DNA of 41,904 nt. It comes from Solimonas sp. SE-A11. GTDB lineage: Bacteria > Pseudomonadota > Gammaproteobacteria > Nevskiales > Nevskiaceae. Positions 1 to 41,904 of the stretch are shown here, in pieces. The stretch lies in assembly GCF_030345715.1 (NCBI RefSeq), contig NZ_JAUASX010000030.1, positions 1-41,904 of the forward strand, read 5' to 3'. The notes under the pieces are model-generated. The model was not told the origin of the DNA. It did no database searches and saw nothing but the letters and a program-made list of their open reading frames with translations. Positions within the stretch are counted from its first letter, which is position 1, and each line of letters starts with the position of its first letter. Made by a program: the position numbers and the translations under genes.

Positions 1-3000
1 CGCAACTGGAAGACCTCCTACGACAAGCTGGGCAGGTTGGTTACGACCACCGATCCGCTGAACCAGGGGACGGTCACCGCCTACGACGCCTTCAGCCAGG
101 TGCTGACGCAGACGGACAAGCTGGGTCTCGTCACCCTTTACAGCTATGTCCTCGATAACCAGGGACGCCGCAAGGTCGAGACCACAACGCCCGAGGGAGT
201 GGTCACCAGCGTTACCTATGACGAATTCGGCAGTCGTCTGCGCGTCAGCCTGGACAACAACGGCGTTACGGAGGCCTCCGAGTGGCTCTATGACCAAGAC
301 GGTCGCTTGGTCAAGGAGACCGATGCCAATGGGTTCTTCTTCACCAGCGAATACAATGCCGCCGGTCAGCTGAGCCGCACTATCAACCAAGAAGATAGCG
401 TTACGCGCTATACGTACGATGCCGCCGGCCGCGTGCTTACGCGTACGGTCGACTTTGGCAGCGACAACAGCCCAGTTACAGGGCAGCCTCGCCTGAATCT
501 GAGCACCAGCTACGGCTACGACAGTTTCGGCGCGGCTATCCGGGTGACCGATACGGAAGGCGCGGTCACCGAAACGCTCTTCGATCGAAAAGGTCGCGTG
601 CAAGCTGTGGTCGTCGATACCACGCAGCGCCCGGGACAAAATGCTCCGCTCAAGCTCGCGACGGTCTATGAATACGACCTTGACGGGCGGACCCTCCGTC
701 TCAAGGAAGGCGTACAAGCAACCGGAGAGCCCGGCAGCCTGGCGGTGAGCGGCGCGGCAACGCGTACCACGCACTACGAATATGACAAGGCTGGTCGTCG
801 TGTCACGGAGATAGTCGATCCGGCTGGCGAGGCGTTGACCACCCGCTACGTCTACGACAAAAACGGCAACCTGGTTCGCAAACGCGACGCCAACCTCAAG
901 GATTGGGTCTACGTCTACGACGAACTCAATCGCGAGGCTTTCAGTGTAGATCCCAAGAACCAGGTAACAGCCAGGACTTATGACAAGGCCGGGCGCATGG
1001 TGAAGGAGGTGCGTTACCTCAACCCGCTCGCTGCCTCGGTTTCGGATCCTGACGGAATTTCAGGTGCTGCCCTGGGCCAGCTGCGCGCCGCCGTGGGCCA
1101 GCCTGGCTTTGCGGTGTCCAGCCGCGCCACGCGTTATGTCTATGATGCCGATGGCCGCCTCACCTATACGCTGGATGCGCTGGGCTACCTCGACGAAACC
1201 CGCTACGACAAGGCCGGCCGCGTTATCCAGACAGCTCGTCACGCGCTGCCGCTCAATCTTGCCGCGCTGCCCGATCTCCCGCAGCGTATCGACATCCAGA
1301 AACTACGCGCCACGGCTACCGCGGAGCTGCTCAACGCCAACTTCGACGCCGGCCCAACGGGCGTCAACATTCCCGCGAATCAGACAAGTCTCGTCCACGA
1401 TGCGGCCGGCGGCCGCCTGCGCCTGACCAGCACGGCTGGTAGCAGCATGGTGGCGGCGATCGGGACCAATCGCGCAACCGGGGCTAATACTTTCACCGTT
1501 CGCGGCGAGCTCCAGGTGGAGACCGTCGGCAACGGCCAGTATTTCTTTGGGGCGTACAACAACCAGGCAACAACCAGCGCCGCATACCGCCGTCATGGCG
1601 CCCTGATCGTCGGCAATAAGCTTTACAGTGCTCACTACGTAGGCAGCACGGCGCCGGTGCTGGTGGACCTGGGCATCACAGTTGTGGCCAACAAGGTCTA
1701 CACGATTGAAGTATCCGCCTACGCGCAGGGCAGCCAACTATACGTGTATGACGGCGGCAATCTTATCGCCACAGACGTCGCGCAGGGTGGCTGGAGCACT
1801 ATCCGCAGCTATATCGAGGTCGCCGGACCTGCGGGTGCCACTGGCGAGTTGGCCTATGTCGATAATGTCAAGGAAGTCCGCTACACCGCGCCAACCGCTG
1901 ATCAAGCCGACACGCGCCGCTCGAGATACATCTACGATGCCGCTGGGCGCCGCGTCTTCGAGATCGACGCCGGCGGTTACGTCAGCCGTTCTGCTTACGA
2001 CAAAGCTGGCCGTGTCATCGAGTCGACGCGCTATGCCAATAGCATCGACACCACGCAGCTTTCAGCCACCCCGACGGTGGCCGATGTCAACGCCAAGCTG
2101 CCGACGCTGGGGGCGGTCTGGACCCAGGATTTCTCCACCGACGCTTCGGGCCTGACGCTGCCGACTGAGAGCGGCTACATGCAGGTCGTTGGGGGCAAGC
2201 TCGAGGTTAAGAGCCGCAACGATGCTGCGGGGGCCATCTCCCCGGAGGCCACCGGCCAAATGCGGACTCTGCCCGTCGGCGGCGCAATCGTCTTCCGTTC
2301 CGAAGTGGACATCACCCCCACGGTCGAAGACCTGGAGGTCGGCATTGAGGACGGTTCCGGCGGTCGCACCACCGCATCGTTCTCATCGCAGCGGACCGTC
2401 TATGTCAAAGGTCCCGCGCTTGGCAACTCCGCATTCCTGGGAATATTGCCCAGTGACGGAACCTACGTTCTGGAATGGACGCTGAGTGCCAATCGCACCG
2501 TTCTGAGGATTTACAAGAAGGGCCAGACCGCCGAAGGGGGCTTCAGCTTCGAATTCGCTACGGCCTGGTCACAGGCGAGAACCGTCATCAAGACGGCGGG
2601 GCGCAATGGCGGCGGCGTGACCACCAGCACCACCATCGACAACCTGAGCGAGACGATCGGTTATGGGGAGCGCGGCCAGCGCACCGTCTACGACGGCGCT
2701 GGGCGCAAGGTCTACGACATTGACGCTTTGGGCCAAGTAACCGGATACCGCTACGACGCCGCCGGCAAGCTGCTCGAATCCATCGAATACGACCAGCCGC
2801 TCGACATCGGGGCGCTGGGCCAGACCACGCTGAACGCCAAGTGGGTGGCGGACCGCCTGCCGCCGACCGCGACGCTTTGGAGCCAGGACTTCGTTACGAA
2901 CACGCAGGGCCTGACCCTGCCAAGCCAGGCGGGTTACATCGCACGCGTCGGGCCTGGCATCCTGAGGGTGACCAGCAAAGCCAATGCCGGTGGCACCATC

Positions 3001-6000
3001 ACTCCCACCGCTCGCGGCGACCGCCTGTATGAGGTCAGCGGTGTTCCGCTGGTCTTCCGCAGCGAATTGACCCTGTCTTCCGTTACCACCGGGCGGCGCC
3101 TGGTGATTGGCGCCGAGAACGACGGTGTCGGAAATGCCTACCAGCGGCTTGGCGCGAGCTTCATCGACGGCAAGGTGTATGCGGACATCGCAGCGTCCAC
3201 TGGCCCCATCGAGCTGGGGGCCATTGACGCCGGCGCCACGTACATCGTCGAGGCAGAGATGGTCGGGCGTAGCAGCACGCTCTATGTCTACAAGAAGGGT
3301 ACCTCGCGCCAGAGCGGATACCGTTACACCTACGGCTTCATCTGGAACAAGGCTCGCAGCTTCGTCCAGGCTACCGGAGCGCCCAGCGCGCCGACTGCAA
3401 CCATTGATATCACGTCGATGTCCGAAGTCTATGACTTCGGCAGCCGCACTTCCTATGCCTACGATGGCGCTGGCCGCCTATCCAGCTCGACTGACGCGGA
3501 GGGCGGCACCGAGAGCTATGGCTATGACAACATTGGTAACCGAAAGACGCTGATCAACAAGACCGGCAACCAGAAACCCGCCGATTCGGCTTGGGTAACG
3601 GCGCACACCTGGCAGTACGAATACGATGGCGCCGGCCGCGTAGAACGCGAAATCGCGCCGTCGACCAAGATGGTCCTGCCGAGCGTCCCGGCCGGTGTCC
3701 CCTACGACTTTGTGCTGCCGGATCCTAGCCTCAAGGGTGCCCTGCGTTGGGGCCAGAACTTCGATAAGCCCGCGAGCACACTGCCCAGCGAAGGCCTGGA
3801 CACCTCCGGCAGCCTGAGTGTGGATTCGGCCGCCGGCCTGCTGATGTTCACCAACGCCAGTACTCGTGGCACCGTCACCGGCCAGCGCGTTTACACCACC
3901 AGCACTCTTGCTGCGGGCGAGTACGTCGTTTTCCGCAGCGAAGTCGAAATTCCGTCGATGCAGGCGCCAAGCGGTGACATTCGGGTGGGCGTGAGGGGCC
4001 AGACCGCTACATCGGGCATGCAGGCATCATTCGTGGGGCGCGATCTCTATGCGTACTACAATGGCGCCTCGACGTACCTCGGCACCGTCAATGACAGCGC
4101 CAATGACTGGGACGATCTCTACGGCTACGTAGTCGAGATCATGGCCGGTAAGAACGAAACGGTCATGTACGTTTACAGGAAGGGCTCCCTGCGCACGGAT
4201 GGCTTCGTCTACCGCCAGCAGGCCCGTATCGATGATGCCCGCTTCGAAGCTTCCGGCAAGGGCGGAAGCACCGCACTCGGCGCCGCCAGCGGCGTTCGCA
4301 ACATGGTGGAGTACAAGGCCAATGCAAGCTTGGGCGGCGACGCTCCGGCCAACGGCCTGATCGGAACCTACTACAACAACATCGAACTCACGGGGGCTTC
4401 GCAGACCCGAGTCGACTCGACCATCAACTTCAACTGGAACGGTGTGGAGCCACTTCCCGGCCTGGGTTCTACGGTCTACGGCGTGGACTGGAAGGGCGGC
4501 ATTGAGGTCGACGTCAGCGGTTTCTACATCTTCTCGGTGCGAGCCGACGACGGCTACTCGCTCTGGGTCGATGGCCAGCAGCTCGGCGTGAGCTGGGACG
4601 ACGACCACGGTACTTCCGAGCGCCGTGACGGCATCGAGTTGGAAGCGGGACGTCGCTATACCATCCAGTTGCGGTACTTCCAGAACACCGGCAACGCCAA
4701 TGTCTGGCTCAAGTGGCTGCGGCCGGGTACCACGGCGTACGAGTTCGTTCCCACTGCCTCCCTGTTCCAGTCGGATGAGCGCTATGCCTATGTGACCCCA
4801 CAGCTCGTTTCCGCAGAACCCACGCCCGAGGAACGGGCGCTGGTCACCGAATACGAGCATGACGGCCTCGGCAACCTGCGCAAGCGCACCGAGGCAAAGG
4901 GCACCGTCCAGCAGCGCGTAACGGAGTATGTCTACGACGCTCTCGGTCGACAGACCGAGACGCGCTACGACGCGATGGTTTACGACGACGTCACTGACGT
5001 TGATGGAAGCTCCAAGCTGCGCACGGAGACGCTGAAGAGCCTGGCTTCGCAGGTCACCTACAACGCCTACGGCGAGGCCGTCTCCAACCTTGATGTGGGC
5101 GGCGCGCGCAGCGATAAGGTCTACGACGCGCTGGGGCGCCTGAAGTACGAGATCGACGCACGGCGATACGTCACCGAGTACTCTTACAACGCCTTCGGCG
5201 ATCAGACGGTGGTGAAGCGCTACGCAAGTCCGGTAACCCTGCCACAGGCCACGAGCTATACCGAGCAGGACATCTCCGGCGCACTCCAGGCGACGCCGAC
5301 CGAAGACCGCACCGTCACCACCACCTACGACCGACTCGGACAATCCAAGAAGGTGGAGCAGTCGTCGGTCTACACCTACTACACCTCGGGTGCGGCGGGA
5401 CAGCAGTTCTTCAGCGCTGCCCCCACCGTCGTACGCGACTACGACGCCTTCGGCGCGGTGATTCGCGAGGGCCAGCTGCAGAGCAGCCAAGGTACGCCCA
5501 GCTGGGCCGAGACCTTCCACTACTACGATCGGGGTGGCCGCAAGACGGCCCAGATCGACTCCGGTGGCTATCTCACCGAGTGGACCTACGAGAATCGCGG
5601 CGCGGTGCAGTACAGCCTCGAGTATGCAACCTCGGCGACCGGCTACAGCGCCGCGGGTTATACCCGCCCGCCAAGGGACGCTGGGAATTCCTACGACGGC
5701 TATGTTGCCCCGGCCGAAGCGCAATCGAACATGCGTGACTACGACCATACGGTGCTGACCAAGCAGCGTTATGACGCCGATCGCCGCTATGTCGTCGAGA
5801 AGGACCGTTTGGGCCGCGATATCCGGCAGGCGCAGCTCGGTGTGGAGTACTACGACTTCGCCGTTCAGGGCACAGATTTCCTTGACTTCAAGCTGAGGAA
5901 GAGCGACCTGGCCAGCACCACGACCTATGATGCCGTGGGCAACGCTATCAGCGCCACGGATGCTCAGGGGGCAATCAGCTATAACTACTACGATGCACTC

Positions 6001-9000
6001 GGACGGCGCATTGCTTCCGTCGGCGCTGCACGCCCCACCGACGGTGCTCCTGCGAACTTCCGCCCCCTGGCTGAGTATCAGTACGATGCCCAGGGTAACG
6101 TGGTGCAGGAGACTCGCCGCATCTACGGCGCCACCACAGCCGATAATGCCGGCTTTACCACCACGCGCTTCCCGGATAGTGATCCCACGGCCTTCAAGCG
6201 CTACGATACCTGGGGGCGGTTGATCCAGGAAACGGACGCCGTCGGCAACAAGACCTTCTTCAGCTACGACGCTTACGGAAACATTCGCAAGACTTGGACG
6301 CCATTTACCACCGCAATCGGCGAAGAGCGTTTGAGTGCCACCGTTTACAAGTACGATGCCGCCGGCCAGACGATAGAAGAAAAGCAGATTGACGGCTACG
6401 CCAAGCCGGACTGGACGATCGAGCAGACCGACTACAACGCCTTTGGGCAGGAAAGTGCCAAGGGCATCGTCGGTTGGGGAACGGGACGGCAGGAGTCTTA
6501 TGCATACGATCAGGCGGGCCGCGCCTGGAAGGTGACCGACGCGAACGGCGTCACTCACATCTACGCCTATGACCTGCAGGGACGGATGACGGCGGAATAC
6601 AAGAGCGACACTGCCAACATCATCAATGCCACCTCCGTGCAGTCGGCGCATACGCTCTCCAACACGGCATCCAAGCGCATCCAGAAAATCGAGAACTTCT
6701 ATGACAGCCTCGGCCGTCTGGTCCAGCAGCAGCAACCGTCCTTCGACGTCGGCAACTCGCTGAACGATACCGTCGTCTACAAGACCCCGATAGTCTTCCA
6801 GCGCTTCGACCGCTGGGGCAACGTAGTCTGGAGCAAGGGCGTGGGCGGCACCAGCACGACCGATACTGAAGGCCTCGAGCAGGCGATGGATTACGACTCG
6901 CGCAACCGGATGATCCGATCGCGCAATCTGACCAGCACGCCGAACATGGACGAGCGCGGCAATATGCTGGGGTCGAGTGTCAAGGCTGTCTCCTACTACA
7001 GCTACGACAACATGGGCCGGCAGATCTCGACCGTAGACGCTCGTGGCTATGTCAACGCTAAGACCTACAATGCCGTCGGACAGGTGATCTACGATCTGGC
7101 AGCCGACGGCGGGTCGATCTTCCATGGGTACGATCGCTTTGGCCGAGAGACGGTGCGTCAGGACGCGATGGGGCGCGGCTCATACTTCGAGTATGACGCC
7201 GCCGATCGTATGACGGCCAACGTCACCGGTCTGGGCCTCAACTCCATGCGCACCGAGTACGACTATGACGCCAATGGCAATCGTAGCGTCGAACGTACGC
7301 TCTTGGGCTGGACGTACGGCAAGCCGATCTATGCCACCCACAGGATGGTGATGGACGGACGCGGACGCGTCAGGATGGATATCAACGCCAGCGACGTCGT
7401 CGTCTACACCGGGTACTACTCCAACGGCAAGAAGGCCTATCAGTTCGACGAGGCCAGCATGCAGATGACTTGGTCCTACGACCAGTACGGCCGCATGACC
7501 GATCACCGCAACATTGCCGGAAATACCTTCGGCTACACCTACGACAATCTGGGCCAGCTGAAGACGCAGAAGACCACCTCCAACGGTGGGTTCAAGCAAG
7601 ATCTCACCTATACATATGACCAGGCCGGGCATCAGACCGGCATCACTGACGCCAAGAACCCGACGATCGAGACGATCACCTACCGCTATAACATTCGCGG
7701 CCAGCGCGTGCGCGAATTAGAGATTGTGGGTGCCACGGAATCGCGCCGCGCGCAGATCGACTACGACGCTCTGGGGCGCATGTCGGGCATGGACGAATAC
7801 CGTGGCGGCACCCTGCGGTTGTCCCAGGACTACAGCTACGATTTGTCGAACAACAAGAAGCGCCAACAGACGAACTGGGTTGACTACGTCGGCTCCAAGT
7901 CAGCCGACTACTACTACTCCTACGATGCGATGAACCGCATCCTGGTGAGCCAGGGCGTGAAGAGTGCGACCGGCACACCGATCGACATCAGCACGACGCA
8001 AGGCATTGGTCTGGGATACGACCTGGCGGGCAACCGCACAATGGAGCGCGGCTACGAGAACCCCACCACCTTTGCGGTTCGCGCCTATGCCTACGACGAT
8101 TTCAATCACCTGACGCAGATCACGCGCAACAGCGTGATGGAACACAAGCGCCAATATGACCTGGCAGGCCGCGTCATTTGGTCGGAGGACTACAAAAACG
8201 GTGCCCGTGACCGTGTCCGCCAAAATGACTACTACCTGGACGGCCGTACGCGCATCCAGCGCAACATGAGGGGCGACCTGCGGTTCCTGCAGATCCTGCG
8301 CTACGATCATGTCGCCGCGGACGGTGGCCTCAACAGCTACGACAATGCCGGCAACCTGCTGCGCTACACCCTCGAGAACTGGGAGGGGTCCTACTACCTC
8401 AACACCTACAGCATCGGCTACCTCGGCCGCGAGACTTACCTCAAGAGCACTGAGACGGTCGTCAACAGCGGTGGCTCCACAACCACGACGCTGACCTACG
8501 ACGGCAACAGCACCCTCATCGCGGTGGACGACTCACGGGTCAATGCCAACGACCGCACGTTTACCGTCAATGCCGCTGGCCAGACCCTGCACAAAAACCA
8601 GGGCAACGACAGCGCATTCTATTTCTACGCTAACGGCGAGCAGAAGGGCTGGTTCGAGAAGGGCGGCGAGCACGACTTTGACTACAACTACGAGCCCATC
8701 AGCGCGCAGTACCCCGGCCTCGCGCCGAGTAGCTACGTCACCATGGATGGCGACACGCCCACCAGCGTGGCGCAGGCCGTGTTCGGCGACGCCAGGCTTT
8801 GGTACCTGATCGCGGACGCCAACGGCCTCAGCCAGAACGAGACCCTGACCGCGGGCCGCACGCTGACGATCCCCAACCTTGTGGATAACGTCCACAATAC
8901 CTCGGACACCTTCAAGCCCATTGACCCGGGCAAGATCGTGGGCGACACCACGCCCGCCACTCCGCCGCCGAAGCCCAAGGGCAAGAAGTGCGGGGGGCTA

Positions 9001-11070
9001 CTCACGGTCCTTGTCATCATCGTTGCCGTGGTGGTGACGGTCTATACGGCAGGTGCGGCCGCGGGTGTGTTTGCCTCTGCTGGTAGCGTTGCCGCCGGCA
9101 CTGGGGCCGCGACTTTGGGGGGAGCTGTACTCAGCGGCACTGCGGTGGCGGGTCTTTCTACGGGCGCTGCTTTGGGTGCTGCTGCGATCGGTGGGGCAGT
9201 GGGTTCCATTGCCAGCCAGCTCGCTGGCATGGCACTGGGCGTCCAGGACGGTTTCTCGTGGCGCAGTGTTGCCTTGGGCGGGCTGACGGCTGCCGCGGGT
9301 GCTGGACTGGGCGCGGGGCTGAATGCGATAGGCAATGCCGGCACTTCATTCAGCTGGCTAAAGGTCGCCAAGGAAGGCATGACTTGGCAGCGTGGCCTGT
9401 TGCAAGGTGCCCTGAATTCCGCGGCCAACCAAGGGATTGGCATCGCCATGGGCATGCAGGACCACTTCTCTTGGAACCAGGTAGCCTCGGCGGCCGTGAT
9501 GGGGGGCTTCGGCAACACCGGGGCCTATAAGGATGGTTCGGGCATGCTGGCGGGTGCCTTCGGTCAAAAGGCGTGGGGCAAAATTGCGGCTGAAACTTTA
9601 AACCGCACCCTGACTGGTGCGGGTGGCCGATTGATTGAGATCGCCTTGCAAGGGGGAGGCAAGGTCGACATCAAGCAGATTGCGGCGGATGCGTTCGGCA
9701 ACGCGCTTGGCAATGCTGTCGTTGGAGAGATGCAACGCTCCGACGCCCAGCGTATGGCAGCGAGAGAGGAGCAGAAGACCCGGTTGCGGGCACTGGATGC
9801 TCTAGCCGAGCAGAGGAAGCTTTCACCTGAGGCATATGCCAAGGCTAAGCTTGCAATCGAGACTGGCCAGTTCTCCTCCTTCCAAAGCGTCGACAATCTA
9901 GGTGGCGATGGAGCCTTCAATAAGGAGACAGGCCAACGCTTCGTCGATAGTGAACTGCTTGCGGCCGCTCGCGCTGGTGATCCAATGGCTCAGGCGAAAC
10001 TGCATAGCGTCGCCCTAGAGGAAACAGGCCATCAGGTTGCCTCCATTGTGGAGCGCGAACTGGGCATCACCGACTTTTCCGGAGATGAGGGAGCGGAAAT
10101 CGCCGCGGCGCTCATGACTGAGAACCTGCTCAGCGCCAAGAATGCAGGTATCGGCAGCATCGGATTCTCTCTGAACGTGGATGGCAATGTCGGACAGTTC
10201 GAGTACGGCCTGGGACACGGCACGCTGGCAGCACTGGAACTGTTCTCACGCATGGAGGACGACGTTCAGGCTGGAGGCCTCGAATACTCTGGCGGCAAGT
10301 TCAAGAAGATTTTGGGAGACGCGGCCGAAGGTTTGGGGAAGATTGCCAAGGCTACTGAGATTAAACCTCTGGTTGCCCTCAAGAATGGCGTGAAGGGCCA
10401 GTTGGACGACCTGGGTGCATACGCCGCGCGCACGGATAATGAAGTGCTACTGCATGTCGGCGGCGTGTTGTATGGAATGTCGGAGGCGTTGCTACCTGAG
10501 GGATTGCTTGACTTCGTTCCTGGTGGTAAGGCAACCAAGGTTGGAAAGTTATCCAAGGTGGCTGGCGGGGCGGATGAAGCAGCTCAAGCTGGGCGCGCCG
10601 CGGAGCGCAGCGACGACGTATATGATGCGCGCAGCATTGGTGACGCGTTGGAGGCAAAATATCCAGGTCAAGTAAGTTCGCGCACGTTGCCCTCTATAAC
10701 AGAGAAAAACGTCGCATTGGCTGGAAAAAGACATCCAGTGACCAAGATTGTATTCGATGAGAGAGGGTTCCCTATCTTTGACGATGTCTCCGCCTTTGAC
10801 ACGCGCATTGCAAAAAAATACTTCTCCGTCGACGATAGCGCGGCGCATATGCGTGCCGCCACGAGGGATCTGCGGGGCGCCCTCGCACGCGGAGAGGTGG
10901 ATTCAGCTGGATACAATGCACAGCAACTCAGAGCCATTCAGGGCGGAAAAGCGAACATTCCTGGCCTTACTTGGCACCACCATCAAGATTTAGGGCGTAT
11001 GCAGTTGGTTCCTACGAAAATACACGAAAAAACTGGCCATGTTGGTGGCCACGAAATGTGGTTTAGGTGA
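1..11070 (+). CDS. Giant LysM/YD-repeat polymorphic toxin with C-terminal WHH nuclease tip (5' partial)
   Basis: The frame is already open at base 1, so the N-terminus lies outside the window; about 3,689 residues are visible. YD-type repeats (YDxxGR, YDAAGR and similar) recur from the first bases to about 8500, as in RHS/YD shells that encapsulate a toxin. Four related beta-rich inserts sit at about 1333-1890, 2113-2670, 2869-3435 and 3739-4320, and a PA14-like domain at about 4351-4770 (GTYYNN, ADDGYSLWVDG). A LysM-like domain covers about 8731-8880, followed by a proline/lysine linker and a long Gly/Ala-rich hydrophobic stretch at about 8992-9340. The last ~150 residues form the tip: W-H-H-H at 10972-10983, then MQLVP and HVGGHEMW, as in the HNH/ENDO VII-superfamily WHH nucleases. 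The canonical Rhs PxxxxDPxGL cleavage motif was not seen. It would be a contact-dependent DNase-type toxin; the export route is not shown by the sequence. Confidence 0.9.
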   Translation, partial: RNWKTSYDKLGRLVTTTDPLNQGTVTAYDAFSQVLTQTDKLGLVTLYSYVLDNQGRRKVETTTPEGVVTSVTYDEFGSRLRVSLDNNGVTEASEWLYDQDGRLVKETDANGFFFTSEYNAAGQLSRTINQEDSVTRYTYDAAGRVLTRTVDFGSDNSPVTGQPRLNLSTSYGYDSFGAAIRVTDTEGAVTETLFDRKGRVQAVVVDTTQRPGQNAPLKLATVYEYDLDGRTLRLKEGVQATGEPGSLAVSGAATRTTHYEYDKAGRRVTEIVDPAGEALTTRYVYDKNGNLVRKRDANLKDWVYVYDELNREAFSVDPKNQVTARTYDKAGRMVKEVRYLNPLAASVSDPDGISGAALGQLRAAVGQPGFAVSSRATRYVYDADGRLTYTLDALGYLDETRYDKAGRVIQTARHALPLNLAALPDLPQRIDIQKLRATATAELLNANFDAGPTGVNIPANQTSLVHDAAGGRLRLTSTAGSSMVAAIGTNRATGANTFTVRGELQVETVGNGQYFFGAYNNQATTSAAYRRHGALIVGNKLYSAHYVGSTAPVLVDLGITVVANKVYTIEVSAYAQGSQLYVYDGGNLIATDVAQGGWSTIRSYIEVAGPAGATGELAYVDNVKEVRYTAPTADQADTRRSRYIYDAAGRRVFEIDAGGYVSRSAYDKAGRVIESTRYANSIDTTQLSATPTVADVNAKLPTLGAVWTQDFSTDASGLTLPTESGYMQVVGGKLEVKSRNDAAGAISPEATGQMRTLPVGGAIVFRSEVDITPTVEDLEVGIEDGSGGRTTASFSSQRTVYVKGPALGNSAFLGILPSDGTYVLEWTLSANRTVLRIYKKGQTAEGGFSFEFATAWSQARTVIKTAGRNGGGVTTSTTIDNLSETIGYGERGQRTVYDGAGRKVYDIDALGQVTGYRYDAAGKLLESIEYDQPLDIGALGQTTLNAKWVADRLPPTATLWSQDFVTNTQGLTLPSQAGYIARVGPGILRVTSKANAGGTITPTARGDRLYEVSGVPLVFRSELTLSSVTTGRRLVIGAENDGVGNAYQRLGASFIDGKVYADIAASTGPIELGAIDAGATYIVEAEMVGRSSTLYVYKKGTSRQSGYRYTYGFIWNKARSFVQATGAPSAPTATIDITSMSEVYDFGSRTSYAYDGAGRLSSSTDAEGGTESYGYDNIGNRKTLINKTGNQKPADSAWVTAHTWQYEYDGAGRVEREIAPSTKMVLPSVPAGVPYDFVLPDPSLKGALRWGQNFDKPASTLPSEGLDTSGSLSVDSAAGLLMFTNASTRGTVTGQRVYTTSTLAAGEYVVFRSEVEIPSMQAPSGDIRVGVRGQTATSGMQASFVGRDLYAYYNGASTYLGTVNDSANDWDDLYGYVVEIMAGKNETVMYVYRKGSLRTDGFVYRQQARIDDARFEASGKGGSTALGAASGVRNMVEYKANASLGGDAPANGLIGTYYNNIELTGASQTRVDSTINFNWNGVEPLPGLGSTVYGVDWKGGIEVDVSGFYIFSVRADDGYSLWVDGQQLGVSWDDDHGTSERRDGIELEAGRRYTIQLRYFQNTGNANVWLKWLRPGTTAYEFVPTASLFQSDERYAYVTPQLVSAEPTPEERALVTEYEHDGLGNLRKRTEAKGTVQQRVTEYVYDALGRQTETRYDAMVYDDVTDVDGSSKLRTETLKSLASQVTYNAYGEAVSNLDVGGARSDKVYDALGRLKYEIDARRYVTEYSYNAFGDQTVVKRYASPVTLPQATSYTEQDISGALQATPTEDRTVTTTYDRLGQSKKVEQSSVYTYYTSGAAGQQFFSAAPTVVRDYDAFGAVIREGQLQSSQGTPSWAETFHYYDRGGRKTAQIDSGGYLTEWTYENRGAVQYSLEYATSATGYSAAGYTRPPRDAGNSYDGYVAPAEAQSNMRDYDHTVLTKQRYDADRRYVVEKDRLGRDIRQAQLGVEYYDFAVQGTDFLDFKLRKSDLASTTTYDAVGNAISATDAQGAISYNYYDALGRRIASVGAARPTDGAPANFRPLAEYQYDAQGNVVQETRRIYGATTADNAGFTTTRFPDSDPTAFKRYDTWGRLIQETDAVGNKTFFSYDAYGNIRKTWTPFTTAIGEERLSATVYKYDAAGQTIEEKQIDGYAKPDWTIEQTDYNAFGQESAKGIVGWGTGRQESYAYDQAGRAWKVTDANGVTHIYAYDLQGRMTAEYKSDTANIINATSVQSAHTLSNTASKRIQKIENFYDSLGRLVQQQQPSFDVGNSLNDTVVYKTPIVFQRFDRWGNVVWSKGVGGTSTTDTEGLEQAMDYDSRNRMIRSRNLTSTPNMDERGNMLGSSVKAVSYYSYDNMGRQISTVDARGYVNAKTYNAVGQVIYDLAADGGSIFHGYDRFGRETVRQDAMGRGSYFEYDAADRMTANVTGLGLNSMRTEYDYDANGNRSVERTLLGWTYGKPIYATHRMVMDGRGRVRMDINASDVVVYTGYYSNGKKAYQFDEASMQMTWSYDQYGRMTDHRNIAGNTFGYTYDNLGQLKTQKTTSNGGFKQDLTYTYDQAGHQTGITDAKNPTIETITYRYNIRGQRVRELEIVGATESRRAQIDYDALGRMSGMDEYRGGTLRLSQDYSYDLSNNKKRQQTNWVDYVGSKSADYYYSYDAMNRILVSQGVKSATGTPIDISTTQGIGLGYDLAGNRTMERGYENPTTFAVRAYAYDDFNHLTQITRNSVMEHKRQYDLAGRVIWSEDYKNGARDRVRQNDYYLDGRTRIQRNMRGDLRFLQILRYDHVAADGGLNSYDNAGNLLRYTLENWEGSYYLNTYSIGYLGRETYLKSTETVVNSGGSTTTTLTYDGNSTLIAVDDSRVNANDRTFTVNAAGQTLHKNQGNDSAFYFYANGEQKGWFEKGGEHDFDYNYEPISAQYPGLAPSSYVTMDGDTPTSVAQAVFGDARLWYLIADANGLSQNETLTAGRTLTIPNLVDNVHNTSDTFKPIDPGKIVGDTTPATPPPKPKGKKCGGLLTVLVIIVAVVVTVYTAGAAAGVFASAGSVAAGTGAATLGGAVLSGTAVAGLSTGAALGAAAIGGAVGSIASQLAGMALGVQDGFSWRSVALGGLTAAAGAGLGAGLNAIGNAGTSFSWLKVAKEGMTWQRGLLQGALNSAANQGIGIAMGMQDHFSWNQVASAAVMGGFGNTGAYKDGSGMLAGAFGQKAWGKIAAETLNRTLTGAGGRLIEIALQGGGKVDIKQIAADAFGNALGNAVVGEMQRSDAQRMAAREEQKTRLRALDALAEQRKLSPEAYAKAKLAIETGQFSSFQSVDNLGGDGAFNKETGQRFVDSELLAAARAGDPMAQAKLHSVALEETGHQVASIVERELGITDFSGDEGAEIAAALMTENLLSAKNAGIGSIGFSLNVDGNVGQFEYGLGHGTLAALELFSRMEDDVQAGGLEYSGGKFKKILGDAAEGLGKIAKATEIKPLVALKNGVKGQLDDLGAYAARTDNEVLLHVGGVLYGMSEALLPEGLLDFVPGGKATKVGKLSKVAGGADEAAQAGRAAERSDDVYDARSIGDALEAKYPGQVSSRTLPSITEKNVALAGKRHPVTKIVFDERGFPIFDDVSAFDTRIAKKYFSVDDSAAHMRAATRDLRGALARGEVDSAGYNAQQLRAIQGGKANIPGLTWHHHQDLGRMQLVPTKIHEKTGHVGGHEMWFR

Positions 11071-11072
11071 AA

Positions 11073-11525
11073 ATGAGAGACTTAAACTGGTTTGAGCCCG
11101 GCTCGCCCTTGGAAGTTAACGAAATTGAAGCGGCCGAAGAAGGATTCGGTGTCAAGCTGCCGCGTGACTACGTCGAATTTGTTCTTGTCAATTCAGGGGG
11201 CAGCAATCCGGATGAGTCGGTATTTGAGTACTTGGATCAGGGGAAGAAAAGGGTTGGGAATTTCGGAGTGCTTCTTAGTCTGTCTGCGGAGGATGAATTT
11301 TCGGTATTTGCGACGCTGGAAAATCTTTCCGGACAATTGCCGGACAAAGTGATCCCTGTCGTGGGATCTGGTTCGGGCGACTACGTATGTCTAGATTTTC
11401 GAGGTTCAGATTTGCCGGGAGTTGTTTACTTTTTACACGAGAGAAGTGGTGACTTTGCGCTGGTGCCTCTGGCTAGTTCATTCTCTGCTTTTTTAGACCG
11501 TCTTCAAGAACCAGAGGATGAGTAA
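11073..11525 (+). CDS. SMI1/KNR4-family immunity protein candidate
   Basis: A 150-residue acidic protein follows the nuclease toxin directly. The N-terminal pattern (helix with EIEAAEEGFGVKLPRDYVEF, then NSGG) and the later DYVCLDFR segment fit the SMI1/KNR4 (SUKH) superfamily, a common class of immunity proteins paired with nuclease toxins. I chose ATG 11073, two bases after the toxin stop; a GTG at 11067 would overlap the stop by four bases and add two residues. Either start implies translational coupling to the toxin. Base composition is visibly more AT-rich than the flagellar block downstream, matching the toxin tip and suggesting tip and immunity gene move as a pair. It should neutralise the WHH nuclease in the producing cell; that pairing is inferred from position and family. 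Confidence 0.8.
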   Translation: MRDLNWFEPGSPLEVNEIEAAEEGFGVKLPRDYVEFVLVNSGGSNPDESVFEYLDQGKKRVGNFGVLLSLSAEDEFSVFATLENLSGQLPDKVIPVVGSGSGDYVCLDFRGSDLPGVVYFLHERSGDFALVPLASSFSAFLDRLQEPEDE

Positions 11526-11618
11526 AAGAGTAGTGCTGACAGGGCAACCCTTGAATATTTCGCTCTAATTTCAAAATAATCGAGGAACTTCATGCGGCAG
11601 GCCTAAAGGGGTAGGAAG
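11526..11618. other. Short spacer between immunity gene and transposase relic
   Basis: About 90 AT-richer bases with no gene. No convincing rho-independent terminator follows the immunity gene; the only local symmetry (agggc-aa-ccct near 11540) is too short to call. Confidence 0.5.
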
Positions 11619-12315
11619 ATGCCGCGCAGGTGCCTTTACTAATTGGCCGGAATTCCTTGTTATGTGATCCGGCGCGGTCACAATCACGACTTTGCTTCTA
11701 GGCGCCCGAAGAGCCCCGGTACTACCTGCAGTGTCTGCGTGAAGCCTGCCTGTCGCCTGAAGCCGCGGTCCATACTAACGTTCTGATGACCAATCGTATT
11801 TTCCGGCCGATAGAATTGGGGAAAGTAAAATCGATCGCCCGTTGCTACAGTCGGTAGGCCTGCCATACGTGCAGCACGTCAACATCAGCTACCGCCGCAG
11901 CGGCACTCTGTGGGAAGGACGCCACAAGGGCAGCCTGATCGATACCGAGCACTACCTGATGAGTTGCTACCGGCGCATCGAACTCAATCCCGTGCGGCAG
12001 GCATGGTCCTGCGCCCTAACGACTATCCCTGATCGAGCTATGCCGCCAACGCTCACGGCAGGGATGGCGCCGCAGCCCTTCGCCACGATGTCTACATGTC
12101 ATTAGGAAGCGGCGACGCAGAACGAGACAGCAGGCGTATCGAGAAAAGTTTCAGGAGCGTCTGGACGCACCAGATTTTGAAGCCCCGAGCACTGGCATCA
12201 ACCTATGTGTTCCGGTGGGCGGCGACCAATTCAAGAGTCAATCGAGCATCGTTTGAAGCTGCGGGTCAGCTACAAAAGAGGAAGGCCGATGAAAGGGCTT
12301 CCGGCTGAGAGTTAA
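11619..12315 (+). pseudogene. Decayed RAYT-type (REP-associated tyrosine, Y1/IS200-like) transposase
   Basis: No single frame is open, but fragments in different frames line up with a RAYT-type transposase. These are MPRR and LAGIPCYVI near the start (11619), YYLQCLREACLSPEAAVH at about 11720, and RRSGTLWEGRHKGSLID with HYLMSCYRRIELNPVRQ at about 11890-12000. Further on come SSYAANAHGRDGAA at about 12035 and, at the end, GINLCVPVGGDQFKSQIEH and SYKRGRPMKGLPAES with stop TAA at 12313-12315. Several stops and frameshifts separate these pieces, so the gene is dead. The central W-GRxK and ELNPVR motifs are characteristic of the family. In the live family the enzyme acts on REP-type palindromes, and small inverted repeats do lie just downstream. 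It separates the toxin unit from the flagellar block and marks a zone of past rearrangement. Confidence 0.8.
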
Positions 12316-12342
12316 TTTACTCCTCCCCTTTAAGCCGACTTT

Positions 12343-12360
12343 CAAACGAGTCCTCGTTTG
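12343..12360. repeat. Perfect inverted repeat caaacgag-tc-ctcgtttg
   Basis: Eight paired bases with a two-base centre, 28 bp after the RAYT pseudogene stop. No T-run follows on either strand, so a terminator is unlikely. It could be a REP-like target left by the transposase or an operator for the downstream block. Confidence 0.5.
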
Positions 12361-12379
12361 CGCCGCCCATTGCCCCTCA

Positions 12380-12401
12380 AACCTGACAGTCGGTTCAGGT
12401 T
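12380..12401. repeat. Inverted repeat aacctga-N8-tcaggtt
   Basis: A seven-base stem around an eight-base centre, close to the preceding inverted repeat. The pair near a dead RAYT gene resembles a REP remnant; no function is shown. Confidence 0.4.
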
Positions 12402-12676
12402 GCGCCCGCGCCTGGACTCGATTCAAATGCTGGCCGCGCTCGATCCGCCTTGTTGAGACCCCAAATAATCTCCAGGGTGAATCTGAGACTTTGTCCCCAG
12501 TTCAGGTGACATCGTGCAGTTTGTCGATTGTTTATCGTCGCGCTTTGGATTCAAATGCGATGGCCATGGGGTGCGGCACTGCCGCAATGGCCCCGGGGTT
12601 AGATAAATAGATGGCGCGACGGCCTCCGATCGCGCAGGTGCGGTAGTGGTTTGTTGTATCACTTGGGGAAGTTCAG

Positions 12677-13219
12677 ATGCAGAATGTCTTCGACGGCGAG
12701 GAGCTGTTGGTCCTTGCGCGCATGGATCTTGAAAAAGGCGTTGTGGAGCAGGGGCTTGCCAAGCTGAAGCAGGCGGCTGCCCTGGGCGATTGCCCGCCGG
12801 CGGTGCGGCTGGAACTGGCCCGCGTTTATGCGCAGCTGGGCCTGCGCGGCAAGGCCCGCGCGCAGTTCGAGGCCTATCTCCAGACGCAGCCAGGCGACAT
12901 CGACGCCAGCTTCCAGCTCGGCATGACGCGCTTTGAAGATGGCGACACCGATGCGGCGCTGGCCATATGGGAGCGGGTGCTGCAGCAGTCTGCGCAGTAT
13001 CCGCCGGCCTTGTACTTCCGCGCCGTTGCTGCGGCGCGGCGCGGGCAGGGGAGTGAGGCCAGGGCCCAGCTGCGCAGTGCCCTTGATGTCATCCCCGCGG
13101 ACAATCTCTACTTCACCCGCTCGCGCGATCTGCTGGCCTCTATGAACGCCGCTGAACGCTCCGGCAAGGCGGAGCCGGTTGCGCTGAATGCCGCTGACGC
13201 CTACCGCACCCAGCACTAG
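12677..13219 (+). CDS. TPR protein, first gene of the flagellar-type block
   Basis: A 180-residue soluble protein made of about four tetratricopeptide-type helical pairs (for example AVRLELARVYAQLGLRGKAR and ASFQLGMTRFEDGDTDAALA). There is no signal peptide or membrane segment. The start at ATG 12677 is backed by ggggaag upstream. The next TPR gene starts nine bases after its stop. It resembles the minus-strand TPR protein at 33819-34397 in repeat order and motifs (FQLG, GD-xx-A-xx-W, then a final SAL segment), so the block is bracketed by related TPR proteins. TPR proteins often act as type III chaperones or assembly scaffolds; such a role here is inferred only from linkage. Confidence 0.75.
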   Translation: MQNVFDGEELLVLARMDLEKGVVEQGLAKLKQAAALGDCPPAVRLELARVYAQLGLRGKARAQFEAYLQTQPGDIDASFQLGMTRFEDGDTDAALAIWERVLQQSAQYPPALYFRAVAAARRGQGSEARAQLRSALDVIPADNLYFTRSRDLLASMNAAERSGKAEPVALNAADAYRTQH

Positions 13220-13228
13220 GAGCGGAGT

Positions 13229-14422
13229 GTGACACTGACTGGCAATGCCGACGCAGCCACACGGCTGCAGCGCCTGCGCGGGTTCCTGCAGGCGGACCCG
13301 GGCAACCTGCGCCTGGTGCAGGATGCCGCCGCCGTGGCGCGCGATCTGCGTGACCTGGACGCTGAGCGGGAGATTCTAGGCTCGGGCCTTGCCCATCATC
13401 CGGAAGACGCCGCTCTAGGGCATACGCTGGGCGTCAACGCGCTGGAGCGCCGCGATTTCCGCAACGCGGCCATCTGCTTCGATACCCTGCTGGCCGCGGG
13501 ACATGAGCATCCGGCCATCCGCTATAACCTGGCTTTCGCGCAGTTCTACGCTGGCTTTCCCCAGGCTGCCATCGACGCCCTCGCGGATTTTTCCGACGCC
13601 GACTGGGCGCAGTTGCCGCAGGCGCACAAATTGTTTGCGCAGGCCGCGCACTACGTGGACGACGAAGGCTTGCAGCGGACCATCTTGCACCTGCAAAAAT
13701 ACCTGGCAGTGAAGGACGACGACGCCGAGGCCCATGGCCTGCTGGCGCTGGCCCTGTTCGATGACAACCTGGCCGAGGAAGCAGAGCAGCGTATCCAGGC
13801 GACGCTGCAGCGTCGCCCGGACGAGCCGCATGCGCTGTTGGCACAGGGCGGCCTCGCGCTGGAGCGGCAGGATCACCGGCAGGCGGCGGAGTCCTTCGAT
13901 GCGGTGCTGCGGCAGCAGCCGCAGAACGGCCGCGCCTGGTCGGGGCGCGCCTTTGCCCACATGCTGAACCTGGATTTTACGCCGGCGCAAGAGGCCTTTC
14001 TCAAGGCCGTGGAGCACATGCCGGACCACATCGGCACCTGGCATGGCCTCGCCTGGTTGCGGATCATGAACAATGACCTGGCCGGCGCGCAGCAGAGCCT
14101 GGACAAGGCCATGGCGCTGGATCGCAATTTCGGTGACACCCACGGCAGCATGGCGGTGATCGCCGCCTTGCAGGGCCGCACCGACGAGGCCAAGCTCATG
14201 GCGCGACGAGGCCGCGGCTTGAATCCGCAGAGTTTCTCCGCCCGCTACGCCGAGAGCCTGCTGCTGGCTCGCTTTGGCGAGCGCGAACAGGCCAGCGAAG
14301 TTGTGAGGAAGCTGCTGGCAAGCTCCGTCGTCGAAGGGGGTCTCAGCGCGGGTGAGCTGACCGCGGCCCTGTTGGAACGCCGCCAGCGTGACGCAGCCAA
14401 GGCCGAGGGGCCGCACTCATGA
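13229..14422 (+). CDS. Large TPR protein upstream of fliQ
   Basis: A 397-residue protein built almost entirely of tetratricopeptide repeats, roughly nine to ten units, such as AHGLLALALFDDNLAEEAEQ, NGRAWSGRAFAHMLNLDF and HGSMAVIAALQGRTDEAK. No secretion signal or membrane span is seen. Translation starts at GTG 13229, preceded by aggag six bases upstream. Its stop overlaps the fliQ start (ATGA at 14419), so it is translationally coupled to the export gate. TPR proteins of this size upstream of gate genes are not part of the standard flagellar set. A cytoplasmic scaffold or substrate-handling role is plausible but inferred. Confidence 0.8.
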   Translation: MTLTGNADAATRLQRLRGFLQADPGNLRLVQDAAAVARDLRDLDAEREILGSGLAHHPEDAALGHTLGVNALERRDFRNAAICFDTLLAAGHEHPAIRYNLAFAQFYAGFPQAAIDALADFSDADWAQLPQAHKLFAQAAHYVDDEGLQRTILHLQKYLAVKDDDAEAHGLLALALFDDNLAEEAEQRIQATLQRRPDEPHALLAQGGLALERQDHRQAAESFDAVLRQQPQNGRAWSGRAFAHMLNLDFTPAQEAFLKAVEHMPDHIGTWHGLAWLRIMNNDLAGAQQSLDKAMALDRNFGDTHGSMAVIAALQGRTDEAKLMARRGRGLNPQSFSARYAESLLLARFGEREQASEVVRKLLASSVVEGGLSAGELTAALLERRQRDAAKAEGPHS

Positions 14423-14688
14423 CGGCCGACCTCGCCCTCAAGCTCTCGCAAGAGATGCTGTGGACGGCAATGCTGGTGGCCGGGCCGGTGGTCGGCATCA
14501 GCATGATCGTGGGCCTGATCGTCAGCATCTTCCAGGTGGTGACTCAGATTCAGGAGATGACGCTGACCTTCATCCCCAAGATGCTGGCCATCTTCTTCGT
14601 GCTGGTCGCTTTGGGGCCCTGGATGCTGGCCACCCTGGTGCAGTTCGGCGTCACGCTGTTCACCAACATACCCGTCTACGTTCGGTGA
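14419..14688 (+). CDS. fliQ: FliQ, flagellar export gate subunit
   Basis: This 89-residue protein has the usual FliQ length and two hydrophobic hairpin segments (about residues 15-40 and 48-75) joined by the polar VVTQIQEMTLTFIPK turn typical of the family. FliQ packs with FliP and FliR into the helical export gate in the inner membrane, inside the MS-ring. Its ATG overlaps the stop of the upstream TPR gene, and fliR begins seven bases after it. The fliQ-fliR order is standard, but fliP and fliO are separated and lie about 17 kb downstream at the end of the block. Confidence 0.95.
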   Translation: MTADLALKLSQEMLWTAMLVAGPVVGISMIVGLIVSIFQVVTQIQEMTLTFIPKMLAIFFVLVALGPWMLATLVQFGVTLFTNIPVYVR

Positions 14689-14695
14689 GCACCAC

Positions 14696-15466
14696 ATGAA
14701 TCTGGTGGTGCAAGCCGAGTGGATTGTCATGTTATTGATGGCGGCTGCCCGCATTGCCGGCGCCTTGGCCTTTGCCCCTGTGCTGGGCTTCGCCACGCTG
14801 CCGACGAACATCCGGCTATTCCTGATCTTGGCGCTGGCGCTGATGACGGCTGGGCTGGCGGCCGGCGGCGCGCTGCCCGCAGCGCCGCAGACACTGATGG
14901 GCCTCATCCTGGCCATGGGGCGGGAGGTCTTGCTAGGGGCTTTGCTGGGCTTCGGCATCCTCGCCGCCTTCGGGGCGCTCGCGGTGGGCGGCCGCCTGCT
15001 GGACTACCAGATGGGCTTCGGCATCGCCACCCTGTTCGACCCCTCCACCCGCGGTCACGGCTCGTTGATGGGGGCGGTGTTCACCATGCTCGGCGCCACC
15101 ATCTTCCTGGCGCTGGATGCGCACCACACACTGATTCGCGGCTTCGCGTTCTCCTTCCAGTCCGTGCCAGCGGGATCGCCGTTGGTATTGCCGATTCAGT
15201 TGGTGATGGGGCAGTTCGGTTTGATGTTCGTTTACGGATTCATCCTGGTGGCGCCGGTGGTCTTTGCGCTGATCCTGATGGACCTGGTTATTGGCTTCGC
15301 CGCGCGTGTCATGCCGCAAGTCAACGCCTATTTCGTGGCGCTGCCGGCCAAGGCTTTCGTCGGCCTGCTGGTTACCGCGATCTCCCTTCGCTTCTCTGGC
15401 GGCATCGTGCAGAGCCTGTTCGAAAAAATCTTTCTCTACTGGCAGCAGGTCCTCGTCGCGAGATAA
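14696..15466 (+). CDS. fliR: FliR, flagellar export gate subunit
   Basis: A 256-residue integral membrane protein with about six hydrophobic segments and the FliR core (LGFATLPTNIRLFLILALAL, then LLDYQMGFGIATLFDP). Length matches the family. FliR contributes one subunit to the FliPQR gate and bridges it to FlhB. ATG 14696 follows fliQ closely and its stop is two bases before the flhB start. Nothing points to degradation. Confidence 0.95.
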   Translation: MNLVVQAEWIVMLLMAAARIAGALAFAPVLGFATLPTNIRLFLILALALMTAGLAAGGALPAAPQTLMGLILAMGREVLLGALLGFGILAAFGALAVGGRLLDYQMGFGIATLFDPSTRGHGSLMGAVFTMLGATIFLALDAHHTLIRGFAFSFQSVPAGSPLVLPIQLVMGQFGLMFVYGFILVAPVVFALILMDLVIGFAARVMPQVNAYFVALPAKAFVGLLVTAISLRFSGGIVQSLFEKIFLYWQQVLVAR

Positions 15467-15468
15467 TC

Positions 15469-16545
15469 ATGGCCGACCAGGGCGCAGACCAGGACAAGTC
15501 AGAGACCGCAACCCCCTTCAAGCTGGAGGAGGCACGCAAGCGCGGGCAGGTGTTCAAGAGCGTGGAACTGAACTCACTGGCCGTGCTGTCGGTGGCTCTG
15601 GCAGCGACCATCGCCTTCTCCGAATCGGCCATGCGCAAGACCTTCACCTTAACGCAGGGGCTGCTGCGCGAGGCAGGCCGCACTGAACTCACGATTCCTA
15701 TGGTGACGGAACTGATGAGCAGCTTGTCCACGAGCGTCCTGTTCCTGCTGCTGCCCTTCCTCCTGCTGGTGATGGCGGCCGGCGTGGTCGCCAACTTCCT
15801 GCAGACCGGGCCGGTGTTCTCCTTCACGCCGCTCAAGCCGGACTTCACCCGTCTGAACCCCGCCACGGGGCTGAAGCGCCTGTTCTCCATGCGATCGGTC
15901 TACGAGGGCTTCAAGTCCATGCTCAAGCTGGGCCTGCTGGCGGCCGTGCTGTTCTGGATGATCTGGAGTTTGCTGCCCGATCTGCTGATGCTCACGCGCC
16001 AGCCGCTGGGTGCCTACCCGGATCTGCTGATCGAACATGCCAGCTTCGTCTTATTCGTGCTGCTGCTCGGCTTGCTCGGCCTGGCCTTGATGGACCTGAG
16101 CTTCACCCGCTGGGAGTTCATGAAGAAGATGCGCATGAGCCGACGGGAGCTCAAGGACGAGGTCAAGCGCCGTGAGGGTGATCCCCAAATCCGATCCAAG
16201 CGCCGCGAAATCCAGCGTGCAATGCGCAAGAAGGCAGCCTCAGCTGGCCGCATCAAGGATGCTGACGTCTTGATCACCAACCCCACGCATGTTGCCGTGG
16301 CGCTGCAGTACAGCCGTGAGGACATGCCGGCGCCGAAGCTGATCAGCAAGGGCGCGGGCGATGCCGCCCTGAAACTGCGCCGGGCGGCGTTTCGTCACGG
16401 CATCCCCGTGGTGGAGAATCCGCCCCTGGCCCGTTCGCTCTATCGCAGCACCGATCTGGAGCAGTACATCCCGGAGGATAGCTATCGCGACGTAGCCCTG
16501 GTGCTGCGCAGTGTGCGCAAGCCCTCGCAGGAGCGTCCGTCTTGA
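15469..16545 (+). CDS. flhB: FlhB, export specificity switch
   Basis: The 358-residue protein starts at ATG 15469; the same frame is open further upstream through fliR, but that part does not look like protein. It has the FlhB N-terminus (ETATPFKLEEARKRGQV), four membrane segments in the first ~210 residues and a basic linker (RRELKDEVKRREGDPQIRSK). The autocleavage motif N-P-T-H lies at about residues 271-274. Cleavage there switches export from rod/hook to later substrates in ordinary flagella. The motif is intact, so the switch is probably retained although no filament genes are present here. The stop overlaps the TTG start of flhA. Confidence 0.95.
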   Translation: MADQGADQDKSETATPFKLEEARKRGQVFKSVELNSLAVLSVALAATIAFSESAMRKTFTLTQGLLREAGRTELTIPMVTELMSSLSTSVLFLLLPFLLLVMAAGVVANFLQTGPVFSFTPLKPDFTRLNPATGLKRLFSMRSVYEGFKSMLKLGLLAAVLFWMIWSLLPDLLMLTRQPLGAYPDLLIEHASFVLFVLLLGLLGLALMDLSFTRWEFMKKMRMSRRELKDEVKRREGDPQIRSKRREIQRAMRKKAASAGRIKDADVLITNPTHVAVALQYSREDMPAPKLISKGAGDAALKLRRAAFRHGIPVVENPPLARSLYRSTDLEQYIPEDSYRDVALVLRSVRKPSQERPS

Positions 16546-18596
16546 GCGCCGCCAGCCTGTCGCGCCAGATGCTTGGAACCCGCTCCGAGCTGTTCGTGAT
16601 CGCCGCGGTGGTTGGTATCCTGGTGGTGCTTTTCTCGCCGATACCGCCGGGCCTGCTGGACTTCCTGCTGATCAGCAACTTCTGTTTGGCGGCGCTGATC
16701 CTGCTACTGACGTTCTATACCGACAAGCCGCTGACCTTCTCGACCTTCCCGTCGATCCTGCTAATCGCGACGCTGCTGCGTCTGTCGCTCAACGTCGCCG
16801 CAACGCGGTTGATCCTCACGGACGCCTACGCTGGCCGCGTCATCGAGGCGATCGGCTCGCACGTGGTAGCGGGCAACTACGTAATCGGGCTGGTGGTGTT
16901 CCTGATCTTGATCGTGGTGCAGTTTGTGGTCGTGACCAACGGCGCGCAACGCGTCGCCGAGGTCGCCGCGCGCTTCACGCTGGATGCCATGCCCGGCAAG
17001 CAGATGAGCATCGACGCCGATCTCAACATGGGCCTGATCACCGAGGTCGAGGCCCGCGAGCGCCGCAAGGAAATCGAGCGCGAGGCCAACTTCTACGGCG
17101 CGATGGACGGCGCCAGCAAGTTCGTCAAGGGCGATGCCATCGCCGGCATTATCATCATCTTGATCAACATCATCGGTGGCCTGGCCATCGGTTTGGTGCA
17201 AAAGGGGATGGAGTGGTCGGAGGCGCTGGCCACCTACACCCTCCTGACGGTGGGCGACGGTATCGTCACTCAAATTCCGGCGCTGGTCATTGCCACCGCT
17301 ACCGGCATCCTGGTTACCCGCGCCGCCACCGATGCGGACCTGACCAAGGAGATGCTGTCGCAGGTTACTCGCTACCCCAAGTCCCTCGTGATCCTCGGGG
17401 GAGCGCTGTTCGCCACACTATTCCTTCCGGGCATGCCGGTGCTGCCGGTGCTGGCCATCCTGGTGCTGGTGGTGGCATCTGCCGTGGTCGCCTACCGGGC
17501 CAGCGCGCGCGAGCAAGTGGCCGAGCCGTCCGCCGAAGATGCCACAGCGACGGGAGAGGAGGGGGTGTCCTATGCCGCGCTGGCGGTAGAGCCCCTGGAG
17601 ATGGAGTTGGGCGCCGCGTTGCGGCCGCTGGTTGGGCAGGATGACAGCCTGTTCATGAAGCGCGTCAAGGCCTTCCGACGGCAGCATGCGACGGAGAGTG
17701 GCCTCATCATCCCCAGCCTGCGCCTGCGCGAGGAAGCGCGCCGTTCACCCCAGAGCTACGCGATCCGCTTCTTCGGCGCCACGGTCGCAGAGGGCGAAAT
17801 GCGGCCTGACTCGGTGCTGGCGATCAATCCTGGCAACGCTGGCACGGCCATCAAGGGCGAGAAGACGCGTGACCCCACCTTTGGCCTGCCGGCATTGTGG
17901 ATCGCTCCCGGCGATGCCGCTGCCGCCCGTGCCGCTGGATTCACCGTGGTGGAGCCGCTCACGGTGCTGGTCACGCATTTCTCCGAGGTGATACGTAATC
18001 AGGGCCACCACTTGGTCACACGCCAGGAGACCGAGCGCTTGGTAGGTACGGTGCGTGAGGCTCAGCCCAGCCTGGTGGAGGAGCTGATCCCCGGCGTGCT
18101 GTCGCTGAGCGACGTGCAGAAGGTGCTCAAGGCACTGCTCAAGGAACGCGTCCCTATCCGCAACATGGACTTCGTCCTGGAGGCCCTGCTTGAGGCCGGC
18201 CGTCAGGTCAAAGACCACGACTCCCTGACCGAACGGGTACGCGAGAAGCTGGGCCTGGCGATCACCCAGCGCTTTGCCAGCAAGGACGGCTCTCTGCACG
18301 TGCTGACGCTGGAAGCCGCCACCGACAAGGTCCTGCGCGACGCCATCCGCCAGAGTGAGGGCGGAACTACCTCGATGGACCCGGGCTGGATGGATCGCCT
18401 GGTGCGGGCGTTGTCGCGCCACGTCGAGGAGATGCTGGCGCAGAACATCGTGCCGGTGCTGATCTGCGCCCCCTCTGTGCGGCGCTTCCTGCGCCGTGCG
18501 ACCGAGGCCTCCCTGCCGCATCTCAACGTCATTTCAACTTCGGAACTGAACAGCACCTTGTCTGTTCGCGTTCACGCCACCGCCGGCGTCAACTAG
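16542..18596 (+). CDS. flhA: FlhA, export gate ring protein
   Basis: A 684-residue protein of normal FlhA length, with about eight membrane segments in the first ~330 residues and a large cytoplasmic domain that forms the nonameric ring binding chaperone-substrate complexes. The FHIPEP-family signature RLSLNVAATRLIL is present near residue 77. The start is TTG 16542, supported by aggag eight bases upstream and a four-base overlap with flhB; the next ATG would lose eight residues. The gene looks fully functional, which argues that the export apparatus is under selection. Confidence 0.95.
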   Translation: MSAASLSRQMLGTRSELFVIAAVVGILVVLFSPIPPGLLDFLLISNFCLAALILLLTFYTDKPLTFSTFPSILLIATLLRLSLNVAATRLILTDAYAGRVIEAIGSHVVAGNYVIGLVVFLILIVVQFVVVTNGAQRVAEVAARFTLDAMPGKQMSIDADLNMGLITEVEARERRKEIEREANFYGAMDGASKFVKGDAIAGIIIILINIIGGLAIGLVQKGMEWSEALATYTLLTVGDGIVTQIPALVIATATGILVTRAATDADLTKEMLSQVTRYPKSLVILGGALFATLFLPGMPVLPVLAILVLVVASAVVAYRASAREQVAEPSAEDATATGEEGVSYAALAVEPLEMELGAALRPLVGQDDSLFMKRVKAFRRQHATESGLIIPSLRLREEARRSPQSYAIRFFGATVAEGEMRPDSVLAINPGNAGTAIKGEKTRDPTFGLPALWIAPGDAAAARAAGFTVVEPLTVLVTHFSEVIRNQGHHLVTRQETERLVGTVREAQPSLVEELIPGVLSLSDVQKVLKALLKERVPIRNMDFVLEALLEAGRQVKDHDSLTERVREKLGLAITQRFASKDGSLHVLTLEAATDKVLRDAIRQSEGGTTSMDPGWMDRLVRALSRHVEEMLAQNIVPVLICAPSVRRFLRRATEASLPHLNVISTSELNSTLSVRVHATAGVN

Positions 18597-18606
18597 GGGA
18601 AGCCGC

Positions 18607-19320
18607 ATGACCGATATCGCCGCACTTGTCACCGCGACCCTGGCCAACGACCAGGAGCGGCTGCGCATCATCGCGCAGAACCTCGCCAATGCCTCCACGC
18701 CGGCCTATCGGGCAGAAATACCGGTTGGTACCGGCGCCTTCGCCTCGCTGATCGATGGATCGCAGCCGGGCTCCGCGGTGGAAGCGCATCGCAGCCAGCG
18801 TCAGGGCGCGATCCAGCAGACCGGGCGCAAGCTGGATCTGGCGATCGAGGGCGAGGGCTGGTTCCGCGTACAGGCGCCGGAAGGTGTGCGCTACACCCGA
18901 CGAGGCGACTTCGAAATGGACCCCTCTGGTCGCGTGCAAACCGCCCAGGGCCTGCCGTTGCTTGCCGGCAGTGCGCCGCTGAGCCTGCCCAACATGGATT
19001 TTGAGATCGATGCACAGGGCGCGGTTCGCGTCGGCAGCGGCGTGCTGGACCGCATCCTGTTGGCGCAGGCGGATGAGGATACGCAACTCGTCTACGTGGG
19101 TGAAGGGCTTTATGCCGCGGCCGGGGAGCTTCCGATAGCAGCTCCCGAGGCGGGCACCGCCTCCATCCGCCAAGGCGCAATCGAGCGCGGCAATGTGGAT
19201 CCGCTGCAGGAAATGGTGGCGATGATGCAGACCGTGCGCCATTTCGGCAGTAGCGCCCAGGCGCTGCGCGCGTACGACCAGATGCTGGATGCCGCGATCA
19301 ACAGAAGCGGCGATTTCTAA
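18607..19320 (+). CDS. flgF: FlgF, proximal rod protein
   Basis: A 237-residue axial protein with the N-terminal rod signature (RLRIIAQNLANASTPAYR) and the matching C-terminal helix (MVAMMQTVRHFGSSAQALRA). FlgF is a rod subunit exported through the gate and assembled across the periplasm. The start has a clear ribosome site (aggggaag). It is followed by flgG in the usual order. Confidence 0.92.
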   Translation: MTDIAALVTATLANDQERLRIIAQNLANASTPAYRAEIPVGTGAFASLIDGSQPGSAVEAHRSQRQGAIQQTGRKLDLAIEGEGWFRVQAPEGVRYTRRGDFEMDPSGRVQTAQGLPLLAGSAPLSLPNMDFEIDAQGAVRVGSGVLDRILLAQADEDTQLVYVGEGLYAAAGELPIAAPEAGTASIRQGAIERGNVDPLQEMVAMMQTVRHFGSSAQALRAYDQMLDAAINRSGDF

Positions 19321-19344
19321 GACGATTCCCAGGGGAAGATTTCC

Positions 19345-20124
19345 ATGCTCGACGCGATCTACGCCAGTATCTCCGGTCTGCAGGCCCATCAGCTGCGGCT
19401 CGATGCCTTGTCCAATAACCTGGCCAACGTCAACACGCCAGGCTTCAAGAAGGCGCGTGTCAACTTTGCCGATCTCATGTACCGCCCGGTGGAAGCCGCG
19501 GCGGCAGATTCCGAGGCGGCGGACAAGCCGCGCCAGGTTGGCCTGGGGACCGCCGTGGCCAGCACCGAGGCGATCTTCAGCCAAGGTGACCTGCGCCAGA
19601 CCCAGCGCCCGCTGGATATGGCCATCTTCGGGCAGGGCTTCATGGAGGTACAGCTGGCCGATGGCAGCTTCGCCTATACGCGCCTCGGCTCGCTGCGCCT
19701 GAACGAGACCGGGGAACTAGTCACCACCGATGGCCTGCGGGTTTCCGGCGACGTACGAGTGCCCGCCGAAGCCACGCAACTGGTCATCGACCAGGACGGC
19801 CGTATCCTGGCCACCTTGCCGGGCGAGAAGGACCCCGAGGAGATCGGTCAGCTTGAGCTCGTCGGCTTCGTCAATGCCACCGGCCTCAAGTCCATGGGTA
19901 GCGGCCTCTATGCTGCCACCTCCGAATCCGGCGATCCCTTCTACGGCAAGCCCGGTGAAGTCGGTCTGGGCAAGCTGCGCCAAGGTTTCCTGGAAATGTC
20001 GAACGTCGATTTCATCGAAGAGCTCTCCGAGCTGGTCGTGGCGCAGCGCGCCTATCAGCTCAATGCCCGTGCCCTTCAGGCGGCGGACGAAGTGCTGGCC
20101 GAGATCAACAGCCTGCGCCGCTGA
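19345..20124 (+). CDS. flgG: FlgG, distal rod protein
   Basis: This 259-residue protein is of canonical FlgG length. The N-terminal helix reads SGLQAHQLRLDALSNNLANV followed by NTPGFKK, and the C-terminal helix has NVDFIEELSELVVAQRAYQL. FlgG forms the distal rod passing through the P- and L-rings. A strong ribosome site (ggggaag) precedes the ATG. Full length and intact termini suggest a complete rod can be built. Confidence 0.95.
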   Translation: MLDAIYASISGLQAHQLRLDALSNNLANVNTPGFKKARVNFADLMYRPVEAAAADSEAADKPRQVGLGTAVASTEAIFSQGDLRQTQRPLDMAIFGQGFMEVQLADGSFAYTRLGSLRLNETGELVTTDGLRVSGDVRVPAEATQLVIDQDGRILATLPGEKDPEEIGQLELVGFVNATGLKSMGSGLYAATSESGDPFYGKPGEVGLGKLRQGFLEMSNVDFIEELSELVVAQRAYQLNARALQAADEVLAEINSLRR

Positions 20125-20126
20125 TC

Positions 20127-20834
20127 ATGAAAATGCCCTTGCCTCGCTACTGGCTGTCCTGCCTTGCACTGGCCCTGGCCGGTGTGCAGCCGGCCGCATG
20201 GTCGATGCAGGGGTGCAGCGAAGAGCCCTTGCTTCGGCAGGCCGCTGCGCAACTGCGCGGGCAGTTCGGGGAGCGTTGTGAGGTCTGCGCGCTGGGCAGC
20301 TTGCCGGAACAGGTTTGCACTGGTGCGGTCGCGGATATCTCAATTGGAGCGGCCGGCGCGCCGAATGAAGGTCGAGTGGCAGCCCGCGCGAGCCTGCGCT
20401 GTGCCGATGGCACGGTGCGCAGCCTCCCGCTGTGGTTCCAGGTTGCCGCTCCGCGGCTCACGCCGCGGGCTCGCCGGCCGCTGGTCAGCGGCACGTCTGT
20501 AGAGCCGAGTGATTTCGAATGGGTGGAACGCATGCAACCCCTGCCGGGTGACGGCTGGAGCGCCGATGGATGGACCGCCGGCAGCAAGCGGCTGGTGCGC
20601 CCCCTGCGTGCCGGTGATGTATTGCACGCCCGGTACCTGCGGAGCTCTGCCGCCGTCGAGTCCGGCGCACGGGTCGAGGCGGCGCTGGTGCAGGGTAAGG
20701 TCAGCCTGCGTCTGGATGCTATCGCCATGGGGGAGGGAGCACCGGGCGAGCGTATCCGGGTGAAGCGAGGGCAGGACGGCAAATCGATGCCTGCGCGGGT
20801 GACAGGAAGTAATAGTGTGGAGTTGTTGCCGTGA
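20127..20834 (+). CDS. flgA: FlgA, P-ring assembly chaperone
   Basis: A 235-residue protein with a signal peptide (lysine at position 2, hydrophobic LSCLALALAGV, small residues near 25). The C-terminal half has the SAF-like FlgA fold: PRARRPLVSGTSVEPSDFE-like segments, LVRPLRAGDVL and a final segment ending RVKRGQDGKSMPARVTGSN. FlgA acts in the periplasm to help FlgI form the P-ring. Its stop overlaps the flgH GTG start. A CSEE-xx-L...CEVC cysteine set in the N-terminal half is less usual and could form disulphides. Confidence 0.85.
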   Translation: MKMPLPRYWLSCLALALAGVQPAAWSMQGCSEEPLLRQAAAQLRGQFGERCEVCALGSLPEQVCTGAVADISIGAAGAPNEGRVAARASLRCADGTVRSLPLWFQVAAPRLTPRARRPLVSGTSVEPSDFEWVERMQPLPGDGWSADGWTAGSKRLVRPLRAGDVLHARYLRSSAAVESGARVEAALVQGKVSLRLDAIAMGEGAPGERIRVKRGQDGKSMPARVTGSNSVELLP

Positions 20835-21415
20835 ATAAACGATCGATGCGTCGCCTGCTGCCAGCCCTGGGTCTGTTGATGCTCCAGGCCTCGCCCCTTC
20901 AGGCCGACAATCTTTACGACGAAAGAAGCTTCCGTCCCCTGGCCGGCGACGTGCGCGCCCGTGAGGTCGGCGACTCCCTGACAGTGCTCATCGTGGAGAC
21001 TTCATCGGCGGAAAGCCGCGCCAATTCTTCCGAGGACTCAGGTTTCTCGTTTGATGCCGGCGTCAAAGATGCGTCCGGTCCGTCCTCGGTGGGTCTGGAC
21101 GTGGAGTCCAGCAGCGATGGCGCGGCCCGCACCACGCGCGGCGGCAATCTGCGGGCTCAGATTTCGGCGCGTGTGGAGAAGAGGCTGGACAATGGTGACC
21201 TGTTCATCCGGGGCCACCAGATGATTCGTGTCAATGGCGAGGAACAGGAAATCCGCCTGGAAGGGGTGGTTCGGCCGGTCGACATCGCTGGTGCCAACGT
21301 CGTGCTGTCCTCGCGCATCATGGACGCGCGCATTGAGTACAAAGGCAAGGGCTGGGTATCACGGTCTCAGCGCCCGGGCATCTTCCGCCGACTCCTGATT
21401 TTCATGGGCTTTTGA
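20831..21415 (+). CDS. flgH: FlgH-like L-ring protein without a lipobox
   Basis: A 194-residue protein with a signal peptide (KRSMRRLLPALGLLMLQASP) and FlgH core motifs: LYDERSFRPLAGDVRAREVGDSLTV-type start, ISARVEKRLDNGDLFIRG, and NGEEQEIRLEGVVRP. FlgH normally forms the outer-membrane L-ring as a lipoprotein. Here the signal region ends LQASPLQADNLY with no cysteine, so lipid anchoring is not expected unless the start is wrong. The length is a little short for the family. GTG 20831 overlaps the flgA stop; I see no better upstream start that would add a cysteine. Confidence 0.88.
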   Translation: MNKRSMRRLLPALGLLMLQASPLQADNLYDERSFRPLAGDVRAREVGDSLTVLIVETSSAESRANSSEDSGFSFDAGVKDASGPSSVGLDVESSSDGAARTTRGGNLRAQISARVEKRLDNGDLFIRGHQMIRVNGEEQEIRLEGVVRPVDIAGANVVLSSRIMDARIEYKGKGWVSRSQRPGIFRRLLIFMGF

Positions 21416-21417
21416 TC

Positions 21418-22557
21418 ATGCGCATATATCTTGCTCTCTCCGCGCTGATCGCCCTGCTGCTCGCCGGCCCCTCCGCGGCAGTTGAAACTTCCGCGCCGGT
21501 GCGCCTGAAGGACCTCGTGCGGATCGACAATGCACGCTCGAATCCGCTCGTCGGCTATGGTCTGGTGACGGGCCTGGCTGGGACCGGCGACAGTAGCCGA
21601 AGCCGCGCCACCACGCAGTCCATCGCCAATACCCTGAATCGCCTGGGTCTGAATGTCGACCCGGCCCTGCTCAACAGCCGCAATACGGCAGCGGTCCTGG
21701 TCACCGCCTCGCTGCCACCCTTCGCCAACGTTGGGGATACGCTCGATATCAACGTGTCCTCGCTGGGGGACGCCCGCAGCATTGCCGGCGGCACGCTATT
21801 GATGACACCGCTGCAGGGACCTAACGACGTGATTTATGCGCTCGCACAAGGTCCCGTGACGGTCGGTGGTTTCCGTTACGACGCTTTCGGCAACCTGGTA
21901 CAGAAGAACCACCCCACGGTCGGGGTGGTCAGCGCTGGCGCTACGGTGGAAAAGCGCATGACCACCACGGTACTCACCGAGGAGGGCACGTTGCACCTGA
22001 TCCTGAGGGAGCCGGATTTCACCACCGCTGGACGCATCGTTGATGCCTTGCTTGGTGAGTTCGGGAACAAGCGCCAGGGCAGGGACATTCTCGCCGCCGG
22101 ACCGGACCGTATCCTGGTTCGTCTTGCCGACTATGAGCAGATGCAGATGGTCGATGTGCTGCGCCGGATCGAGGCGCTTACCGTGGTACCGGATCTGGTG
22201 GCCCGCGTCGTGGTCAACGAGCGCACCGGCACCATTGTGAGCGGGGGCGACGTCAGACTGGCCGCGGCCTCGATTACCCATGGTGATCTGAGGGTGAACA
22301 TCGAGACTGACTATTTGGTGTCGCAGCCCGGTTTTGTTTCCCGCACCGGAGGTGGCGTGCGCACGGCGATAGTACCCGACACGACGATCACCGCCACGGA
22401 GTCGTCCTCGCACACTGTCAGCGTCGGAGCTGGGGCGACGGTCACCGATCTGGCCGTGGCCCTGAATCGGATTTCGGCCACGCCACGTGATGTCATCACC
22501 ATCTTCCAGGCCTTGCACCGCGCCGGCGCGCTGCGTGCCGAGTTCATCATCCAGTAG
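21418..22557 (+). CDS. flgI: FlgI, periplasmic P-ring protein
   Basis: A 379-residue protein with signal peptide (LALSALIALLLAGPSAA) and classic FlgI motifs: NPLVGYGLVTGLAGTGDS, SLGDARSIAGGTLLMTPL and the C-terminal DVITIFQALHRAGALRAEF. FlgI forms the P-ring in the peptidoglycan layer. I prefer ATG 21418; TTG 21412, overlapping flgH, would add two residues. The gene is full length. No flgJ follows it, unlike most flagellar operons; flgB comes next. Confidence 0.95.
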   Translation: MRIYLALSALIALLLAGPSAAVETSAPVRLKDLVRIDNARSNPLVGYGLVTGLAGTGDSSRSRATTQSIANTLNRLGLNVDPALLNSRNTAAVLVTASLPPFANVGDTLDINVSSLGDARSIAGGTLLMTPLQGPNDVIYALAQGPVTVGGFRYDAFGNLVQKNHPTVGVVSAGATVEKRMTTTVLTEEGTLHLILREPDFTTAGRIVDALLGEFGNKRQGRDILAAGPDRILVRLADYEQMQMVDVLRRIEALTVVPDLVARVVVNERTGTIVSGGDVRLAAASITHGDLRVNIETDYLVSQPGFVSRTGGGVRTAIVPDTTITATESSSHTVSVGAGATVTDLAVALNRISATPRDVITIFQALHRAGALRAEFIIQ

Positions 22558-22575
22558 CGTTCCGGAGCCCCCTTT

Positions 22576-22953
22576 ATGAGCGACCCCCTTAGCAGCGTGA
22601 CCTTCGACCTGGCGGTAGCCTCACTGGATCTCAGTATGGCCCGCCACCGGCTGATTGCCGCCAACATCGCCAACCACAAGACGGCCGGGTATGAGCCTCA
22701 GCGGCTCGATTTTGAAAGCCAACTGACGGCGATAAACGCCTCCATCGAATCAGGTGCCTCCCAGGCGGAGGTGAGAGAGCAGCTCCGCCGCCTCGTGGAG
22801 AACCTTCCGGTCGAGGTCCAGGGCGGTCAGACCGTGCAGCTCGACGACGAGATGAACCAGCTGCTGGCCAACACCCTGCACTACAACGCGGTGTTGACCG
22901 GGCTTGGCAAGCTCGGCGCCCTCAACAAGATTGCGATTGACGGAGCAGTGTGA
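22576..22953 (+). CDS. flgB: FlgB, proximal rod protein
   Basis: A 125-residue protein with the FlgB N-terminal helix (ARHRLIAANIANHKTAGYEP) and a C-terminal helix starting at VQLDDEMNQLLANTLHYNAV. FlgB joins the rod to the MS-ring/FliE. The start has ggag eight bases upstream. Its stop overlaps the flgC start (TGATG). Confidence 0.92.
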   Translation: MSDPLSSVTFDLAVASLDLSMARHRLIAANIANHKTAGYEPQRLDFESQLTAINASIESGASQAEVREQLRRLVENLPVEVQGGQTVQLDDEMNQLLANTLHYNAVLTGLGKLGALNKIAIDGAV

Positions 22954-23390
22954 TGAGCGATTATCTGGGAATCCTCGACGTCAGCGCAGCAGGCATGCGC
23001 ACGGAGCGCATGCGTCTGGAGGTGGCTGCACTTAACCTGGCCAATGCACAGTCCGTGAAGGCACCGGATGGCAGCCTGTACCGTCCGCAGCGCGTCGTCT
23101 CAACGGCTGCAGCGGCCCTTAGCACGGGCTTTGCGGAGCACATGGATGCCGATGATCTGGCGGAGCTGCCCTCCGCCGAAGTGATCGAGGCCGACGTGGC
23201 CCCGCGCCGCCTGCACCAGCCGGATCATCCTTATGCGGACAAGGACGGCTTCATCGAGATGCCGACGGTCGATCCAGCGGTCGAGATGAGCGAGATCATT
23301 ACTGCCGTGCGCGCCTATGAGGCGAACGTCAAGGTCGTCAGCGCCGCCAAGTCGATGATGACGCGCGCGCTGGAAATCGGAGAACGCTGA
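22953..23390 (+). CDS. flgC: FlgC, proximal rod protein
   Basis: A 145-residue rod protein: SAAGMRTERMRLEVAALNLA near the N-terminus and VDPAVEMSEIITAVRAYEAN at the C-terminus, both typical of FlgC. ATG 22953 overlaps the flgB stop; a GTG just before it would add one residue. The stop shares a base with the fliE ATG, so flgB-flgC-fliE are translationally coupled. Confidence 0.93.
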   Translation: MSDYLGILDVSAAGMRTERMRLEVAALNLANAQSVKAPDGSLYRPQRVVSTAAAALSTGFAEHMDADDLAELPSAEVIEADVAPRRLHQPDHPYADKDGFIEMPTVDPAVEMSEIITAVRAYEANVKVVSAAKSMMTRALEIGER

Positions 23391-23698
23391 TGGCTATCGA
23401 AGCAATCGCCGCGGTCAGCGGCACAGAAGCCCTGACCGGCACGCTGCCGGCGGCAAGCCTCGCGCCCCTGCGTGAGCCCTCGACCCTGTTCGCGGCTGTC
23501 AGCGACCAGATCGCCACTACGGACCAGCGCATCCATGCGGCGGGTGAGTCGGTACGCCAGTTGGCGGCTGGCGAGATCGAGGACCTGCACGGGGTAATGC
23601 TTGACCTGGAGAAGGCCAAGCTCTCGATGAGCTTGATTGTCCAGGTCCGAAATCGTCTCCTGGAGTCGTACCAGGAAGTCATGCGGATGCAGATCTAA
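23390..23698 (+). CDS. fliE: FliE, MS-ring/rod junction protein
   Basis: A 102-residue protein ending in the conserved FliE helix (VMLDLEKAKLSMSLIVQVRN then RLLESYQEVMRMQI). FliE is the first substrate of the export gate and links FliF to FlgB. It starts at the flgC stop and ends four bases before fliF. Confidence 0.92.
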   Translation: MAIEAIAAVSGTEALTGTLPAASLAPLREPSTLFAAVSDQIATTDQRIHAAGESVRQLAAGEIEDLHGVMLDLEKAKLSMSLIVQVRNRLLESYQEVMRMQI

Positions 23699-23701
23699 AC
23701 C

Positions 23702-25114
23702 ATGGACAAGGTTTCTGACAACAAATCGTGGGCGAACTGGTGGTCGGGCAGGTCTGGGCGCGATCAGTTGGTGATCGCCTCGGCAGTAGGCGTGATCCTG
23801 GTCTTCTTCGCCGCCGCCGTGGCCTGGGCGCTGATGCCGCAGTACCGTCTCCTGCTGTCCAATCTCAGCGCCGAGGATGCTGCCAACATCGCCAACCAGT
23901 TGGCCCTGGAGAAGATCCGTTACCGTCTGGACGAGAAGAACGGTCGCCTGATGGTCGATGAGGCGGACCTGGACCTGGCGCGGATGTATGTGATGGAGCG
24001 TGGTCTGCCGCAGAATCAGCCGGTCGGATTCGAGCTGTTCGATGAGTCCGATTTCGGCATGACCGACTTCAATCAGCGCATCAACTACCAGCGTGCACTG
24101 GAGGGGGAGCTGACCCGCACGATCATGGCCCTGGACGAGGTCGACCATGCGCGCTTGCACCTGGTGATCCCCGAGGTCAGCCTGTTCAAGCGACAGGACG
24201 AGGTGCCAAAGGCTTCGCTGACCTTGTCGCTCAAGCCGGGTGCCACCCTGAGTCAACGCAGCGTGCAAGGCATCCAGAACCTGATCGCCTCGGCCGTGCC
24301 GGGACTGGTTTCCGAGCGTGTCGCCATCCACGACAACTTCGGCTCCCCACTGTCGACCGCCACAGCCGATCCGCTGTCTGGGGGAATCGTGGCAGCGCGC
24401 CTGGAGGCAAAGCGCAGTTACGAGGCTTACTTGTCCCGCAAGGCTCAGGATGTACTCGACCGCAGTTTCGGTGTCGGCGCCGCGGCTGTGATGGTGGATG
24501 TCGAGGTCGATCATGATCGCAAGCAGTTGACGCGTTCCGAGGTCCTGCCGGTGCGGGAGGGTGTGACGGGTGCGGTGACCGGCCTGCGTTCACTGCGCGG
24601 TAGTCCCGGAGCAGACGGCGAGGGTGAGGAGATCTCCGATCTGGCCCCGCGCAATGCCACCGCCGAGGTGAAGTACGAAGTGGGCCGGCAGGAAGAGAAA
24701 ATCGACGTGACGGCCGGAGCCATCCGCCGCATGACGGTCGGTGTGCTCGTGCCGGTGGGTACCCTGCCCGAGGAGCGCCAGCGCATCGCCGACACCATCG
24801 CCAATGCCATCGGTCTGGATACGAGGTCCCGCGGCGACTCCATCACCGTGCAGGAGTTGGGCGCCGCCGCGCGCACCCTCCGCATGGCCGAGAAGCTGGA
24901 ACCCATGCCGGCGGCCACAAGTACCGTAATCGACTGGAAGAAGACCGCTCTGCTGGTCGCTACCGTCTTGGCCGTCTTGGCATTGCTGCTCGCCGTCTAC
25001 TCCTGGATGCGCAGCGGGGGGCAGCTGTCCCAGACCGAGCGCGAGCAACTGCTCAAGGATGTCCGTGGCCTGCTGGAGCGCATGGATGCGCCAGCCGGGA
25101 GAGCCGTGCCGTGA
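23702..25114 (+). CDS. fliF: FliF, MS-ring protein with a short C-terminal tail
   Basis: A 470-residue protein with a first membrane span at about residues 25-46, ring-building motifs (LLSNLSAEDAANIANQL, RGLPQNQPVGFELFDES, FNQRINYQRALEGELTRTI) and a second span at about 415-436. FliF forms the MS-ring that houses the export gate. Typical FliF proteins are around 530-570 residues and carry a cytoplasmic tail that binds the FliG N-terminal domain. Here only about 34 residues follow the second span (ending MDAPAGRAVP), and the usual tail is not recognisable. This matches the reduced FliG-like protein encoded next. The stop overlaps the next gene's GTG. Confidence 0.93.
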   Translation: MDKVSDNKSWANWWSGRSGRDQLVIASAVGVILVFFAAAVAWALMPQYRLLLSNLSAEDAANIANQLALEKIRYRLDEKNGRLMVDEADLDLARMYVMERGLPQNQPVGFELFDESDFGMTDFNQRINYQRALEGELTRTIMALDEVDHARLHLVIPEVSLFKRQDEVPKASLTLSLKPGATLSQRSVQGIQNLIASAVPGLVSERVAIHDNFGSPLSTATADPLSGGIVAARLEAKRSYEAYLSRKAQDVLDRSFGVGAAAVMVDVEVDHDRKQLTRSEVLPVREGVTGAVTGLRSLRGSPGADGEGEEISDLAPRNATAEVKYEVGRQEEKIDVTAGAIRRMTVGVLVPVGTLPEERQRIADTIANAIGLDTRSRGDSITVQELGAAARTLRMAEKLEPMPAATSTVIDWKKTALLVATVLAVLALLLAVYSWMRSGGQLSQTEREQLLKDVRGLLERMDAPAGRAVP

Positions 25115-25596
25115 ACAGCGTCCGTTCCGTGGCCTTGCTACTGGCACAATTGCACGCCGGCGACCGGCGCTGGCTGCTGTCACAGCTGGACCCGGCGCAG
25201 CAGCAGAGAATCGGTTCCGAGCTTCAGGCCGTGCTGCGCCTGCCTCGAGCTACCCGGCGCCGTGAGGCTGCTCGCGTCTCGTCGCCCACCGCGCTCGCGG
25301 AGCGCAAGGCCGCGCCCTCCGAAGAAGTTCATGAGCTGCAGCCCCTGATCGATCGGATCGACCGGGCGGATGAATCGCGCATGATGGCCTTGTGGCAGGG
25401 CAGCGCCCCCTGGCTGCTGCAAGCCTTCCTTGCGGTACATCCCTGGCGCTACAGCGCGGCGCTGCGCTCGCTGCTGCCCACGTCGCGCATGGCTGCGTCG
25501 GCCGGCGGGCAAAGGCCGTTGCTGGTGCGCCGCCGGCTGCTCGAGTCAGTGCTCGCAGTGCTGGAGCGCGAGGCGCCGCTGGAGGCCCTGCGATGA
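25111..25596 (+). CDS. Reduced FliG-like protein between fliF and fliH
   Basis: A 161-residue protein in the exact position of fliG. The start (SVALLLAQLHAGDRRWLLSQ) resembles the FliG N-terminal helix pair, and WLLQAFLAVHPWRYSAALRS followed by LLP resembles the FliG middle domain (HPQ..A..L..LP). A full FliG is about 330 residues and ends in a torque domain with conserved charged residues; that domain is missing and the gene ends cleanly before fliH. I read this as a FliG reduced to its structural part, linking the MS-ring to the FliM-like/FliN complex without motor function. Homology is weak by eye and position is the main support. GTG 25111 overlaps the fliF stop. Confidence 0.6.
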   Translation: MNSVRSVALLLAQLHAGDRRWLLSQLDPAQQQRIGSELQAVLRLPRATRRREAARVSSPTALAERKAAPSEEVHELQPLIDRIDRADESRMMALWQGSAPWLLQAFLAVHPWRYSAALRSLLPTSRMAASAGGQRPLLVRRRLLESVLAVLEREAPLEALR

Positions 25597-26348
25597 GCAC
25601 AGTCATCAAGACCGCCCGGATTTCCCAGACGCCGCTGTCACTGGAGCGTTCTCCGCGCCAGGGCGCCGAGCGTCGCCCGCCGCAGCGCGAATCTGTTCAC
25701 GTTTCTCCAGCTGGGGGCGTTGCGCCGCGGGTCGAGGCGCGTGTTGCTGCCGAGGCCTTGGCGCAGGTGCCGCAACTGGCGCCCGCGTTGACACCGCCCC
25801 CGGACGCAGCCCAGCGCGAGGCCGAGCGCCAGGACCTGGCTCGCCGCCAGGAGCGCGCCGAAAGGGAGGGCTATGAACGCGGCTTGCAGAAGGCCGACGT
25901 AGAGTCCGAGCGTCAGCGCAAGGAAGAGCTGCAGCGCCTGCGTGCTCTGACCGAGTCGCTGGAAGCAGAACGCAACCGTTTTGTGGGCCGGCTTGAGGAT
26001 GGCGCTGTCGAGATTGTGTTCGAATCCCTGGCGCGGCTGCTTGGCCGTGCTCTGGCGGGTTCCGCAGGTGTTGCGGCGGCCGTGCGCGAGGTCATCGACC
26101 AGCATGCCGCCGGCCAGAAGACCCTGGCGATCCGCGTCGCACCCGCTGATCTGGAACTGCTCGGGGAAGCCGGCATAGCCGCGATCCGCAGCGGCCTGCG
26201 AGCCGATATCCAGTTCGAGGCCGACGAGCGGCTGCACCCTGGCGGCTGCCTGATCGATATGCCCTCCGGCAGCCTCGACGCCCGCCTGGAGTTCCAGATG
26301 GAACGGCTCAAGCAGGCCCTGCTCGACGCCCGGCGCTCGGGCGAATAA
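25593..26348 (+). CDS. fliH: FliH, ATPase regulator/stator of the export complex
   Basis: The 251-residue protein starts at ATG 25593, overlapping the FliG-like stop; the open frame further upstream is a shadow. A disordered N-terminal half leads into a charged coiled coil (RRQERAEREGYERGLQKADV onwards) and the FliH/SctL C-terminal domain (VIDQHAAGQKTLAIRVAPAD, FEADERLHPGGCLIDMPSG). FliH binds FliI and docks it to FliN/FlhA. Order fliH-fliI-fliJ is standard. Confidence 0.88.
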   Translation: MSTVIKTARISQTPLSLERSPRQGAERRPPQRESVHVSPAGGVAPRVEARVAAEALAQVPQLAPALTPPPDAAQREAERQDLARRQERAEREGYERGLQKADVESERQRKEELQRLRALTESLEAERNRFVGRLEDGAVEIVFESLARLLGRALAGSAGVAAAVREVIDQHAAGQKTLAIRVAPADLELLGEAGIAAIRSGLRADIQFEADERLHPGGCLIDMPSGSLDARLEFQMERLKQALLDARRSGE

Positions 26349-26351
26349 GTC

Positions 26352-27671
26352 ATGCTCTTCGATCGGTATGCCTCTGCAGTGCGCAACGTCGACCTGGTCG
26401 CCAGGACCGGTCGTGTGGTCGCCTGCCAGGGCAATACGATTGAATCGGCAGGCCCCAGCGCCTTCCTCGGTGAGTTGTGCGAGATTTACGCCGCGCCGGG
26501 CTTCCAGCCCATTCACGCGGAGGTGATCGGCTTCCGGCAGTCCTCGGTTCTGTTGATGCCTTATGGAGACACGCGCGGCATCCGTCCCGGCTGCGAAGTG
26601 TTGGCTTCAGGGCGCAGTCCCTCCATGCCGGTTGGCGAGCTGCTGCTGGGTCGGGTGATCGACGGCTTCGGCATGCCGATTGATGACAAAGGTCCCATCG
26701 ACCGTAATGAGGCTGTGAGCCTGCTCGCCAAGGCACCCAACCCGGTGCAGCGAAGCCGCATCCGCGACGTCTTCGAGACCGGCGTGAAGATGATCGATGG
26801 CTGCCTGACGGTAGGTTGTGGCCAGCGCATCGGCATCTTTTCCGGCAGCGGTGTCGGCAAGAGCACGCTGATGGGCATGATTGCCCGCCACAGTGCCGCC
26901 GATGTGAACGTCATCGCCCTGATCGGCGAGCGAGGCCGCGAGGTTCGGGACTTCATCGAGGAACACCTGGGCACAGCGCTGCGCAGGTCGGTGGTCATTG
27001 TCGCTACTTCCGATCAGCCGGCGCTGGCCCGCACCCGCGCGGCCTATGGCGCCGTGGTGCTGGCCGAGTATTTCCGTGACAGGGGGCGCAAGGTCGCCCT
27101 GATGATGGACTCGCTGACCCGCCTGTCGATGGCGCAGCGCGAAATCGGCCTTGCCGCAGGCGAGCCGCCGACGGTACGTGGCTATACCCCCTCGGCTTTC
27201 GCCGTGCTGCCTGCTTTGCTGGAGCGTATCGGCTGCGGGACGGAGGGCAAAGGTGCCATCACCGGCTTTCTCACCGTATTGGTCGAGGGCGACGACCTGT
27301 CCGAGCCGGTTGCCGATCATGCGCGTGCAATCCTGGACGGCCACATCGTGCTGTCGCGGGCCCTGGCACATCAGGGTCGCTATCCCGCGATCGATCTTGC
27401 GCAAAGCATCAGCCGCGTGTCGCGCCAGGTGTCTCGGCCCGAGGACGTGCGTCTGGCGGACGCCAGCATGCAGATCTGGGAGGCCTACGAGAACTCCAAG
27501 GATATGGTCGACTATGGTGCCTACAAGCCTGGCCTTAACCCGGAGCTGGATCGCGCCATCCGCCTGATGCCGGAATTGAAGCGCTTCTTCGCCCAGCGCA
27601 TCGATGAGTCGATCAGCCGCGAGGACAGCCTGCGGCAGCTTACGGCGATCCTCGGGGAGACACGCAAATGA
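26352..27671 (+). CDS. fliI: FliI, export ATPase
   Basis: A 439-residue F1-beta-type ATPase of normal length. Walker A is GSGVGKST at about residue 165, followed by NVIALIGERGREVRDFIEEH; the Walker B region is KVALMMDSLTRLSMAQREIG and the family motif PSAFAVLPALLERIG follows. FliI forms a hexamer under the gate and drives substrate unfolding/entry. It starts three bases after fliH and overlaps fliJ at its end. All catalytic motifs look intact. Confidence 0.97.
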   Translation: MLFDRYASAVRNVDLVARTGRVVACQGNTIESAGPSAFLGELCEIYAAPGFQPIHAEVIGFRQSSVLLMPYGDTRGIRPGCEVLASGRSPSMPVGELLLGRVIDGFGMPIDDKGPIDRNEAVSLLAKAPNPVQRSRIRDVFETGVKMIDGCLTVGCGQRIGIFSGSGVGKSTLMGMIARHSAADVNVIALIGERGREVRDFIEEHLGTALRRSVVIVATSDQPALARTRAAYGAVVLAEYFRDRGRKVALMMDSLTRLSMAQREIGLAAGEPPTVRGYTPSAFAVLPALLERIGCGTEGKGAITGFLTVLVEGDDLSEPVADHARAILDGHIVLSRALAHQGRYPAIDLAQSISRVSRQVSRPEDVRLADASMQIWEAYENSKDMVDYGAYKPGLNPELDRAIRLMPELKRFFAQRIDESISREDSLRQLTAILGETRK

Positions 27672-28099
27672 GGCAGCGGCAGGCCCTGCGGGTATTGCAC
27701 AGGCTCAATGAGCTGCAGCTGGTGGAACGCCGTGTCGAGGCTGCGCAGAAGCGCTTGGCGGTTACTGCCAGCACGGCGCTGTGCGAACGTCAGGACGGCT
27801 ACCTGGACTATGTCGGACGGCGCCTGACTGCCGACGGCCCTCTGCAGGCTGAGGACTTCCGGGCTGAATCTGACCGTTTCCAGGTCGCGCTGGATAACCG
27901 TGCGCTGCTCGGCAGGCGCCTGGAGGCCGATGAGGCTGCTTTGGATGTGTCCGTTCGCGAGTGCTTTGGCTTGGAGCGTCGCAACAAGACACTGCAACAG
28001 GTCATGAGCACCCGTCGCCAGACTGAGCAGCGCCTCGAAGATCAGCAGTGGCTACGAGAGATGGACGAGCTCTGGTCGCAGCGGAAGGGGCAGGCATGA
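27668..28099 (+). CDS. fliJ: FliJ, central stalk of the export ATPase
   Basis: A 143-residue, highly charged, almost wholly helical protein (RVLHRLNELQLVERRVEAAQ ... RQTEQRLEDQQWLREMDELW) consistent with the two-helix coiled coil of FliJ/SctO. It starts within the fliI stop and its own stop overlaps the next ATG. FliJ links the FliI hexamer to FlhA. Confidence 0.85.
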   Translation: MRQRQALRVLHRLNELQLVERRVEAAQKRLAVTASTALCERQDGYLDYVGRRLTADGPLQAEDFRAESDRFQVALDNRALLGRRLEADEAALDVSVRECFGLERRNKTLQQVMSTRRQTEQRLEDQQWLREMDELWSQRKGQA

Positions 28100-28695
28100 A
28101 CTACGGACTGGACGATGTGCTGGTCGCCTGGAGTGGTGTGGCGCGAGCAGCCAACTCCGCCTCGGGTCTTCGCACGAGCATGGAGCGCTCGGCCTTCGCC
28201 GACCTATTCGATTCCGATGTGCACTTCGCGGCTCTGGCGGGTAAGGCAGCCGATGTGCCTCAGGCTGCGGACGTCGCTGACCCGGTAGCCGCGGAACCAC
28301 CGGTGACAGGGGCGTTGGCCGCACCGCGCTCCATTGCTGAGGAACCAGCTCCAACCCTGAGCATGCGGTCATCACTGCCGATAGCAACATCATCGGGCGG
28401 CGCTGCTGGTGGCGGCCCCCTCGTTGCACCTGGCAGTTTGGTGCGACTGATGAATGTGCCGGAAGGCAGCGCCGCGGGCCGGGCGCCTGCGCGCGCCACG
28501 CTGGAGCCGGCACTTTGTCAGTGGAGCCGCACGGCATTAACAGCTTGTTTGCGTGATGGCGAACTCAACCTGACGGTCCGTGATGGGGCGCTGGGTGCTG
28601 ATCGCGAAACGGTAGACGTCCTGAGGCAAGCGCTTCGGGAAATGGGAATCGGGCTGACGAAGCTCAAAATCAACGGCATCAATGCTGAGGCCTGA
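28096..28695 (+). CDS. FliK-like (hook-length/substrate switch) candidate
   Basis: The 199-residue protein starts at ATG 28096, overlapping fliJ. The N-terminal two thirds are low-complexity (Ala/Pro/Gly/Ser-rich), and the end is a small ordered segment (LTACLRDGELNLTVRDGALG then VDVLRQALREMGIGLTKLKI). A disordered export region with a small C-terminal domain, placed between fliJ and flgD, is what FliK/SctP rulers look like. The C-terminus is not a clear match to the FliK Hook-length domain, and the protein is much shorter than typical FliK (about 400). Assigned by position and shape only. Confidence 0.55.
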   Translation: MNYGLDDVLVAWSGVARAANSASGLRTSMERSAFADLFDSDVHFAALAGKAADVPQAADVADPVAAEPPVTGALAAPRSIAEEPAPTLSMRSSLPIATSSGGAAGGGPLVAPGSLVRLMNVPEGSAAGRAPARATLEPALCQWSRTALTACLRDGELNLTVRDGALGADRETVDVLRQALREMGIGLTKLKINGINAEA

Positions 28696-28729
28696 GTCAA
28701 GGCGCGGCGATTAGTAGCGGAGGTGATTC

Positions 28730-29140
28730 ATGGCGGTCGATGCGATTGGCGGTTCGGTAGGAACAGGGTTGGGCGAACTGACACGCTCCGGCGTTTCGCA
28801 GGAAGATTTCATCCGGCTGTTCCTGACCCAGCTCAATTTCCAGGATCCGCTTGAGCCAGTGGACAACCGCGAGTTCCTGGCGCAGCTCGCCCAGTTCAGC
28901 TCGGTAGAGCAGTTGCGCACTCTGGGCGAGAACATCGACGCATTACTCGGTGTGCAGGCCTCCGGCCAGGCTCTGGGCCTGCTCGGCCGAACCGTGGAAG
29001 TCGCGACCGAATCCGGCTCCGCGATCGGGCAGGTCACGACATTGAATTACCGCTCGGGAAAACCGCTGCTGACGATCACCCAGACCAACGGCAACATCCT
29101 GCCGGACGTCAGCCCGTCCCAAGTCCTGATCGTTCGCTAA
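28730..29140 (+). CDS. flgD: FlgD, hook cap, short form
   Basis: A 136-residue protein with the conserved FlgD N-terminal domain (SQEDFIRLFLTQLNFQDPLE then PVDNREFLAQLAQFSSVEQL). Usual FlgD is about 220 residues with Tudor-like and Fn3-like C-terminal domains; here only a short strand-rich part remains (TVEVATESGS ... SPSQVLIVR). A strong ribosome site (ggaggtgat) precedes the ATG. It would cap the growing hook during FlgE assembly; a minimal form may still do this. Confidence 0.9.
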   Translation: MAVDAIGGSVGTGLGELTRSGVSQEDFIRLFLTQLNFQDPLEPVDNREFLAQLAQFSSVEQLRTLGENIDALLGVQASGQALGLLGRTVEVATESGSAIGQVTTLNYRSGKPLLTITQTNGNILPDVSPSQVLIVR

Positions 29141-29153
29141 GAGGAGTCTAGCC

Positions 29154-30389
29154 ATGACCGCATTGACCAGCGCCTATACGAGCCTTACCGGCCTGATCGC
29201 CTTTTCGCGCGCGCTCGACATCATCGGCGACAACGTGGCCAACCTGAATACGGTCGGCTTCAAGGCCACCGATTTGCTGTTCGAAAGCCTGCCGCCGCCG
29301 GAAGGGTCACAAAATGACAGCCGGCCGGCAGCGGAATCCGAGATGCCGGGTGGTGGTGCGGTCGTGAGCGGGACCCGGCGGCGCTTCACTCCTGGTGAGT
29401 TACGCGAAACCGGCACCGCCACACACGTCGCCATAAACGGTGACGGCTTTTTTGTACTGAACGACGGTGATCGCTACCTGTACACCCGCAATGGTCAGTT
29501 CCAGCTGGACGAGGACGGCAATCTCCAGGACGCCTCCGGCACGCGCAATGTGCAGGCTCTGGTCAACGGCGTGCTTCAGAACGTCGTCATCGACAGTGAC
29601 AAGACCAACCCGGCATCGGCTACGAAGACGGTGGAGTTCAGCGGTGTGCTGTCGGTGGGGCAGGCTTCGACCGGCACCGGTACAGACGCGGCGCAGCGGT
29701 TCACGCTGGATGCGGTCAAGGTGTTTGACGCCTCTGGCACGCAGCAGACGCTGAAAATGGAGTTCACCCGCGCGGCGAGCAATGGCATCAATGCCTGGAC
29801 CGTATCGGTGAAGGACACCGCCGGCCTGGAACTCCTGGGCACGAACAAGGAGATCCGTTTTGATGGATCGGGGAATCCCACCACGGGGTTCTCCTCCCTC
29901 ACTTTCAAGGTGAAGACCAGCACGGGGGTGGAATCCGAGGTGACCCTGGACTTCAAGAACGCGAACTCCTTCTCCGCTGGGACAACCTCGTCGCTGACGG
30001 TTTCCAAGAGTGACGGCTACGCCCTGGGCCGCCTGTCCAGCTTCAGCTTCGACGAGAAGGGCAAGGTGACCTTGCAGTATTCGAACGGCCAGAAGGAGGA
30101 CGGACAGCGCCTGGCGCTGGCGACCTTCTCCGATCCCCAGGTACTTGAGACCAGCGACGGCGGCCTGTTCATTGCGCCGGAGGGCACGGAGTTCCGCCTG
30201 GGTATGGCCGATGAGGACGGGTTTGGTTCGATTCGGCCGCGCAGCCTGGAACTCGCAAACGTGGAACTGGCCCGGGAATTCGCAGACATCCTGATTCTGC
30301 AGCGCGGCTTCCAGGCCAGCTCACAGGTTCTTAACGTCACCAGCAAAATGATCGAGGACATCTATAACAGCGTTTCGGGACGCGGCTGA
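29154..30389 (+). CDS. flgE: FlgE, hook protein
   Basis: A 411-residue hook protein of normal length: N-terminal helix SLTGLIAFSRALDIIGDNVA followed by NLNTVGFKATD, a DGFFVLNDGDRYLYTRNGQF segment, and the C-terminal axial helix (EFADILILQRGFQASSQVLN). A clear aggag site lies ahead of the ATG at 29154. FlgE builds the hook outside the outer membrane. It is the most distal axial protein in this window; no hook-filament junction or flagellin gene follows. Confidence 0.95.
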   Translation: MTALTSAYTSLTGLIAFSRALDIIGDNVANLNTVGFKATDLLFESLPPPEGSQNDSRPAAESEMPGGGAVVSGTRRRFTPGELRETGTATHVAINGDGFFVLNDGDRYLYTRNGQFQLDEDGNLQDASGTRNVQALVNGVLQNVVIDSDKTNPASATKTVEFSGVLSVGQASTGTGTDAAQRFTLDAVKVFDASGTQQTLKMEFTRAASNGINAWTVSVKDTAGLELLGTNKEIRFDGSGNPTTGFSSLTFKVKTSTGVESEVTLDFKNANSFSAGTTSSLTVSKSDGYALGRLSSFSFDEKGKVTLQYSNGQKEDGQRLALATFSDPQVLETSDGGLFIAPEGTEFRLGMADEDGFGSIRPRSLELANVELAREFADILILQRGFQASSQVLNVTSKMIEDIYNSVSGRG

Positions 30390-31129
30390 TGAAGCCCTTT
30401 CGATTGCTGAAGGCTTCCGAACTGCGCCAGCTCGAATCCAGGGCTGAGCAGGCCGGTGCGAAATGGTCTGACCGCTGGGCCCTGCGCGCTGACACGCCGC
30501 TGACTTGGTCGGCGGTGGACGCGGGGGAATCGAAGGCCGCCTCCGGCCGGCACCATGCCATCGACTGCGGCGAAGGACTTCAGGCGGCTGTAAATCTTCC
30601 AGCCGAGGCCGATGGAATCCTGGCGGGCATGGCCCTAGGCCAGGGAGGGCAGGGGTCCGACCATCTGGTGGCGCGGGAATTATCCCTGCTGTGCCTGGCC
30701 GATCATCTGGCCGAACTTACCGGCCTCGGCGAGTGGCGGCCGTCGACCGGCGGGGTGGCGGCGCCGGTGCGCGGCAGCGGTACGGCATTGCTCAGCTGTC
30801 GGATGGGGGATCGCTCCCTCGGTGCCCTGCTACTGCCCCTGACTTTGTTGCAGCGCATGGGTGTAGTGGCTGCTACGTCATCGCTGGCACCAACCGCCAC
30901 TCTCGGGCCTCGCGCCGCGGCGGTACTGCCGGCGCGGCTGCAGCTGTCGGCAACGCTTAACGACACGTCACTGACGATTAAGGACTTGCGCGAGATCGCG
31001 GTCGGCGATGTTCTGATGCTCGATCACTCGCTCGAAGCACCGTTGACGCTGCGCTTGGGCGGCAAACCCGCGGGCTCCGCTTATCCCGGAATCCGAGGCG
31101 GTCGCCTCAGCGTCGAACTCAGCAAGTAG
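30389..31129 (+). CDS. FliM/SctQ-like C-ring protein with one SpoA domain
   Basis: A 246-residue protein in the fliM position, starting at the flgE stop. The last ~60 residues (LQLSATLNDTSLTIKDLREI, AVGDVLMLDHS, APLTLRLGGKPAGSAYPG) form a SpoA/FliN-type domain. The N-terminal part has none of the FliM hallmarks: no EIDALL-like CheY-binding peptide and no GGxG motif. Length and layout are closer to the SctQ proteins of injectisomes than to FliM (about 330 residues). It probably forms the sorting platform with FliN, without directional switching. Confidence 0.75.
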   Translation: MKPFRLLKASELRQLESRAEQAGAKWSDRWALRADTPLTWSAVDAGESKAASGRHHAIDCGEGLQAAVNLPAEADGILAGMALGQGGQGSDHLVARELSLLCLADHLAELTGLGEWRPSTGGVAAPVRGSGTALLSCRMGDRSLGALLLPLTLLQRMGVVAATSSLAPTATLGPRAAAVLPARLQLSATLNDTSLTIKDLREIAVGDVLMLDHSLEAPLTLRLGGKPAGSAYPGIRGGRLSVELSK

Positions 31130-31156
31130 CTCACTTTATTACAGGAAGCAGGACAC

Positions 31157-31489
31157 ATGACTCAGGTTAATGAACAGCCCGAAATCCAGCCGCTCAAGTT
31201 GGGGGAACTGGGGGCAGGTGCGGGTCGCGGTCAGCCCTGGTTGGAAAGGCAGCTCGACTTGGTGCGCGACATCAAGGTTACTGTTCGCGCCAGCATGGGC
31301 AGCGCTGAATTGACCATCGCTTCGCTGTTCGCCCTGCGCGAAGGGGATGTGGTGACTCTGGATCGCGAAACGGATGCTCCGGTGGACATCACGCTGGAAG
31401 GTAATCTGATTGCCCGTGGGCAACTGGTGGCGGCCGGTGATCGCTTCGGCCTGCGGATTACCGAAATTCTCGACCCGGGCAAGTTCTAA
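31157..31489 (+). CDS. fliN: FliN, C-ring/sorting platform protein
   Basis: A 110-residue protein whose C-terminal ~75 residues are a SpoA domain (DIKVTVRASMGSAELTIASL, EGDVVTLDRETDAPVDITLE, GDRFGLRITEIL). FliN rings bind FliH and recruit the ATPase complex. A good ribosome site (aggaagcagga) precedes ATG 31157. Confidence 0.92.
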   Translation: MTQVNEQPEIQPLKLGELGAGAGRGQPWLERQLDLVRDIKVTVRASMGSAELTIASLFALREGDVVTLDRETDAPVDITLEGNLIARGQLVAAGDRFGLRITEILDPGKF

Positions 31490-31513
31490 GGCTGGGTCAA
31501 GGCGAGTTCCTCC

Positions 31514-31873
31514 GTGCTACCAAACATGACAAGACTGCTGCCCGCTGCGATCCTGGCGAGCATTGGCGACGTGGCGTTCGCAGCCCCAGGGGCAGCCGAG
31601 GCTCCTTCGGTGGCGGGATGGCAGGTTCTGACCATCTTCGGCTACCTGGGCTTGCTTGGCATGCTGGCGTTTTTTGGCGTGCGCTGGTGGAAGACTCGCC
31701 AGGTTAGTACCTCTGGAAGCTTTGTCCGGACGCGGCAGATCAATGTCGTGGAGACTCGCCGCGTATCACCGTCGACCTCGATCGTGCTGGCCGACATCAA
31801 GGGGCATTCCTACGTCATTGTCTGCTCGGGTACAGCGGTTGCGATTCATCCGATCGCGGAGCCTTCCGCATGA
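31514..31873 (+). CDS. fliO: FliO, gate assembly factor
   Basis: A 119-residue protein with an N-terminal hydrophobic/signal-like stretch, one membrane span at about 37-57 (WQVLTIFGYLGLLGMLAFFG) and a cytoplasmic part (TRQINVVETRRVSPSTSIVL) as in FliO. FliO helps FliP assemble. GTG 31514 has aaggcgag eight bases before it; ATG 31526 is the alternative and lacks a ribosome site. The gene overlaps fliP by four bases. Confidence 0.85.
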   Translation: MLPNMTRLLPAAILASIGDVAFAAPGAAEAPSVAGWQVLTIFGYLGLLGMLAFFGVRWWKTRQVSTSGSFVRTRQINVVETRRVSPSTSIVLADIKGHSYVIVCSGTAVAIHPIAEPSA

Positions 31874-32652
31874 GCCATCGCAGGTCAGATACCCAATGGT
31901 TACGGGTTGCGCTGCAGTTATCTGTAATGCTGGCGCTGCTGGTGCTGCCTGGCTTGTCCACCGCCGCGGACATCACGTTCCCCGGCGGGTCGGTCGACTT
32001 CACGACTCAGTCGGGAAAGGCCCTGAGCACGCCGCTGCGATTGGTGTTGATGCTGACGGTCCTAAGCCTGGTGCCGTCGTTGCTGATCGTGCTGACCTCC
32101 TTTACCCGCATCATCGTCGTCCTGGCGATGCTGCGGCACGCGCTAGGGATGCCGGAGACGCCGCCCAATACCGTGCTGATCAGCCTGGCTCTGTTTCTCA
32201 CGATATTTACCATGCTGCCGGTATGGGAGCAGGTGGACCAGCAGGCGCTGACGCCCTACATGAATGGCGCGATCGCAGAGAAGGAGTTGTTGGAGACGGG
32301 ATCTAAGCCGTTGCGGGAGTTCATGCTGGCGCAAACGCGCGAGAAGGACTTGGCGCTGATGATCGAGCTGTCTGGTTCCAAGGCGCCGGCGCAGGTAACC
32401 GAAATCAAGTTGTTGCAGTTGATTCCAGCATTCATGATCAGTGAGTTGCGCAAGGCCTTCGAGATTGGGTTCATTATTTTTCTGCCCTTTGTGGTGATCG
32501 ACATCATCGTGGCCAGCGTGCTGATGTCCCTGGGCATGATCATGGTTCCGCCACTGGCGTTCTCGTTGCCCTTGAAGATTCTGCTTTTCGTGCTGATCGA
32601 TGGATGGGGATTGCTGTCGGCCGCCCTGATCCGGAGCTTCGTCCCATCCTGA
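31870..32652 (+). CDS. fliP: FliP, core export gate subunit
   Basis: A 260-residue protein with a cleavable signal peptide (LSVMLALLVLPGLSTAAD) and four membrane spans. Family motifs are present: LVPSLLIVLTSFTRIIVVLA, then LRHALGMPETPPN, FMISELRKAFEIGFIIFLPF and VASVLMSLGMIMVPP. Five FliP subunits form the gate with FliQ and FliR. It overlaps fliO and ends 15 bases before the sigma factor gene. Confidence 0.96.
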   Translation: MSHRRSDTQWLRVALQLSVMLALLVLPGLSTAADITFPGGSVDFTTQSGKALSTPLRLVLMLTVLSLVPSLLIVLTSFTRIIVVLAMLRHALGMPETPPNTVLISLALFLTIFTMLPVWEQVDQQALTPYMNGAIAEKELLETGSKPLREFMLAQTREKDLALMIELSGSKAPAQVTEIKLLQLIPAFMISELRKAFEIGFIIFLPFVVIDIIVASVLMSLGMIMVPPLAFSLPLKILLFVLIDGWGLLSAALIRSFVPS

Positions 32653-32667
32653 GGTTGCGGCAGCTCC

Positions 32668-33420
32668 ATGCAAGACCATCAGGCACCCGCTGAATTGACA
32701 CAATCGGACGAGGCCCCACTCTGGGAGCGCCTGAGAAGTGTCGATGTCGAAGAGTCCCGGCAAGCGCGAGAAGATCTCGTGCTTCGCCATCTTTGGCTTG
32801 CCAAGGCCGTTGCGGCGCGTGTCCTGCAGGAGCGATCATTCACCGCAGATTTAGACCTCCGCGATCTGGTTCAATTGGCGACGGTAGGACTTATCGAGTC
32901 GGTCGATCGGTACGATCCAAGTATGGGAGTTCCGTTTTCGGCCTACGCCAGAAAGCGTGTGCAGGGGGCCGTTCTAAACGGCTTGGAACAGAGCTCTGAG
33001 TATCGAGCGCAGAACTCTTGGTTGCACCGGATGGGCAAGGAACGCGCGGAATCCATCACCTCGGCAAACTCATCGGAAGGGGACAGCCTTCTCCGCCTGG
33101 CTGAAGTCACCGTGGGATTGGCCATTGGGTTCATGCTGGAAGATAGCGGCATGTATGTGTCGTCGCCAGACCGGATCGACACACCGTACGACGTGAATGA
33201 GCTTGCCGTTCTTCAGGGGCAACTAAGACTAGTTGTGACCGAGCTGCCCGAGTCGCAGAGAAAGGTGGTCGAGTTGCACTACTTCAAGGAACTCAGCTTC
33301 TCCGAAATTGGTGCGGTCCTTCGCCTCACTAAAGCCAGAATCTCACAAATTCACGGTAAAGCCTTGCTTGAAATCCGTCGGCGCCTGAAGCTTGTTGGTC
33401 AGATTGATGAGCGTGGTTGA
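32668..33420 (+). CDS. fliA: Sigma-28 family (FliA-like) sigma factor
   Basis: A 250-residue sigma factor. Region 2 covers about residues 30-110 (DLVQLATVGLIESVDRYDPS then FSAYARKRVQGAVLNGL), and region 4 the last ~50 (LPESQRKVVELHYFKELSFS then TKARISQIHGKALLEIRRRL). The region between is divergent from standard FliA region 3. In flagellated bacteria FliA turns on flagellin, motor and chemotaxis genes, none of which are in this window, so its regulon may be rewired. It is the last plus-strand gene of the block and ends two bases from a convergent gene. No anti-sigma FlgM is seen nearby. Confidence 0.88.
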   Translation: MQDHQAPAELTQSDEAPLWERLRSVDVEESRQAREDLVLRHLWLAKAVAARVLQERSFTADLDLRDLVQLATVGLIESVDRYDPSMGVPFSAYARKRVQGAVLNGLEQSSEYRAQNSWLHRMGKERAESITSANSSEGDSLLRLAEVTVGLAIGFMLEDSGMYVSSPDRIDTPYDVNELAVLQGQLRLVVTELPESQRKVVELHYFKELSFSEIGAVLRLTKARISQIHGKALLEIRRRLKLVGQIDERG

Positions 33421-33421
33421 A

Positions 33422-33799
33422 TCATCTCGAAGCAAGCTTCAGTAGGAGGCGGTCCAGCTCTGTTCTCAGCTCGTTTTCGTCGACGATCACTGCTTCCACC
33501 TTCTCTACAATCTGTGGAAACCGCTGGTCGTTGGCCAATGCAATGCCAAACTCATCCAGCAGCACGACTTCCACAAAGGCCTTGCGACCGCGTCGCCTGC
33601 CATCCTCTCCGTCGAGATGGATTTCTCTTATCGCGGCACGAATGTCGTGTGACAGCTGATCCGAGAAGTCTTTCCCCTCCGCCTTTGAGGGGGGCGACTT
33701 TGCGCTCGAAGGCGAGGCACTACGCTGCTTATCAGTCCGAGCAGAAAGGGCCGCCCGGATTTGAGCCAGAAGGCGTTGCGTTGGGTCGATGCCGCTCAT
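33422..33799 (-). CDS. Unrecognised small protein convergent with the sigma factor
   Basis: A 125-residue soluble protein I do not recognise. The first ~45 residues are Ser/Lys/Pro-rich and likely disordered; the rest looks folded, with FVEVVLLDEFGIALANDQRF and a C-terminal helix ending RTELDRLLLKLASR. No signal peptide or membrane span. Its stop lies one base after the sigma factor stop, so the two genes meet tail to tail with no room for a terminator. It is 19 bases downstream of a TPR gene on the same strand and is likely co-transcribed with it. A role linked to the export system is inferred from location only. Confidence 0.65.
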   Translation of the reverse strand: MSGIDPTQRLLAQIRAALSARTDKQRSASPSSAKSPPSKAEGKDFSDQLSHDIRAAIREIHLDGEDGRRRGRKAFVEVVLLDEFGIALANDQRFPQIVEKVEAVIVDENELRTELDRLLLKLASR

Positions 33800-33818
33800 T
33801 CGCTAGTTGTGGCTGGCG

Positions 33819-34397
33819 CTATGAATCCAGGTCTCCGTAACGACGCAAGAGGCCTGCCCCGGCAGAGCCGCCGGTTTCGGTGGTCGCAGCGGGAGCTGCC
33901 TGCTCATCCGCCAGCTTGCCACGTACGTTGGTCAGTACCTTGGCGATATCATTTTTCAGCGCGGGGTTCGCGTCGGACGCCTCGAGCGCGCTCTCCAGTT
34001 CCTGAATGGCTTGAGCGAACGAGCCGCCCTGAATGTATACCAGAGCACTCTTGAACAGATTCAGTGGGTCTCGGTCACCCAACTTCTCAAGCTCAATCCA
34101 GGTATCAGCGGCGGATGTGGCGTCTCCCCGCGAGTACTGCAAGAGCCCCAGTTGGAATCGAGCGGTATGAAGGCTGCCATCCAAATCGATCGCGCGACGC
34201 ATGCCTTCTTCGGCGCGGTCATACAAGCCCAACTCAGCATGTTCAGCTGCCAGCATAAAGTGGGCGCGGGCATCTTTTGGCTCACGAAAAACCACTTGCT
34301 TTAGCTTGATGATGGCGGCGTCATGCCGGCCTGTTTGGACATCGAGCAGAGCTAAACGAAAGAGTTCTTCGGTGTCGAGCGATTCGAGAGAATCCAT
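33819..34397 (-). CDS. TPR protein, relative of the first TPR gene of the block
   Basis: A 192-residue TPR protein: LFRLALLDVQTGRHDAAIIK, ARAHFMLAAEHAELGLYDRA, ARFQLGLLQYSRGDATSAAD and FAQAIQELESAL, with a low-complexity C-terminus. I start it at ATG 34397 just before DSLESLDTEELF; the frame extends to 34466 but the added residues look non-coding. Repeat order and several motifs match the TPR protein at 12677-13219, so related TPR genes flank the flagellar-type block on both ends. Upstream on the minus strand is an AT-richer stretch that may carry its promoter. Confidence 0.78.
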   Translation of the reverse strand: MDSLESLDTEELFRLALLDVQTGRHDAAIIKLKQVVFREPKDARAHFMLAAEHAELGLYDRAEEGMRRAIDLDGSLHTARFQLGLLQYSRGDATSAADTWIELEKLGDRDPLNLFKSALVYIQGGSFAQAIQELESALEASDANPALKNDIAKVLTNVRGKLADEQAAPAATTETGGSAGAGLLRRYGDLDS

Positions 34398-35032
34398 TAT
34401 GGAAAGCCAGATGGAATAAATGAGACCGCTACCAGTGAAAGCCAAAGGAGGCTGGCGTTGCGGCAAAGGTCATTATCGGACGTTTACTCCGTCGCGCCTA
34501 CGACGAATTCGCCTAACTTGTTAAATACTCCGCAAAAAGCCCTAAAGCGTATAGAGATATTTCGCAAGACATTGTTATTAATGCATTTATTAATTTTTTT
34601 GCTCGGGACGTCGGTATATCCCCTGGCTATGCGAGCCGGCGCCGAGTACAAATCTGCCCCCCTAGCTCCGCAACTCCTCAGAGTGCACTACGGGCGTTGC
34701 ATTGGCGTTTGGTCGCTCGCTCAAATCTCGTTTTGGACTGGAATCAAACGCGGTAGCGTCAAACGCGTCTTGCGCCGCAGGGGGGGTGAAATGTTCGATC
34801 CCCCGTCGGGTGGGGAATTCTAAGGTATGGTGAAAGGTGAGCCCTTGTCGGTTTATCCCGGACCAAGACGCTCAACGACTTTGGTGTGGATCGCCCAATC
34901 TTTCGTAGACGCTTAGCTCATTCTTTTTGAGGTTGCTGCCTCAAAGATCATGGGCGGAACACTTGATGTAGCATGAATTGCGCTGCTGCGAATATCTCGG
35001 CGTACGTTCCGAAGTCTTAACACACCTCACCA
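34398..35032. other. Long intergenic region, AT-rich in part, no supported gene
   Basis: About 635 bases. The part around 34550-34610 is strikingly AT-rich for this window. A plus-strand frame at 34458-34823 is open but its protein has no recognisable pattern and no ribosome site. There is a nine-base direct repeat tcaaacgcg at 34744-34752 and 34759-34767, and a G-run/C-run hairpin around 34780-34806. Promoters for the TPR gene (minus) and the gene at 35033 (plus) should lie here; none could be defined with confidence. Confidence 0.5.
34744..34767. repeat. Direct repeat tcaaacgcg, 15-base spacing
   Basis: Two exact nine-base copies separated by gtagcg, in the middle of the intergenic region. 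Spacing of about one and a half helical turns could suit a regulator, but no binding protein is indicated. Confidence 0.4.
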
Positions 35033-35713
35033 ATGAAAAGAATACCTGAATTCCGCAGGAGGATGCGCGAGCGTCAGGACGCTTCTTTCAAGAAGCAGCG
35101 CCGTGCGAGAATTGCAGCGGTTTACGCAGCCACTGCATCAACACTCCTCGGGATCAATGCGCTATACGAGGGGTTATGGCCCAAGAGCCATGATCTGGCG
35201 ATTCAAGTTTCCGACTTGAACATCGACGGCGATGTTGCGGAGTATGGCGTGGCCTTTTACAACAACGGCGGATACCACGAGGTGATCGCCGACGCGAAAT
35301 CGATGCTTGGACAGACAGTCGAGGGCTATGAGAATACGATGAATTGGCAGCAGGATCACTGCTTCCATCCGGTCGTCCTTGAGCCCGGCAAAGCCGCATA
35401 CGTCCGGTATGTCACCAAATTCGCATTAGATAAACCCGAATACCGAGCCGCCGCCAATCAGCAACAGAAGTACCAGCTAATACTTGTGTTTGACGTGCTT
35501 TCTCCCAGCCGAGGCGTTGTTTCTGTGCCGATTCCAGTGGGCACTCTCGCTCCATATCAGAGCTTTGCAGAATGGTTTGGTAAAGTGGCTTATACCTTCC
35601 GCACCCGGCAGGTCTCTGTCGACTTTGACAAGGCCAGACCACGAGTCATGCTGGGGTCTTATCCCCAGGACGACGAGTTTCGCTTCTCGAAACTGTGCCG
35701 CAAGGAAGCATAA
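35033..35713 (+). CDS. Unrecognised protein with one N-terminal membrane anchor
   Basis: A 226-residue protein with a very basic start (RRRMRERQDASFKKQRRARI), one hydrophobic segment at about residues 27-47 (AAVYAATASTLLGINALYEG) and a beta-rich remainder expected outside the cytoplasm. The body reads like a small sandwich fold: LAIQVSDLNIDGDVAEYGVA, FYNNGG, VLEPGKAAYVRYVTKF and QLILVFDVLSP. Cysteines occur near residue 109 and near the C-terminus. No family is recognised. It stands alone between the TPR gene (divergent) and a transposase relic, in accessory-looking DNA. Confidence 0.65.
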   Translation: MKRIPEFRRRMRERQDASFKKQRRARIAAVYAATASTLLGINALYEGLWPKSHDLAIQVSDLNIDGDVAEYGVAFYNNGGYHEVIADAKSMLGQTVEGYENTMNWQQDHCFHPVVLEPGKAAYVRYVTKFALDKPEYRAAANQQQKYQLILVFDVLSPSRGVVSVPIPVGTLAPYQSFAEWFGKVAYTFRTRQVSVDFDKARPRVMLGSYPQDDEFRFSKLCRKEA

Positions 35714-35754
35714 TCCCGCTTCAATGCCGTAAGGAAGCCGGCTGCCTCAGGAGT

Positions 35755-35905
35755 TCCCCGATCCGACCAAGCTCTTACGGCCGGGTACCAAGTGGTTGCA
35801 GATGATGCTGTACTCAGGAATGACCGGCACTGCGTCGTGCAGGCGTCATCGACAATCGCCAGACATTCGAACGCCCGGACAGGGGTGATCTGGTCGAAGA
35901 CATAA
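35755..35905 (-). pseudogene. IS3-family transposase (DDE) fragment, frameshifted
   Basis: Read on the minus strand, the segment gives VFDQITPVRAFECLAIVDDA in one frame and, after a shift, HDAVPVIPEYSIICNHLVPG. Together they resemble the IS3 OrfB stretch around the second catalytic region (F...R...KCLTIVDDATHEAVAI). Both ends are lost and stops surround it, so it is a small dead remnant. Boundaries are approximate. Confidence 0.55.
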
Positions 35906-36239
35906 GCCGTCGACTAGGTCTCGTTGGTGGGCACCGGGGTGGATTAACGGCCTGCGATCTGCCGTCGGGCGGCCAAGTCGGGAATAGAGAGGCGGCTGAG
36001 ACAGGCGAAGTCCACCAAGCTTGGGCAGAGCGGGCGAGCCGACGATTAAACTTCAAGCGTTTCGGAATTGACCCGTTAAGGCGTCCCTGGTGGCTGCCAT
36101 CGTGTTGCTGACAGGGCGTAGCGGTGAAGTTGTGGTTGAGTCGGTTAATTTTCGAGTTTGCCGAGGCGACACTCGTAGCGCCGTTGATGAGTAGGGTTGC
36201 TGGTGTCATCGTAGTGGTGCTTTTCAGGGGGTATTGGCC

Positions 36240-36256
36240 GTGGGGCGCCGCCCCAC
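36240..36256. repeat. Inverted repeat gtggggc-gcc-gccccac downstream of hxsA
   Basis: A strong GC stem of seven base pairs, about 95 bases after the hxsA stop. No T-run follows on either strand, so it is not a classical rho-independent terminator, though it could stabilise the 3' end of the hxs transcript. Confidence 0.4.
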
Positions 36257-36348
36257 ACCCTAAATTCCTGGTTCGGGCCAACGCCTGTCTCGCCTATGGT
36301 GAGAGCGGGTGTCAGACGCCGGGTTGCCCGAGAGCAGTTGAACGACGC

Positions 36349-36996
36349 CTAGAGTTTCACGCCGAGGGCATTGAGTGTTTCCGTCGTCATGGTGCCTGTA
36401 GCGTCCAGTCCCTTGTCAGTCTGGAAGGCCCAGAGCGCCGTGCTGGTTGCGGACGTCATGGAGCCGTCGATTGCGCCGGGGTCATAGCCCAGGCGCAAGA
36501 GTGCGGCTTGTACGCGCATGATGAGGAGTTGCAGCTCCTCTGGCTGTTTGGGCGGATTCCTGGGGGCCGTTTCCGGCTTGCGGACAACAGGAGTTCGAGC
36601 TGGGGCCGAAGCTTTGGGCAACGCCGTCGCCGCGGGAGTTTGGGGTGCAGAGTAGAAGCTGCTCGCTGGGGCCGCCGGCACCGGCTCAATTACGGGCTCC
36701 GGCGGAGGAGGGGGCGGCGGCGGAGAGTAGGAGTATCCACCGCCACGGCTGGAGCTATGGCTCCGGTGACTGCTGTGACTCCGGTGGGAGCTGTGCGAGC
36801 GATGGCCGGCGAACAGGTTCTGGGAGTCTTGGTTTAGCGGATCCTGAAGGATCAAAGGGTCGATGCCATCCAAGCCCAGGTCGGCGGCAGCCCCAGCAAC
36901 CGCCATCGCACTGGCCTGCGAGGGCAATGCGGTCAGCATGGTTGGAATCAGCAACCCTGCTAGGCGCTGCAACTGCTGTTTCAGGCTGGAACTCAT
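36349..36996 (-). CDS. hxsA: HxsA, His-Xaa-Ser repeat peptide precursor with peptidoglycan-binding domain
   Basis: A 215-residue protein with four parts: an N-terminal hydrophobic signal-like stretch (about 12-30); six tandem His-Xaa-Ser triplets at residues 65-82 (HRSHSSHRSHSSHRSHSS); a polyproline run and Pro/Ala-rich linker (about 91-150); and a C-terminal peptidoglycan-binding domain (about 152-214, VQAALLRLGYDPGAIDGSMT). This is the architecture described for HxsA, the target of the Hxs radical SAM system. Modification of the His/Ser repeat is expected but its chemistry is not established to my knowledge. The ATG overlaps the hxsC stop by four bases, making it the last gene of the operon. 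The protein probably ends up bound to the cell wall. Confidence 0.92.
   Translation of the reverse strand: MSSSLKQQLQRLAGLLIPTMLTALPSQASAMAVAGAAADLGLDGIDPLILQDPLNQDSQNLFAGHRSHSSHRSHSSHRSHSSSRGGGYSYSPPPPPPPPEPVIEPVPAAPASSFYSAPQTPAATALPKASAPARTPVVRKPETAPRNPPKQPEELQLLIMRVQAALLRLGYDPGAIDGSMTSATSTALWAFQTDKGLDATGTMTTETLNALGVKL
36751..36804 (-). repeat. Coding repeat for three HRSHSS units in HxsA
   Basis: Three 18-bp units encode HRSHSS three times. The DNA copies differ at synonymous positions while the protein repeat is exact, which suggests selection on the peptide rather than very recent slippage. Confidence 0.85.
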
Positions 36997-38180
36997 GGTG
37001 CCTCCCCTTCAGAGACCACGGCCGTCACCCCATGGCTGGTCCATTTTTTATCGATGGACGCGAAAAAGCCAGCGCACCGCTTCTGCAAGCTGCAGGCCCC
37101 ACAAGCTGGCAGGTAAACGTTCTTCCAGTTGGAGATGCTCCGGGCGGCAAAGGCCCGAAGGTCTTGGCGGAGGACGCATAGCGGCAGGTTATAGAGCGAA
37201 ACCGGGATGCCGTTGCCATGCAGGAAGGTCACCGCCTCGGACAACTCCCCCTGGTAGTCCACCGGGTCGATCCAGAGGGCCGCATGGTTGGCTCGGGCAA
37301 ACCCGATGGGCTCTATCCCCATCAGGGCCACATGCCTGACAAAGCTCAGGTTGCGGTAAATGAAGCGGGCCAAGCCAGCGAGCCGGGCAACTGTAGGGCG
37401 GTGCAGCACCACCCGAATTTCGATGCGTTGCCCTGCTTCAGCCAGCTTGTAGAGCCCCCGGATCGTCTGATCAAAGGCACTCGCGGACTGGACGACGTAG
37501 TCATGTATGGCCGAGACATCGGCGTACAGGGGGATATTCCACTGAAGCTTCGGATGGGACACCGCTCGAACGCGAAGGGCCAGATCAGAGTCGGCAAAGC
37601 CCCTGCCGTTCGATAGAACCTGCAGGTCGGTGTCGGGCAGGGCACGCCCGCAGGCCCTGATGATGTCCACCAGGCCCTCGCCCAATAGGGTCGGTTCACC
37701 GCCGGTGATCGCCAGACTCGGCTCGTCCCGGTCGATGAGGTCCACCAGCTCGATGTTTTGCCGAACCCGCCATTCGTCCGCCTCCTCTCTGGGCGGCTGC
37801 GAGCACATCAGGCAGAAGCTGTTGCAACGCTCGGTAGCAAAGATGACGTTGCCATTGTCGCCTCGGCGATACAGGACACGGAGCATGGGGCGGTCTGGGT
37901 TGACCTCGATGATGTCGCCTGGGCGCACGCCCTGGTGCGGGTCGGGATGGCGCAGTACCGGTGCGGCAGTGGAGACCTCACTGGGTTTGGAGCTCATAAC
38001 GGCTCCCCAAGGCACCTGGAGGAGACTTGAGCGCTGGTCTTCCGGAACGGCATCCAGCAGCAGGACCGAACGCCCCGGAGGCCAGCCATGCCGCACGAAC
38101 TCCTCGCCATCGACCGCCTTGAGGGTCATGGGCCCCAGCAGCGAGAAAGTCTCGGTCTTCAGGACCAGGGGCAGGGCCAT
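36993..38180 (-). CDS. hxsC: HxsC, radical SAM maturase of the His-Xaa-Ser system
   Basis: A 395-residue radical SAM enzyme. The 4Fe-4S/SAM motif CNSFCLMC (CxxxCxxC) lies at about residue 115, followed by ITGGEPTLLGEG, a usual SAM-contact motif. A C-terminal cysteine set (CGACSLQKRCAGFF) suggests an auxiliary cluster. Reaction: radical modification of the HxsA repeat, product unknown. It starts three bases after the hxsB stop and overlaps hxsA. The N-terminal ~100 residues precede the SAM motif and may bind substrate or HxsD. Confidence 0.92.
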   Translation of the reverse strand: MALPLVLKTETFSLLGPMTLKAVDGEEFVRHGWPPGRSVLLLDAVPEDQRSSLLQVPWGAVMSSKPSEVSTAAPVLRHPDPHQGVRPGDIIEVNPDRPMLRVLYRRGDNGNVIFATERCNSFCLMCSQPPREEADEWRVRQNIELVDLIDRDEPSLAITGGEPTLLGEGLVDIIRACGRALPDTDLQVLSNGRGFADSDLALRVRAVSHPKLQWNIPLYADVSAIHDYVVQSASAFDQTIRGLYKLAEAGQRIEIRVVLHRPTVARLAGLARFIYRNLSFVRHVALMGIEPIGFARANHAALWIDPVDYQGELSEAVTFLHGNGIPVSLYNLPLCVLRQDLRAFAARSISNWKNVYLPACGACSLQKRCAGFFASIDKKWTSHGVTAVVSEGEAP

Positions 38181-38183
38181 GGG

Positions 38184-39662
38184 CTAGTCCGCGGCTAAAG
38201 ACTGGCGACGAACCCAGGACTGGAAGACGGCCATTTCGTCTGGATTGCCGCGGCGCAGCATGCCGAACAGCAGATCGAGCATGGCCGTCTGGCGCTGGCA
38301 GAAGTCACTGCTGGGGCGGTGGCCGATGACATCACCCTGACGGCGATACGAATCGATCGGATCCGACCCGCAGAATGGCAGGTAAGCACAGGTAGAGCAG
38401 CCCGGGATGGATTCCGCCACGGCGGCCGAGGCGATCAGCTGCATCGCCGGGGAGGTCAGAAGTGCCTCGTAACTGTCCTGGACCGAGCCCATGCAGAAGG
38501 TTTCGTCTCCCATGGCCGCCAGCATGCGGGACTCATCCGACGCGTAGACCCTGCCATCGTAGTTGTAGACCCAGGCCCCGAAGCCGGCGCCGGCGGGAGA
38601 CCTCAAATCCACATAGCCATGCCCGAAGGGTGTCAGGATGCTGCGCAGGAGTAACGCGGCATAGGCCTCGTCCATGGGATAGCCATCGAGGTTGACCCGG
38701 ATGAGGTGAACCAGCGCCCGCCGGTAGAACCCCATGAATTCGGCGACGGAGTAGTCCGTCCGCTTCGAGCGGGCCGCAAACCCGTAGGGGCTGATTGGTC
38801 GCAGGAAGATGGAATGGAAGCCCGCGTTCCGATAGGCGTCGATGATGGCTTCCGGGACAGCCAGGCTCTCTTTGGTGATCGTGGTCAGCGCGGCGACCGC
38901 ATGAGGGCCAAGTACTTCCCGGGCCTGGGCAATACCGGCGAGGGTACGGGCATGGCTGTCGCGGGACGGCAGCGGGCGATTGCGGTTGTGGATCTCCGCG
39001 GGACCATCCAGGGATGTCGACAACTCGATGTGATGAGCGGCCATGAAGGCCAGCTTGTCCTCATCAAGGTGGTGCAGGACGGAGGTGATGACGTATTTGA
39101 TCTGCTTGCCACGCTCTGCTTTGCGCGCTTCCAGGTGCTCCACGACATGGCGGATCACGGCAAAGGCCAGGAGGGGCTCTCCGCCCTGGAACTCGACCGT
39201 CACCGATGGAGCGGGAGCCTCCAGCACCAGGTCAGCGGCGCGGCTCGCATCGGCCAGGGACATGTCGAACTGGTGCGCATCCGGGCCGTCGGCCTCTCGG
39301 GAGACCTGGCAGTAGCGGCAGGAATGATTGCAGCGCAGGCTGACCACGAAGATATGCAGGGCAGGGCCCTGGAACAGAAAGGCCTTGCGAGAACGCAGCT
39401 GTACCGCCATGGCCTCCAGTGGTAGTGGTTGTCCTTTCCGAGCCAGGAAGTGGCGGCTCTCGAGGTCCCAGAACGAGGGGTGGACAGGGCTCAGGCGGCG
39501 TTGCGCGAATGCCAGGAAGTCATCCGATTCGAGCCAGAGGTGTTCGCCGGCGTCGTTGGTTAGCAGAACCGGACTGTCGTCAGCCAGGCGCCGGAACTGG
39601 AAGGGGAGCAGGGCGTACCCAGCTTCGCCCTGAAAGGCTTCCCGCGGCCGGAAGAGGGTCAT
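38184..39662 (-). CDS. hxsB: HxsB, radical SAM maturase with SPASM-type C-terminus
   Basis: A 492-residue radical SAM protein. The SAM motif CNHSCRYC lies at about residue 111, followed by VEFQGGEPLLAF. The C-terminal region has the cysteines of a SPASM-like domain: CSTCAYLPFCGSDPIDSYRR, then FCQRQ. Such domains bind extra Fe-S clusters in peptide-modifying enzymes. It shares one base with the hxsD stop (TAATG) and is followed by hxsC. Two radical SAM enzymes acting on one precursor suggests either two chemical steps or a hetero-complex. Confidence 0.92.
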   Translation of the reverse strand: MTLFRPREAFQGEAGYALLPFQFRRLADDSPVLLTNDAGEHLWLESDDFLAFAQRRLSPVHPSFWDLESRHFLARKGQPLPLEAMAVQLRSRKAFLFQGPALHIFVVSLRCNHSCRYCQVSREADGPDAHQFDMSLADASRAADLVLEAPAPSVTVEFQGGEPLLAFAVIRHVVEHLEARKAERGKQIKYVITSVLHHLDEDKLAFMAAHHIELSTSLDGPAEIHNRNRPLPSRDSHARTLAGIAQAREVLGPHAVAALTTITKESLAVPEAIIDAYRNAGFHSIFLRPISPYGFAARSKRTDYSVAEFMGFYRRALVHLIRVNLDGYPMDEAYAALLLRSILTPFGHGYVDLRSPAGAGFGAWVYNYDGRVYASDESRMLAAMGDETFCMGSVQDSYEALLTSPAMQLIASAAVAESIPGCSTCAYLPFCGSDPIDSYRRQGDVIGHRPSSDFCQRQTAMLDLLFGMLRRGNPDEMAVFQSWVRRQSLAAD

Positions 39663-39979
39663 TATTTCTCAGCCTGCCGGGCCGGCTGGGCGCCCATGAA
39701 GGCCTTTCGGACCAAAGTGTCGCGAATCTCGCGGGTCTGATCGAGGATCTGTTCCCGAAGCGACTCGTCCAAGAGGGCGGTAAAAAACTCCTGCCTTAAG
39801 GAGTCGGTGTTCGTCGCCTGGGCTCGGGGCTTAAGGGCCACCGCGAAGCCGTCATCCCGTCGGGATATCTCGATCCAGAACTGGCCGGTGAACCGGTGGG
39901 CCGTGCGCTGGATGGCTGCAAGAGAGTACATGGAGCCATCAACGGAAATGTTGGTGGTGTCATCGAACTGCGTTTCCAT
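39662..39979 (-). CDS. hxsD: HxsD, small accessory protein of the His-Xaa-Ser system
   Basis: A 105-residue soluble protein matching the HxsD family in size and context: an N-terminal beta-rich half (ISVDGSMYSLAAIQRTAHRF then FWIEISRRDDGFAVAL) and a helical C-terminal half (LREQILDQTREIRDTLVRKA). Its role may be precursor recognition, like other small RiPP partner proteins; this is inference. It is the first gene of the operon and has a strong ribosome site (ggggagag) just upstream of the ATG. Confidence 0.88.
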   Translation of the reverse strand: METQFDDTTNISVDGSMYSLAAIQRTAHRFTGQFWIEISRRDDGFAVALKPRAQATNTDSLRQEFFTALLDESLREQILDQTREIRDTLVRKAFMGAQPARQAEK

Positions 39980-39982
39980 AGT

Positions 39983-39990
39983 CTCTCCCC
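39983..39990 (-). promoter_or_regulatory. Strong Shine-Dalgarno of hxsD
   Basis: On the minus strand ggggagag sits three bases before the ATG-proximal act spacer, giving a near-consensus ribosome site that fixes the hxsD start. A -35/-10 pair further upstream (to about 40117) could not be assigned with confidence. Confidence 0.6.
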
Positions 39991-40048
39991 CGCAAGTGCG
40001 GACTATGTATCCGGCGGCCTTTTGTAAGGTCGGGTCTTTTTGAATCTG

Positions 40049-40086
40049 GCCGCGCCTGTCTGATCTTAAAGGTGCACGGGCGCGGC
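40049..40086. repeat. Inverted repeat gccgcgcc-N22-ggcgcggc between helicase and hxsD
   Basis: An eight-base perfect stem with a 22-base loop in the spacer between the helicase stop and hxsD. No T-run follows, so a terminator is not supported; it could be an operator site or chance in GC-rich DNA. Confidence 0.35.
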
Positions 40087-40117
40087 TGAACAGTAACGAG
40101 GCGGTTCTGTTGGTGAT

Positions 40118-41788
40118 CTATGCGGCAAGCTTTGCCTGCACGGTCTGGACAGAGTCCGCTACGCGCTGCGAAAACTTGGAGTCGGTGTAGTAAGTCATCA
40201 CCAGGCGGTCGGTTGCTCGGGTCATCGCAACGTAGAGCAGGCGTGCCTCATCCTCTTCCGGCTCTTTCGGCAGCGGTAGTCCGCCAAGGTTCGGGATGAA
40301 AACGGTGTGGAACTCCAGGCCCTTGCTGCTGTGCATGCTCACCAGCTTCACCGATGGCTCTCCGGTGAACAAGGCGCGCTTGCTGGCCTGGTCATTGGCG
40401 GTTTTGAACTCGATCCCGCGCTGCTTTAGCTGTTCCTGAATGCTGGCAAGCTGATAATCGCGACGATAGATGACTGCCAAATCCGACAGTGAGCGTCCTT
40501 GGTTCCTGGCATCCAGAACCTGCTCTGCGATCAGGGTTGCCTCACTCTTAGGCGACGTTGCCCGCACCAGCATTGGCATGGGGCCTCGCCGGCCTGCGCT
40601 CTCTGGCGAAACCAGGGGAATGCCCTCGTCATCCTCCGGGCGCTCGTTCAGCAAATCTTCGGCAAATGCTCGAGCGACGGCCAGGACTTCCAGGGTGTTT
40701 CGGTAGTTGAGCTTGAGGATCGTGGTCCGTCCCTGGGCCTTGATCCCGACGCTGGCGAAGCTGAATTTGCGGCGCTCCCGCTTGGTATAGATCGCCTGGG
40801 CGTCGTCGTACAGCACGAGCATGGAATTGCTTTCCGGATCGACCATCTGGACCACCAGCTTGAACCACTCTGGTTCGAAGTCATGGCCCTCGTCAATCAT
40901 GACCGCGCCGTATTGACCCCTGGGGATCAGGCCCTGGTCGACGCCGGCGATCGTCCGGGCAACCAGCTCAGCCGAATACGCGTTGATGTCCTTGTTCCAC
41001 TTGGGCTTGTCGACATGGAAGGCGCCGAGCATGTCCTTGCACCAGTCGTGGAAATGATGGACGACGACCTGCGCGGTGAGACCCTGGCCGTCGATGACTT
41101 CGCGGAGTCGGGCCGCCAAGGTAACGTTGAAGCACAGGACCAGGATCGGCTTAGCCAGGGTCTTGGCCAGGTGCATGCACCGATAGCCCAGGATCATTGT
41201 CTTGCCGGAGCCTGCAACCCCATGGATCACCCGGTGGCCATCTCCCATAGACCGAGCGAGCAGCTCCTGGTTGAGATCCATGACCTTGACCATGTCGGGA
41301 ATCTGGATTTGCGGGTTACCTTGCCCAGGCTCATCGAATAGACCGAACTGATTGACGCTGGTGTTGATCCGGACTTCGGGGAACAGGTGCCAGCGGATAC
41401 GGTCGAGCTGGGGCAGCGTCAGCTTGCAGGGGAAGGGGTGGGCGAACATGCCCCACAGCCGAGCCTGAAAGGCCTCAGGAGTGACGCTTTCCAGCATTTC
41501 GTCCCTGCAGATGACCCGCCCAGGCTCTAGTGCTTCCTCTAGTCCTGAGGCCTGCAGCTGCGCGCGAGTAATGTTTGTGAGCACCGTACCCCAACCGTAG
41601 GGCATGACCAGCTTACCGGCATAGCGGTGCCCGGAAGGGTTCCGGAGGGCAGGGTCGCGTTCCAGGGTGACCGCGACTTCGAGAGCGTACACCCGAGCCT
41701 GAAGCTGGGGGTTCTTCTGCGTGACGATCCCCCGATCAGTGAAAATCTGGAAGGCGTGCCTATCGGTCTGACCGGAGACCAGACGACG
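40118..41788 (-). pseudogene. NERD/UvrD-like superfamily 1 helicase, 5' end lost at an IS3 junction
   Basis: The frame is open from 41788 down to the stop at 40118, about 556 residues. The apparent start at GTG 41692 is preceded by in-frame coding-like sequence (FQIFTDRGIVTQKNPQLQAR), so the true N-terminus is missing. The visible start fits the end of a nuclease-related (NERD) domain. Then follow Walker A (GVAGSGKT), Walker B with DEGH (VMIDEGHDFEPEWFKLV), the HSSKGLEF motif and the final VAMTRATDRLVM motif of UvrD/Rep-type helicases. An in-frame TAA at 41789-41791 and the end of an IS3-family transposase gene about 25 bases further mark the break. A helicase translated from GTG 41692 is possible but would lack most of the NERD domain. 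Confidence 0.8.
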
Positions 41789-41815
41789 TTACCCCGCCTT
41801 GAGTAGCGGTTTGGT

Positions 41816-41904
41816 TTAGAGCCCTGGGTTGATGGTAATAGCCTTTGCAGCAAGCTGCTTGGCGTAGACGGCGGGCGCCAGCCCGCCGAGTGCTTTCTTG
41901 GGTC
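41816..41904 (-). mobile_element. 3' end of an IS3-family transposase (OrfB), running off the window
   Basis: Minus-strand reading gives PKKALGGLAPAVYAKQLAAK then AITINPGL and stop TAA at 41816-41818, the typical C-terminus of IS3-family OrfB (HSSLGYLTPxxYA type). Only 29 codons are inside the window. The element end should lie somewhere between about 41765 and 41815; a ggtct-N6-agacc inverted repeat at 41765-41780 is near it, but I cannot place the terminal repeat exactly. Confidence 0.75.

Follow-up and report, generated by a model that had tools for sequence, protein, structure and literature searches.

Gene content of the locus

The window, that is, the whole stretch of 41,904 nucleotides analysed from contig NZ_JAUASX010000030.1 of Solimonas sp. 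SE-A11, contains an intact and conserved flagellar-type block of export gate, rod, P/L rings and hook at 12677-34406. A giant YD/Rhs-repeat gene runs open at the contig's left edge, leaving its 3′ part (1..11070, forward strand), in which Pfam identifies PA14, Rhs repeats (RHS_repeat) and a C-terminal Colicin-DNase/WHH nuclease-like domain, and in which a LysM-like/KGKK-CGG region was read by eye. Its end is overlapped by a SUKH (SMI1/KNR4) immunity-type gene (11067..11525, forward strand; Pfam E 5e-19). Repeats, nuclease-like end and adjacent SUKH gene are the features of an Rhs polymorphic toxin.

The block lies on the forward strand up to its last two genes. It opens with TPR1, a possible export chaperone (12677..13219; Pfam; 83-86% identical in congeners), and TPR2, an accessory TPR protein recognized by profile matches (13229..14422). 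Unless otherwise indicated, the genes that follow were supported by HMM scans of 14419-33420. The gate comprises FliQ (14419..14688; TIGR01402, above cutoff), FliR (14696..15466; TIGR01400 E 9e-42, below cutoff), FlhB with a readable NPTH motif (15466..16545; TIGR00328 E 6e-102, just below cutoff) and FlhA, the clade marker used below (16542..18596; TIGR01398, above cutoff). These are followed by FlgF (18607..19320; HMM match), FlgG (19345..20124; TIGR02488, above cutoff), FlgA (20127..20834; TIGR03170, above cutoff), the L-ring gene FlgH (20831..21415; HMM match), the P-ring gene FlgI (21412..22557; NF003676, above cutoff), FlgB (22576..22953; TIGR01396 E 4e-15, just below cutoff), FlgC (22950..23390; TIGR01395, above cutoff), FliE (23390..23698; TIGR00205, above cutoff) and FliF (23702..25114; TIGR00206, above cutoff). 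A very short FliG of 161 aa (25111..25596) matches FliG_N only, at E 0.048. Beyond it lie FliH (25593..26348; PF02108 E 7e-13) and the ATPase FliI (26352..27671; TIGR01026, above cutoff). The FliJ-like gene (27668..28099) and the FliK-like short ruler (28090..28695) gave no family match in profile searches and are assigned from position and their conservation in the congeneric genomes G051 and G052. FlgD (28730..29140; HMM match) and FlgE (29154..30389; TIGR03506 E 5e-73, called FlgE from length and position) complete the hook. A short FliM of 246 aa retains the C-terminal SpoA domain only (30389..31129; PF01052 E 6e-14, with fliM_switch matching only 178-245) and is followed by FliN (31157..31489; PF01052 E 4e-21), FliO, which is weakly matched below the Pfam cutoff and also placed by position (31514..31873; PF04347 E 0.0014), and FliP (31870..32652), which lay outside the HMM scans and is assigned from sequence, position and conservation (88-93% in congeners). 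A divergent FliA/WhiG-family sigma factor (32668..33420; TIGR02479 E 4.5e-32, below cutoff) is 29% identical to the copy on contig C40 of the same genome. On the reverse strand lie a conserved 125-aa orphan without family match (33422..33799) and TPR3, a possible LcrH/SycD-like chaperone with profile matches (33819..34406), each present at 11 of the 12 blocks of this kind described below.

The contiguous gate, rod, ring, hook and sigma gene set of the original prediction is thereby borne out; of the FliO and FliHIJ genes that it listed, FliH and FliI are matched and FliO weakly so, with FliJ resting on position. Absent from that list were the short FliG, the SpoA-only FliM, FliN, the three TPR genes and the 125-aa orphan, and the prediction drew no link to the neighbouring giant Rhs gene. 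The assigned genes take up the coding space of the block. As the prediction had stated, flagellin, FliD, FlgK, FlgL, FlgJ, MotA and MotB were not seen among the block's ORFs; in the same ORF reading no secretin or needle gene was noticed. Flagellar-type FlhA, rod, P/L rings and hook together place the block in the flagellar-type T3SS lineage.

All reading frames of the block are intact. The whole arrangement of 29 genes from TPR1 to TPR3 is the same in the window and in G051 and G052, and dN/dS, computable for 54 of 58 gene comparisons, lies at 0.035-0.47. Because of this kept arrangement and these ratios, the block is, as judged from sequence conservation, the product of neither chance nor decay.

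TPR1 and TPR3 match the NCBIfam LcrH/SycD and SctY families below cutoff, among other TPR families, and against PDB sequences they return only TPR proteins in general. The TPR proteins are thus best regarded as putative chaperones.

The rotor and the separate flagellar set

A profile search of the contigs of the window genome located flagellin and a full FliG on C8/C40, with FliG_C found only on C40. Since both are encoded elsewhere in the genome, their absence from the window alone proves little. The original prediction had named an intact flagellin, hook-junction and stator set elsewhere that completes this system as a finding that would overturn it; flagellin and full FliG are indeed there, and they are paired with a separate FlhA, 40% identical to that of the window. 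The genome therefore holds a separate flagellar set, which makes the block a second machine.

That the block lacks a full rotor, as predicted, is confirmed by its two shortened switch proteins and extends to the family: the FliG motor domain (PF01706) was found in the block of none of the nine block genomes searched. It occurs outside the block in eight of them, as do flagellin (PF00669) matches. The ninth, G347, is 97% complete and carries the block, and neither flagellin nor a FliG motor domain was found anywhere in it. These results support the predicted exporter with a hook-basal body over a motility organelle. The predicted structure of the short FliG (mean pLDDT 61; 67-82 over the first ~50 residues) was not taken as evidence, and that of the short FliM (pLDDT 36) was unusable. 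A PDB fold search with the short FliG gave nothing significant, the top row (E 5.7) being a FliF-FliG N-domain complex. A weak short-FliG match in G083 was dropped, as no window protein matched that stretch.

The FlhA clade and its distribution

Twelve such blocks, spanning at least seven families and located on plasmids in three cases, form a single FlhA clade with 100/100 support. The window FlhA scores 775 bits with the flagellar model against 581 with hrcV, the latter below its cutoff. In the tree it groups with the flagellar FlhA sequences and away from the single SctV-like row; the gate is thus not of the injectisome SctV type. D208 is kept in 12/12 clade members (E. coli numbering), as are D or E at 456, F or Y at 459 and T at 490, which we take to be export and chaperone-docking positions. 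The FlhA of G378 (45%) was rejected as a clade candidate, as it groups with canonical FlhA. The tree left out the FlhA of a Thermomicrobium roseum plasmid (47.3%), and no clade assignment was made from the fragmented FlhA matches of some panel genomes.

The same trimmed core gene set recurs in distant families. In an iterated profile search of the 12 loci, FliJ was recovered at only three, FliK at four and FliO at four; presence alone was used, as the E-values are inflated by profiles that include the sequences they find. In G752 this search placed the FlgA match outside the block. The FlgI of Undibacterium YM2 is annotated as two CDS.

Giant YD/Rhs genes and their leader

A giant YD/Rhs-type gene or fragment adjoins 12/12 blocks, in 11 of them within 5.5 kb. 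Where complete, the giants measure about 4300-13000 residues, the largest being 12,948 aa. Those of Burkholderia ubonensis and G752 carry RHS_repeat, the latter also a Scabin-like (ADP-ribosyltransferase-like) end. These two were scanned whole and contained no PAAR or other trafficking domain; nor did five further N-terminal stretches, of which one is just 59 residues long. The giants scanned thus do not have the N-terminal PAAR or similar domain of T6SS-type Rhs effectors.

The adjoining giants with a visible N-terminus have in common a leader of ~38 residues ahead of the Rhs shell. As DUF6531, the domain that opens the shell, starts at residue ~40, nothing but the leader precedes the shell. 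It has no K or R in its first eight residues in 12/13 cases and no strongly hydrophobic stretch. The leader is visible at nine of the 12 blocks, leader-less contig-edge pieces being present at the other three. G347 and G382 show 381 and ~45 first residues, respectively, beside the block before the contig edge. G790 has a block and no leader match; its 627-codon contig-edge piece shows similarity to the giant of the window (31%, E 5e-27). The 5′ end of the window giant is missing, so its leader can only be presumed. The first 122 bp of what remains recur without a mismatch inside a leader-bearing giant on contig C37 of the same genome, whose frame of 5721 codons is intact.

The distribution of the leader was followed with a query (A2) built from the leaders of G303, G724 (two), G752, B. 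ubonensis, Undibacterium YM2 and Variovorax, a strong match being one with E below 1e-20. Over a class panel of 369 genomes, strong matches occurred in 4/4 clade genomes and 0/365 others (p 1.3e-9; 1.2e-7 without G303, whose leader is part of the query). Over a phylum panel of 398 genomes the counts were 3/4 and 0/394 (p 3.8e-7; 0.005 without G724 and G752, for the same reason). The three genome panels overlap, G000 being in all of them. Independent recoveries among block genomes were those of G000, G051, G052, G347 and G382.

The association is not exclusive. Distant versions of the leader exist in six genomes (G088, G108, G175, G257, G363 and G389), in none of which an FlhA match was found, G389 being only 58% complete. 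They start open frames of 1234-4789 codons, plus a 155-codon frame close to the end of a contig. As they occur without an FlhA match, the leader is no proof of type III export. In G057 a strong match occurs without the clade FlhA, and the leader gene there is broken. Both the distant relatives and G057 count against exclusivity. For the leader giants of Eleftheria terrae and Undibacterium KW1, inspection of 20 kb to each side showed no block, and none of the 25 plasmid matches listed is a clade FlhA from those records.

An upstream motif shared by the leader genes

A scan of the giant upstream regions for the canonical sigma-28 consensus gave mostly chance-level scores. A sigma-28-like promoter motif, TAAAC-N16-GGAT, was read by eye from these regions and then counted. 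It is present upstream of 13/16 leader genes (shuffle mean 0.087, maximum 2), a comparison that is post hoc, as the motif was read from the sequences in which it was counted. It is missing upstream of the other three, the genome's own C37 copy having one mismatch, and does not occur anywhere in the window. A scan of 944 kb found the exact motif 14 times, where 3.5 occurrences were expected from the average of just two shuffles; 11 of the 14 lie upstream of leader genes. Two results are independent of the motif's definition: it was matched at the Eleftheria and KW1 leader genes, and it was found at 0/8 of the distant leader genes checked, out of 11 weak leader places outside clade genomes.

Proposed function and alternative explanations

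The best explanation of these observations as a whole, to which a probability of about two in three is given, is that the block encodes a non-rotating, second flagellar-type exporter of giant YD/Rhs polymorphic toxins. FlhA, FlhB and FliPQR with FliHIJ would form the export gate inside the FliF MS ring, and the shortened FliG with the SpoA-only FliM and FliN would serve as a cargo-sorting platform in place of the rotor. Rod, P/L rings and hook would provide an open channel across the outer membrane. The giant Rhs proteins, whose probable role as the cargo of the block is the new result of this analysis, would take the place of the late, filament-type substrates, with the leader as export signal, and would pass through the channel unfolded. 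To our knowledge, type III export of chains of ~5000-13000 residues has no precedent. The block's own sigma factor may read the giant genes from TAAAC-N16-GGATA-type promoters, with the TPR proteins acting as chaperones and the SUKH-type genes providing immunity; the targets would presumably be other bacteria. The evidence leans, by a narrower measure, towards a separate exaptation: a rotor-less hook-basal-body family, plasmid-borne and chromosomal, served by a sigma factor and TPR chaperones of its own, whose late cargo is no longer flagellin but giant Rhs toxins.

The strongest alternative, itself unlikely, is that the block is a non-motility hook-basal-body exporter or appendage with a different cargo, and that the giant Rhs genes hitchhike in a mobile or variable region and leave the cell by another route. 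The linkage at every block in at least seven families, the agreement of leader and clade over the 369 genomes, the leader common to the giants and the upstream motif that the distant leader genes lack all argue against hitchhiking. The plasmid location of three blocks and the leader relatives without an FlhA match are what it would lead one to expect, as is a window flank in which 0/7 genes other than the Rhs gene matched the compared G051/G052 regions; several Rhs effectors are, moreover, T6SS-delivered in the portions of the literature available. Far less probable is a lateral or secondary flagellum that takes part in motility with flagellin, junction proteins, FliG or stators lent by the main set: the C8/C40 genes could supply flagellin and a full FliG, but no motor domain was found in the block of any of the nine genomes searched, the window FliM is cut down to SpoA, and in the 97% complete G347, which has the block, neither flagellin nor motor domain was found. 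A decaying flagellar cluster, to which the short FliG and FliM and the split FlgI annotation of Undibacterium YM2 might point, is scarcely credible given the intact frames, the arrangement and dN/dS ratios kept among the three congeners and the same trimmed core in distant families.

Comparison with known systems

It is a classic problem how flagellar export machines were turned into secretion systems. The exporter proposed here shares with the canonical flagellum, including secondary and lateral ones, a homologous gate, ATPase, MS ring, rod, P/L rings, hook and FliA-family sigma factor. It differs in having no FliG motor domain and a SpoA-only FliM, in its own FlhA clade and in its linkage to giant Rhs genes; nor were genes for filament, junction or stator seen among those of the block. 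With injectisomes (SctV) it shares type III export without motility parts and TPR genes that weakly resemble LcrH/SycD chaperones; injectisomes also have short C-ring proteins, like those of the block. Unlike them, the block has rod, P/L rings and hook, and an FlhA that is flagellar by score and by branching.

The Myxococcus T3SS* (the Myxo group of Abby and Rocha 2012) is likewise a flagellum-related type III system without motility parts, described in the available text of PMC10433427 as having LcrH-like chaperones and being antibacterial. According to the available part of PMC3459982, T3SS* is without FlgBCDEK, FliEG, FlgH and any outer-membrane part. The block, in contrast, keeps FlgBCDE, FliE, a short FliG, FlgH and FlgI; rod (FlgBCFG), hook (FlgDE) and L ring are all present. 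Flagellar parts are also kept in the non-motile Buchnera and Lysobacter: an export role is proposed for Buchnera basal bodies (available part of PMC3459982) and reported for Lysobacter FlgD (available part of PMC9927559). The parallel with Lysobacter drawn in the original prediction is a poor one, as the flagellar genes lost by all species of that genus include, in the same part of PMC9927559, flgB, fliE, fliG and fliM, all four of which the block keeps, the last two in short form. In our reading these remnants are a reduced main flagellum, whereas the block is a separate clade, and most block genomes keep a flagellar set besides. The available part of PMC3459982 holds that observations suggest repeated exaptation of flagellar T3SSs, the NF-T3SSs being monophyletic.

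What the present family adds is a conserved and partly plasmid-borne machine that has lost the rotor motor domain and kept the hook channel, with candidate cargo, leader and promoter specified; being so specific, these make the question of exaptation testable by gene deletion in environmental bacteria. The giants resemble known Rhs/YD-repeat polymorphic toxins in their Rhs repeats, C-terminal toxin-like domain and, in the window, adjacent SUKH immunity-type gene, and differ from them in their size, the leader, the absence of a trafficking domain in the two scanned whole and the linkage to a flagellar-type machine. If the proposal is correct, it would explain how giant Rhs proteins with no recognised export signal exit the cell, and bacteria would have a novel means of releasing antibacterial weapons, through a delivery route distinct from flagella, injectisomes and the T6SS.

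A Second Flagellar-Type Machine

The window spans all of contig C24 (41,904 bp), which belongs to a 4.94-Mb genome of 41 contigs that is rated 100% complete. HMM scans bear out the list of flagellar-type genes in the original prediction, with the assignment of FliP based on sequence and conservation. The remark that there is no full rotor can be sharpened, as FliG is 161 aa and FliM 246 aa in length. HMM scans found no motor domain in FliG, whose N-domain was matched weakly at most (E 0.048). In FliM, the C-terminal SpoA domain is the only part recognised by such a scan.

The lack of fliC, flgK and flgL, one ground on which the block had been read as a protein exporter rather than a motility organelle, applies to the block but not to the genome: flagellin, FlgK-like and FlgL-like genes are found on contig C8. 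This contig has two Flagellin_N matches, which represent flagellin and, by our reading, FlgL, as well as FlgB-to-FlgI and FlgJ/FlgK-like genes, partly called by reading. Contig C40 holds a second FlhA, to which the window FlhA is 40% identical, and the only FliG motor domain of the genome. The genome therefore has a flagellar set besides the block, and the block is a second machine and not an incomplete one.

From TPR1 (12677) to TPR3 (34406), 29/29 genes share the same arrangement in two congeners, G051 and G052. The dN/dS values of the block, computable in 54 of 58 comparisons, range from 0.035 (FliP) to 0.47 (short FliG). Among the flanking genes, the Rhs gene alone was matched in the compared regions of these congeners (26–31% in the pieces listed), with no match there for the seven others. 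The flanks include a His-Xaa-Ser system cassette (36349–39979, minus strand), a known kind of system in which each of HxsA, HxsC, HxsB and HxsD passes its NCBIfam cutoff; the cassette had no match in the same regions. A UvrD-like helicase (40118–41692, minus strand) has the NERD+UvrD model C3a187 as its best PADLOC match (E 1.7e-142). By eye, an ORF between the immunity gene and TPR1 (11842–12105) resembles a REP-associated transposase remnant; mobile-element-like genes also adjoin the block in Undibacterium and in genome G790.

The FlhA Clade and Its Shared Core

The window FlhA was searched against overlapping class (369 genomes) and phylum (398 genomes) panels. Outside the genus, matches of 50–57% identity occur in six genomes (G303, G347, G382, G724, G752 and G790); the remaining listed matches are at or below 45%, some genomes having fragmentary matches with no identity figure listed. 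Of the plasmid matches listed, three were taken into the set, namely Variovorax sp. PDNC026 (54%), Undibacterium sp. YM2 (50%) and Burkholderia ubonensis (49%), which rank above Thermomicrobium roseum (47.3%). In a maximum-likelihood tree of 61 rows, the 12 FlhA proteins form one clade (support 100/100), separate from an SctV-like row and from the canonical FlhA copies that six of these genomes also carry (the window's own, G303, G382, G724 twice, G752 and G790).

Eighteen core genes are present at 12/12 loci: FliPQR, FlhAB, FlgBCDEFGHI, FliE, FliF, FliH, FliI and FliN. The short FliM is likewise at all 12 and the short FliG at ten. TPR3 and TPR2 are each at 11/12, the TPR2 of G790 being a 69-residue fragment match only. 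A FliA-family sigma gene is at 11/12 and missing from the G303 contig. FliJ was recognised at three loci, and FliK and FliO at four each. Core gene order is largely kept, with a split FlgI and a displaced FliH in Undibacterium. As this FlgI (L086, 25294–26426) is annotated as two CDS, the copy may be non-functional. In G790 (L080, 9372–10837), reading by eye places two ORFs between flhA and flgF: one is FliK-like, the other is small and looks like a free FlhB C-terminal domain. A 125-aa orphan family (33422–33799, minus strand), at 11/12 blocks and with no Pfam or NCBIfam match, is possibly a regulator or chaperone.

The export positions of FlhA, numbered after an E. coli FlhA without annotation (L141), are retained. 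D208, presumably the aspartate needed for export, is kept in 12/12, as are positions 456 (D or E), 459 (F or Y) and 490 (T), which we take to be chaperone-docking sites. Export function looks intact and the rotor does not. A search for FliG_C covered nine block genomes plus G050, a congener that lacks the block. In eight of the nine, the domain lies outside the block, and in G347 (97% complete) it was not found anywhere; Flagellin_N gave the same pattern. The one FlhA match of G347 belongs to the clade. By these three markers, this genome thus carries the machine and shows no trace of a flagellum.

Giant Rhs Genes as Candidate Cargo

Giant Rhs/YD genes or pieces stand beside 12/12 blocks, at 0.1–5.2 kb in 11 and 17.4 kb in G052. 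In the window, the 3′ part of such a gene (1–11070) lies left of the block and ends in a Colicin-DNase/WHH domain, followed by a SUKH immunity-type gene. Contig C37 has an intact giant of 5721 codons whose interior is identical to the first 122 bp of the window; hence a repeat probably lies where the window's contig ends. Other giants include one of 12,948 aa in Undibacterium, which is annotated as tandem-95, and one of 4897 aa in B. ubonensis, frames of 6212 codons in Variovorax, 4781 in G752 and 4333 in G724, and a tandem pair of frames in G051 (6632 and 6661 codons). In the window, G052 and G790, all that is seen is a 3′ piece that lacks the leader and lies at a contig edge; that of G790 matches the window giant at 31% over 382 columns (E 5e-27). 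Pfam scans of two whole giants detected Rhs repeats, a single LysM and a single Scabin-like end of ADP-ribosyltransferase type, but no PAAR. Lipoprotein-like frames that have CGGGGGG close to their start adjoin giants in G303 (1399 codons, L055 about 2491–6690) and on C37 (1492 codons, L129 about 6188–10666).

Giants with an intact 5′ end share a leader of about 38 residues (consensus MVAIVxGNGLGL), visible at nine of 12 loci, although the contig edge leaves only the first 381 residues in G347 and about 45 in G382. Its alignment of seven sequences has 14/83 invariant columns. DUF6531, the shell-start domain, begins at about residue 40 in 4/5 N-termini (E 3e-5 to 3e-3), the fifth being only 59 residues long; therefore nothing besides the leader precedes the shell. 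There is no lysine or arginine in the first eight residues of 12/13 leaders, and simple hydropathy found no signal-peptide-like stretch.

On the class panel, the leader profile gave E below 1e-20 in exactly the four FlhA-clade genomes (the window's own, G303, G347 and G382) and weak matches in eight others (E 5e-11 to 5e-4). On the phylum panel, strong matches came from the window's genome and, by construction because the query contains their leaders, from G724 and G752; G716 alone is weak, and clade member G790 had no match. Fisher p for co-occurrence is 1.3e-9 on the class panel (1.2e-7 without G303) and 3.8e-7 on the phylum panel (0.005 without G724 and G752), for genomes that are phylogenetically non-independent and clade members spanning seven family codes. 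On the order panel (85 genomes), the leader matches the window's genome, G051, G052 and also G057, which is without the FlhA clade and whose giant is broken, its pieces lying on either side of a transposase-like ORF. G050 had no leader match.

A motif, TAAAC-N15..17-GGA[TC], precedes leader genes in 13/16 upstream regions, including non-independent same-genome pairs (G051, G052, G303, G382 and G724); ten have the exact N16-GGAT form. In 1000 shuffled sets, the mean was 0.087 and the maximum two regions. Its geometry is what we take to be that of a sigma-28 promoter, TAAA-N15-GCCGATAA, but with a different -10; the genome's own flagellin gene has, by our reading, TAAA-N15-GCCGTTAA. Eleftheria terrae and Undibacterium KW1 have the motif at their giants with no block seen nearby, so a block is predicted at another place in both strains. 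A search of the window gave no occurrence of the motif, which thus offers no account of how the block's own operon is controlled. It also occurs upstream of TPR3, relaxed in G347 (L056–L057 at 24892) and exact in G382 (L058–L059 at 24077), a hint that one sigma may serve the giant genes and TPR3 alike.

Proposed Function and Known Systems

The most economical account, we infer, would be a flagellar-type machine that lost its rotor and exchanged flagellin-class cargo for giant Rhs toxins. The giant genes would be under the control of the block's own sigma factor, the TPR proteins would serve as chaperones, and the route would lead through gate, rod and hook towards a putative antibacterial target. 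The chief weakness of this account lies in distant homologues of the leader, which occur in genomes with no FlhA match found; the leader may therefore predate the association or may not be an export signal. These relatives (L100–L104, L108 and L109) start frames of 1234–4789 codons in genomes of 1.0–2.3 Mb. The motif is in 0/8 of the distant leader genes checked (p 2.2e-4).

Among the open-licence papers listed by the searches, judged by titles and abstract starts, none reports such a system. The consulted portions of Zhang et al. 2012 (PMC3482391) name a flagellar-basal-body-like type III system among toxin routes, ask whether the flagellum might deliver a clostridial flagellar-operon RNase, and do not describe the present system; a table there places T3SS among the routes for several toxin families, in rows also mentioning RHS repeats. 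In the portions consulted of Abby and Rocha 2012 (PMC3459982), Myxo systems have neither rod, hook nor L ring, and repeated exaptation of the flagellar T3SS is suggested. According to the part consulted of a myxobacterial review (PMC10433427), a T3SS* is required for the initiation of prey lysis.
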